Made by a program: the position numbers and the translations under genes. From contig OY365806.1 of the NCBI GenBank assembly GCA_959347315.1, positions 25,691,516 through 25,755,515 of the forward strand: a stretch of DNA of 64,000 nt, written 5' to 3'. The stretch comes from Bimastos eiseni (Eukaryota > Annelida > Clitellata > Crassiclitellata > Lumbricidae). The notes under the pieces were generated by a model, which searched no databases, was not told where the DNA came from, and saw only the letters and a program-made list of their open reading frames with translations. Below, one piece after another: positions 1-64,000 of this stretch (position 1 is the first letter of the stretch; the number at the start of each line of letters is the position of its first letter).

Positions 1-543
1 AAGCTACACGAGCTAGTGACCGAGGCTCGAGGCAACATCTATGAACCCCAGGGGATAAAGGGGTGGATATGCTGGAGTAGAACATTTTGAATGAGTCATA
101 TTAAGTAAGGCTTTAGCACCCGGGTTGCGCTATCTTATTATGGCTTTCTACATAGGCCTAACTGCATTGTGACTTTGTACTTACCCTAGAGCTGAGAAAG
201 TCAGGCTGGAACAAATAGGCCTAGCACTAAAACTCTAATTGAACTTTTTAGCATTGGGTTGTATAGTTTTGTTGTTAATGTTGATTTAATCGAATTCTGC
301 ATCTTAAAGATCACGAATTTTCTGGCGAAGAGGAAGATGTTTAATAGGACTTACTTACATGTAACAGTATTATGTTGATAATTTTGAAGAATGTTTTGAT
401 TTCACGGTCGACTATCTTCTGGTAATGGCTTTGTCTAACTGATCTTGGTGATAGTGTAAAATATTGGTCAATTTGTTAAAAAGAAACATACAGGTCTGTA
501 ATTATATCACTATTTCATTCACAACGTCGTCAATAACCAATAC

Positions 544-640
544 TAAATTGTGGTTTTGATGAAACTGATTTTTCTATTGCTATAAAAACTAGCCTCTGTC
601 GATCGTGCAGGTTAGACTTAAAAGATACAAAATACTAAAC
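544..640 (+). repeat. Copy A of a diverged direct repeat
   Basis: Shares tagcctctgt, gatcgtgcaggttag, gatac and atactaaac in the same order with 1692-1794. Roughly 100 bp, with small indels. Nature unknown; it could be two copies of a dispersed repeat or a local duplication. Confidence 0.65.
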
Positions 641-1691
641 TTTTTCAAGATATAGATATCTTACCTAAGTTGTGTAACGCTACGTATCTCGTACCGCATG
701 AATCAATAACTGACTCGCAGAAAAAATATTCCAGGTAGCCAAAGTTCCGCTCCTCATGGGGCAACCCGGTGCGACAACACCCCTCTGCACCCCCAAGTGC
801 CACCACTTACTCAGTTTGGTAATGTAGGTAGGACATCTCATATGGGCAAGACGTCCTCCTGTCTTAAAGTTTTTATAATAGGCCTACATTAAAGGAACTT
901 TCTCGACGCAATGTGTACCAAACTAATCGATTTTAATTGATTAAATGAAGCTAAATTTTGTAGATTTTATTGGTTAATATATATTTAATCAGCACCAGTC
1001 CTAGGAAAATTAAAAAAAACACTGAAAATATCGAAATTGAATGAGTGGGGATCTACATATATCGTCTTGCAGCAAGATATTATGATAGATATCAAACAGA
1101 TAATACATGAATCAGATAATTTTGCGCTTATCGTGACGGTCTTTGCAAATCCCATAGTGAATGCTTCTTTAGGACACTGCAGATCACCATAGATCCGTTG
1201 ATAGGAAAATATTTCTTAAAAGCATCATTGTGGTCAAATCAAATAAATGGCAATATCTACAGATATCCTGATTTCTTGGCACCGGGTGAACTCAGTGAAA
1301 AATTATTTTACTTTAAAAAGGTCTGGTTTTCATCTTTTGTTTCCTTTCTTCTCTCACGAAACAGTCAACTCGTTCAAGTAACAGACTCTAGCGACCGGTT
1401 CTATTCCCTGCCGCATCGTACGCCGTCCCCGTCTGATAATGCTTGCCGTTATCAAGTGACGATGTATTATATTCACAAAATAACAGAAATTATGGCCAAT
1501 GCGTTTCAGCGTAGCAACACAATTAACCAGAGACGCATATATAAAACAGGTGTTTATTCAAAACTAGTCAGTTAGTACTGAAAACATCGATATTCATTGA
1601 AAGACTGCGTGAGCAAATTGTTGATGCAGGTGAAATAATGATTTCTCTAAAATGAACACATTGCCGCCTCTTTGTCTTTGACCTATAATGT

Positions 1692-1794
1692 TAAATTAAC
1701 TGTGGTTCCTAAGAAACTGATTATTCTGTTATTATAAAAAAAGTAGCCTCTGTAGATCGTGCAGGTTAGGCCTACAAGAAGCAAGATACTAAAC
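1692..1794 (+). repeat. Copy B of a diverged direct repeat
   Basis: Partner of 544-640 (see that entry). This copy contains a TAGGCCTA octamer where copy A reads tagactta. Confidence 0.65.
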
Positions 1795-2495
1795 ATATTC
1801 ACATAACTGACATGCCTAAAACTGTCAGGTGCCTATACAACCTAATGCAGCCCATATGCACAAGTTTGCGTTGAAAATTAATTAATTAGCAATTGCTATA
1901 GCTCCGGTATCTATGCAAAAGGTACCAACCGATTACGCGCCAAAACCAGGCCCTAGTCAGGTCAACATCATGACAGAGAGCAATAAGGAGGGTGGAATAG
2001 CAATTAAAAAGATATGTCTGAAGTAGAGAATGAAATAACACAAGTGATTTTGCACAACGAAATCCAAAAGGCCGTGGTTGACCAAAGTCAACGTTCGTTC
2101 AATGTGCCACACGCTGATTATCGTGATGTTTTCTTGAACCTCATTCAAACGCCCACCTTTAGAATAGTATGTAGGCTTACCATTAAATTCAGCAAGGAAT
2201 CTCAATTGAAATTATTTCGTAGAAGGCACTATTGGTGAAGAACTCACACAAGAACAAATACATAATATTATACCATAGGTCTAAGGCACAGTAAGTAAAA
2301 TTACCCATTACCCAGTCGGTTGATTATTTACAAACATGTTTGTGTCTCGATAGCCAAGCAAGCGGTTGTGGAAAGTAGCAAATTCGGCAAAACAATGTTT
2401 AAAAATGCACGCAAATTGCACCAGACATCAATACAACCATTACACAATACGTGAATGCATTATTAAAATAAAAATTCGTCCTACTTCAAGCCATT

Positions 2496-2501
2496 TTTAT
2501 T
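2496..2501 (-). promoter_or_regulatory. Candidate polyadenylation signal AATAAA
   Basis: AATAAA on the minus strand about 260 bp beyond the stop codon of X1. It fits a short 3' UTR but is a common hexamer in AT-rich DNA. Confidence 0.3.
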
Positions 2502-2760
2502 CACAGCCTGTAACAACAAAAGTTGGCGACATATATCGGGTTACAGCAGACCAACCTTTCTTCAGCTAACTACGTCATTTAAGTCATACTTGACCAATCT
2601 ATCTCCGCGCAGGTTACAATTCAGATTTCTGTTACTTGCGATCAAATTCATCCGCTGAAGTAAACGACTTGTTAGAGAGAAGAGTATCGTTTTCTATGTA
2701 GGTAGCGGGCTTCACTTGCAAGTTCTGTTGAGTCCGGTCAAGTTCAGTCCACGCTCCTAG

Positions 2761-3203
2761 CTATTGGTCAGGAACTTTTGACAAATTGCCTGAGCTACTC
2801 ACTGGCGTCGACCCTGAATTCGTCAGGCCACCATTGACACATTCGCACTCGTCGTCCGTCGCCCTCACCCTGATGACATCGGCGTCCTGCGTCGTCGGCG
2901 GTTCTTTGTCGGAGCTATAGAAGGTCGGTGGGTCCGTTCGACTGAAGATATCGACGACCCTTGAGCGCTTGGAGGTAACCGTCGACTCAGATCCCACCTC
3001 CAATTCGTCGAGGGCCCGATTGGCCTGGTTAAGTCGAACGTTGACGATGATAAAGACTACCACTGATGCGATTGTTATGAGTCCGAGCCAGCCGATCATT
3101 CCGTACAGGAGAAGCTTGATTCCGTTTGATAATATGTCTAGTTCGTTATCGTTCTCTTGCATTTTATCGTATAGACCCATGTCTTCAAGGGAGCTTTGCA
3201 GAC
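2761..3203 (-). CDS. Exon X1 (last coding exon): juxtamembrane segment, transmembrane helix, tail, stop
   Basis: The exon starts after a ttctctaag acceptor with GT, completing the Gly codon begun in X2, and encodes about 146 residues to a TAG at 2761-2763. Order: an acidic 25-30 residue segment; a hydrophobic stretch of about 26 residues at 3037-3114 ([14 protein letters not shown]...VNV); then a Ser/Thr-rich tail with a KRSR basic patch and a CEC motif, the only cysteines I saw in the coding sequence. Charges (acidic before, Arg and KRSR after) suggest helix outside, tail in the cytosol. This places the anchor C-terminal to the collagen helix, unlike collagens XIII, XVII, XXIII and XXV. Two cautions: an in-frame ATG with good context at 3180 would allow a first-exon reading, and a strong donor-like CCA|GTGAGT at 2803/2802 could end the exon early. 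The phase-1 join to X2 favours the last-exon reading. Confidence 0.75.
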
Positions 3204-4610
3204 CTTAGAGAAATTAAGAACATTTCTACGTTAAAATCTTTGCTCTTTACTGCAACGCGTATGCCGGCAATATGAGCTATTCATATCATACGATAGTCCC
3301 ACCTCTACTCTTGCCTTCAAATTGCTTAAATGTATGTCCAAGTTGCTATTTCTAGTAATGAACTTATAATTGTCAATTTATTTATGTATCCATGACGAGA
3401 TAGTTCAATGAGCAGTGGGGGCCATCTGCAATTCGTAGCTGGTAGGAGCGAAAACGTTCTAAGGAAATGTAAACTACAGCCCCAACCAGTGTTATTAAGC
3501 CTATGTAGAAGCAACACCCAGTGTTAGTCGAACACGTAACTGTATACATTAGACGTGTTCTGTCAGCAAAAAGGGTTATTCATCTCTTTCTCTATCTCTT
3601 TCCCTCACTCGTCTGTCTGTCTGTCTGTCTATCTCTCTCTCTCGGTCATGACTATTCAATTACATTTCTAGGGAAGAGTAAGGTAACATAATACACCACA
3701 AAGCCACATTAACATTACATATTGATTAGCTGTCTGCATCTGAAACCACGTTCGTCGCTAGACTCACGCCGTGTCTTACGCTGACCACTGATTGACAACG
3801 CTGGAAAACAAGGGTTAACTCTGACCCAACGAACATGGCTTTTTGAGAGAGTGCGGATGATGGGGATTTTTGCTGCAGCACAAAAACGAAAACAGGGCAA
3901 CAGAAATCCAGCGAGAAATGTAGTATGCAGTAAGTAGCATGTAGTTTGCAGTATGTGTAGTCAGAAAGCCAGAGCAGACAAACAGAAGGAAGATTGACGA
4001 TGAATTATGTAGACTTACCGAGCGCTGGACTACCGCTATCTCCAGAGGGTCCCGTATTCCCTACAACTCCCAGCGCCCCAGTATATCCGGTAGCTCCTGA
4101 TCGACCAGTTGGACCGGTGAAGCCAAGGGCTCCCGGTCTTCCTGTCCATCCAGTGTTTCCTGTGTTGCCCTGGACTCCCGAAGGTCCTGCTGGTCCAGGC
4201 GAACCTATTTGAAACGACGAAATCATTAGTTCTGTTCGACGTACGAACGATCTCTCGGGATGAAGGAGTTAGATATTTATTATTACTAGTATAACACGCA
4301 TCATAATCGTCAAACAAATTGCATAAGCAATAAGCATAAGAGCATTTCATCATGATGCTGCTGCATAAGCAGCAGCATCATGATGAAATGAATAGGCCTG
4401 GAATTATCTGATTATTTAAATGTGCAGCCCAGGGCTTATGGCATTTGTTATTATTTTAACTAAGGTATAACTAAGGTATAAGCCCAAATGACCCCAACAT
4501 GATCCATCACAAGCGATCTCCAGCGAAAGGATCAGACTCACAGATTCGTAGAGTCATTCGTCATCGGCGCCACCACCACCACCACCACCACCACCACCAC
4601 CACCACCACC

Positions 4611-4644
<34 letters not shown>

Positions 4645-7600
4645 TCATCAGCTGCAACAGCAATCAACAAGAAGAACAAGTTCCTTATAATGATGGTGAC
4701 AGTGTCGATGGTAACGACGACTTCGACGATATGATGACCATAACGATGAGGCTGCTTTCGGTTTGGTAAAGCACAGATTCAAGGTTTTTTTAATGTTCTG
4801 TGGCAATGGTCGTAGACATGCATTCATGCGAAGCCTACATCTGCACGACGCATTACGATGATAACTACGAGCAGGATGCCGATTATATTCTATGAATACC
4901 TGCAGGTCCCAGGTCTCCAGATGATCCGACTTGTCCTAGGAATCCGATCGGTCCGAATAGTCCTGTTGCTCCAGTGGCTCCGGTGGCTCCGGTTGATCCA
5001 GTGACTCCACTTGCACCGGTTGCTCCAGTGTATCCGTCTCTTCCTACAGATACAATACAACCAGAACATTCATTAACTCACGATATCAGTACGTTCTGTG
5101 CATTAGTGTTATTTAAGATCTTTTAAAGAAGCGCTAAATAATTTTAAGTGAGATTCATACCTCTTTAAAGGAGTAATTATCATTATTCTAACTAAGTAAT
5201 AAGGCAGTGTATGAATAGATGGACGCATGCATGTATAGCATGCGTGCATACATACTTACTTAGTCTCTCGATCCATTATCATCTTACCTACGCGATCTCT
5301 GCCGATGTTGCATCGCACTGGTGGGTGGGCGCTTCCAACCACAACAAGGGAGGAACTCCTATATTTCAATAGGCTCTCTTAGCTGCTAGGCAACGCAGAG
5401 TTTTCTCGGTTGTAGACCTTCCATCTGCAACGACCTCCAAAATGACCTCCCGTTGGTGCCGCATTCACTACATATGACCTATCCAATTGAGTTTTATACA
5501 TCACTTAAATCTGTTTTCTATTATTTTTGCTGGGTCAGGCGTGCTCGTGAGTAGGCTCCTTGTATGGGCGCTATACAAATACACGCCAGAAATGCATACC
5601 TAATATATTCCTGGGTATATGCATCTAGATGTTGAATATAATAATTAAATTAAGCAAAGAAATTAATCTTCATGAAACTCAAATCGGCCAGAGAACTTGA
5701 TACCAACTGCATCGCTGCATAAAATGTATGCAGCGATGTGTTTGACTTCTAGATTAAATTCAATTTAGTTAAATAAGGGAGACAATAGGCCTCGTTTCAG
5801 ATACACACCTTGAGGTCCCGTGCGACCAGTGGCTCCCGTCGATCCTGGTGGACCCTGCGGTCCTTTGAATCCAAGAGGTCCACTTGGTCCACTTGGTCCA
5901 ACAGGGCCGTCATCTCCAGAAGACCCCGTTGCCCCAGTCCATCCGGTGTAGCCCGCGGGCCCAGTATACCCAGTCGACCCATCAGACCCCGTGGCTCCTG
6001 TGGCCCCCAGTGGTCCTCGGGGGCCTGGAGGGCCGATCGGTCCAGGACCGCCAACATCTCCTGTTGCTCCAGGCTGTCCAATGCTTCCACGCTGGCCGGC
6101 TGGACCCAGGGGTCCTGGCTGGCCTGTGGCTCCAGGGATTCCAGTAGAGCCCTGTACTCCCTGAACTCCAGGTGCACCAGGGTTACCGAATGGACCGCCG
6201 ACGCCTGGAAATCCTTGTATTCCAGACGCTCCTTGCACTCCGTCTGGACCCTGATATCAACGCAATTCATTTACAATTAATTCATTATTGAGTTATTTAT
6301 ATGACCATTTAATTTATTTTCAATATGCAATAATTTTAGATACTAGGTTAATATTTTCAAAACGATGTTTAGATCACTGCATGTCAGCTATACCCACGGA
6401 ACAACCGCAAACACGTTATACACGTTTGCATGAACAAGTCAACAACCACATGACGTCGAAAAAAAATCCGCCTTTCTGTTGAAACTCGCCAGATAGTCAC
6501 AAGCATGTCAATAACACGATGCTTCAATAAATTAGCGTACACTGTAAAACTTACTGAAAAAGCGTCGAAGCTCTTCCTTTGCGAGGTCACTGACACACAT
6601 GTAGTCATCAGAGGTGTAAAAAAGTTTTGAAAAGTGGGGGCCATAATAAAAAAAATATTGCGCGAAGCGCCAAAAAATTTTTTGCCCCCCACATTTTGAA
6701 TTTTGCCCACCACCCCCAGAAATTTGAAAACTGTGGGGCACAAATTATTTTAACAAACGTAATCTTAAAAGCCATTGGATAAACATAAACAAGAACCGAT
6801 TTGAGGGAACATTGTGGGGAGGGCACTGAGCACTAAAACTGTGAAGCTTTGCCCCTAAAGTTTTGAAGCTGAGGGGCCGGTGCCCTCTGCTTCCCCGCTT
6901 GTTACACCCCTTGTAGTCATAGTGAAAACTAGATTTATACATAAAGTGCAATAAGCTTAAATTTCATTAGATCGAATAGTAGAAAATTAGACGAGATCAA
7001 CTTCATATATAAATATTATTATATTATTTCTGATTAGATTACCTGTGGTCCTGCATTTCCTGGTGGTCCGAGTGGTCCAGCTGATCCTGGTTGACCAGCT
7101 GGTCCAATCGGTCCTGCGAAACCTTGCGGTCCAGGTGAACCTTTGTCACCGGCAGGTCCAGATGATCCTGCATCACCTCTTGGGCCAATTGGTCCTGGTG
7201 GACCAAGAGGTCCAAGGGATCCAGTACCACCTGTTGATCCTGGCGGGCCTAAGGGACCTCTTTCTCCAGGCTGGCCTGGATAACCAAACTGGCCTTGGTC
7301 ACCTGCAGGTCCAGGTTGACCGGGATTTCCACTTAGCCCTGTTGGGCCAGGGAATCCGGAGAAACCCGTGGACCCCGTGGAACCAGGACCACCGGGCGGC
7401 CCGCTCTGACCCGCATCGCCAATATCTCCCGGAAAACCCGCCTGGCCAGGAGGCCCTGGCTGTCCGGACTGTCCGTTGCTACCCGGTGGACCTGCATCGC
7501 CCCTAAGTCCTTGATTTCCAGAAGACCCCGTGAATCCAGGTGATCCGGGTGCACCTCTGTCTCCTGCTGGACCAGAGGGTCCAAATGGACCAGATGGTCC

Positions 7601-10600
7601 AATTGGCCCACTCGAACCTGTCGCTCCAGCCGGACCGCTTTGTCCTTGCGGTCCCTTAGATCCTACAGCCCCTGTAGCTCCAGGAGGACCAAGCGATCCG
7701 GGTTGCCCCGCTGGTCCAGGAGATCCTGGCTGACCGGCAGGTCCAGGTGGGCCTGCTTGACCACTGCCACCTCTATCTCCCTGTGGCCCAGCTGGTCCAG
7801 GTAGACCATTTGACCCAATACCACCAGGTGATCCCTTGTCGCCTGGCAGTCCCAGCTGACCAGGCGAACCCGAAGGACCCAGATCACCTGCTTGACCTAG
7901 AAGTCCAGTGCTACCAGTATCACCTGACACCCCGGGCAAACCTCGCGCTCCAGGATTTCCATTAGGTCCATTGGCGCCAGCTGGACCTGGAGATCCTGAT
8001 GACCCTCTATCTCCTGATGGGCCTGGCAAGCCACGAGGACCAGCACTGCCAGAGGATCCAGTGGCTCCTGGGGCGCCGTTTACACCCCGGGGCCCTGCTG
8101 GACCTGGCGGTCCGAGAGGCCCTATGGGTCCTAATTGTCCCGTGGCGCCCGGGTCTCCGATGAGTCCGGCCGGACCATTTGGTCCTTGTGGTCCTGAAGA
8201 GAAATTGAAATTCGGTATCACATAACCACACAGACAGGCAGACAAATTGGTTTTAGCTCATTTTGATAACAGTGCCAATCGGCTCTGTCAGTATACATGA
8301 ATGCTTCTTATGTCTACCAAAGAAAGACAGGCCAAAAGACGGAGACTCAGACAGAAATGAAGTTAGAATAAATAAAGACATACAGAAAGAAAAACCGAGA
8401 AGGAATAACGGAAGGACAAATAGACACACTGGAGTCACAGAGATGTAACCGTAGAGATACAGCATGTGTATTCTTGTAATTGGGTTAAATCAAATCTTGA
8501 ATCTGATTGCTTAATTCTGATTAATTTTCTAATGCATCATACTCCGTTGATGAGTGTGTGTAAATGCGTGTTTTATTATCCATAAAGGAAAAATACCTGG
8601 TGGTCCCTGTGATCCTCTATCTCCAGACGGTCCTGGCTGGCCAGCTGGGCCGATGGTTCCCTGTCCAGGTCCACCTGTGCTGCCTGTGGCTCCCTGCTGA
8701 CCAGGAGGACCTGATGGTCCTAGCACACCGATTGAACCCTTCTCTCCAGGGCTCCCTGTGCTTCCAGTACCCCCGGAGCTACCGGTGTCTCCAGGAGCAC
8801 CCCGGTCGCCGGTAGGGCCCGTGGGTCCATTAGGTCCTGTGGGTCCTTGTTGCCCTGGAGAACCACGAGTACCCTGACCTCCAGCTGAACCTGTATGTTG
8901 AAAAGTAGGAAAAGTCATCTCTATAATGAGCATTTGCATATTTCTCTCCTTAATATCTATGATTGAGTATAACCATAAAATCCGTAACAGCTATATAATA
9001 AATGTCATTTTTTACAGAACCGAACGTTTCAAAAGCCAGGCGTTTCACAATGTAATATATTATTGCTAGAACCATAATTATCATTTTCATTTATCATTGT
9101 CGTCGTTGCTATTAATTGTTAATCTTAGACGTCTTTTTTAAATGATCAGACGATTGGGTCTTAACCTTTAACCTGCCGATCTGCCTGATCCGAGATATTG
9201 CGAACTACGAAACAAGAAATAGTCTCCATGGAGTCCACGTTGCATTCCTAATTATTCAAAACGAAAATTCAGAAAGACGGTTCCCAAGTCATTTGCCAAA
9301 CATCCAACAACGCCTCAAGCAAACATTCTGTTCAAAAGAACATCGTGTAAGCTTGCACATCTCCTCTTAGTGTTATTACCAATATTCGACTGCTCTGAGC
9401 TCTATCCCCAACGCGCATGCGCGGTATCCTCCACAAATATGATGACCGTCTGGTGAATTTAATCTGAATGAATGGGGTACAGCACGGAATCAGTTGAGCT
9501 AATACGCTCACTTATTTCCCAGGAATGCACAGTTTGGGATTCTGTTAATTTTGGAGAGTTTTTGCATAGAATTAAAGTTTGTTGCTGTCTATCATATTCA
9601 GTGGACATTATTGTATGTAGTCATAGGACTCGTTAATACATAAATTAATGTTAACTTACCAAGGGGTCCCTGTGGACCTTGTGGCCCAGCCCTTCCAGCT
9701 GTTCCAGGTGAACCCTTATCTCCCGTTGGTCCGAAAGCACCAGCATTGCCAGGTAATCCGGTGGCTCCAGTATCTCCTGCAGGACCTGCAGCTCCAGGCT
9801 GTCCATTGTCACCTGGCGGTCCTGGATCGCCGAGTGGTCCCAACAGACCGTTCGATCCAGAAGATCCTTTTTGTCCAGTTGGACCTAGCTGACCCGACTG
9901 ACCTGAAATGATTATGAAATTATGTAAGGTCAGGTAGAGTCAGGTAGAGTTAGGAAGGATAATATAACTTAAGATAAGCAGAATTAACGTAATGTATTTT
10001 AATGAAGCACTTGCATAACGCCACTCGAATCAGAGGCGCCCACGACTCAGCACATAGCTGAACGGAGAACAGGAAAGTCTTCACGCGCTTCCGGAAGGCA
10101 GCAGAGGATAAAGAGAGCAGTCCCTCCAGAAGAGGAAGGGGAGGCTCTTTCAGCTGGTGGGGCCCACGTAGGCGAAGCTCCTGGATTGGGCCGTGGCAGA
10201 GTACATGCGGGGAATCACCAGAAGTCCGCGGGCACAGGAATGCAGAGAAAAATAAGGTATGTAAAGGCTAGGTAAAGGTAGATTAATAGATTTGCTTAAT
10301 ATAATGTTAAGGTACACTATATTAGGATAAGGTTAGAAAACGGCTACACCGATATGGCAACTTAGCATAAAGTTGCTTAACATAAAGATTAAGGACAAGG
10401 TGCATAAACATAATATCATAGGTTCAAATATGGCAAACCAGCTGCTTATTTATTAGGCCTGCACTGTATTCAGTAGCATTCATGAATGCTTTAGTTAAAT
10501 AATGCATTACGTCTAGCCTAACCAAACTTACTAATTCATAGCAGAGTAACATCATAGTTATCATATTCATCTTCGTCACATTATTGTCATTATCGTTACT

Positions 10601-13600
10601 GGCAGTAGCGATAATGACAATAATAATATCACCAGTCATCATCACTTTCTTATTCATTGTCATCATCGCCGTCGACGTCGTCGGCGTTGTCATCAACTTC
10701 ATTGTCGTCCGTCATCATTATGATAAATAAGATCATTGTGCCAGCACAATATCACCATCACTACTATAATAACTTTTATTATTTCTGTCCTCCTCATTAA
10801 TATCAAATAAAAATATCACCAGTCCATTTAACTCTAATGTTACCTCTAGTGCCTGGAGGTCCAATTGATCCAGCAGGTCCAGCTGGTCCTGGCGATCCTT
10901 GCTGTCCAGCCTGACCTGCTGGACCGGCTGGTCCTAATGGTCCAGTCTGCCCAGGTGTTCCAGTAGACCCAGTGGCTCCGGCGGGTCCTGCAGGTCCTCG
11001 GGGACCAGCTGGACCGACGTCGCCAGCAGTTCCAGGCTGTCCAGCCACACCTGGAGAGCCTTTCTGGCCGGCTGGGCCAAGAGAACCCGTTGGCCCTTGT
11101 GGCCCGGCCGGACCGTTCAAACCCGCAGGTCCAGCAGGTCCTGGCTGACCAGAAGGTCCTGTGGCACCCGCATCACCTCTCGTGCCAGCATCACCTAAAG
11201 GGTTCAAAAATATTAATCAAATTTTTGTGTTATTATCAGTTATTATAACCAGAAATATTAACATATATTAATAATTGCATGAATATTTAGCATATGAATA
11301 TTTTATGTTCATTACGAAGATTTACTTAGAACTGCTTCAAGGCTACTCCTCAGAAGCACTCTCTACTCAAGTATTGCCAAACTGGACAGCTTTGAAGGGA
11401 GCACAGAAAGGACCATTTTGATTGAGCGCAACCTTGAAGCTGGATCGTAGGACAACTTTCAAGCCATTTGTGGTCGTTTAGCGATCAATAAAGGGATGAG
11501 GGTCGACTCTGTGCGACAGGTGGCGTTCGAATAGTCCTTGCCAAATTCAACCTATACTATACTTTACTGTGTCTGCCAACTTAATACCAATAGGCCTAAT
11601 CTGGTTGATGCAGAATTTAAGTTGGTTGAACAATGGTGATGAAATTCTTGATCATCCTTCTGACCCAGAGCTTTTGTGATGTTGAGACTTTTCAGATATG
11701 TATATTACAATCGGAACATTGTCAAAGTCCAATTTCATTTATCAGGAATTTACACATTGTGCCTATATATAAATTCATAAATGTACATGTACGTAGGCCA
11801 ACTAAAAATTTGATATTATGATATGAGTTACATAGACCACGAGATAGTCTGACGTCTGAACTAATAGACGAACTGACCTGCAGGTCCTGGTGATCCTGAA
11901 GGTCCAGTAGGGCCAGCCGGTCCCTGTGGTCCAATCAGTCCGGGTTGCCCAGAAGCCCCAGTAGCTCCCTGCGCGCCCTGAGGACCAGGACTTCCATTGT
12001 CCCCGTTAGGCCCTGCAGACCCAGCTGATCCCATATCACCCTGGGGGCCTGCTGGTCCGGGTGCACCACGTGGGCCCTGGGCTCCGGTGAACCCAGAATC
12101 TCCAGTAGCTCCAATTTGTCCGGCAGCTCCTGAAATGTCAAGCGATACGTATTCAAAGAATAATTATCTGTAAAATTGGTTTTTTGATTAAGTTTTCACT
12201 GTGGTCCTAATGTTAATAAATGTAAGTTGGGTTCAAAACTGTGCTTGCACTCGTGATAAAAGGTTACACGGAGTGCCATTGCAAAAGGAGTTGGGCAGTA
12301 GGCTTCGGTAAGGCTCTGGTAAACAATTGGTGTCCCTCATTGGGCAGTTTCTGTCAACTCGATCAAAGAATTCTTTTAGATTCCAGACAAACACAAAGCA
12401 CAAAGTTCTTCATGTTTTGAATAAAATCAAATTCAATCACCATTCCACAGAAATTATAATATCAGATCCAAGAACCACAATTTGCTTTATCTGCTACAGT
12501 TTTAAAATAAATCATATTCTAATCAATCTGTCTTTTGACTTCAGTCAGCTAATTGCCCATTCGAGTATCTCGATTTCTCAGTCAATCTTATTTTGAAGGG
12601 AGTGCTTTTCGAGTTCTTCACTGTATTTATTATACCAGGCTGTACAAGTACGCACTCGCTCGCTAACTCTAAACGTTCGCACGTAACGTATTCAAGCACA
12701 ACAGCGACTAACGGACAATTCCACAAGTCGCTTACACCAGGGCCGTACTGAGGGAGGGGCCAGCTGGTCCGAGGGCGCAAATGTGGAAAGGGCGCAAATT
12801 TCAGGATGGAATAACTTATTATTGAGTAAAATGCAATATTTTCAAAATGTGGGGGCGCCAGATTGATTCTACGCACAGGCAATTAGCTAGCACAGGGCGC
12901 AATTTATAGCTCGGTACGGCCCAGGCTAACACTTCCTGTGCTTGAAAGCTATTCACAGAAAATATCTGGAATATTTACTTAAATATGAATAGTGTGTAGC
13001 CTATCACTAAAAAGATTTGATATTGTTGTACACATCATATAACCATGTACCTGATGGTAAAGTTAACACCCTAGTTGTTACATTTAATCTTTCAATTCGC
13101 AATCTTTGTACATCATTTATGTGCTTCGCTAATTTGATATTTCATTGAAAAATCAATTGACCTATAATATATAATGGTCGTTAATTAATAAAGTGCGTCT
13201 TTATTAATTTACGGAATTAGTATCCACTATTCCACGTATTCAGCAATCAGTGCATTTCATATGAATATTTAAGGCGTCACTGGAAGAAACAAATCACGTC
13301 TATTACTCAATCATTTAAATGTAATTGATTAAGATGCTCGGTAGTCTGTCTGGTAACATATATACCTAGTTTCTTATCGTTGTTGTTATCGTGTAGCAGC
13401 GGATGATCTCCTTTGATCGGACTTCTCTGTTATGAACCTTGAGAAGATTTACGCTCACATTTCTTACATTGATTTATCGATAGATTGACCACATATACAT
13501 AACAATCGTAACAAATGAACAGAACATTATTATAAGAGAACAAAAAGCTCACCAATTTGTCCAGGCTGACCAGCAGATCCAGGCAATCCAGGAGATCCGT

Positions 13601-16600
13601 TTTGACCCGCAGATCCAGGAGCACCACGGTCACCTTGAGGACCCAGCGGACCGGCTGGTCCTGTAGGTCCGGTGAACCCAGTAAATCCCACGTCTCCAGC
13701 CTGCCCTGCGACTCCGCGATCTCCAGGCTGGCCTAGTGGTCCTTTACTTCCGGCTGCGCCCTGAGGTCCTTGCTGACCTGGTGATCCCGGGTTCCCTGAG
13801 GGACCCTTCTGACCTGGAAGTCCAACGGAGCCGATGGAACCTGGGGACCCGTTAGCACCTGGCGATCCAGATGTACCTGTATTGAGAAAAGATTTTGAAA
13901 AGTATATGAGCAAGTTATACTAGGTAACTTTACAGAATATATACTAGAGTCTGATATTAAATGCAACAATCGGCTATGCAATTATAAGGGAATTCTCCTG
14001 TACTAGTGATGGATGAGAGGCAGGATGGATTGATTGATCAAAAGATTTACAATTCGTGGAATAGACAAATAAAATTAATGGTCGACTACTGTAACAGTGA
14101 GCCGTTGACGTACAGATAGACAAATAGATACTTTTATGGCTAGAGATAGATAGCTCCATATCTATATCCATTGCACAATACTATTAGATGTTATTAATCT
14201 TAAATAAAATGGATGTCCTTCAAACGCCTTTGCTTGAACCTTTTCAAAACAGAATTATTCAGAATATGCAACCAGGATCAAATCCAGGAATGTCTGGCAC
14301 TTGCGTATACTATCCACTCTGCCAGTATATCCATTTGCCGACCATCATCTACTTTAGGACACGCTTTCTATCATCCTTCACGTTCTACTCAAAGTAACAA
14401 TCTCTACTCTACCTCTTAAAGAATTCCTTCCCTGAATCGTCTGATCCTTCGAAGCCCTCCTCTCTTGTCACTGTCCACGGGTTGTGGATCTCCATTTAAT
14501 ATCATGATCAACTCTGTGACTCCATCGCAATCGTAATCTCCAAACTTCTAAAAGTGCCACTTGAAAGCCGAGTGCAGTGCACCAGCTTATTCACGAGCGC
14601 TGCATCAAATCAGAAGGGTTGTCCAAAGGATAGTACGTGGGAGGTCTTAGTCCAGTTTCCAGAAAGTCAGCGGAGGCAGAGTAGCTGTTAAGGAAGGTGT
14701 CGTTTTGGTCGAGGATTGACAGATGGAATATCAATCAGAGAGTCTGGGTAAGAGTTCTTGGAAAGTTTAGAATGGAAACCCAAAGGGTGATAGATAGGTG
14801 AAGCTTGGGACAGATGCTGTTGGGGATAATGGGCAGTGATGATGGAGGAACCGAAAAATATGGAATTTAGGAGGAAGGTCGTTCCAGAGACGTGGTAAAT
14901 GCAGCAATGATAAATAAGCTTAGGCCCAGCGCTTTGCTTTCAGCCACACTTTTTAAGTTTTGAGTTTACCATCACAATAATAAAATATAGACAGATCAGA
15001 AATACAAGATTTACATTAGACAAACAAATAGGCGAGCAAACAGGCAGACAGGACGACAAATAAACAAACATACAGTGAGTTGAAGGCCGAATGGATACGG
15101 ATATGCACGTATCTGCAAATAGAGGCAGACTGATACTGTTCAAATAGTCCGACATGTCAACGATTCCCAAGTATACCTTGCGCTCCTCTTTGTCCCGCAG
15201 CTCCAATGGGTCCTTTCTGACCAGCACTGCCTGGCGTCCCACTCGGGCCTTGCGGTCCAGGGTCGCCTCTCTGACCTTGTGGTCCGGACTGTCCAGCTGA
15301 TCCAGCCTGTCCCGCGAGCCCGGTGGCCCCAGCAACTCCATCTGTTCCTCTGGGTCCTTTGGGACCCGTTGGACCAAGCAAACCCGTAGAACCAGTGGCA
15401 CCAGTTGCACCGGTAGCTCCTGCAGCACCAGTGGAGCCTTGCGGACCTGGTACCCCCACGTTACCTGAAATGTTAGGCATAATAAGGTAAATGCCGCAGT
15501 ACACAATCAAGTTAATAAATTATACCTTTGTAAGAAATCAATTAGTAAAGTAAATCAATCAATGATTCAAAAATAAAGCTACCAAATTCAAACTAGTTAA
15601 ACAACAATAAAGTGACATAATTATAAGAACATTTGCTAGCTAAACAGCAAAGTCAACTCTGTGTATGATTAGAATCTAATCTGTTGCAAAGAAATGACTC
15701 ACCTAAGGTACCCTTGCTACCAGATGGACCCTGTTGACCTTTGTCTCCCTGGGGCCCTGCAGGGCCTGGGGGTCCCAACTGACCCGCAGGACCGCTCGGG
15801 CCTGTTGCTCCAGTGTCACCCGGAGCACCAATTGAACCTGCTGGTCCTGCTTGACCTGGCTGACCAGAAGGGCCAGAATTACCTGGCTGACCATTTGGAC
15901 CTCTCGGACCTTGTACCCCAGCAAGTCCATTAGATCCAGGGGTTCCTTTGGGACCAGTAGCGCCGATAGCTCCTGCTAGTCCGCGATCTCCCTGCGGACC
16001 AGCAGGTCCTGCTGGTCCACTTTGACCAGCTTGACCAGCAGGTCCTGCTGCACCAGCTGATCCCTTATCTCCAGCTGTACCAGGCGATCCAAGTGGCCCA
16101 GTAGGTCCTTTTGGTCCAGGCAACCCGGCAGGACCAGCCTGTCCTGCATCTCCAGTGTCACCCGCTGGACCAATTGGGCCAAGAGGTCCAGCTGAGCCCG
16201 CTTGCCCAGCTGCACCTCTGTCTCCGGCTGGTCCTTGAGTCCCAGGTTGTCCACGGTCACCAGCCAAACCAGATGGACCTTGGACACCTGGCTGGCCTGA
16301 CTGTCCGGGAGAACCTCGAGGTCCTGTAGGACCTGCTGGTCCTCTTGCTCCAGGATTTCCAGCTGGTCCAATAGGCCCCTTGTCACCAGTGGCTCCTGCG
16401 TTTCCAGATGGTCCTGAAATCACCAACCGCAAGTAACACACTTAAACACTGGTAAATTAATATGTGTCTCTTAGAAAGGCCTACGAAGTGATGGGCATCG
16501 ATTTGAGTGATTGTTTCATCTATTGTTCACTAATTATTACAGAGAAAAGCAACTCTTATTCATGTACCGAACCAACTTTAAGGCATTTTGTTGTCAGGCA

Positions 16601-19600
16601 CTGTAGGGCATTGAATGAGTAGAGTTGGTCCGTGAACCCTGCGGAAAGGTGAACCGAGTTGGTAGATTGTCGTCAATATTAGTCATTTCCTAATTCATGG
16701 AGTCATTACCTCAAGGCCAAACTGCCACATAAATAACCATACATGAATAAATTCTTATAGTATATATGGTGCTTAGAATTGACTGAGTGGATGTCGCTGT
16801 ACGCTGTCTGTTACAATCTTCAGCGATGGTTGAATTTATGGAATGGGTTTGAAATGTGACTCTGTTAAGAGCCTGAACTTTGGCTGTCGCTTCGTTTTGA
16901 CTTGCTTATTCAGTTTGTTGGCTGTTCCAATTAGCATAGCTTAAGGAATGACTGGTTATGTGAGAACTATTCTGACCCTTTGATATCCGCTTTCCAGTTA
17001 CGTACTACAGTGTGCAACTTCGGTAGACAGTTACTACATGTCTATAGAGATTTGCCCAACTGAAGTCTTCATTGGTTCCTTACCAATGTCGTTTTGCTGT
17101 GTGTGGAGTAAGTTAAATTGTTAACGGCATAAAAATAGACAAACTGGCTCTTAGCACAAGAGCTATTATAAGTCGTTGACAACATGCAGATACTGACAAT
17201 TATACGCATACATACACATTACACAGTGACGAAGGATCATCTATAGTCATTGATGTTCCGAGGTGTACTATTATTTATGAAAATAGACAAACTGGCGCTG
17301 ACAACAAGCATATTGATAGATGTATATTATATGGGTCATATGTGTTATCAATATGTATGCTTCTAAACACCAGGATCTATTTACATGCACAGCTCCTACG
17401 TATACGTGAGATCGTGCATTTCGTACCTTGTTGTCCGTTTTGTCCAGGGCTTCCAGTAGCCCCGGTGTCTCCAGCTGCTCCTCTGTCTCCTGGTGCACCA
17501 GCTGGGCCTAAAGGTCCTGCTTGACCAGTTGCTCCACCGGGACCCGGTGAGCCCTTGTCTCCTGTGGCACCGGCTGGTCCCGTAGAACCTTTATCTCCGC
17601 TGAGTCCCGGTGATCCAGTCTGTCCAGTTGCTCCAGTGTCCCCTGGGCTGCCTGCTGGACCAATGCCACCAGGTTGGCCATTGCTGCCTGAAGGCCCGAC
17701 TGGTCCAACATCACCTGATGGACCCTGTACACCTGTGACACATAGTTAATATGCATCTAAGTCACTTGCCAAAAATCACGATGGCCGAGAAGTTATTTAT
17801 ATCATTATTGATTATGTTATAGTGAATATAATGAAATTATTTATATTATAATAATATACACTGACATTCATTGATGTATATATTCATAAATTCCTAGATG
17901 TACAGTATATATAAATATATTGGTAATTTGTATATTGTATATATATAACCAATATATATACACTATACATCTATCAGTGTATACGGTTATAAATCAGGAC
18001 TGAAACTTATTACATGCAAGCTAAACCTACACCAAAACGATTTATCCAACCATAATCTATAAACAATTCCACATGTTTTACATTAGTTAGCCTTTACACT
18101 TTAAACATCATTTAAACAACTGGCATTAACTGGATAAAAATAACTGATTAGCATCAACTAATGAAGTTTTTCCCAGATCCTGTATCCATTGCAATCCTGG
18201 AAGTCACACATTCTCGTAAGATAATACAAATCTCTCTGTATAGCCCAGTGACCAACACACCGAATTCCTACAACAGCCAAAATATAACAAAACCAATGTC
18301 TCAACAGCAATCTACAGCAATGATATGCAGTTACTTTTAGCTACATACCATTGTCACCCTGTGGACCCTGAGGTCCTGCGTCTCCTGTCGCACCCTTATC
18401 TCCTTGAGGACCAATGGAGCCAGGTGACCCCTGAGGACCAGCTGGTCCAATTGGTCCAGTGCCCCCGTTGGTACCAGTTGCTCCAGTACCTCCTAAAACA
18501 TTCACCAAAAACCGGCTGCTTACTATTCTTATTTATACTCTAAGAAGTAATGACTAGATATAACACAAATTTAGCCAAAACATAAAAATTCATCCTGATA
18601 ATTATCATCATTGTCATTATCAGAACTTTATCACTATTATTGTAATGATTTTACAATTTCTATTCTTATTACTGTCGTCATCATCGTTGCTGTTGTTCTT
18701 CGTCTTCTTCTACTGCTCCTTCTTCTTCCTAATAATTATTTTTTCCTTCTCTTTTCTTGTCTTTCTCCTTGTCATTCTCTTTCTTCTTCTCCTTCCCATT
18801 CTCCATCTTCATCTGCTATCCCATCTCTACCTCCATCTCCTTTTTCCTCCTCTTCCTCTACTTTCTTTTCATCGTCCTCTTTCTCGTCCTTTTGTCTTCT
18901 TCTCTTCTTCATCGACTTCTTCTTAGTTTCCTTCTCTTTCTTCGTCTTCCTCGTCTTCTTTTTCTTATCTTCTTCTCTAGAGCACCAACCGAACAACGCC
19001 TTTAGCCAGACATCGCAGTGTTCAATAGAATAACGGGCGCCGTGGACTTGACCTAAAATTATAATAGGATATATGTCCGTTGTCAACAACGCTCTATTAC
19101 ATTACATGCCATAACAGCAAGAAATTAGTTACACAGCATATACTATATTTAATTATATCACAGTACTGACCAACGGGACCTGGCGATCCTCTTGGTCCAG
19201 CCTGCCCCTGTGGTCCAGCAGGTCCGGATTGACCCGGGTCTCCACGAGGCCCGGCAGATCCAGCAGGCCCTAGTGATCCAGAAGAACCAGCTGGTCCAGG
19301 TGGCCCTGCTGGACCCTGACTACCTGGACTACCAGCAGAACCGGCGTCTCCTGTTGAGCCTTTGTCTCCCGTTGATCCAGTATCGCCCACCGGACCATTC
19401 GGTCCAGTCGGTCCGACTGCTCCAATAGTCCCTGCTTGACCTCTGTCTCCTTGCTGTCCCTGCGGCCCCTGAGGCCCTTGTGATCCCTGGTCCCCTGGTG
19501 TTCCAGCTATTCCAGCTTGTCCATCGCTTCCCCTTGTGCCTGGCAAACCGGCCTGTCCAGGTGGTCCAACCGGACCTTGTGATCCAGAGGTGCCTGGACT

Positions 19601-22600
19601 ACCTTTGTCACCCGCTGGTCCTGTGGGACCGGCTGGTCCAGGCAACCCAGCACTGCCCTGGGTTCCAACATCTCCGGAAGTTCCAGCTGGTCCCGGGCTA
19701 CCCTTAGTACCTTGAGGTCCCGCAGCACCGATCGGACCTTGTGGACCTATATCTCCTGGAGATCCTGCAGGACCTGTTTGTCCACGTGCTCCCTGTGGTC
19801 CCTGGGATCCTGGAGTGCCCACGGAACCAGGCTGACCAGGTGCTCCCTTGTCTCCTGCTGGTCCCAAAGGACCTTGAGGTCCCGCCTGGCCTTGGCTTCC
19901 TGCTGTTCCTGAATCACCTGCAGGACCAATGCTTCCCGCAGGACCTGAAAAGACCGATAAAACGATATTATTTGGGTTGCTTAGTAAAATTGTTCTCAAA
20001 AGTTGTGAGAAATCGGAAAAAAATGTATGGGAAATGTTTTCTCAGATCTCAATAGACATTTTACTTTGACGACAACATAATACATACATGTACGGCGTGC
20101 GAATGTATATGTACATAGTACACACATGCATTCATTTAATCATGCATGCATGTACACACACAAGCATACATACACAATACACACATAAACAAATACATAC
20201 ATATATGCGTATGTGCATGCCTAAATAGTTTAAATACGTACATACATTCATGCACGTATATATGATACAACAATATGACACATTATAATGCAAATAACAG
20301 ACGGCTATGAGACTTAATGCATCACAACTGTGCATTTGGGTTCAATCAATGCTTCGTAAGGAGCTACGTTGGCTGAGAGTCATGAAGGAGTCATGAACAT
20401 GTAGTGAGTATCGACAATGTTCTTAAATATCAGTGTGTTTCAATTTGGATCTTAGTGAACTAGCGAAGAAGACCTGTGGTCCCCGTGGGTCATAATTGAG
20501 CTATGTATGAATGATATGTGAAATCATGATGGAAGGCTGGATGTCGTTCTGGACCTTGACGGACAAGCATGAGTTATAGGTTGTGACAGTAAAAGCTTCA
20601 AGTTTTTCTAATAAGTCAATATTTGGCTCCATTAAAGTCGACAGATGCAAACAAGGGATTGAACACATACGTAAGTATGGCATATGCCCAATGATGAGAA
20701 ATCATAGTCATATAGTAATGGATAGTAAAATGGCGTGAGAGCAGAGGAAGCGAATTCGATTCCCCTACCCCAAGGTTAACAGCGGCACGTTGGCTAAATC
20801 ATATGCATGACGTGATGGATTCATTGCATTGCTGGCGACAGTTACATAGTAAATTCAACTCCTGCAATAATCTGTCATCATCGGTTCATACTGTACTCAT
20901 AATCATACAACGATTTGTCAATTTGAAATAAATGAGGAGTGTATTATTCCCATGGTACGCTTATCTTCCCTGCAGTCGGTTACGAACACTGCAGCCAGAC
21001 TCATTGCTCTTTTCCCTCGCTACTCCCACATTTCTACCTATATGACTGACGTCCTACACTGGCTTCCTATTCCCTCTCGCATCCGATACAAGGTACTCCT
21101 CTTTGTCCTTAGAACTCAACAGGGTAAAGCCCCTAAATATATCTGCGACTTAATGCGAAAGCCTCTGTCTGCCGTCACTTCCCACCATCTCCGGTCTGCG
21201 GATCGACTTGATCTTATTGTTCCACGGGCAAGGACTGCTATAACTCAACACCGTGCCTTTGTCATTGTGGGCCCTTCTATGTGGAATGACCTGCCCCTCA
21301 TTGTCCGTGGCAAGCTTTAATCGTGCTCCCACCCTCATCCCTTCGTTGCCTGAAGACTTTTTTATTTCCTCGGGGCTGTCACGCAGAGAGCGCTTCTGAA
21401 TAGCTAGTACTGTAAGAAGCGCTATATAAATAACCAGACACGATACGATTATTACTAGTATTATCGATATTATATATTATTAGTTATTATTATTATTATC
21501 ACTATTATTATATTAAAAAACATTTACCGGCTGGTCCTGCAGGTCCGGTTGCACCTTGGGCACCCGCAGTTCCTGTATCTCCAGTTGCTCCCTTATCCCC
21601 GGCTGGCCCTGCATCACCAGTAGCTCCAGAGGGCCCTGGTGGCCCCTGCACTCCCGGCGTTCCAGCTAGACCAGCTGGTCCTTGAACTCCACGATCTCCA
21701 GGTTGTCCTCTGTCACCAGCTAGTCCTCGATCTCCAGGCAGTCCTTGACTTCCTGACGACCCGGCAGGTCCAGCGGACCCAAGTGGGCCAGTCGGTCCTT
21801 TTGGCCCAATCGGTCCTTGAGGGCCTGCAGGGCCAGCGCTACCTGCAGGGCCGAGTGGGCCAGCAGGGCCTGGTTGACCGACTGCACCTGGTGATCCTGA
21901 TGACCCGGCCTGACCAGGGGTTCCTGTTGCTCCTTGACTCCCTCTATCACCCTGTGGTCCCGGTGGTCCACTTGGTCCAGCTAGTCCTGGGAAAAATCAT
22001 CAAAATGAATGCTATATGAAACTGTAATAATCATCATGATTATATCGATGATAACATAAATATTGATGTAACGATTAGTGTTCAAAACCAAATTATTGCA
22101 GCGCTCGGCATTAAGTCTCCACACTATCTCGATTATTACAGCATTCGCATGAGAATGTGTTAGAGAAGTCTAGACCAATACTATAATCATATTTCCAAGA
22201 CTATATTTTTACTATTTTCGGTCTATGTTAGACTTATAATAACAATAGTACTGCCTGGCCTTTGCTCCACATAGATATCCCCACACGGTTTCAGCTTAAT
22301 TTGCAAATTCAATGAAGGTTTCAATTAAACTGACCTTGTGAGCCTGCTTGACCTGCCGGTCCAGAGGGTCCGATTGGACCCTTGTCCCCACTAGAGCCGG
22401 TGTCGCCCTGCAGTCCAGCAATCCCAATACTTCCGACTTGGCCTGTGGCCCCTGTGTCTCCAGGGGAACCTTTCAAACCTAGTGGTCCGGGAGACCCTTG
22501 AACCCCAGGTGCTCCAGCAGGACCAGGCAGGCCAGTTGGACCAGCTGGACCCTGAGCACCGTTGAGTCCTGCAAATGCAAAGCACTGGAGGTCAGAAAGA

Positions 22601-25600
22601 CATTTTGAATTGTTTTTTATTACAAAGTTGACCATGGTGATTATGCTCTCGTCATCATCAGCTTCTATTACGTCATCATCGACGTTGCCACCATCGTCAT
22701 CGTGATCATGATTATCACGATCATCATCACGATCATCATCACGATCGTCATCGTCATCACCACCACCATCACCACCACCACCACCACCATCACTATCATC
22801 ATCATCATCATCATCATTGTCATTTTCACTATTAATATTGTATTGATGATGTGCCTGCATTCGGAGTAATGTTATTTCCTTGCTATCTTCCTTAACAAAA
22901 ACATCATAAACGACTTGATTCCCAAGACACGTGTGAAGCACTAACGACCTGATGTTGCATCATTAACTGTGCTGGTGAAAGTTAGGAAGTGTCTGTTCAG
23001 CTGTGAAGCCATTGGCTATTATTGGCAACAGTGTCAACAGGGCAAAACAGTTATTAAATACTGAATTAGAGTCAACTTAAATTTCAATTCATAGGCTTAC
23101 ATCACTTGTTTAATTTACATTATCACTAACGGTGAAGAGACTGTGTTTATAGTATAGGAAGAGTTTAAAGCTCTATTTCTTATTGCTTTTTAATTACGAT
23201 ACAACATATAAAACAGTAAGCTTGAAAATCAAACAAGCCACATGATTAGTGGAAAGCGGGACAAACGGTCCTTCCGATTTTTCCATCTGACATCTGAACG
23301 GTTGTATTATTAATCAGGATGTGCAAATCCAAATATCTGTAAGCTCAACTCATGTGATTTGGCAAATAATTCAATTTATTTAACATAAACAGCAAAGTAT
23401 TATAATAGTGTTGCAGATTTAGGCCTAATGCGCATAACTTACCTGGAGGACCAGCAACGCCCACAGCTCCTCGTTCTCCAGCAACGGCATCTGGTCCCGG
23501 TGGTCCTTGTGGCCCTATGTCTCCTGCTGGTCCTGGTATTCCTTTTGCTCCAATTGGTCCCGATGGTCCAATAGGACCCGAGGATCCGCTTGGTCCAGTA
23601 GCTCCTGTGTCACCTTGAGATCCTATGGCCCCTGCTTGTCCAGGATTTCCAGCGACGCCATTTGGTCCAGGGCTGCCTCTCAATCCTTGGCTGCCCTGTG
23701 TACCTGCAGGCCCTGGACGTCCCAGTGGACCAGGGGATCCAGAGCTGCCTGTCGCTCCTGTGGCACCCTGGACACCTGACGGTCCACTTGGTCCAGGTGA
23801 ACCTGAAATGGGAGACCCAAAATCTGAATGCATTTTAATGTACAAGTAGGAACTGTGGAACTGAGAAATTAAAGGCGAACGTAAAAATACAGGTACTTTA
23901 AAACATAAAATGCTCTTTTTGAAGATTGCACACACTAGAATTGAGGAACTGAAGCAAACTTTAAACCTTTGGAATTCGAAATAAGAAACCCTAGAAATCT
24001 AAAAGCGAAAAGGTAGATTTAATGAAGAAGATGAAAGTAGTGGATCTTAGGGAATCAAGAAATCGATGGTATTTAGAATACGCTGAAGCAAATTTAGAAA
24101 ACAGTAACATAAAGGTAAACTGTTTGGACTTATTGTCTGAGTTACAACAAGGATAAATGCAAAAACATCAATAATTATGATTAAGAAAGATATTGTCTTA
24201 CCTGCTGGACCTTGTAATCCGTTATCTCCGGGAGATCCTGGTGTTCCCTTATCACCCTGAGGCCCAGAGCTTCCGGAGGGACCTAGTGAGCCGCTAGCAC
24301 CGACAGGACCGGGTGTTCCGGACGACCCTGATTGACCCGTAGGCCCTTTCTGACCCGCTTGTCCATTTGGTCCTTTGGGTCCTGTCGCGCCTGTACTTCC
24401 CGTGTCACCTTTGACTCCCTGAGGTCCTTGCTGTCCAGACTGTCCACTTGGTCCAGTTGGACCCTTTGGCCCCTGCTGCCCCTGAGGTCCAATGGCTCCT
24501 GGGGCACCTGTGCTTCCAGGTGTACCTTGTGGTCCAATTGGTCCAATATCACCGGAGGGTCCGGCGGCTCCAGGCGACCCCGGTGAACCTCGGGTACCAG
24601 CATCGCCACTCGGACCAAGGGCACCTGGTAGACCTGCGGCACCGGGGCTGCCTGTTGATCCTGCATCGCCTTGCGGTCCAGCCCGTCCAATATTGCCCTT
24701 GGGTCCCGTTGCTCCTGTAGCTCCAGTTCCTCCCGCTGTTCCGGACGGACCAGGCTGACCAGTACTTCCCTGCTGTCCTCTGGGGCCAGCAGATCCTTCA
24801 ATAACATCATCAATTATATGATGCAATGCTACAATTGGTGGATATACGTAAGAAATCTAAAAATATAAAAATACGTTAGCGTAAGATAGTACACGACGTA
24901 AACCATATCCAACAATGAGAGCTAGTAGAGTAAAGTTCATGGAGTTTTGCATGTACTGGATTATTTTGTTTGTCTGAAATAGCATACTATTAGGTCAGGT
25001 TTGGAAAGAATTTTTAACCGCTATTTCGTTAAGCGCATAGACAGGGCCTACATGACAAGAAAAGCTATGGCTGAAAAAGCTTTGAAAATGAAATAATTGC
25101 TTTAAGAATAATAACCATGAATCTCGTTTTTTATTAATTCGATCAGACAAACGTGAAACAACATACAGCATTGGTCAATTTAGTCAGAGAATGATAGGGA
25201 AAACAGGGAAGAGGTAATACTCGTAAGGGACCTTGATCCAGCTAGCGGGTTCACTCTTGCACGTTTAAAAGGTATAGCAATTGGTTAGGGTATCATTTGC
25301 AAGTCAAAAGTTTTCATGCAAGTATGATTCTTAAGTAGTAACTTGGGATCTTTTTTACACTATCCCCCAACTTCTGATTATTGCGGCAAGATCTTGGAAT
25401 TTTGAAAATGGAGAGTGGAATCACTGATAGACCTTGTAATAATTCGTTATCTCCCGGAGATCCTAGTGTCCAGGGAGACAAGGGCCTTCCAGATGTACAA
25501 AATACAGTGAATAATCACCAATAGTCACTAGTCAGTATAGTCACGAACCAATGAGAGCCTCATGGTGAAAATTAATCGACTACATAAGTGAGAAACATTG

Positions 25601-28600
25601 AGGGATCGATTATGACCATGATTAGAACCGCATATGAATGTTGTCGAAGACAGTCCACTGTTGTGGAGTCGATTGAGGCACTTCGTGCTTTGTGCAGAAT
25701 CCAGTTGCATGTTGATTTATAAGTATACGCGCAAACGTTGTTTATTTAATTATGAGTGAACTAGCATAGATGGTCAATGACATAGATATTTGGAATTAAG
25801 AACAATAACTGGCGGCTGTTGTGTTATACGTCAAATTAAGTCCATAATTATTACGTCAAATTTAATATACATGTAGGTATTCATCACTGAGAATTGTGCG
25901 CATTAATAAAATTAATCTTGAGTGGATAGATTTGCTTGTAATTATTTTCTAATGCATTAAAGGTTGCAGAGGCAAGATAAAGTAAGAGTAAGCCCATCAA
26001 AACTGGATCCGCATGAAGGGTCTTGCAGAGAGACGAGGATAAGGTTTGTCCATGAGGACAGTGATTGCGGTCTTGGTTATCCCTCGCAGTTTAATAATTG
26101 GTGTTTAGTACTGAGAGAGATTTGAGAATTATTGGAACACGCAAAGTTCGTAGTTGGATAGTGAGTCGATCGCGTGAGTCGGATGAAAGCCGGCTGAGGC
26201 AACGACAACGGTATAGCCTGTTGATCATCGTCGACTTTTAAATAAACTGTTTATGAGACCGCGCCGCCTGACCTGCGTCGTGGGGCAGTGGTTGACTAGG
26301 AGCATCATTAGTCACTTTAGTCACTGTCATGACTCTTGGGTGAACCGCTAACACACGATCCTCAATCCCATCGTCTTCGTCTTGCCTATATCTAGTCATA
26401 TTCCGTCCATTAAACGATTTATTGCAAGGTACTGCTATCTATTTTACCTGGTCAAACTTTACGTATAAGAATTGAGCTTGTAATCTTACAACATTTTCGT
26501 CTACTGCATTGATTTGAGGTCACTGCAGTTAGTTGGTCTGCACAGTAGCTTTGTAAAGATAATAAAGATTTATTATTACTGCTTCAAATAAAGTTTGATT
26601 TAATCGACTTGTACTTTTCGAACACTATTTCCAACCGCCTGATGCATTCTCATTGCTAAAGGGGATGGTATAAATCCACAATATGGTTTTATTCCACGCT
26701 ATTTGCTGTTGTGATTTTCCAGTATTACATAGTATCTATTGTTGATAAATCACAACAGCATCGAATTTAACATTCCATGTATGCTAAAGCAAATAGTTCT
26801 CGAGTCACGTCACAGGCTGCAGGGGCTCAAAAGTATCGTGCATCAAGATTATGCAGAACCATAATTATTCTTGGAATTTTGTTCTAGAAAAGTTATCTAA
26901 GTTTTATGCCGAGATATATTGTAAAATATATTGCATGTTTCATAGTAATAACAGTTGCATAATAATAATAGAATGGACTCACCTACAGACCCAGGCGAAC
27001 CTGGTGTACCAGCATCCCCAGTGTCTCCGACGGGTCCAAGTGGACCAGCTTGCCCTTGGGGTCCTTGCTGACCCTGAGGGCCAGCCTGTCCAGGGTCTCC
27101 ACGAAGCCCAGCTGGACCTGGCTGACCAGCACTGCCTGGTGTTCCAGCAGAGCCTTTGTCTCCAGTGGCTCCGGTAGAACCTACTGCACCTGGCGAACCA
27201 ATTGGTCCGGAAGGCCCTAATGCCCCAGGTGATCCCGCCGGCCCAGTAGGTCCGGCAGCTCCAGACAATCCAGCTGCTCCTCTCGGTCCGGCCGGACCTC
27301 TTGGACCGGCAGGACCAGGGGTACCAATATCTCCAGCTGGTCCAGTTGACCCAGCAGGACCCTGATTTCCAGGGTTGCCCGATTGTCCGGGCGCCCCGGC
27401 CGGTCCCTGATTACCGGGATTCCCTGTAGGACCCTTTGGACCTGAAGCGCCTGGCTGTCCAGACTGCCCAATTTGACCAGGTTGCCCTGCATTACCTGGA
27501 GGGCCCTTGTCTCCTTGGGCACCCTGCGAACCAGCATTCCCTGCCTGACCGGCAGGCCCTGTGGGTCCCTTGTTACCTGGCGATCCGGCACTTCCCGCTA
27601 CCCCTTTGTCTCCGGCTAATCCTGCCGGTCCTGGACTGCCTATTGCACCGGAAGCTCCGGTTGATCCAGTATCTCCAGGTGTGCCTGTCGCACCTTGTGG
27701 TCCTGCTACTCCAGAAGGTCCCGTGGGTCCTTTATCCCCAGGATTGCCTGCTGCTCCGGTTGAACCCTTGTCTCCCGGCAGACCACGGTCTCCGGCTGGC
27801 CCTGCCGGACCAGGCAGTCCAGCTTGCCCAGTGTTTCCTTTGTCGCCAACCTGTCCCGACGGCCCCGGAGCTCCTTTATTTCCTGAAGGACCGGTGGGAC
27901 CTTTTGAGCCCTGGTCTCCTGTGGCGCCTGTGGCTCCCGTTCCACCCTGTGGACCTGGCGAGCCTGCAGGACCGGGTGATCCGGTACCACCCTGTGGTCC
28001 TTTCTGTCCGGCTGGTCCTTGTGCACCATTCTGACCTGGCGTACCAGCATCACCAACAAGACCTGGCTGGCCAGTAGCTCCAGGAGCCCCAGTGCCTCCT
28101 GTGGGACCAGTAGGTCCGCGGTCTCCAGGTTGACCAGCCGGACCAGCAGGTCCAGCGGGTCCTAAAACAAGAAAATTAAGTAAAATCTATATTTTTATAT
28201 CTTTTCGTGTCTTATTCTGGATAAATTGATGCTTGAAACGAGGCTCAGCAGCGTTACTGATTTCTGTTTTCCACGACAATGCATGCATAAAAAGAAAAGA
28301 GCATTTGATAAATTAATGTTATCATGTATTCACGTAATTTCCATATTATATTACATCAAAAGATACTATGCTATATTCTAGGGCATTATATTTTGCAAAA
28401 GAATACTAAGAAACAAAGCAATTATACTATTCAACGGTGATACAGACTGAAATTAACAATAATCATAATAGTGTTGCTATATAATACCAAGCCATGCTAT
28501 GTCCACTGCGTTCGATTCCATATTGAACATTATTTCACAACATTATCTAAACAATAATTAATATATTCTACAATATAAAGAGTTCGGAAAATAAAAACCA

Positions 28601-31600
28601 ATTGCTTCATTGACATGTAAACTAACAGGAGAGACACTGAAATATTCTCAGAAGACAAACGGTTCAAGAAACTCACCTATAGATCCCTGTGTACCAGGAG
28701 TTCCCGGCGTACCAGCATCTCCGGGCAGTCCGATAGGACCACTCGATCCAGTATCACCAGGTGCACCTGCAGACCCTGATGGCCCAGTGGGTCCTCTGTC
28801 CCCGGCTGGTCCTTGTGGACCTATCTGCCCTGCTGGACCTTGCGTTCCAGGACTTCCTTGTAATCCGGCAGCGCCTGCAGGACCAACGTCTCCCGGACTG
28901 CCCTTATCTCCAGTTGGTCCAGTTCCGCCAGTTGCGCCGGTGAATCCCACAGGTCCAGTCGGACCAGATGCACCCGGCGCGCCCCTCAGACCAGTCTGGC
29001 CCAATGCACCAGGTGAACCCTGGGTTCCGATGTCGCCCGGCTGACCAGCAGGGCCTGGTTGCCCTACTGCTCCAACGTCGCCTTTGAGACCGGGAGTCCC
29101 AGGGGTGCCAGATGAGCCAGTGTCACCTATAGAAAATAACGTGGGATCAATTATCGTAGCAGTATTTACGCACCATGAATTATACTACTTCCTGTTGTTT
29201 TCCTTTCACAATAACATGGTGATGAGAGGTCAATACCTTCATCAACAATGTTAACATCCTTAGAAATTGTACTAAACTAAACGTTATTAACGAGCGCGTA
29301 GCTAATTAACAGATTGTTTGATGAGCGTTAGCAAGTAAGCGAGTTATAGTAATGCCCAGTCACTAATAGAGCAATTACAAATTAAAATCAAGAGTACAAA
29401 ATGCCTGCAGTCTATGAACTAACAGAGCACCAGCATAACTAATGAAAATGCCATTACATGGTTCACATAATCGCCAGGCAGCTTGAAGTCTGAGCTAGCA
29501 TACCTGCTTGACCAATGTCTCCCTGTGGTCCAGCGGGTCCAGGCTGACCTAGGTCTCCTGGAAGTCCAGCCGGTCCAGCTGCACCCAATGCACCTGGGTT
29601 ACCTGTAGCTCCTCTGTCCCCTGGTAACCCAACTGGGCCCCGAATACCAGCTGGTCCTACAAAAGAAAGGTATGCATGAATAGCAACTGGTCTAATGTTT
29701 AAATCTAAATCCATTTATATTCTGCCTCAATGCCACATTTAAAATTAAAGAATGCCAGACAGTTGTCCATTAGAAAAATCAGGCAGCTTTTATCAAATAA
29801 AACTAAAATGGCGATATGTAAATGAGATGTATATATGCATACACAGTATGTAATAAGCTTAAATATGGGTGCATATTGAATGCTTACACGCCTGGACGGA
29901 GAAAAGAAAGGAGAAAGATACCTAATGAAAAAAAACGATATAGGCCTAAGTAGAATATACATGTTGCAACAGCTGCTGTCATCTAAGAGCCAAGTTTGGA
30001 AATTTAAATAAAATATAAGGAACACATTACAGAAGTAAATAAAACAAATCGTGTCCGTGATGTTCAAAATCCACAATTACCTTGTGATCCCGCAGGTCCC
30101 GCTGGTCCCGCTGGACCCCTATCTCCAGTAGCTCCAGTGTCACCGGGAAGTCCTTGCGTTCCAGCAGGTCCCTGTGATCCAGCTGGCCCAGTATCCCCCG
30201 ATGCTCCGGCAGGTCCCGTAGGACCTGGAGACCCTTTGTCTCCAGTCGCTCCAGGGGTTCCAGCTGTTCCTGCATCTCCCGGCAGTCCTATGTCACCAGT
30301 AGGTCCCACATTACCTGTGGCGCCTTGTGAGCCTTTATCTCCAGCTGGCCCTGTTGGCCCTGGAAGTCCACGATCTCCTGCTAGACCAGTTGGTCCTTTG
30401 GGCCCCTGGATACCTTTATCTCCAATTGGGCCAGCAGGTCCCGGCTGGCCAGATGATCCTGTGAAACCTGGGGTACCTTTCAAACCCTGTATTCCGGATG
30501 GTCCAGCTGGTCCTTGAGTTCCTTTGTCTCCTGGTGGGCCGACGTCTCCTTGCGGACCTATTGGTCCAGCCTGGCCACTTGGTCCTGAAGCACCTGTGGC
30601 GCCCGTTGCACCAACCAAACCAGGTCCACCTACAGGTCCAATGATGCCAGGAGTTCCTGGGTTTCCTGTTCAACAAATCACTCACCCTGAATTATGCATG
30701 TAACTATGTGTGCACGTACGTGCGACACGTACGTGCTACTTACGTAAGTAGGCTTAATATGTATGCATGCATGTACCTAATCGTGCATGCATGCACTCAT
30801 TAAGGCACGCACAAATGCACAGAAGCGCAATAACGCCAACATGTATAAAATATTATACATATATATCATATGCATATGTATATTTAATGTATGTATATAA
30901 TTTGCGTGTGCGCCTGTGTGTATCGAAAGATTTTAACTTATAACGACTTCTGTCAAAAAGCAAAATCTCAGAGCATGATTCCGTTAAAGCTGTAAACTGC
31001 TCAACTTTATTTAAGCTGAAGACATTTCTTGAGCTCACTCGAATAGTTAATTAAGAAATAGTCATTAGTACAAAACAGACGCCCACTCTTCAAAAACAAT
31101 ACATGCAAAACGGATAGGAAAACCCACAATGTCAGTAAAATATTGAAATAGTAACGGCATAAATATAAACTCCAGTTATACTCATAGAGTTTGTATTCTC
31201 AGCAGGATATTGCATAATGACTTAAAGCTGAATATTGTTGGTGATAATAGTTTGAAGACACTCCATAAAATGGTTTACTTATGGCAACATTTTTTCAAAC
31301 AACGTTGTTTTCACTGCATAGATCAGGTAAAGAAAAACGACTGCTATTCTAAAACTTGGATTTTAGTAGATTTACAAACATAAATTGCAGATTAAATATT
31401 ATGAAATTGCTCCTCTTTGAGTTCACTGCCGCCCATTTGTGTTATATCGTTTGAGACAAAATAACATTTGCAAACTGTGCTATTTAAGTACGGAAAAAAG
31501 CACTGAACATGATGCGGTGTCTACCTGAAGGACCAGCAGGTCCAGATGGACCTTTGTCACCAGTTGGTCCTTTAGATCCAGTCTGACCTTTGGTCCCAGC

Positions 31601-34600
31601 CGGTCCAATTGATCCAGCCGGCCCAGTCGGACCCTGAGTACCTTTATCGCCCTGGGCTCCCGGTGTTCCTGCAGTTCCAGCGGGTCCAATATCACCCGTT
31701 GGACCCTTTGGTCCTTGCGGACCTTGCTGGCCAGTTGGTCCCTGTGGTCCGGCGGCTCCCATTGATCCAGGCTGACCAGTTGGTCCTCGGTCTCCTTGTG
31801 CCCCAGGAGTTCCGGCGTTGCCGTTTCTTCCGGGTAGTCCAGCTGGTCCAGTTGATCCTGTGTCACCCGGTGAACCGTTCCTTCCTGGATTTCCCGCAGG
31901 ACCTGCTGGTCCAGCGGGACCTGACGATCCAGTGGCTCCCTGTGAACCTCTTAGTCCTGCTGGTCCTTGTGACCCAGCTTGACCAGCAGATCCTGGTGCA
32001 CATCAAGAAATGAACGGTTGAAACGCAAATATTGTTCAAAAGGAATTCTACGGCTGCTCAGACGGATTACATAGACACCTTAATGTACGTACAGTGTAAG
32101 AGAGATAATGGCCACACTGGCAAATAAGCAATGCCTGAATTGTCCATTAGAATAACACCACAGCTTGTATAAAATAAAACTAAGTAGCGCTATGTAAATA
32201 AAATAGGGCCTATTCTGAATAAATGAATGGAATGAATGAATGAACGAACGAACATTTGTCACGAAGTAACTCCATCATATCGCTGGTTAGACTACAACAG
32301 TCTGGAATATGAGGAGCAGCAACTGCCGTTTAAAAATTCCTACTTAGACTGACCAAAAGACTGATGCATTAATTGTAAGACGAACAAAAAAATTGCAAGA
32401 TAATTAGTAGGACTTGAACCTCACATGTTGAACTTTACACTTATAAAAGTCTTGCCGGTCGGATTGCCATATGACACTGCTGATGCGCGTAAATTTGCAG
32501 CCGATGTATAGAAGAGGGCATTGGAAGCGGTGGTGCTGATCTCGGCTACAATCGAAGGTAAACCTTTCATGGAAGTAAATATCTGCTGAAGTCTCAGTTC
32601 AAATTAGCCCAGAAGATCTTAAAAATAGGTGTGTTTATAATAAAATATCATGAAGAGAAAAGGTCTTGCGGCTTGAGAAAACTAACAGATTTACATTAAT
32701 AACGAATCAATGCATGACTGAACGACACAGTTAAAAAAGTGAAACTGTCTGCTAACCTGGTGGTCCAGCGCTTCCGGCTGGTCCTTGTGCTCCTGCATCC
32801 CCTGGTGGTCCTTGAGAACCCTGAGTTCCTTTGTCTCCCTGGAGACCAAGAGGGCCTGGCGATCCAATTGGCCCAGCTGCTCCAGGCTGACCGCGATCTC
32901 CAGCCGGACCTAAGGGTCCTGGTAAACCAGCTGATCCTGGCTGCCCTGACGGTCCTCTGTGTTAGCAATACATTTCACGTCATGGAAATTAAATGATCCA
33001 ATTTTTGCTTAGGTACATAATAAATTTTACGACTTAAGCAATTCTTTATACAATTTTGGTACCCTCAAGAAAACAAAATTCGTCTCCTGTAGGTCTAGTT
33101 GTCCCGGCTGCACCAGCCGGGTCTATCTGTTCGGTTAAAGCAACCCCAGAATTAATTAATTAGTTTTAGGACTGCTCTAATTATACGCTACTTAACAAAA
33201 ATAATAAATAGATTAATAATTATCCTGGACCAACCAAAGTGTTGTAACTGAGGGTTCTAACTCAGCACTGGATTCTTCGACTGATTAGTCAAATGATGTT
33301 TAAGATACGTAGGAGTCAAAATCATAATCCGTCAGTTCGGTCATATATCGGAAAATTCGTAACAAATCAGAAGTGAGAGCTGGGCTACGGTGAAGTAAAT
33401 GCCTTTAGATTGACAAGACATGTGTTAAAAGTTAATGAATACAACATTGGAAAATAATGCTGATCATGAGATGCCTTTCTAAGTCAATCAATCAATAGGG
33501 CCTAGACTTGATCTATTGATTCAATCACCAGATGTTCGCTGATCGACTGAGTTGGCCTCATTAACTGACTAATTACCTGCGTTATTGTTTATTTAGTTTT
33601 AAAGCACTATAAGTAGGGCCTAATTGTCAGCGAACCCAAAAAGTGAACCAACTCAAGAACGAACTCATAGGAAATAACAGATAAATAAAAACATATTTGA
33701 TTTGATATCTAACCTGATGATCAGACCAGACTAAATCTAATTAAATCTAGCAATATCATCACCGCCTCTGAGTTGATATCTTTAAAGGGCGCTAGATAAG
33801 TGTTCGATTACATCACTAGCCAAGCATTCTGTATTAGTCTGCACTTTGGTCCTTGATCACTAGCATAAGGCACGATCGTCAATTGATTGTTGCCAACTAA
33901 AATCTTCGCACATCATTCACAGTCAGTTTATCTGATTCTAGCAACTGATATATCACCAGACATTTCATGCATAAAGTATCAAACAGTTGGTCCTTACTTA
34001 TCACCGGCTGGACCCGATGGACCCGATGGTCCAGTCGGCCCAGGGCCTCCAGTGTTGCCTACTTGTCCAGGAGGCCCACTTTGGGCTGACTGTCCTGTAG
34101 GACCTTTCAAACCCTTGGCCCCTAATGGTCCAGTTGGTCCACTAATTCCAGCTGGGCCTTGAGTTCCCTTGTCGCCGGTTGGACCAGTTGGTCCAGATAG
34201 ACCTAAAACAAGACATGAGAAGCAAATGAAATGGTAGCCAAGAACCGGAGCCTCAAGTAGCATGCATATCTTTTGTGGGATACTCTTAATTCTACATGTC
34301 CATGCTAATGACTTTGACACTTGTGCTCTAAGCTCGCTACAACTCATACAGGTTTCTAACGGTACCGCTAATTTCACGTTTAGGCCTACCTTGTTATTTC
34401 CAGTAAACAGTTTCAACCGTCGCTGATGAATAAGGGGATATAGGGGCGTTAATCCCTCTGAGTGATGGAGGCAAACCCCTGTCGCCAGTGTTAGCAAGGC
34501 AAGATATTCCACTAAGACTAAAAAATTATCCCCCTACCTGAAATTGGAGGCATTTGCCTCAGGACCCCCTATGTGGATGCCTCTGATGGGATAGCTCAAG

Positions 34601-37600
34601 TGTTTCCAAATAGGTTTCGCGGATTTTTACTGTTGACAGTTAACGTTCACTGTTGTATAGGCCTAGACGCTGCTTTTTAAAGTCTGTTGTATATCACTCA
34701 GTCCTTCTGCAGCTTCTGCAGAAATCGTTCACCATTCTTCATACATGTTGTTATGCACATTCTGCTAAAAACTCGTTCCAGAAGCTTCCTTTGTGCTGGG
34801 TCCACTAGTTGGAATCACGGTATCACCTGTGGCTTTTGAGCTACTCAATCAATCCAATCTACAGCACATTCTTTACACGCACTTGTGGAAGGAAATAATT
34901 CTTACAAAGTACAATATGAGGCATGTTTCTTGTGGAAGTTCTATGCGTGTGTTATTGGTAGCGAGAATTTGTCGAGTTGGCTCCTCAGATAATAGTATGC
35001 ATAATCAAGAATGTGAAATTGATTGCTAACTAAATACTTTGCAACGTTATCATAGAAGACCTCAATTGATTTCATACATCTGTTCACTGTGCCTTCATTT
35101 CTCGGCTACTTAGGCGACCCTCTGACACTTCAGTGAAACATTTAATGCGACCTCCTTTGTCCTCCTTTATGGCTCTCTGTGTCCTGCTTTGGACACGCAT
35201 TTATATAACGACCCAATGTACACAAGGCGTACACGTAAATGAACACCAGTTCACCTATGAAGTCGAAGGCAAGTTGACAGGTCAGTTCATACATTTAAGA
35301 GACTAAGTCATTTGGTAATTAAGGAACCTTCTGCTCCATGTCTTGTTTCATATGCTATTGGTCCAATTTCTGTTTAGCAGCGTTCCACATCATTTCTGCT
35401 AACATTCTGGAGTTGTGGTTTATATAAATATCTAAGCTTGCATATTTGCAAATTACAATTACTAATATGAATGTTAAAATAGTGCATGTTTTACCTGACT
35501 GTCCTCGCTGCCCCTGTGATCCTTGCTGGCCTTTAAGACCTTTTGGGCCAGCATCACCTGCTGGTCCTGTAAAGCCAGTGCTTCCTGTCGATCCCTGAGG
35601 TCCTGGATCACCAACAGGCCCAACACTTCCAGGTTGACCCCTTGGTCCGGCTGCACCTGACTGACCTTTATCACCAACTGGTCCAATGGGTCCTGATGGT
35701 CCAGTAGGACCAGCTGGCCCTGAAGCTCCAGCTGGACCTAGAGGTCCTTGAGATCCTGCTTGACCTGGTGTACCGGCCGGTCCAGGTGCACCTTTGGGAC
35801 CAGCATTGCCAGGTGTGCCCGCAGCTCCGGCTTGCCCGGTGGGACCTTTGTTCCCCTGTGGGCCGGAGTCGCCTGGAATTCCTTGCGGACCAGCTGATCC
35901 AGCTACACCCTTGTCACCAGCAGCTCCAGGAGATCCTGCTGTACCAGGTGATCCAATATCCCCACGAGGACCCTGCGGTCCGGCTGGTCCAGGAGGTCCT
36001 TTATCGCCCTGTGACCCTATAACTCCATTCTGTCCAGCTGCTCCAGCAGGCCCGGCAGGTCCGGGTTGTCCTTTAGGTCCTTGATTGCCTGGTTGTCCGC
36101 TGCTGCCAATTAGTCCTGATGGACCGCGATCTCCCGATGGACCTGGGAGACCGGGCGACCCGGTGCTACCAGTGCCTCCAACAGTTCCAGGTGCTCCTAC
36201 ATCTCCGGGCGATCCACTGCTACCAGTGCTACCGCGATCTCCCGGTAGTCCTTGAGGTCCTGTTGGTCCTTGAGCTCCTCGGTCGCCTGCCAGTCCAACA
36301 CTACCAGTTGGTCCTGTGGAACCTGTGAAGCCCACTGCTCCTGTTGGTCCCTTGTCCCCCTGGGCCCCTGGTGATCCCGGCGTTCCTGAAAAAGCCAGAA
36401 GACTGTTAATGAAAGCGCTACATCATCGACCAAAGACAACTGCTTACAAGTTGTTCATTCTACAATTCATTAACTAACTCATTCAATAGTTCATACATTT
36501 ATTGAGTTCTATGTTTGAGCATTAAATGATGTTATTATTTATTAAAATAATTACTAGTATATAGCCATTTCACCTGTAAGGAACAAAGCAAAAATGGCTA
36601 TAAAATATAGTGACTAAAATTGAGATTGTAATACAACAATTAATTATTCAGCTCTATTCTTCTGACAAAAGCAGAGGCTTGTTAACACATTAACGACAAG
36701 CATTTACTAAGAGTGAGAAACCAATTAAGCTCGTCGTTGAAGCGTTTAGCATCTGCATTAAAATACAGTATCAATATATTTTAATTTAAAGCGCTGCGTG
36801 GATTATGTTAATCACTAAGCATAGATTGGTCTTCTTACCAGATAATCCTGGTTGCCCAGTTGATCCCTGCTGTCCAGTAGGCCCTTTGCTTCCGGCTGTT
36901 CCTGGGTCACCCGTTGCTCCCTGAGGTCCTGCCGGTCCTCTGGAGCCAGGTGATCCCTGAGGTCCTTGTTGCCCTGGTTGACCTGGAGATCCAGAAGTTC
37001 CTGGATCTCCAGTTAAGCCTCTGTCCCCTGCAGGTCCCGATGGTCCTGTCGGACCTGGGAGACCAGGCTGACCGATGCTGCCTGTTGGTCCTGCTGGACC
37101 AGTTGGGCCGAGAGCGCCATTCTGACCAGCCTGGCCAAGTGGCCCGGTAGGTCCTTTCTGTCCGGCTGGACCAGCTGGTCCACTCTGTCCAAGTTGGCCG
37201 TTGGCTCCTGGTGGGCCGGCGGGACCGGCCGGGCCAGGTTGTCCTCGATCGCCTGGAGATCCCGCTGGTCCTGCCGGGCCTTGCAATCCCTTATCGCCTG
37301 CAGATCCTTGAGGCCCCTGTGGGCCCTGGGCTCCTCGATCTCCCGGTGAACCGACTGCTCCAGGAAGTCCTTGGCTACCTAAAAACAGTATGAAATTCTC
37401 ACGACGTAAGGCTAAATAAAGTCTGATTCAATCTCATCCAATCCATATACTTCTGCAGTTGCGTCGTCATAATGCAAGCATCGTCAATCGATGATTATAA
37501 TTTCTGATGAAGCCTCAGCGAAAGAGTCAAAATCCAGACCCACAGACGAAATGCCAGAGATCAAGGAAACCAGAGATGAAACTACGAAGAGTTAACGCAC

Positions 37601-39052
37601 AGTTATAATTGCGGAGACTTAATTTGTTAGGCCCACTTAATGTAACTGTTAACTTTTCATATTGATGAACAGAATTTTAAAAGGAAATTTTATAGTTTCA
37701 CATGTTTAACAGTTTTACAGTATTACAGTTTAACCAAAATTAAAAACATTTCAGAATATTGCTTCGGATTCTGAGACATTTGAAGTTCAAAATGTGAAAT
37801 AGCTTGTAAATTACATAGAATCGATACCGCCAGAGATAATTCATGCATTCACTGACATGCCTTTGTTGCGGGAGAATGAAGCTAATCTAAGTAATCATTG
37901 TATTATTATCATTATTATAAAAATTACCTGGATTTCCAGATGTTCCAGCTGGACCTTTGTCCCCTTGCAATCCTGGCGTTCCTCGATCTCCAGACGGTCC
38001 GCTTGGTCCAGCAGGTCCAGCAACTCCATTAACCCCACTTGGACCAGTGGGACCGCGATCCCCTGGTTGTCCTGCGCTGCCTGCCTGGCCAGGGTTTCCG
38101 GGTGTACCAATATCTCCACGAGGTCCTGCACTTCCTTGTGGGCCTTGAGCGCCAGGCGTTCCAGCCGCCCCGGTTTGTCCTGCGGGTCCAACTGCACCAA
38201 CACTTCCAGGTAGTCCTGCATCACCGATGTCTCCTGAAGGACCACTTGCTCCAGCCGAACCTGGAATGAGACGGAACTTGCCACGATGTAGCCAAGATGA
38301 GCTTACCCAATCTAAGCCCATAAAATCTAATCTACTATGTCTGATCTCATATGATCTGTTGTAATCACTCGAACGAATCTAACCCATTATATCTTACCAA
38401 ATCTTTATTCTCTAGACGTTTGCAATGATATTCTTGACATATTCAAGACATCGTAGATGGATTACTGCAAGGCGAGACAACAGTAAAGTGATCGTATTTG
38501 CTCTGTTGTAATTACAACAGATGATTTTCATTTATCCTTTGCAAATGCTTTATTTTTACTTCTGTCCTATTTTATTCAATGTAATTTGATCTTTGCTCAC
38601 CTGCATTTCCCGGTGCTCCAGCCGGTCCTACATCTCCGGATGATCCGGGGCTACCGGTTGGTCCTCTGTCCCCTGCCGGACCAATGGGTCCGGGTTGACC
38701 TGGTGAACCATTGGCTCCAGGAGAGCCTTGAATTCCAGGGGATCCCAGTGCTCCGGCATTACCCGCTGGACCCTTATCGCCTTGCTGTCCTTTCTGACCT
38801 GATGCTCCTTTGTCGCCCTGAGGTCCAGCTGGCCCAAGAGGACCGGCTGGGCCTGGATTACCAGTGGCACCATTTTGCCCAGGAGTGCCTGTTAGGGAAA
38901 TACAGAATAATAGTGTAGAGAGTATTCCGCGTTTGAATGGCTTTCGTGTAAATTCCCATATGCACACATTAGCACAAGAACGTAAAACTCACATACACAC
39001 AAGCATGTAGACAGACAAGCCTTCATACACACACACACAAACATACATACAT

Positions 39053-39090
<38 letters not shown>

Positions 39091-39095
39091 ATATA

Positions 39096-39166
<71 letters not shown>

Positions 39167-42100
39167 GCAAACATATGAACACAAGCAAAAATACTGATTG
39201 CTAAAAACGCAATTAAAAACTGCAATCCATAAACACAAATGCATATTATGCACCGCTCGATCAATCCATGGTGAATCCATCGATCAAAATGTGAAACAAT
39301 CGATAAAGATGTGAATCAATCAATCCATCTGATCATTTATTTAATCACCAGTACTATGATGCAATACACCAAACTCCTATTTCCAAAGCCTTAAGCAATT
39401 ACCTGAACTTCCAGTGGCTCCCTGAGGTCCAGGTGCTCCAACCGGTCCCTGTACTCCTTTATCTCCCGACGGCCCTGGACCTCCGGATGCTCCTTGTGTC
39501 CCCCTATCACCGGCGGGACCCGCTGGTCCTGGTTGCCCAAGTGGTCCTTTAGTTCCCTGCGGCCCTTGGGTTCCCGCGTCTCCAGCGGGTCCGGTAGATC
39601 CAGACGGTCCTGTGGGACCATTAGGGCCCTGGGCGCCAGGAGAACCCTGGGCACCTCGGTCACCTTGAGGTCCCTGGGCTCCAGCTTGACCCGCCTGTCC
39701 AGTCGGCCCTTTAGGTCCCAAATCACCGATAGCTCCCGGAGTTCCCGAGGCACCACGGTCGCCCTGGGCGCCTTGGAGGCCAATATCTCCGGTGGCTCCT
39801 TGGAGCCCAGGAGAGCCGGTTGCTCCCTGAGGCCCTGGAGAACCTGTCGCTCCAGGGTTACCTGTGAAACACGGACAAGAAAATATATCTGATTCCTTAC
39901 GTTACTGCTTTTAGTATGAGCGTAAGGTGGATAAATCTGAATTAATCCTGAGTGAACACCTTGTTGAGGGTAGATAAACAATCTGCTTAGTGGATTGAGC
40001 CCTTGGCCATTGAATTATAAATCCGGTGTCAAACCTTGGACCCAATATTCAGAAAAAAACAGCCTTATTTCGTGTTGAAATTTTGAACAATTTCTTTCTT
40101 TATTTTAGATCGTAATCGCAGTCATAGGCATATTCAAAGGTGCTTAATCAAAACAAAATCCATAGGCAGGAAGTCAGGATCCAGAGAGCCAGGCAGGCAG
40201 GCAGACAGCCAGGCAGGCAGACAGCCAGGCAGGCAGACAGGCAGGCTGGCAGGTATCAGGTCATGGTGGATGGTGCTTAGATAAACAGCGAGCAGCGATG
40301 GGAGTAGAGAGAAGAGAAGGGATCAGAATAGGAAATTATGAAAAAGCAGTTCTTTCAATTTTGAGTGAGATAACTGTGGAGAGACAACAAGAGGTGATGT
40401 ATTGGTGAGTAGGATGGGTGGCCCAGATAGTATTTTAATGCTGAAGGGAATTTGTTCCAAGGCGATGGGACAGCATTTGCCATGGAGCGATTTGTAAATT
40501 ATAGAGATGATATGATGAAAGGGCGGAGCAGTGTTATGGCAGAAGAGGAATGGATTGAGCGAATTGGTTGGACTTAACAACTGACGGATGCACGAGGGCT
40601 GTGCGAATTGACCCGGTCAGTTGTAGGTGAGTGACATATGACTTTTGAGCCAGTGGAGTGATTCGAAGACATGAGTGATGTTGTTGTGTTGGTGGTTTCT
40701 GAGTGGCTTGGAGATGGCTTACTTTGGGTGACGCCTAAGTTAAAGAAAATGAAATTGCCGCAGTTCAATTTAGTATGAACTACCGATAAAGCTAATGTAT
40801 AATGTATACGAGTCCTAAATTTGAAGTAAGCTGTTCGTCCTAATCTTGCTCTAAGCCCGACTCGTGAATTCATTAGAAATTTATACCGATAATAAACTAT
40901 TTATTCATTTATTTCTTAAATCATTCATTAGGTATAGTTCATTTCAGTTAAATATTGATTGCCTAATTACTCATTCATTCATTTATTCATTCATGCATTT
41001 GATCATTCAATATAAATGCATATGTTGCATCGGTTATTTCAAACAGTTATTTATCCTCTATATGATATGTTAATTTGTAAGATTGTTTTATCCATTTGTT
41101 TTTCTTCAATAATTTACTCAAACATTAATTAAACACCTATAATAATTATTTACCGTTAGTTCCAGCTGGACCAGAAGGTCCTTTGCTTCCTTGTGCTCCA
41201 GTGGGTCCTCGATCTCCACTTAGTCCAATTGGTCCTGCCGGCCCCGGAAGTCCTGCGGCTCCTCTGTCACCTGGTTGGCCCTGTGTTCCAGCGGATCCCG
41301 ACGGTCCAGGTTGGCCAGTTGCTCCCTGAGGACCAACACCACGAGGACCAGGTGAACCGATTGGTCCGACGTCACCCGGCTGCCCTGGGGAACCTATGGA
41401 TCCCGCAGCCCCTGGATTTCCTGGGGAACCAATATCCCCCTTTGGTCCTGGTTGGCCCTGAGTACCAGGATCACCGGTTGCACCCTGCGGACCTAAAGCA
41501 TCACACGGCAGCTTTGGCATAAATTGCATTATTACAAACTATATTCAAATACAATATATAAGAGAAATAGAATTTCTTAAACAAAATTAAAATTGAATGA
41601 AACAAAGAAACTATTCGTTTCAGTTAGATCAGTTGTGTACAAAATACATAATTGGATTAGATTAATAGCATAGTACAGAAGGCCCCTCACCTGTTGGTCC
41701 TCTCTGTCCAGCTGAACCAGGAGGTCCTTGCGGCCCGGCCGCACCCTGAGTTCCGCGATCTCCAGGCAATCCTGGACTTCCACTTGAACCTGGTAAGCCC
41801 GACGGTCCCTTATTCCCTGCTGGTCCTATATCACCGGAAGGTCCTGGCTGCCCGCGGTCGCCAACCGCTCCAGTGGGTCCAGGCAGACCAGTGCCGCCAT
41901 TCTGTCCCGAAGGTCCACGATCGCCAGCTGGTCCTTGAGGACCAGCAGGACCCTGCTGACCCGGGGTTCCCGGGGCTCCTGCGTCTCCAGTCGATCCTGT
42001 ATCCCCTTGAGCGCCGCGGTCGCCTACCGGTCCTGTCGGACCTAGAGACCCGATGGAGCCTTGGACGCCCTGAGGACCTTGGGGGCCTTTGGGACCTTTG

Positions 42101-45100
42101 GGACCAGCGGCACCAATGGGCCCAGTATCACCCTTGAGACCAACATCTCCCTTATCACCAGTAGTTCCCTTATCTCCAGGTAGACCGATATCCCCAGAGT
42201 TTCCAGCAGGTCCCGTGGGACCCGGGGACCCAGCTACTCCCGCGTCTCCGGCCGGCCCTACTGGTCCGGTTGGTCCTGCAAGTCCATTGTCACCTGGTTG
42301 GCCGATGGACCCTGCTGGTCCCGTTGGGCCAGGAAGGCCTCGGTCCCCTGGAAGACCAGTGGCTCCGACAGCTCCCTGGACACCTTAAAAACAGTAACAT
42401 TCAATTAACTGGACAATTCTTATTCGATACCCTTGAACATTTTCAGTATGGCAGTCACTCTGTCGATCACACGAGCGAATGTGCCCGCAAATGTACGATT
42501 AGTAAATCAGTCAGAGGCCGTCTATAAATGATGGCACGCATCTAGGGATGGGTCATGTATCTGTGACAACGTGTGACGAATGGGAGGGATTTAAGAAATG
42601 TGACAAGCTAATTAAATGAAGAGAGGGTAGGTTGGATAGACGAAGAACGGATGGACCTGAATGCAATATTCATTCCACAGGATTAAGATATCCAAGCCGT
42701 CTTCTTTTATTCCGTGAAGGATCATTTTGTTTCCTCGTGGGAGAATGGAGAAGCATAAAGGTTGGATTGTTTCGAGTAATTGTTTCAAACATTTTTAGTA
42801 AAGATTCCACCAGAGCTTCTTATTTTGTGAATGCATAGTGATTACATTATAGTAGTTGTACTCTCTCCATTTTCTTCGTTCTACAATACAATTAATTTTA
42901 AGTTTCTTTATGGTTATAAATAATTTATTTTATAATAATAAGAAAATTTGCATATAAAGCATTCTGGACATCTGGTTTTCTCGGGGGTGGAGTGCAGAGC
43001 TTTGTGATGTCATATTTAAGTGGTAGGATCTCTGTGACGTCGTGTGACGTATAAGGAAGGGTCAAAAAGTCCAAAATTGCGCTACATCAATTATGGACGG
43101 CCCCTCATTAAATCAGCTAGTCAGTTAATTACTCAATCATTCATACACTAACTGAATCATTTATTTAATCTTACTGCATCAGTCGATTTATCAGTCATTT
43201 ACATACTGTATCCAACCAGTCAGTTAAAACAGACAATTGCACTAATGCAAGTAAGCAAAACAGTAACATTTTTTAACTATTCAGAACATGAATTGCCTAC
43301 GCAGACAGCTTGTACTTGTCCTGAAGCTTGTGAAACATTAAGCAGATATTTTGAGCTTGCAAAAGCAAGCTAGTATTATTGTAGTATAGCTCATTTGTAA
43401 TAATAACGGAAATATTTTACATGTGTAAATTTTGACAAAATGTGGAGAAGGCAATACTGGGAACATTTGAAGAATGCAATTAGCCTAACCGGTGTACAAA
43501 TATGATGTACAGATATGATGTCTTAAATTGCTTTAAAAAAGCATTAAAAAAACTAGTTTAATTGAGCACAATTATATACACCTGTAATCTACAGGCGGGA
43601 ACAGAATTGATTACAGGGCAATAGCATACCTGGCTGAGCATCTCTTCCAGCACTTCCTGGTGACCCTGGTGTTCCCTTGTCACCCTGTGGTCCTAGGGGC
43701 CCAGTCTGTCCTGCTGGACCTGTTGGTCCTTGAGGACCGCTTGGTCCCTTGTCCCCCGAGGCACCGATTGCTCCGGTTTGGCCGCGATCTCCAGCTGCTC
43801 CTCGGTCACCGACCAGACCTCTGTCGCCTTGAAGTCCAGTTGGACCTGCGGGTCCTGTTGGACCCTGCTGTCCAGGAAGACCTTGTGATCCTTGGTCGCC
43901 CTGTGGACCTAAATAAATTTTAATAGGGGACATCTTTATTAAATTTTGCCATAGGCTCTCCTAACTCTATTCTCTTAAACGCTATGACTATGACACCAAA
44001 TTGTTCCTTATTAACAAATCAGTATAGGTCTATTTTTACAGGCGTCGACGGGTTTTTGGGACTTTGTGATTTGTTTTGGATAACTATTGACTGAGGCTGA
44101 CTCTTATGCACATGGTCAGTTCAAGCGGATAAACATTGGAGTAAACGTCATAGAATCAGATAATGGAAACGCATTTAACCATTATAAGGTAAGATTAGTT
44201 ATTTTATTACACCAGTCACCAGACGTCATAATACACCTGTAGACATCGTGAGATCAGATTGACCAAAACATGATTACACGAGGAACAACACTACCATCTT
44301 TGGTATAATGTGGAGTCGTAGACTAAGATATGACACTTCCTATCACGCTGTGTATTTGGTCTATGTGGTGGTCAAAGAACAAAATCCACTATACCGTTCG
44401 CTACGTGACGCGGCTAACGCCACGCCAGTCGCGCCACGTAGCGAATGGTATAGTGGTATCGTAGTGATGTCTTATTAACGACAATCAATTCCAAGGTAGG
44501 TGACGTGAACATTCAGATACACAGCGGAGATAGGAAGTGTCACATCTTAGTCTACGACTCTACCATCTTTGATTATACTTTCAGATTAGGCATCATGGAT
44601 GGCATTATTGGCAGGACCTTCACTGAATTCTCAACGAACAAGACAGCTGGAGAATTATTTAGATTTGATGATATTAGTTTACATGGATCCGATTAGATTT
44701 CATGGCTTTTCAATCGCATTAAGTTATACAACATGAACTGTAATAGAGTCGTTGGGTGAAATCATAGGAAGGCGAGAATCAATGTGAAAGCCTTTCATGA
44801 ACCTCACGGCGGTCTAAGTCTCACTGCATAGAAGAGAATTAAAAAGATTACATACGATCGGATAATGATAACTTAAAATATAATACAATTTTACATCAGA
44901 CTGAACTGCAGTCGAGCAGATAAGAGCTGACTGAACCAGACCACATAGAACATACATCAAGATTTAGGATCGAAGGCATCAAGCAACTCTTACCAATAGG
45001 GCCAGCTGGTCCAGCTGGTCCAGTGAATCCGGTTCCACCTGGAAGACCTGCAGTGCCTGGATTACCAATGGGTCCAGCCGGACCTATAGGACCTGCTGGT

Positions 45101-48100
45101 CCTTGTGGACCCCCAGTTCCAGTTGGACCTACATCACCCGTGGGACCCTGTGGTCCCGGTTGTCCAGCAGCACCTGACGAAAAATATGATACCAATAGAT
45201 TCATATCCAGTGGTTATAGTGATACAACAAACAAAGAAGCAGAAGAAGAATCACGAGCAAAAAATTATCACAATTGTTATCAAAATGAAAAATTAAAAAA
45301 ATTTTAAGAATAGCAACAATACAGCAATAGCATCAAGATTCGGTCTTGTGTGCTATGGATAGTCGCCTAAAGTAACAAACTATATGATTGGTGCTGTTCA
45401 ACTTCAGTTTGCTTAATGGCAGGCTGGTAACGAGATCTTGCTATTAGTTTAACTAATTCATCCACACACTCAATTAATCCATTTAATTGTCTGAGGCAGT
45501 TAAATCAGAATCTGTGACGTTGACAGTAGTTCAAAGGTCGGCAATTGACTGATGTTAAGTTATTTAAAAAAAATGTGAAACTGTAAAAGCGCCTTGTAGA
45601 TTTCATTAACTGTACCAACCCGCTTGCCCTGCTGGACCTCTGTCCCCTGCCGCTCCTTGAGGTCCAGCGGCCCCTCGATCTCCGTTAGGTCCAAGCGGGC
45701 CAGCAGGTCCCTGTGATCCTGGATTTCCCTGTGGACCCGGACTACCTTTATCTCCTGGTAGGCCCGTGGCTCCTGTGAAGCCAGCGCTACCAACAGGTCC
45801 TGTGAGACCGGGAGAACCCACAGTTCCCTGAGGTCCCTGAGGTCCCTGTGGCCCTGTAGGTCCGGTGCCTCCGGTGGAAGCTACGTTTAAAACAGAAAGC
45901 AAATCACTTAGAATTTATGATGATCATTTAGCAACTAACTAATAACTGACAGACGCAATGTGTGAATTAACAAGCTAATCTTATGTACTCCAATAACGAT
46001 TTTATGCTAAAGATTAGCATACCCTCAACGATACTTTTAAAAAAACGAACTCTCGTGGAGAAAAGGCGGACGAAATCTACCGGACCAGAGAAATCAGACG
46101 TCAGGCTAGAATTTATCACAAATCTAAAAGGGTGTCTCGGATTTACTTATGCCTACGCCTGCTTGCTAATACTGAGCTCATAGAATTGAGGTGTGAATTA
46201 ATAAGCCTGAGAAATGAACCAGCCTTCGAGAATGCCTAACAAGGGTCATCAGCTTATTCGTTTATCTATATGCAATAAGCCCTGTTGGTTGGTAGAAAGA
46301 GAAGGTTTTAATTGAAAATTAGGATTGGAGGAATGACTCATCTGTGAGATTGGATCACGTTTTAGATATTGAATAGATGGTGAGAATATGATTGGATTCG
46401 TTAATGAATGAACACACTAAACAACAGTTTAAAAAGCGACAAACGAATGAAAGCTCACATTGACGAGAGAGTAATTGTATATTTTTATCTTACGTTATTT
46501 GTTTTTAAATTGCGTGATTAAAGGCATGCATTACCGTCTCTCCCAGCAGTTCCTGGTGCTCCTGGATTTCCAGCTGCTCCTTGTGATCCAGGGTCACCTG
46601 TCAGTCCACGTGATCCAGGCTGTCCTATCTGACCTGCTGGGCCAGGTGGTCCCACATCTCCAGGCGCGCCTTGCGATCCCGGGTCACCCTTCAAACCCTG
46701 GGGTCCAGGCGACCCGTTTGTGCCATCCGTCCCTCTATCGCCTGTTGCTCCCTGGGTGCCAGGGGCTCCGTTTGTTCCACGGTCTCCCGATGGACCGGGC
46801 AAACCAACTGCCCCAGCAGGGCCTACACCGCCAGATGCACCGGGAAGACCACTAGGTCCTGGGAACCCAGTTGCACCCTGTGTGCCTGGCTGTCCAGGGT
46901 TACCGGTGGGACCCTTATCCCCAGCAGGTCCTATGGGTCCTGATGACCCCTGCTGACCTGCCTGTCCAATCTGTCCAGACGGTCCAGCGGGTCCCTGCTG
47001 TCCTGGGTCTCCTGCTAGTCCAGGTTGTCCAGGGTTCCCAGCTGCCCCGCGGTCGCCCGGAAGACCCTGAGTTCCTTGGTCGCCTTGTTGCCCCTGGGTT
47101 CCGGCTGGACCGGTGATTCCTTTATCACCCTGAGGTCCTGGAGGACCTTGAGGGCCTTGAGATCCCGCCGGTCCTTGCTGGCCCAGATCACCCTGTTGAC
47201 CCTGTGATCCTGGGTTACCTGCTCGGCCGACGTCTCCAGCAGAGCCAGTGGGACCAACCGGTCCTTGTGGACCCACCGAACCTGGTCCGCCTTTTGGTCC
47301 CTGAGGACCAGTAGCTCCAGTTCCACCTAAAGAAAAGTGTCAATTTCACTTCTGAACCAAATGTTAGTTTTCTATAAATAATATCATAATATCATAATTC
47401 AGTTTCTATTGAAAAGTAGCTTTAAAATAATTAGCACTAATGCAAAATATTTATTGTGATTGATTCAAATTCTACCATGTAATTTTACTACATCACAATA
47501 TATATTTTTTTATATTAATTTAAAAAGATCATCAAATTTTTACCAGTATTTCACGCTGGATAGCAACTTCTAAACTATAGTTTAGCTACAGGGACACAAG
47601 TCGAAGTCAAGGCAAGACAGAAATATTCACATAATTTACTTAGATATAAAATATAGAATAAAATAATTTGTACCAATACCTGTATTTCAACTTCAAGAAT
47701 GTCAATTCTCTTGAAATAAATTTCCAATTTATGTTACTGTGATATTTTTTTGAAGCATTCTGCCGCTCATTGTTTTATTTTACTTTAAAAAACTTTAAGC
47801 ATCAATTAGAATATTTCATTTGATATCAATCTTAGAAAATTTCACAGTTAAAACTTATGTCAGCAATAAATTAAGTGACAATTTCAGAACTAAGGCCATT
47901 TTCACCTGTAGCTCCAGGAGTTCCGGGAGATCCATTCTGCCCATTGGCTCCACTTGGACCCGCTGGACCAATGTCACCAGTCGCTCCCTGTTGACCGGGT
48001 TGTCCATTGGTCCCAGGAGTACCTGGTAACCCCGTAGGACCCTTATCACCCTGAGCTCCAGCGTTGCCGGGATTCCCACTTGGTCCCGACTGCCCTCTGT

Positions 48101-51100
48101 CACCGGGCAAGCCAGGGGTGCCCTTGTCACCCTGAAGTCCAACTGGTCCGCTCAAACCGGTCGGACCGGGTGGGCCTTGGATGCCATTGAGTCCAGAGGG
48201 ACCGGGTAGGCCTTTGTCTCCTTGTAAACCCGCAGGACCAGAAGGGCCTTGTAATCCCTTATCCCCTGCTGAACCTGGTTGGCCGGGGGTTCCAGAGGGT
48301 CCGCGATCTCCGGCTTGGCCTTGTGGCCCAGGGAGTCCTGTTGCGCCTGACGGTCCTGGCCCACCTGCCGAGCCTTGTGGACCTTTATCCCCAACAGGAC
48401 CTGCAGGACCAATGTTACCTGCAAAACACAAAAGTATAATTTAAAATTCATGAAATCAAATAATTAAGAGGTCACCCTTTATGACTTACCTAGATGTTCC
48501 TTACCTTTAATCAGTGTAGTTGGATATTAATCATCATGCCTTTTAGAACTTCTCATAGCCGTGATTCCGTGAAAACCATACGTGGAACCATATAAACGTC
48601 AAATGATGCAACATTAAAATTTTCCAATTATTTTCTCCTAAACACTCTCACTTTTTATCTCTATCTATCTCTTGTCTTGCGCAGCTTCATTTAATCGCTC
48701 CTTTCGCTGCCCATCTTGTCTGTATCGCTTCGATTTACTGTCGCTTAATTCACTTACCTTTATATTGCTTATACATGCATCCATGCATGCATACATGCAT
48801 GCAGACATACATACATACATACACATACATACATACATACATACACCTTGTTCTGTGTACGTCTAACAGTTTCTACAATTCCCAGAACAAATGCCTATAA
48901 GCTGTAATATACATAATTGTATTCGATATGGTCTACCCTTAAAAGTTCCAAAGTGAACAATTGATTACAGGGTAGAATATTTGTGGCGCTGAGAAATTTC
49001 GAGTGCCCCGTACCCATCTCGGGGGAGACTTGAACCTCTTGTCACCGCAAACCGGGCGCTCTAACATATCAGCTGCTGACAGGCCCCTACCTGTTGGTCC
49101 CTGCGGTCCAATAGTTCCTTTATCACCAGCGACTCCCTTATCACCCGGCGATCCGGCCGGTCCAGCCGGCCCAGCTGGTCCAGATGCTCCTTGCGATCCG
49201 GCAACACCCGCAGGTCCTAAGTCGCCTTTTGGACCCTGTGGTCCGAACGGGCCTTGAACCCCTGCAGTTCCAGGCTCTCCCGCTGCGCCTGGGTCTCCGG
49301 AGGCACCTGTAGCCCCAGTGGATCCCGTTGAACCGGGCGCTCCAACATCACCCTTTGCTCCGGTCAGGTGTTGAACCCCCGCGGGACCAGGCATTCCTTT
49401 GTTACCAGTGGCACCTGTTGCTCCGGTGGAACCTGTTGCTCCAACTACACCTGACTGTCCTGCGTTACCTTGTTGACCGGGACTTCCTGTAAATAATGTC
49501 TTATGGTTTTAATATTTTTATCAACAATATAACTCTAATTGTTATTGCCCTTGTTAGTACTAGCAAGCAATAATAATTATCACACCCGTTACCGCGATTA
49601 AATTTTAATAGAAATAATATAATTCCTTAAAAAGTTGCATTTATTATTGTGAGTTCTGTATTGTAGAAAGAAATGACACTAACATTAGCGTCCAAATAAA
49701 ATAAATTTTATAAAACGCAATCAACACCGTCTATTAACTTACTTATAAATTATTGAACGTAAAAATGAAATTGTAAAGTTTTATATCAAATTTCAGAGAT
49801 TTTGAACAACTGCTATTTTTATTTATTTAAATGTGCCTTATACGCCGTTCTGACGCTTTTCGTCAAAAAAAGCATTGGTTATTGTCATTAATCAGTTTAA
49901 TCTGCCATTACCTACTTCCAATATATAAGTGGTACCATCAAACTACAAGAACAGGGGCATCCATATTGACAAGCTGCAATCATTTTCATCTCTTGCTGAA
50001 ATACTTACCCTGAGCACCAGGGGATCCTGGATTTCCCGATGATCCAGGTAGCCCAATATCTCCAGGCACCCCCTTGTCTCCAGCAGGTCCAGTTGCCCCA
50101 GCTTGCCCTGGGGAACCATTCGGTCCCGGACTACCTGGCGAGCCCTTATCACCCTGAGGCCCAGCACTGCCCGCTGATCCACGTGGCCCAGTAGGACCGC
50201 GTTGACCGGTCGGTCCTTGAGGTCCAACATCCCCTGACGGTCCAGCGGGTCCGCTTGGTCCCGCTGGTCCTAGTGACCCTACTTGTCCCGCAGGTCCAGA
50301 TGGACCCTGCGGACCCACATCTCCAGGGGTTCCTGATGGTCCAGCTGGTCCTGCTGGACCTTTATCTCCGGCTGGACCGGCCTGGCCTCGGTCGCCCGAC
50401 GGACCTGGTTGTCCTTTTGCCCCGGTAGGCCCAGAAGGTCCTGGGACACCTGAGACCCCTTGCTGTCCGGCGTTTCCTGTCGGGCCCTTGTCCCCTGTTG
50501 GACCAGGTGAACCATTTGTGCCTAAAATGGAATAATGTAACATGAAGTAAGAACAAAAATTTGTAGTGATCGCTCGATTGAAAGAATGAATCGGTATTTT
50601 ATTGAATGTACTAATGCATGAGCTATTAACTAAAATTTCATTCAACAACTAATGGAACCACGGTGACAAGACATATCAGAAAGAAAGAAATTAGGACCAT
50701 GCCTCTGAGCCAAGTTTTATATAATATATGGCTTTCGATCTATTATTATATATTTTCCCTAATGTTGAGAAGCTCATTCATAATTACAGAATCTCTAGAG
50801 AAAATAAAAAACTAATAGCAATAGTGCCATTATTATCATTTTTTACTTGCGTTATTACTTCAATCACTACTACTGCTGCCACTATAAATTGCCAAAGAAC
50901 AAAACAATGACTGAACGAAAGAAAGGAGTCAGGACGCATCAAGTGAAAGAATTAATAATTTATAAATGAATAAAAGAAATTTCGTCTACCGGGAGAGCCA
51001 GTTGATCCCCTAGCTCCAGGTGATCCCGATGTCCCAGATGGGCCTGGACTGCCCTTGTCTCCAGCAGGTCCAGTTGGTCCTGCGGGACCTGCCGCTCCAG

Positions 51101-54100
51101 GTGACCCAGTCAACCCAGCTGGTCCCGACGATCCAGGAGTTCCGGACGGTCCAGCTGGACCAATATCCCCTCTGGTACCGGCGGATCCAGCTGGACCTCT
51201 AGGACCAGATGGGCCACTTGGACCAGCTGGTCCTCGATCTCCTGCAGGTCCCGTTGGTCCTGGCTGACCGGAGGGACCTTGCTGTCCTTGTGGTCCAATA
51301 TCGCCTGGATTCCCGTTTGCACCGGCTTGCCCTGGATTGCCCTTTGGACCTTGAGTGCCCAGTGGTCCAGCAGGTCCGCTTGGTCCTGCCTGGCCTTGAG
51401 GCCCTGTGGCCCCTGTGGCTCCAACGGATCCTGCAAAGTAATGATGAAATAAGTACAAATATCTTACATAAATACATAAGTACTGCTAAAGCCAAATGTT
51501 ATCACCGGAATTACCAGAGCATTAACACTAAAAATTGAGTGTAAAAACCCCATGCAGCGTTCTTCCGCGAAATTCTGCCAGAGTCGAGATCCGGCAGTTC
51601 GGATATCAGATCCGCCACCTAAAAGAGGAATCTAGCGCACTGGCAGCAGCGATTCTGAACTGTTCAAACTACTAGAGGTGATCTATAATTGCTTAAATAC
51701 AATATAATGTGAAGATAGTAAGTCAACGAGGTTTTATCTTCAGATCCACATTGCCCCGATTATCGAAAACCGAGTATGTATGCCCCACCCCACCCCACCC
51801 CATCCCCACCCCTCTCTCTGTCTCTCTGTCTGTCTCTGTCTCTATGTATGTCTCTGTCTGTCTCTCGCTGTTTCCATCTCCCTCTCTGTCTCTCTGTCAC
51901 TGTCTGTCTGTCTGCCTGTCTCTCTTTCTCTCTCTCCTACTACCCCGATGCACTCATTCGTATGCACTATGGGGGGCTCGTATGGTGTTTGCAGGCCTCC
52001 TATATGTGTCTGTAATCAAACGTCAACCTTATTTAGACAGTGCAGATGAACTTAGGTTGGAATTCCATTTTTCATCCACCGATATCGGGAATGATAGCAA
52101 GCTTACAAATAACTACCACAATCCTAAATAGTGAATTCAGAGAATTTTCCAAACTGGATCAAATAGTGGCTTGGTTTTGACAATGGCATAGTTAGTTAAA
52201 GAGTACGAGTCAAGTTAAGCTCGTTACACCGATAATCGGTACTCCAGCCTGTCGGAGAGACTCTTTACAGTACCGCCGGCATCAATGTATCTTTAGTGCA
52301 TCAATAACGCGTCACTGTCATCCGTCTTTGGAGATCTCTTCGCTCTAAAACTCAATGTCGTCTGATTTTCTCCTAACGAATACTTCAACACTGTAACATG
52401 TACTGGAATAGGCAGTCATGCAACCGGCAACAAATTATTTCTTCTCTGCTCCTATATATATATATGCATATATATACAACAGGATTCGACCGGGTATTTG
52501 AATGTAACGACCTGCTTCTTTCGCCTCGCCTTTGAACCCAGCGGATGCACCTATTCGCCCCTAAAATTGTACTCGATTGCAAGTGTTTCATCGGCGGGCG
52601 CATTATTCTCCGAGCGCCACCTTTATACCTAGCGGTTGAAGACCGTTGTTCTTGATAATGGCAATGTGCCTCGAGTTTTGAACATCACAGAGCAATTTCT
52701 TTGCTATATTAATGCATAGCTACAGTCACAATTACTACCTTACAAACAGCTATCGCCACTAGAATAACTATGAAATATAATATAATTTATTATATGACTA
52801 TTGAACTTTAATTGAATCAAAACTAATTACATAAATAAAGCATTGAAAATATAACTACTTGAGTACCTTGCTGTCCAGGAGTTCCAGATGTTCCAGGAGT
52901 TCCAGCTGGACCTTTATCACCGGCTGCACCCTTGTCGCCCTGAGCGCCTGCTGCCCCGTCTTGACCAGGCGTCCCAGCGCTACCCGAGGGACCGGTTGGT
53001 CCTTTGTCACCTTGAGGTCCTTGGTTTCCAGGCTGACCGTTCGTACCAGAGGGACCGCGATCTCCAGCAACACCCTGAGGTCCAGCGTTCCCGGCCTGAC
53101 CCGTTGGCCCGATGGGACCTGGGGAACCTGTAGCACCTTGCTGTCCATTTGTTCCTGGTTGACCAGGCGCACCGGCATCGCCCAAAGGCCCCAAAGGACC
53201 AAGAGGTCCGGTTGGTCCCTTTGGTCCGATTGCTCCAGGCTGGCCTGATGACCCTTGTAATCCTGAAGGTCCACTGGGACCTACTGGTCCTTGTGGCCCT
53301 TGTTGTCCACTGGGGCCGGATGGTCCAGTTGATCCACGGTCACCAGCCTGTCCAACTGGTCCAATTGACCCAGCAGGACCTGAAGAACAGTTCAATGTTA
53401 GACCTAAATGGTCCTAGCGAAGAATAATCCCTCTGGTATATGTTATACTGGAATCATTTTTTCCGTAAAACACACTTAAGTAATTTATATATTGCTCTTT
53501 ATTTTGTTCATTATCACATTGTTTTGCAGCAGTCGCATTAATTATAACTAGCTTTCTAATGGTTGCTCTCTATACAGAGCTTGGTTTTGATTAGTATGGC
53601 CAAACTTTGTCGTATATCAATATTTAATTGTTTCAAAAAACTGTTAGGAAAGCTCTAAGTTATTCATCTTTGATAAAGTTAATACCTTGAGGTCCAACAG
53701 GGCCAATCGGACCGGCGGGACCCTTATCACCATCCTGTCCAGCTTGTCCCTGAGGGCCTGATGGGCCGGATTGTCCTGGATTGCCAGACGGACCAGCCGG
53801 GCCAGTGTCTCCTCTTAACCCAGGTTGTCCCTGAGCTCCTGTTCCTCCAGTAGTTCCTTTATTGCCCTGAGGGCCTTTGGATCCCTGTGGTCCTTGAGCT
53901 CCGGCATCACCTGGGGCACCCAGATCCCCAGCAGAGCCAGGCTGGCCTGCTGAACCAGCAGGACCGGCGGGGCCAGTTGGCCCGGCAGGCCCTGTCGGCC
54001 CCTTATCACCAGGAGTGCCTGGCGTGCCAGAGTCACCAGTCTGACCACGGTCACCAGCGGGCCCTTGGGCTCCAACTGGTCCTGGCTGACCAGTTGAACC

Positions 54101-57100
54101 TTGTGATCCCTGCGGACCGATAGGACCTAAAAAAGAAGATTCATGATATAAATAGGCTATATATGCATATAAATATACAGTAATCAAAAAATAATGTAAA
54201 TAATAAGTAGCGTTACAACCCAACTGTGCCCGGGATTTAGATTAGCCTTGTGTTCGTGCGGGTGAGGATGAAGTTAATGAACGTTAGTGGATGAATTTTG
54301 GATGTTGTGAGTGCCATACACGCGGCCTTTAAATTGTATATCAAATTAACCCACCATCAGATTACTAGAATGCAAAATGGTCAACTTTGATATAAAATGT
54401 GGGCACTTTAGACAATTAAAAGGCTAAAATATCCAAATATCGGAATTTAAAGTCATTTTGCGCTGAAAATAGTCGTGTTGACCTAGAAATTTTCACAGGA
54501 ACGTTTTGTAGAAATGTTATATCACAAAGGCCCTTAAATTGATTCTTCAGTGAGCTTTGCATGTTTCGACAACAGACACATTTTTCAACATTATAGTTAG
54601 GACTGTTATCTTTTAACGTCAGAAGGAGTAACAGAAGGTAATTTGAATAAGATCCTGTGAATTCAATCCTAAGCTTTAAAGTACAATGAGATGGTCCAAA
54701 AGAGTGCAAGAGGAGGAAAGAGTCAAGGCCATGTAAGGTGTTGGACTGTCAACACATAGGCTTATGTTGATGTTCAAATCCGAATTTCAAAATAATGTAA
54801 TCTGTTCAGCTTCCTTCTGGGTAACTCGGCTATAAAATGGTTATGTAGACCAGTAAGGTCTAAGTTGGTAAGCGGTGGTGCCACAGTTATCGTCGTAAAA
54901 TCTGTGGAATGCCATGAGGATGATAGCAAAGCATGCGATGTTACCGCGGGGATGGAAATACAAGCGCGGAATATCGCGTTATGTCGCAAATGACTATTTA
55001 CACTGTTGCCGTGAAGTATGCGTCAAGCTAAAATACGTCTGCACACAATGTTAAGTTATCGAGCTATGCATTAAGAATTATTGGATGTTCGACATCTTGT
55101 CAACTTCAGTTAATTATTATTCTGTATAATATTTATTCAAATGCTTATAATTTTAAATGGAACAGTTTGACGCATATAAACTTTTATCTTGTTTTAAGCT
55201 TCAGGGGACATACCAGGTCGAAACACACCTGGTGGGGATAGGGCTTGGATGAGGACAGACCCACGGAACTGAGGTTGGTATGCAGAGAACGTTCGTCCTC
55301 ACGTCACTGTCTACTATGTATGTGGAAAGGAACTGAGTAGGGGTCTGGCAACACGCTGTAACACTACCCTATACCGACACTAACAAATTTAAGACGCTTA
55401 CACTTCCTACATATGACTGTTTTGGGTTAGCATACGGGACTGCTCTTCTTCTAAAAGGCATATATAACGATGATGGGTAAAATTATCAACAAGTAAAATT
55501 GATCTGACCTGCGGGTCCAGTAGATCCCAGAGGTCCTGCAGCTCCACGGTCACCAGCCGGACCTTGGGGTCCCGGCTGTCCTGCCGACCCAGATGGGCCC
55601 TTCGGTCCCTGAGGTCCTTGGTCCCCTGACGGTCCTGGGGAACCGGGAGTACCAGAAGTTCCACGGTCACCCGCAGGTCCTGTTGGACCTAAAGGTCCTG
55701 ATGGTCCAATATTACCTGTGGCTCCAGGGCCTCCTTGTTGTCCAGGGGTTCCACTGGCTCCTGAGGGTCCGGGTGGCCCAAGTGGTCCTAGTGGTCCTAC
55801 AACAAAATATACTAGTCACACGGTGAATAATTAAGAAGACGATGATGCTGATAACTTCCAATTAGAACAAATTTAGTTGATGTAATAAAATAAAATATAT
55901 TTTCATGTGACAATCGACTTAAGATGATAACAACAACAGCGACGACGATCACAACGACAATGAGAGACCTGAAGCTGTAGATCAAGAATGTAAGCTATTG
56001 ATCATCTACCTCCAGTTAAATCCATTCTAATCAAATTAAAACCAATCTAAATCAAATGTAATCTAAATCCACTGTAATCTAAATCCAATTTAATTTAAAT
56101 CCAATGTAATCTAAATCCAATGTAATCTAAATCCACTGTAATCTAAATCCAATGTAATTTAAATCCAATGTAATCTAAATCCAATGTAATCTAAATCCAT
56201 GCAATCTGACTACGATGCAATCTAAATCCAATATAATCTTAATCCAATGTAACCTAAATCCACTGTAACTTAAATCCAGTGTAATCTAAATCCAATGTAA
56301 TCTGAATACAATGTAATCTAAATCCAATGTAGGCCTAATCTAAATCCAATGCAATCTAAATTCAATGAAATCTGAATCCAATGTAATCTGAATCCAATGT
56401 AATCAGTATCCAATGTAATTTGAATCCAATGTAATCTAAATCCAATGTAATTTAAATCCAAAGTAATCTAAATCCGATATAATCCAAATCCAATGTAACC
56501 TAAATCCATTGTAATCCAAATCCAATGTAATCAAAATACAATGTAATCTAAATCTGATATAATCTAAATCCAACGTAATCTAACCAATATAATCTGAATC
56601 CAATGTCATCTAAATTCAATGTAATCTAAATCCAATGTAATTTAAATCCAGCGTATTCTAATTCAATTTAATCTAAATCCAAATAATTTTAAAACAAAGT
56701 AACATGATCAGCATGAATCAGTAACAGTACACTTTAATATAATAAGATAAAATAAACATGATCTATCGAATCCCAAGAAAACCAAATCAATCGGACCGAA
56801 TGTTGTTGTCTTGTTAATCGCATATGGCTTCTATTTTATACAAACAAATAATTTTTTGTCAATGACCTGTTGGTCCAGATGGTCCTGGTTGTCCAGTTGG
56901 TCCTCGATCTCCACTTTGTCCTGGCTGTCCTGTTGCTCCATTTTGCCCTGGGGTTCCTGGATTACCACTCGAACCGATAGGACCGCTGGCTCCAGTTGGA
57001 CCTTTTGAACCTGATGGACCCGTTGGACCAGGACTCCCTGTGTCACCTGACAAGCCTTTTGGTCCAGCTGGTCCAGATGGTCCTGAGGGGCCAAGGGGAC

Positions 57101-60100
57101 CTGCCGGTCCTGGGGATCCAGTACCCCCTAAAAGATATCAATAACAGTTTTGAAATACAATTAAACGAATGCATATTTAAATATATATTCTAAATCCAAT
57201 GTAATCTTAATCCAATGCAATCTAAATGATGCGAAAGCATTTATTTAGGCCTACTTATTGAACTTAATTCAAGACTATGTGAGGCAGAATACATGGTAGT
57301 GTAATTATTTATATACTTATAAAATAATTTATTCAATACAATAAACATTTATTTATGTGTTTGATATTTGCTGAATCTAATAATTTTTTATCTGTTTCTG
57401 TTTAAGTGTATATGTAGAGAAGAGAAGATAATTGCATTAAGTGTTGCAAAATTTAAAGATATGTGAATTAATTTTATATTACTTCAATCAATCAATAAAT
57501 CGTTTATTTACTTTAGATACAAAATGTTCATTAATATCATCGTATCGTTGCAATATCAATTACATAATATATGGTTGATAGTTGAGATGTTGGGTGACAA
57601 TTGTATCCATCAACGGATTGAAACAAATTGACCCCAAAAGCTAGGAATCAACTAGATATCACTAATGATGATAAGCTGCTGATCATTCACTATCATATCC
57701 TTTATAGGCCTGTAATGAATAACAGCAGAGCTTATAATTATATGCTGTCATAATATGTTTGGACCTTACTTATTCAAAATATTGCAGGATTGCAAATTTA
57801 CGAAGAAACACGAAACACTAATAATTTGATAGACTTGGCAAATTACTTATTTTGAGTAGTGCTTAGAAAAGTTGCCATTACAAGGAAACTACAAACTTTT
57901 TTAGGTTCTTGTTAGGCCTGTATGTAGCACCAGCCACTTATTTGTTCATTCTGTCCACTTTAATAGCACAGCATGAAAAAACACTCCCTACTGAACTGCC
58001 GACTCAGCTTTTCACCAATTCACCGCGATGAGATACTGGATGGTCCCTAGCAAGTGAATTCAAAGGGGAACAATTATTGTTATGAAACAGACCTGCAACT
58101 CCAGCCTGCCCTGTTGGTCCAGATGGCCCAGCCGGCCCAATTCCTCCAGCCGGTCCCTGCGGTCCAATCGAACCTTGCGGACCTTGTGGACCTGGGTCTC
58201 CAGTTGCTCCTGGATCACCTGTTGCACCTTGTTGTCCAGTTGGTCCCGAAGGTCCCGTGGGACCCTGGTTACCCTGAGATCCGGCCGGACCCTGAAGACC
58301 CTGAAGACCAGTACTGCCGGCGGTCCCAGCTCGACCTATGAAGAAAAATAATCAACAACATTTAGCCTAATCTATAGACCTCTCTTGTATCTATGTATGT
58401 GTGCATGAACATTATATAGCATCTTATAAGAACCTCACAAGGGTTTCTCGTGTAACACGCAACACATCAATCGATGTTATAACAAAGCACACTACATCTG
58501 CAAATCATAATTATATGCAATGCTTTGGAAAGATTCAATAGAAATACTTTGGCTATTTCGACTGGCAAGGTTAGCATTATTCGTGCTCTAAGAATGCACT
58601 CTCCATCGCTCATCAATTCACCTATTTTCCAATCAAGGTCCCTAAAACTTCATGCTTACCTGGAGTACCAGGTGTTCCAGCGGTTCCAGGTGATCCTTTC
58701 TGTCCAGCTGGTCCAGTCGGACCTTTTGGTCCTGTTCCTCCGGCCTGACCCGGTGTTCCGGATGGTCCTGGGGACCCAGTGTCGCCTGAGGGTCCTAGAG
58801 GTCCAGCCTGTCCACTAGCTCCAGGATCACCAATGACTCCTGCATTACCAGCTGGTCCTGTTTGACCACGATCTCCTGGAGGTCCCTGAGATCCGACAGG
58901 TCCCTGGCTCCCTGTTTCGACATACAAAGTACATGGCGTCTAAAACTTCACGCAAAACAATAGCATAAATATGCGCTGTTTACGTGTTGTGCTAAGCTAT
59001 GACGTCCTGTAAACATGGCAAAGTACTATTTCGACTTGGTACATTTTTAATAAACATAGTCATATTCCATGATGCAATGCTATGTTTTGTTAGCTATTCC
59101 ATTGTTGTCGTCTTATGGCTTGCTCTCGTATTTTATGCAATGCAATTTATAATATGATGCAATGTGGAAAAATTTGCTTTCTTTGGTTATCGTCTCCTCT
59201 TCTATATTTTCTTCCTTTCCTGAACCAATCAAGGGTGTTTTATACAGCACAAACTTTCCTCCCATTAGCAGACCTCACGTGTAACTGACTTTACCTGCCA
59301 ATCCGGGCGTTCCTGCTTGTCCTTGATCGCCTCTGTCGCCTGCAGGCCCTGGTGGCCCCGTGCCTCCAGGAGTTCCAGTCGGTCCAGTAGGCCCCGAAGG
59401 CCCAACATCACCAGGCTGGCCCAGAGGTCCTGGCAAACCAGTGGAGCCAGGTAGCCCGGAACTTCCCTGATTTCCAGTAGGCCCTTTCGGACCTGCTGGT
59501 CCCTGAGGACCCAACTGTCCCGTTGGTCCAGCATCTCCTCGTAGTCCAGCCGATCCCTGAGGTCCTGGTAGCCCGATATCACCAGCAGGTCCAGTCGGAC
59601 CTTGAGGACCTCGGTCGCCTGGTTGACCGGATGGGCCAGGCTGACCCAGTGAACCTGGTTGTCCAGGCTGACCAATGCTGCCCTTATCTCCTGGTGATCC
59701 AGATGCCCCAGATGGTCCAGGTAATCCGGATGGGCCAGGCGATCCAATGGGACCAGTTGGTCCTTGAGTACCTTTGTCACCTGTGAAAGGAAATAATCAG
59801 GTTAGTGTCAAATTTAACGTGTATGTAATATAGCAATCCTAAAATAAGTGTGCCAGGCATACCAAGCATGCACATGAAGACAGCAAGATCCATGTTGTTT
59901 GTTCGTTTCCGTTGCAGGTAGAACCCGGGGTCCAGTCACCAGATCTTGACTAATTGGTGACATCTGACTATCAGCACGGTGCTATCTTGGAAAACGTTAG
60001 TGCATGTGAGTATAATTCGATCTAATGAGCTGGTGCCGTCTAGGTGAAGCACCGGTCGCAGAATATGAAAGAGAGAATGAGACAGGAGGCCAAAATAAAT

Positions 60101-63100
60101 AAGCCATTACAACGAAATAGCAGATAATAATGGTTTGATAGTGAATAGCCCCCTAGCTGGATAATCTGAGAGGGTTAATAGGTTCGAAGAACACTGTATG
60201 CAAGAGATAAAAAAAATTAGGGGATGCACTGAAGAACTTTGAAGCTATACGAGGACTTGAGTAAAGTGGTGGTGTTTAGGAGTTTCTTTCGACTGCGCGG
60301 GAGAGAACAGTCCACATTCCTTGTGGTAACATAAAGAAAGATCCATATGAGGCTCATCACCATCATAGCCATCATCATAAATATTTTAATCATCATTGTC
60401 GTCGTCGTTACCGTCAACGTCGTTGTCATCATCAACATCGACAACAATCACAACATCATCGTCATCAAAAACATTTCAACGTGACAAGTGAAACAGAAGA
60501 TATCAATGCAAATTATGTAATTGATGCTGATAATTAGCAAATAGGGGATTATAATAAATTGATCAGTCAAGCTTTAAGATAATATTTAATTATTAAAACT
60601 AATTTTGAAAATACACTTCAATAAAGCAAGTTCTCACCTGGATTTCCTGCGGTTCCAGCAGGACCCTTGTCTCCAGTTGCACCAGTGGACCCGGTAGCCC
60701 CTTGGGGTCCTGTTGGTCCGGATGGACCAGCCGCACCTGTAACATAACGTCGCAGATTCAAATACACGTATCTAAATGCTACAGGTATAAAATGTATATA
60801 GGGTCTATTTCACATAAAAATACACTATTACTATTATTATTATTGTTACAGACATTTAATATAAAGATAGAGCCCTGACCGAATACATATATACATGCCG
60901 ACAAGCGTAATATTGAATTGAAACACTAAGATTCAATTCAGTTACGGTAAGGCCTAGAATGTTTTATAATTAGATTTTAATACGATAATTACCAGCGTCA
61001 TCACCAGAGTAATGAAGTTTTGGGTAAGGCAGAGAAGCTGAAGTACCTCCCGCGGAGTAATATCAAATGCGCAGTCATTTTTTATTGATGGTTTTAAATA
61101 AACCAATTAACAAGTAGGCTTACATACTGAACAATTGCTGCCTCATTTATTTCCTGTGTTCAGTTACTTGTAATTCCTAAAACTTTAGTTCTTACTGGCT
61201 GACATTGGTAGTTAAGAACTTAAGATTGGCATGATGTTGTAATTAGATTATGGTTTGGTGTGAATAAGATATTAGGTTTAGATATTATTTGGCAGAATAT
61301 TTGGATTACCTTGAAATCCAGTTGATCCTGGCTGTCCAGCCAATCCAGGTGAACCGGGTGACCCTTGAGGACCTGCAGGTCCAGTTGGACCACGATCTCC
61401 AGCCGGTCCCAGAGGTCCCGTGGGACCTTGTCGTCCAGGGTCTCCCTGTTGTCCCGTATCACCTTTTGGTCCAAGTGGTCCAGCCGATCCTGGAGAACCC
61501 GTTGCTCCAGAGGACCCTTGAGGACCGACCTGTCCTTTTGCACCCTGAGGTCCAGTTGAGCCCTGAGCCCCGTTTGATCCAGCGGAACCCACATCACCCG
61601 TCGGTCCTGGTGCACCTCTGTCGCCCTGAGGACCAGCTGGTCCGGCAGGACCAACGTCTCCCGGCAGACCGGGACTTCCTGTCCCTCCTTGAGAACCAAT
61701 TGCACCAGCGGGTCCGGATGGTCCAATTGGTCCAGCAGGGCCAACAGAGCCAGCTGGGCCTGTGGGTCCTCTGTCACCTGCCTGTCCAACTGGCCCAGTA
61801 GGGCCGCGGTCTCCTGGAGACCCAGCGCTACCTGCACTACCTCTGTCTCCTGCCGGGCCTACGGGCCCTGACGGCCCAAGCTGACCTGGAAGATCAGAGC
61901 AGACGATTCAATTAGGAGCCAGTTGCAAAACCTACTTTCTATATTCTCAATTCCAACTTGTTATAATTTCAGATTTTAGTTACTTTATAAGTGTGGCACA
62001 GTGGCCAATCGGTTAGAGCGGTCAGCCCGTAACGTTCAGTGTGTGCTGAGCGCGCGGGTTCGAACCTCGTGTGTAGGGACCTTGAGCAAGTCCTTCGCGC
62101 ACCATTGCTCTGTAGTACAACTGCAATTGCGCCGTCGAGGCGTGTGTATGCACTTATCAGCAAAAAGATGTTGGAAGAAGGGTGGTATTAAATTTCGGAA
62201 ATGAATGAATGAATAAGTACACACACTAACTTAGTAAAATGCAGATAATTAATTGACTCGATTTGTTAATCATTTGCTTCATCATCTACAGTCACTCAGT
62301 CCGTCAATGAGTCAGTCGGTAAATGAGTCAGTTTGTCAATCAGTCAGTCAGTCAGTCAGTCGGTCAATCAGTCAGTCGGTCAATCAGTCAGTCAGGCGGT
62401 CAATCAGTCAGTCAGGCGGTCAATCAGTCATTCGATCAATCAATCACTCTGTAGGTCAATCAGTTAGTCGGTCAATCAGTCTGTCGGTCAATCAGTCAGT
62501 CGATCAATCAGTCGGTCAATCAGTCAGTCAGTCGGTCAGTTAGAGTGATGAAGTCACTGACTTATTCGATAAACCAATCGGTCGGTCGTTCACCTACTCA
62601 CTCTCTACATGTATACGTAATGTCTTCTTTCTAGCGATGTATTTGAACCATAATGAACTCGTTCTACCTGGATTTCCAGCCGAACCGGGACTTCCTTTGT
62701 CACCAACCGGTCCAGCTAGACCGGTGTCTCCACGTGGTCCCTGTTGTCCTGCGGGACCAGCTGGGCCCTGAAGGCCAGGCTGTCCATCGGTACCTGGGGT
62801 ACCCGATAACCCAACGGGTCCCTTGGAACCAGTAGCTCCTGTGGCACCAGTTGCTCCTGTTCAGGATAAAAGTTGAAACATAATTTGTTTAATTCCTACT
62901 TAACTTGAAATCATACTTAATTGTACAAAATAAGAAAGTTAAAATCAACTTCAAAATTATATTATGTTTCGTTCAAAAACATTTAAGAATGTTTGATTAA
63001 AGATTTACAGAACTGCCTTGAAAGTTTTCAACCAAATTATATTTTAAAATATTAGTACTGACTAAGTCGAAGGAGGCATTTCTATTCAAATATAGCTTAG

Positions 63101-64000
63101 ATTTGGGCTTGTATCTTTAGAAGTGTTTAATTTTATAGGCGGAAAACTTCAGTCAATTGCTATTGCAAATGGTGCTAGCAACATAAAAAATTTAAAAATG
63201 CCTAGCGGTAGCTCAACCTCAACCGTAAAATGAGATGCAACATTTTAAATGCACTGTTAAGCTGATTTACAATAACATAATGGCAGTGCTTAATATGGCA
63301 GATGATTTGTATTAGCAATGATTTTATTCCCTACAATAAGATGAATTGCTATAATAGAACGAGTTATATAATTTTGATAGGACGACTAATTATGGTTGAC
63401 ATTTCAAGCTCCATATACCTTGCTGTCCAGCAGGTCCGGTTGACCCAGGCAATCCAGGACTGCCTGCTTGCCCAGCTGGGCCCGATAGTCCTTTGTCTCC
63501 TAGTAGGCCTGAATCTCCTGTCGGGCCTACATCTCCTCTGTCACCTGCTGGTCCCTGAGGTCCTTGGGAACCTTGTAGACCTATCATATTACAAGCAACA
63601 GGATGTCAACTAAACATAATGGTGGATAAAAATATTTCTTCAACGATTTTAGTTATATATTTTAAATTCTCAGTGGTATGGACTGTCTGATGAGATCACG
63701 GAAGTAGCATGAAGCTTGACTCAAAACGCTATACATGTAGCCTGTTTAAGAGAGAGAATTTGACTGAATCCGAGCAGTCATGGGAAGCCACAGAAGAAGT
63801 CGAAATATGAGAGTAACAAGGAAAGCGTGCGCTGATACGAACTCATGCATTAAGTTCAGAACGGAGCCGGGCGATGCGGGGTTTTGGTTGACCGATGAGT
63901 AAAGATAACTTTCCAGTAGTCAATAACAGAATACCTTGTCTTGATTCAACTTATCCAACCTAATTTGTCGAAATCGTTCCGTAATTTACCTTAGCTCACC
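2761..64000 (-). CDS. Giant collagen with C-terminal membrane anchor (gene-level entry, 5' incomplete)
   Basis: The gene encodes an extracellular structural protein expected to form a homo- or heterotrimeric collagen helix. Seen: 52 minus-strand exons, of which 51 encode Gly-X-Y repeats (6,972 codons) and the last (X1) a transmembrane segment and tail. Exon ends were set by GT/AG sites that keep the Gly register; every junction is phase-compatible, and exon lengths are multiples of 9 bp except X2, X6 and X32 (X4+X5 count together). Human collagen helices have about 1,000-1,500 residues, so this one is several times longer. There is no fibrillar C-propeptide, NC1, C1q, vWA or fibronectin module in the window. 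X positions favour Pro, Ser, Ala, Asp and Gln; Y positions favour Ala, Thr, Pro, Ser and Gln. Inferred: one transcript, possibly an annelid cuticle-type collagen. The alternative is two or more adjacent collagen genes, for which I saw no boundary. The promoter is outside the window. Confidence 0.85.
3037..3114 (-). other. Predicted transmembrane segment in X1
   Basis: Twenty-six residues without charge, rich in Leu, Ile, Val and Gly, from the Leu after IK to the Val before RL. This is long enough to span a bilayer. It is the only hydrophobic stretch of this kind in any exon found. Confidence 0.8.
3611..3643. repeat. (TCTG)n/(TC)n microsatellite
   Basis: Pure tctg units followed by tc units, in the intron between X2 and X1. 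Confidence 0.9.
4019..4204 (-). CDS. Collagen exon X2 (last helical exon)
   Basis: 62 codons. Starts GSP GPA GPS and ends GSP-Ala-Leu, then G|gtaagt. The helix therefore stops within the last codons, and the split Gly joins X1. It contains unusual aromatic residues in GWT, GFT and GYT. Its length is not a multiple of 9 because the final triplet is broken by the Ala-Leu end. Confidence 0.9.
4343..4390. repeat. Perfect hairpin, 21-bp arms
   Basis: Arms 4343-4363 and 4370-4390 are exact reverse complements around the 6-base loop cataag. It lies in the intron between X3 and X2. It could be a small hairpin transcript, a palindromic repeat or a short inverted duplication. Confidence 0.9.
4570..4650. 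repeat. (CAC)n/(CAT)n microsatellite
   Basis: About 80 bp of cac units running into cat units. On the plus strand it reads as poly-His, which I regard as spurious. Confidence 0.95.
4900..5043 (-). CDS. Collagen exon X3
   Basis: 48 codons, 16 triplets. Starts GRD GYT GAT after ctgtag and ends GDL GPA G|gtattc. The middle is a run of five GxT-type triplets. It has no ATG/GTG/TTG-led open frame of length, so simple ORF finding misses it. Confidence 0.9.
5809..6250 (-). CDS. Collagen exon X4 (starts in phase 0)
   Basis: 442 bp. Begins with a complete Gly codon, GPD GVQ GAS, after tatcag and ends GRT GPQ G|gtgtgt. It pairs with X5 across the only phase-0 intron I found. X4+X5 together are 1,593 bp, an exact multiple of 9. 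Confidence 0.92.
6609..6912. mobile_element. hAT-like MITE, 304 bp
   Basis: Flanked by identical 8-bp direct repeats gtagtcat (6601-6608 and 6913-6920), the target duplication length of hAT transposons. Ends are imperfect inverted repeats: cagaggtgtaaa at the left and the reverse complement of aaggggtgtaac at the right. The interior is G-rich with a gcgcgaagcgc palindrome and carries no transposase. Open frames across it are spurious. It lies in the intron between X5 and X4. Confidence 0.8.
7043..8193 (-). CDS. Collagen exon X5 (1,151 bp)
   Basis: 383 codons plus a split Gly; second longest exon. Starts GPQ GPN GPA after cttcag and ends GNA GPQ|gtaatc in phase 0. The Gly-X-Y register is unbroken. 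It contains RGD at 7172-7180 and 7496-7504 and a GQPGER hexapeptide at 7259-7276, of the GxOGER type bound by collagen-binding integrins if the Pro is hydroxylated. Confidence 0.95.
8597..8890 (-). CDS. Collagen exon X6, with one-residue interruption
   Basis: 98 codons. Starts GSA GGQ GTR, ends GSQ GPP G|gtattt. One residue is missing from a triplet: GGP GQ GTI, with the lone Gln codon at 8661-8663. This explains a length that is not a multiple of 9. It holds one of the few Glu residues of the helix (GEK). Confidence 0.92.
8891..9659. other. Intron between X7 and X6
   Basis: 769 bp. I see no gene, repeat array or recognisable element in it. Confidence 0.5.
9660..9902 (-). CDS. Collagen exon X7
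   Basis: 81 codons, 27 triplets. Starts GQS GQL GPT after tttcag and ends GPQ GPL G|gtaagt. Confidence 0.92.
10020..10245. repeat. Possible interspersed repeat in the intron between X8 and X7
   Basis: A GC-richer, purine-rich island in otherwise AT-rich intron. It has the look of a dispersed repeat, but I found no terminal repeats or coding motif. Low confidence. Confidence 0.25.
10550..10780. repeat. Degenerate (CAT/GTC)n trinucleotide-like tract
   Basis: Imperfect cat, gtc and aat units over about 230 bp in the intron between X8 and X7. Open frames here follow from the simple repeat. Confidence 0.7.
10844..11194 (-). CDS. Collagen exon X8
   Basis: 117 codons, 39 triplets. Starts GDA GTR GDA, giving an RGD motif right at the exon start, and ends GPP GTR G|gtaaca. 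It is unusually rich in Ala at Y. Confidence 0.93.
11878..12129 (-). CDS. Collagen exon X9
   Basis: 84 codons, 28 triplets. Starts GAA GQI GAT after tttcag and ends GSP GPA G|gtcagt. The in-register frame was read through without a stop; the longer open frames here are in shifted registers. Confidence 0.92.
12738..12924. mobile_element. hAT-like MITE, 187 bp
   Basis: Inverted ends cagggccgtactgag (left) and the reverse complement of ctgggccgtaccgag (right). Flanking octamers gcttacac (12730-12737) and gctaacac (12925-12932) match at 7 of 8 positions, as expected for a hAT target duplication. No coding capacity. It lies in the intron between X10 and X9. Confidence 0.8.
13553..13876 (-). CDS. 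Collagen exon X10
   Basis: 108 codons, 36 triplets. Starts GTS GSP GAN, ends GQP GQI G|gtgagc. Confidence 0.94.
13877..15176. other. Intron between X11 and X10
   Basis: 1,300 bp. The part 14630-14930 is purine-rich and looks like a dispersed repeat, without terminal repeats that I could define. I see no gene. Confidence 0.4.
15177..15464 (-). CDS. Collagen exon X11
   Basis: 96 codons, 32 triplets. Starts GNV GVP GPQ, ends GQR GAQ G|gtatac. It contains an RGD (GQR GDP) and a run of GAT/GST triplets near the start. Confidence 0.93.
15703..16413 (-). CDS. Collagen exon X12 (711 bp)
   Basis: 237 codons, 79 triplets. Starts GPS GNA GAT, ends GSK GTL G|gtgagt. Unbroken register; charges sit mainly in GDK and GDR triplets. 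Confidence 0.95.
16414..17426. other. Intron between X13 and X12
   Basis: 1,013 bp. I recognise no gene or repeat element. Confidence 0.5.
17427..17732 (-). CDS. Collagen exon X13
   Basis: 102 codons, 34 triplets. Starts GVQ GPS GDV after gtcacag and ends GQN GQQ G|gtacga. Read through in register without a stop. Confidence 0.9.
18349..18492 (-). CDS. Collagen exon X14
   Basis: 48 codons, 16 triplets. Starts GGT GAT GTN, ends GPQ GDN G|gtatgt. Too short to appear as a long open frame. Confidence 0.9.
18650..18985. repeat. Long polypyrimidine tract
   Basis: About 335 bp of nearly pure T/C on the plus strand (cttctt, tcctcc and ctttct mixtures), in the intron between X15 and X14. On the transcribed RNA it is polypurine. 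Lys/Glu-rich and Ser/Phe-rich open frames here are artefacts of the composition. Confidence 0.9.
19171..19944 (-). CDS. Collagen exon X15 (774 bp)
   Basis: 258 codons, 86 triplets. Starts GPA GSI GPA, ends GSP GPV G|gtcagt. Contains an RGD in GPR GDP. Confidence 0.95.
20940..21510 (+). mobile_element. LINE (CR1/L2-like) reverse transcriptase 3' relic
   Basis: The plus-strand frame 20952-21320 matches the end of non-LTR reverse transcriptases: [27 protein letters not shown], a RSAD..IVPRAR stretch and WNDLPL. A stop follows RGKL, and the typical KTFLF-type end then appears in another frame near 21350. The 3' end runs into an att-rich microsatellite (about 21450-21510). It is 5'-truncated and inactive, and lies antisense in the intron between X16 and X15. 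Confidence 0.85.
21528..21986 (-). CDS. Collagen exon X16
   Basis: 153 codons, 51 triplets. Starts GLA GPS GPP after gggactag-like context (cccag acceptor) and ends GPA GPA G|gtaaat. The register was checked triplet by triplet and has no stop. Three GDR triplets cluster in the middle. Confidence 0.92.
22335..22568 (-). CDS. Collagen exon X17
   Basis: 78 codons, 26 triplets. Starts GLN GAQ GPA after tgcag and ends GQA GSQ G|gtcagt. A longer open frame extends upstream through an Asp/Gly-coding microsatellite, which I treat as intron. Confidence 0.92.
22651..22818. repeat. (CAT)n/(CAC)n-rich microsatellite
   Basis: Cat, cga and cac units over about 170 bp, starting about 80 bp from exon X17. 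In the collagen frame it would read as an Asp/Gly-rich run; the acceptor at the X17 edge excludes it from the coding sequence. Confidence 0.9.
23443..23802 (-). CDS. Collagen exon X18, with GPD-AVA-GER interruption
   Basis: 120 codons, 40 triplets. Starts GSP GPS GPS, ends GVA GPP G|gtaagt. At 23480-23488 the expected Gly is Ala (GCC), giving GPD AVA GER. This is one of three Asp-Ala interruptions in the gene, and it sits next to one of the rare Glu residues. Confidence 0.93.
24202..24795 (-). CDS. Collagen exon X19
   Basis: 198 codons, 66 triplets. Starts GSA GPR GQQ, ends GLQ GPA G|gtaaga. Its 3' end was the source of, or shares origin with, the relic at 25430-25490. Confidence 0.94.
24796..26982. 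other. Longest intron, between X20 and X19
   Basis: 2,187 bp. Apart from the collagen relic near 25450 I recognise no gene, tandem array or transposon. It would be one place for a hidden gene boundary, but there is no start or stop exon visible. Confidence 0.5.
25430..25490. pseudogene. Collagen-exon relic in the intron between X20 and X19
   Basis: Positions 25430-25470 closely match the 3' end of X19 (ccttgtaat, cgttatctcc and ggagatcct in order) with an inserted triplet. The next bases, 25465-25490, read GDK GLP on the opposite strand, as if the copy were partly inverted. There are no usable splice sites. A degenerate partial duplication. Confidence 0.6.
26983..28161 (-). CDS. Collagen exon X20 (1,179 bp, longest exon)
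   Basis: 393 codons, 131 perfect triplets. Starts GPA GPA GPA, ends GSP GSV G|gtgagt. The whole exon was read triplet by triplet without a stop. I saw no Glu, Cys, His, Phe, Tyr or Trp. By my count Thr occupies about 22 of the 131 Y positions. Contains RGD in GLR GDP. It is not found as one long ATG-led frame because start-like codons are missing upstream. Confidence 0.94.
28677..29126 (-). CDS. Collagen exon X21
   Basis: 150 codons, 50 triplets. Starts GDT GSS GTP, ends GTQ GSI G|gtgagt. Confidence 0.93.
29504..29656 (-). CDS. Collagen exon X22
   Basis: 51 codons, 17 triplets. Starts GPA GIR GPV, ends GDI GQA G|gtatgc. Confidence 0.93.
29750..29830 (+). repeat. Dispersed repeat, copy 1
   Basis: Shares ttgtccattagaa, aaataaaactaa and tatgtaaat in the same order with 32130-32215. 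About 80 bp; nature unknown, possibly a SINE or transposon tail. Confidence 0.6.
30081..30665 (-). CDS. Collagen exon X23
   Basis: 195 codons, 65 triplets. Starts [12 protein letters not shown] after gaacag and ends GPA GSQ G|gtaatt. The first 16 codons lie upstream of the first start-like codon and were placed by the acceptor site. Confidence 0.92.
30666..31524. other. Intron between X24 and X23
   Basis: 859 bp. A stretch near 30710-30800 is rich in tacgtacg- and catgcatg-type alternating sequence. No gene seen. Confidence 0.5.
31525..31992 (-). CDS. Collagen exon X24
   Basis: 156 codons, 52 triplets. Starts GSA GQA GSQ, ends GPA GPS G|gtagac. Contains two GRN triplets. Confidence 0.93.
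32130..32215 (+). repeat. Dispersed repeat, copy 2
   Basis: Partner of 29750-29830, two exons away. It is followed by gaat/gaac tetranucleotide units (about 32220-32252), as in SINE or LINE tails. Confidence 0.6.
32400..32490 (-). repeat. tRNA-like SINE head (relic)
   Basis: The minus strand has a perfect box B-like ggttcaagtcc (32410-32420) preceded at tRNA-like distance by a box A-like stretch. It does not fold as a good tRNA, so it is a SINE-derived relic at best. Confidence 0.4.
32757..32954 (-). CDS. Collagen exon X25
   Basis: 66 codons, 22 triplets. Starts GPS GQP GSA after acacagag and ends GSA GPP G|gttagc, a weak donor. X26 has the same length. Confidence 0.9.
33063..33122 (-). pseudogene. 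Degenerate collagen exon or cryptic 60-bp exon
   Basis: The minus strand reads [15 protein letters not shown] in collagen register with one Gly to Arg change, then loses the repeat and includes a Cys. It has an atag acceptor and a G|gtacca donor-like end and is phase-compatible (60 bp). Most likely a decayed exon between X26 and X25, but alternative use cannot be excluded. Confidence 0.45.
34005..34202 (-). CDS. Collagen exon X26
   Basis: 66 codons, 22 triplets. Starts GLS GPT GPT, ends GPS GPA. I chose the donor G|gtgata because it keeps phase 1 with X25. A better-looking gtaagg eight bases downstream would give phase 2 and break the frame. Confidence 0.85.
34203..35494. other. Intron between X27 and X26
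   Basis: 1,292 bp. Two TAGGCCTA octamers (34381-34388, 34658-34665). A plus-strand open frame at 34793-35029 has no recognisable motif. No gene seen. Confidence 0.5.
35495..36385 (-). CDS. Collagen exon X27 (891 bp)
   Basis: 297 codons, 99 perfect triplets. Starts GTP GSP GAQ, ends GQR GQS G|gtaaaa. Contains RGD in GPR GDI GSP. Confidence 0.95.
36839..37378 (-). CDS. Collagen exon X28
   Basis: 180 codons, 60 triplets. Starts GSQ GLP GAV, ends GQP GLS G|gtaaga. The first 30 codons precede the first start-like codon. Confidence 0.93.
37928..38260 (-). CDS. Collagen exon X29
   Basis: 111 codons, 37 triplets. Starts GSA GAS GPS, ends GTS GNP G|gtaatt. Contains RGD in GPR GDI GTP. Confidence 0.94.
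38601..38888 (-). CDS. Collagen exon X30
   Basis: 96 codons, 32 triplets. Starts GTP GQN GAT, ends GAP GNA G|gtgagc. Confidence 0.94.
39030..39161. repeat. (CA)n-(TA)n compound microsatellite
   Basis: Ac units to about 39090, then at units to 39161, in the intron between X31 and X30. Minus-strand frames rich in Ile-Tyr and Cys-Val derive from it. Confidence 0.95.
39403..39861 (-). CDS. Collagen exon X31
   Basis: 153 codons, 51 triplets. Starts GNP GAT GSP, ends GAT GSS G|gtaatt. Confidence 0.93.
40189..40253. repeat. (CAGG/CAGA)n microsatellite
   Basis: Cagg and caga units with ccagg variants in the intron between X32 and X31. Confidence 0.9.
40260..40870. repeat. Possible interspersed repeat
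   Basis: Purine-rich, GC-richer stretch next to the cagg array in the intron between X32 and X31. It looks like dispersed-repeat sequence, but I could not define ends or a family. Confidence 0.25.
41154..41492 (-). CDS. Collagen exon X32, with one-residue interruption
   Basis: 113 codons. Starts GPQ GAT GDP, ends GPA GTN G|gtaaat. One triplet is short: GPR GV GPQ, with the lone Val codon at 41335-41337. This explains a length that is not a multiple of 9. Confidence 0.93.
41691..42383 (-). CDS. Collagen exon X33 (693 bp)
   Basis: 231 codons, 77 triplets. Starts GVQ GAV GAT after tttaag and ends GQR GPT G|gtgagg. The register was read through completely. It has a Lys-rich stretch ([18 protein letters not shown], later GPK GPK). 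Confidence 0.93.
42384..43629. other. Intron between X34 and X33
   Basis: 1,246 bp. No gene or mobile element recognised. Confidence 0.5.
43630..43908 (-). CDS. Collagen exon X34, with GRD-AQP interruption
   Basis: 93 codons, 31 triplets. Starts GPQ GDQ GSQ and ends [10 protein letters not shown]|gtatgc. The last full triplet (43631-43639) has Ala instead of Gly, the same GRD-Ala pattern as the X37/X36 junction. Confidence 0.92.
44291..44571. mobile_element. Foldback element with nested inverted repeats
   Basis: Outer arms 44313-44355 and 44517-44560 and inner arms 44386-44412 and 44430-44456 (27 bp, two mismatches) are near-perfect inverted repeats. Direct repeats ctaccatctttg at 44291-44302 and 44560-44571 bracket the structure. 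No transposase. It lies in the intron between X35 and X34; family unknown. Confidence 0.8.
44994..45173 (-). CDS. Collagen exon X35
   Basis: 60 codons, 20 triplets. Starts GAA GQP GPQ, ends GPA GPI G|gtaaga. Confidence 0.94.
45620..45880 (-). CDS. Collagen exon X36 (first codon is Ala)
   Basis: 87 codons, 29 triplets. After gtag it starts CT, so the split codon from X37 becomes GCT (Ala): AST GGT GPT. Ends GPA GQA G|gttggt. The donor is weak, and I chose it because a gtacag three bases further would be phase 3-shifted to phase 2 and break the join to X35. Confidence 0.85.
46535..47326 (-). CDS. Collagen exon X37 (792 bp)
   Basis: 264 codons, 88 triplets. Starts GGT GAT GPQ and ends GTA GRD G|gtaatg; the next codon, shared with X36, is Ala. 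Unbroken register otherwise. Confidence 0.95.
47906..48418 (-). CDS. Collagen exon X38 (513 bp)
   Basis: 171 codons, 57 triplets. Starts GNI GPA GPV, ends GTP GAT G|gtgaaa. It has the same length as X40 and X42 and shares the positions of several charged triplets with them (4, 18 and 42). Confidence 0.95.
48776..48846. repeat. (CATA)n/(CATG)n microsatellite
   Basis: Cata and catg units in the intron between X39 and X38. Confidence 0.9.
48960..49088 (-). repeat. tRNA-derived SINE-like relic abutting exon X39
   Basis: The minus strand has a box A-like gatatgttagagcg and a box B-like ggttcaagtct (49026-49036) at tRNA spacing. The arms are degenerate, so it is not a working tRNA. The head lies within a few bases of the X39 donor. 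Confidence 0.5.
49091..49486 (-). CDS. Collagen exon X39, with HLT interruption
   Basis: 132 codons, 44 triplets. Starts GSP GQQ GNA after ttacag and ends GPQ GPT G|gtaggg. At 49362-49370 the triplet is His-Leu-Thr (Gly to His), the only His I saw in the helix. It also contains a GMP and a GEP, both rare. Confidence 0.92.
49487..50008. other. Intron between X40 and X39
   Basis: 522 bp of AT-rich sequence. Nothing recognised. Confidence 0.5.
50009..50521 (-). CDS. Collagen exon X40 (513 bp)
   Basis: 171 codons, 57 triplets. Starts GTN GSP GPT, ends GSP GAQ G|gtaagt. Charged triplets at positions 4, 18 and 42 (all GDK) coincide with X38, and GDK at 42 and 50 with X42. Confidence 0.95.
50990..51430 (-). 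CDS. Collagen exon X41
   Basis: 147 codons, 49 triplets. Starts GSV GAT GAT, ends GST GSP G|gtagac. Contains RGD in GTR GDI. Confidence 0.94.
51431..52866. other. Intron between X42 and X41
   Basis: 1,436 bp. Contains a cccca run and a long tctg/tctc microsatellite (51783-51942). The rest holds nothing I recognise. Confidence 0.5.
51783..51942. repeat. (CCCCA)n then (TCTG/TCTC)n microsatellite
   Basis: Ccacc units to about 51811 followed by pyrimidine tetranucleotides. Leu/Ser-rich plus-strand frames are artefacts of it. Confidence 0.9.
52867..53379 (-). CDS. Collagen exon X42 (513 bp)
   Basis: 171 codons, 57 triplets. Starts GPA GSI GPV, ends GTP GQQ G|gtactc. Charged triplets at positions 18 (GPK), 36 (GDR), 42 and 50 (GDK) align with X38 and/or X40. 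Confidence 0.95.
53686..54126 (-). CDS. Collagen exon X43
   Basis: 147 codons, 49 triplets. Starts GPI GPQ GSQ, ends GPV GPQ G|gtatta. Contains RGD in GLR GDT. Confidence 0.94.
54127..55508. other. Intron between X44 and X43
   Basis: 1,382 bp. Contains the SINE-like head at 54722-54850. No gene seen. Confidence 0.5.
54722..54850 (+). repeat. tRNA-like SINE head (relic)
   Basis: Box A-like gtaaggtgttgga and box B-like gttcaaatcc (54772-54781), followed by a body with gggtaactcggctataaaatgg-type sequence common in SINE tails. Not foldable as a functional tRNA. Confidence 0.45.
55509..55796 (-). CDS. Collagen exon X44
   Basis: 96 codons, 32 triplets. Starts GPL GPL GPP, ends GST GPA G|gtcaga. 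Read through in register without a stop. Confidence 0.92.
56014..56690. repeat. 16-bp minisatellite (AATCTAAATCCAATGT)n
   Basis: About 40 imperfect copies of a 16-bp unit over about 677 bp in the intron between X45 and X44. A TAGGCCTA insertion interrupts one copy at 56330-56337. Confidence 0.95.
56867..57127 (-). CDS. Collagen exon X45
   Basis: 87 codons, 29 triplets. Starts GGT GSP GPA after ttttag and ends GPS GPT G|gtcatt. The same 16-bp minisatellite flanks it on both sides. Confidence 0.92.
57188..57226. repeat. Satellite copies on the other side of X45
   Basis: About two and a half units of the same 16-bp repeat as 56014-56690, in the intron between X46 and X45. Confidence 0.85.
57227..58092. 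other. Rest of the intron between X46 and X45
   Basis: AT-rich. Nothing recognised apart from one TAGGCCTA octamer at 57246-57253. Confidence 0.5.
58093..58335 (-). CDS. Collagen exon X46
   Basis: 81 codons, 27 triplets. Starts GRA GTA GST, ends GQA GVA G|gtctgt. Confidence 0.92.
58660..58911 (-). CDS. Collagen exon X47
   Basis: 84 codons, 28 triplets. Starts GSQ GPV GSQ, ends GTP GTP G|gtaagc. Confidence 0.94.
59295..59780 (-). CDS. Collagen exon X48
   Basis: 162 codons, 54 triplets. Starts GDK GTQ GPT, ends GTP GLA G|gtaaag. Two RGD motifs (GLR GDA and GDR GDQ). Confidence 0.94.
59781..60637. other. Intron between X49 and X48
   Basis: 857 bp. Contains a degenerate cat/gtc trinucleotide tract at about 60355-60470. 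No gene seen. Confidence 0.5.
60638..60736 (-). CDS. Collagen exon X49 (smallest exon, 99 bp)
   Basis: 33 codons, 11 triplets. Starts GAA GPS GPT after gttacag and ends GTA GNP G|gtgaga. Too short to be seen as an open frame. Confidence 0.9.
60737..61309. other. Intron between X50 and X49
   Basis: 573 bp of AT-rich sequence. Nothing recognised. Confidence 0.5.
61310..61885 (-). CDS. Collagen exon X50
   Basis: 192 codons, 64 triplets. Starts GQL GPS GPV, ends GST GFQ G|gtaatc. Confidence 0.94.
61991..62216 (+). mobile_element. tRNA-derived SINE
   Basis: Starts with a tRNA-like head: box A-type gtggccaatcggttagagcg and a perfect box B ggttcgaacc (62057-62066). An unrelated body follows, then a gaat tetranucleotide tail ending near 62216. 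The acceptor arms do not pair, so it is not a functional tRNA gene. It lies in the intron between X51 and X50. Confidence 0.75.
62288..62548. repeat. (GTCAGTCGGTCAATCA)-type tandem array
   Basis: About 260 bp of gtca, gtcg, gtcaat and cagt units, next to the SINE. It reads as Ser-Gln-rich on the plus strand, which is spurious. Confidence 0.95.
62668..62856 (-). CDS. Collagen exon X51
   Basis: 63 codons, 21 triplets. Starts [12 protein letters not shown], ends GSA GNP G|gtagaa. RGD at 62726-62734. Confidence 0.92.
62857..63418. other. Intron between X52 and X51
   Basis: 562 bp of AT-rich sequence. Nothing recognised. Confidence 0.5.
63419..63580 (-). CDS. Collagen exon X52 (most 5' exon seen)
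   Basis: 54 codons, 18 triplets. Starts GLQ GSQ GPQ after atcatag, ends GPA GQQ G|gtatat. RGD at 63531-63539 (GDR GDV). It needs a preceding phase-1 exon, so the gene continues beyond the window. Confidence 0.93.
63581..64000. other. Intron upstream of X52, up to the window edge
   Basis: No collagen sequence inside. The last bases read G|gtgagc on the minus strand, a strong donor after a single G, so the next exon probably begins at or just past 64000. Confidence 0.5.

Follow-up and report, generated by a model that had tools for sequence, protein, structure and literature searches.

The giant collagen gene

The minus strand of contig OY365806.1 of the earthworm Bimastos eiseni (C1, 71,778,175 bases) carries a giant collagen gene of 67 exons. 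It runs from 82351 down to 2761 in the coordinates of the window (the whole 64,000-nucleotide stretch of DNA that was analyzed) and reaches beyond it (Table 1). The window was joined to 50 kb below and 100 kb above, and the resulting 214 kb contain no N. The coding sequence is 26,550 nt, or 8,849 codons without a stop (8,837 if reading starts at the second in-frame ATG), and position 2761 is the final base of the stop codon. All 66 introns are GT-AG: 64 are in phase 1 and split a Gly codon, the exon ends following the rule G/gt...ag/GN, one is in phase 2 and one in phase 0. Exon length is a multiple of nine in 52 of the 65 Gly-X-Y exons. Splice sites were chosen by rule and score; the least certain are the acceptor of exon 49 and the start of exon 32, which has three non-helical residues ahead of its first Gly.

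The 51 Gly-X-Y exons that lie inside the window (exons 16 to 66) total 20,925 nt and have GT-AG junctions and matching phases throughout. They bear out a sequence-only reading of the window, which had described 51 consecutive minus-strand Gly-X-Y exons of compatible phase (20,916 nt by its count) in a gene incomplete at the 5' end: beyond position 64000 there are 15 more exons, of which 14 encode Gly-X-Y and the first carries a signal-like segment. The suggestion that the window might hold the complete genomic organization fails because the gene continues outside it to 82351. The statement that no foreign domain intervenes is true of the 51 exons; at the end of the gene it breaks down, since exon 67 codes for a transmembrane segment followed by a tail. 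With low-complexity runs excluded, the window has 56 Gly-X-Y runs of six or more triplets, all but one (plus strand) on the minus strand; none occurs in any of 30 dinucleotide shuffles. tRNA and Rfam searches gave no match.

Table 1. Positions of the giant collagen gene and its landmarks, in window coordinates.
Feature	Position	Strand	Basis
Window part of the gene, exons 16-67 of 67	2761..64000	-	gene model
Exons 1-15, outside the window	82351-64180	-	gene model
51 Gly-X-Y exons 16-66 and their introns	4019..63580	-	gene model
Exon 67: helix end, juxtamembrane part, one transmembrane segment, tail, stop	2761..3203	-	phase-1 acceptor, hydropathy
Exon 66, final Gly-X-Y exon, Thr-rich, ends GDSGSPAL	4019..4204	-	
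Exon 65, 144 nt here and in C3	4900..5043	-	
Exon 64, follows the sole phase-0 intron (exons 63/64); 442 nt in both C1 and C3	5809..6250	-	
Exon 63, 1,151 nt here and in C3	7043..8193	-	
Exon 48, the longest, with 1,179 nt in both C1 and C3	26983..28161	-	
Exons 42 and 43, separated by the only phase-2 intron, common to C3	32757..34202	-	

An intronic minisatellite at 56016-56682 has a 16-bp unit in about 40 copies, with a stray similar unit at 57189-57227. The intron that separates exon 65 from exon 66 has a CCA microsatellite (4570-4626), which reads as poly-Gly in one minus-strand frame and mimics a collagen run. Directly upstream of the gene, an open reading frame (L016:452-898) resembles, as judged by eye, the remnant of a Tc1/mariner-type transposase; about 13 kb upstream of the gene start there is a homeobox-like fragment, VKVWFQNRRMKWKRSKG, on the minus strand (L017:1666-1800). 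Downstream of the gene, a recent tandem duplication repeats three open frames 515 bases apart, with repeated open frames at window -9682 and -10197 (L012/L013 boundary).

The helix and the C-terminal membrane exon

The encoded chain opens with a signal-like segment, MTLRRESRLPQKMTSHKSPGSPGSKVILCFLLILGSLIRTTETQSIP, recognized by eye. The helix begins at residue 48 and is 8,653 residues long, equivalent to 2.47 μm at 0.286 nm per residue. It has 14 short interruptions (15 breaks are listed, the first being the pre-helix segment) and no Cys; outside the signal segment the only Cys residues are 8822 and 8824, both in the tail. Pro occupies 36.7% of the X positions in 2,861 triplets, while the Y positions hold Pro (18.4%), Thr (13.8%) and Ser (11.4%); the most frequent triplets are GPA (291) and then GPS (187). 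Thr makes up 10-13% of Y in the body of the helix but 32% in the first 19 counted triplets and 42% in the final 59. All seven Tyr and Trp residues of the helix lie within its final 340 residues (exons 63-66, residues 8366-8681), possibly a zone of cross-linking or nucleation. A scan for charge periodicity from 30 to 1,500 residues, run without a positive control, gave no peak above shuffles, and a weak 75-residue Thr period, one of five measures, was reached by 2% of shuffles. Gly-Hyp-Ser and glycosylated Thr are part of the chemistry of earthworm cuticle collagen, and the Pro in X, Thr and Ser in Y, and GPS triplets predicted here would fit it.

Past the helix end (...GDSGSPAL) the chain continues in exon 67 through the juxtamembrane part into a single transmembrane segment, after which there are 91 residues. 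The best 21-residue segment has a hydropathy of 2.42 in exon 67, compared with at most 0.86 in the helix, and no second copy of the membrane exon was found in the 214 kb. The direction in the membrane is not fixed by the charges of the C1 gene alone because the net charge is -1 on each side of the segment; in C3, C4, C5 and C12, the paralogous loci described below, the tail side is the more positive. AlphaFold2 modeling of the exon 67 product as a single chain gave one helix (residues 2-71), with pLDDT 83-96 in the block of residues 11-60, and a disordered tail, at a low overall confidence (mean pLDDT 59.9, pTM 0.29). A Pfam search of the last exon returned no family above the cut-off, and a search of solved structures returned no match. 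The chain has two dibasic sites, at residue 4 and in the tail, and none between helix and membrane, so any release step would be without an obvious cleavage site.

Of 6,487 candidates searched with a profile built from four last exons, 27 database proteins matched at E <= 0.01. Nine relatives of the C1 gene type could be aligned at 58-87% identity, with conservation running from the juxtamembrane part through the membrane segment into the tail; the other 18, sorted by eye, look like the C5 or C4 types. In two of the relatives, P0014 and P0026, collagen-like residues run directly into the membrane part, as they would in spliced RNA, and intron loss would give the same picture. The P0014 sequence VRGPPGAALLGLQQQ matches the predicted C5 exon junction. 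Searches for longer relatives with an end like the last exon, in the length classes of 8,756 and 650 residues, found none (100 and 296 candidates, with only the last exon scored). Among P0001-P0027, C5-type and C4-type tails close with -SSTF and -SSTY, and the C12 tail closes with -TSTS, ends that we take to resemble PDZ-binding ends.

Paralogous giant loci and their register

The genome searched comprises 660,451,143 bases in 118 contigs, and scoring of 150 of its 2,730 candidates brought out further collagen clusters that span tens of kilobases (C3, C4, C5 and C12). All five giant loci examined, including C1, have a transmembrane exon at the 3' end, each joined in phase 1 as read. A signal-like first exon is present in the three whose 5' end was reached (C1, C3 and C5); the search for it used a wider filter, and a narrower one that demanded A or G after GT missed the first exon of C1. 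The last exon of C3 is 42% identical to that of the C1 gene over 131 residues. C4 matches weakly (E 0.004), and by sequence alone C5 and C12 give no significant match, so the likeness of these three last exons lies in their place, phase and build. Smaller collagen clusters occur at 21.43-21.46 Mb of C12 and 2.84-2.86 Mb of C1, with open frames of up to 565 and 767 codons.

For exons 2-10 and 32-66, which make up 44 of the 65 Gly-X-Y exons, the C1 and C3 genes could be compared; the sequence covered stops short of the C3 equivalents of exons 11-31 in mid-gene and of the 5' ends in C4 and C12. Exon lengths are identical to the nucleotide in 41 of the 44, the exceptions being exon 3, which is 3 nt longer in C3, and exons 35 and 50, which are 3 and 9 nt shorter; the summed lengths are 17,943 and 17,934 nt. 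Every one of the 44 C3 exons is bounded by AG and GT, and none contains a stop. Ten did not come straight from the script: exons 3-6 were each merged from two pieces, and for exons 7, 42, 43, 56, 63 and 64 the site was sought with the length or phase of the C1 gene in view. Among the 34 taken exactly as the script gave them, 32 equal their C1 counterparts in length. Over the 41 equal exons, X/Y identity is 0.381 in register (3,562 positions) and falls to 0.138-0.167 when the sequences are shifted by 1-8 triplets.

The four exons before the membrane exon sum to 1,923 nt in C5 and C12 (1377+216+207+123) and, divided differently, in the C1 gene (1151+442+144+186); in C4 the sum is 1,950 or 1,923 nt, one exon having been measured as 234 or 207 nt. 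The exon series 360, 261, 441, 369, 351, 225 is common to C4 and C12, and in its place the C1 gene has 624, 444, 369, 351, 225. Exon 66 carries a 13-residue sequence in common with the C3 gene, and the C5 gene has a 13-residue form too. Most X and Y residues have changed while the length of the repeat was kept, and the length is therefore under selection. Co-assembly of paralogous chains would be the simplest reason, and fiber packing is another; the paralogous chains share a register and may assemble together.

Relation to known collagens and a proposed route of assembly

Annelid cuticle collagens measure about 2.4-2.5 μm, although a literature search for the source of this figure found nothing relevant. 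The sequence-only reading had proposed a cuticle-type giant collagen, and this is still the best reading of the gene, given the 2.47 μm helix, the annelid source and the giant annelid collagens already published. The latter include an Alvinella protein of 8,859 aa, three from Paralvinella transcriptomes (8,689, 8,413 and 7,719 aa) and one in Eisenia andrei (PMC12403961, in the part available). Length alone is hence not new, the chain here being 8,849 aa. Pro is more frequent in X than in Y both in Eisenia (0.403 and 0.215; PMC12403961) and here (0.367 and 0.184), although the two were counted differently. Section 12 of that paper deals with lengths and composition, and not with gene structure, chain ends, a membrane anchor or paralog register. 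The accessible text of PMC11766948 describes annelid cuticle collagen as having "a very long triple helix", with glycosylated Thr in Riftia. The present chain resembles the cuticle collagens of Riftia, Nereis and Lumbricus in its very long helix and in the Thr and Ser available in Y for glycosylation. Annelid cuticle collagens have also been reported with globular domains (PMC11766948, same extract), whereas the chain here is predicted to have only the helix, the membrane segment and a disordered tail. The short interrupted Gly-X-Y blocks between conserved Cys of nematode cuticle collagens, described in the same extract, differ from the one giant Cys-free helix found here, while a role in the apical cuticle, presumed for the present chain, would be alike.

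With fibrillar collagens the giant chain shares a long, nearly unbroken helix and, presumably, assembly from the C-terminus. COLFI matches number 30 in the genome, in 8 places, all away from the giant loci, which are thus not fibrillar collagens; this identity was ruled out. Fibrillar collagens have a 234-residue charge period, unlike the chain here, which has no charge periodicity between 30 and 1,500 residues, no COLFI, and phase-1 introns that split Gly codons.

Membrane collagens of the MACIT group (XIII, XXIII, XXV and C. elegans COL-99) are type II proteins with an N-terminal anchor, and a helical segment next to the membrane may drive their trimer formation; they are described as not found in Annelida (PMC4678570, in the part available). 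The giant collagen is like them a membrane collagen with a helical segment beside the membrane. Membership of the group was rejected on reading the chain: its N-terminus is signal-like, its membrane segment is C-terminal, and its helix is far longer. MACITs also have a conserved Cys-containing extracellular motif at the C-terminus; in the giant chain the tail holds the only Cys (8822 and 8824) outside the signal segment. The anchor looks, from the sequence, as if it sits at the end of the chain opposite to that of known membrane collagens. No description of a C-terminal membrane anchor in annelids was found in the literature searched, a body that has most subscription journals outside its scope. 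As far as the searches reach, what is new is the anatomy from end to end, together with the C-terminal anchor and the conserved register, while the kind of collagen itself was known.

The gene is read, with a probability of roughly 70%, as encoding a single chain of a giant collagen of the earthworm cuticle type, synthesized as a type I membrane protein and later released as rods. That it is one gene is close to certain. The cuticle identity, as judged from predicted length, composition and taxon, is very probable; membrane anchoring, at least during synthesis, can be held with similarly high confidence, and a later release is slightly favored. In such a scheme the chain would enter the secretory pathway N-terminus first, with its C-terminus holding it in the ER membrane. 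Three chains would meet via the juxtamembrane/transmembrane helix; nucleation of the triple helix would fall to the C-terminal Gly-X-Y block, which is rich in Thr, and zipping would proceed towards the N-terminus. The tail, presumably cytosolic, may assist export on the apical side of the epidermis, and proteolysis between helix and membrane would then free rods of about 2.47 μm into the cuticle.

Instead of being released, the collagen could remain a giant tether, its C-terminus fixed in the epidermal membrane, for example in microvilli crossing the cuticle. The conservation of the membrane segment and tail among relatives would suit such a permanent anchor, but a tail needed only in synthesis would also be conserved. 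The lack of a cleavage-like dibasic site ahead of the membrane points the same way; against it, very long free molecules of cuticle collagen have been isolated from annelids, which suggests release. Permanent anchoring is on balance unlikely. It is also rather improbable that the chain belongs to a matrix other than the body cuticle, such as the gut lining, setae, cocoon or body wall: with five giant loci not all need serve the cuticle, but length, composition and taxon fit cuticle collagen.

Exon 67 lies 816 nt away across an intron and might be an alternative 3' exon or that of a neighboring gene, the main product being secreted with another ending. Its correct phase and acceptor, the similar exon at all five loci, and the joining of collagen-like residues to the membrane part in P0014 and P0026 (where intron loss would look alike) make this distinctly improbable. 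What reads as one gene could in principle be several, a cluster of pseudogenes or an assembly error, and the Alvinella authors warn that collagen repeats may mislead assemblers (PMC12403961, in the section available). The single gene of the sequence-only reading is upheld by its uniform GT-AG introns, its stop-free frame and the same exon series in the paralog on chromosome 3. C3 keeps 41 of 44 exon lengths at 38% X/Y identity, for which reason these alternatives, including the separate genes or pseudogene cluster that the earlier reading had named as refuting it, are very unlikely indeed. The series opens with one signal-like exon and closes with one membrane exon, of which 214 kb hold no second copy, and there is no long exon duplication: among the best 30 self-matches all but one 142 bp pair are intronic minisatellite. 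The complete gene and its C3 paralog thereby count against the worry about assembly artifacts raised for Alvinella (PMC12403961).

Beyond the released cuticle collagen favored for this gene, a wider proposal stays tentative and falls somewhat short of an even chance. It holds that earthworms have at least five type I anchored giant collagens, in which a C-terminal membrane helix replaces the C-propeptide, obligate heterotrimers keep chains from different chromosomes in one register, give or take a few residues, and conserved cytosolic tails couple the cell interior to cuticle deposition. No account was found, in the literature searched, of how so long a chain (nearly 9,000 residues) could meet its partners, fold and be exported. 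The complete gene with its C-terminal anchor suggests a testable answer to all three: the conserved register predicts which chains assemble together and, if the proposal is true, a C-terminal membrane helix would nucleate one of the longest known triple helices.
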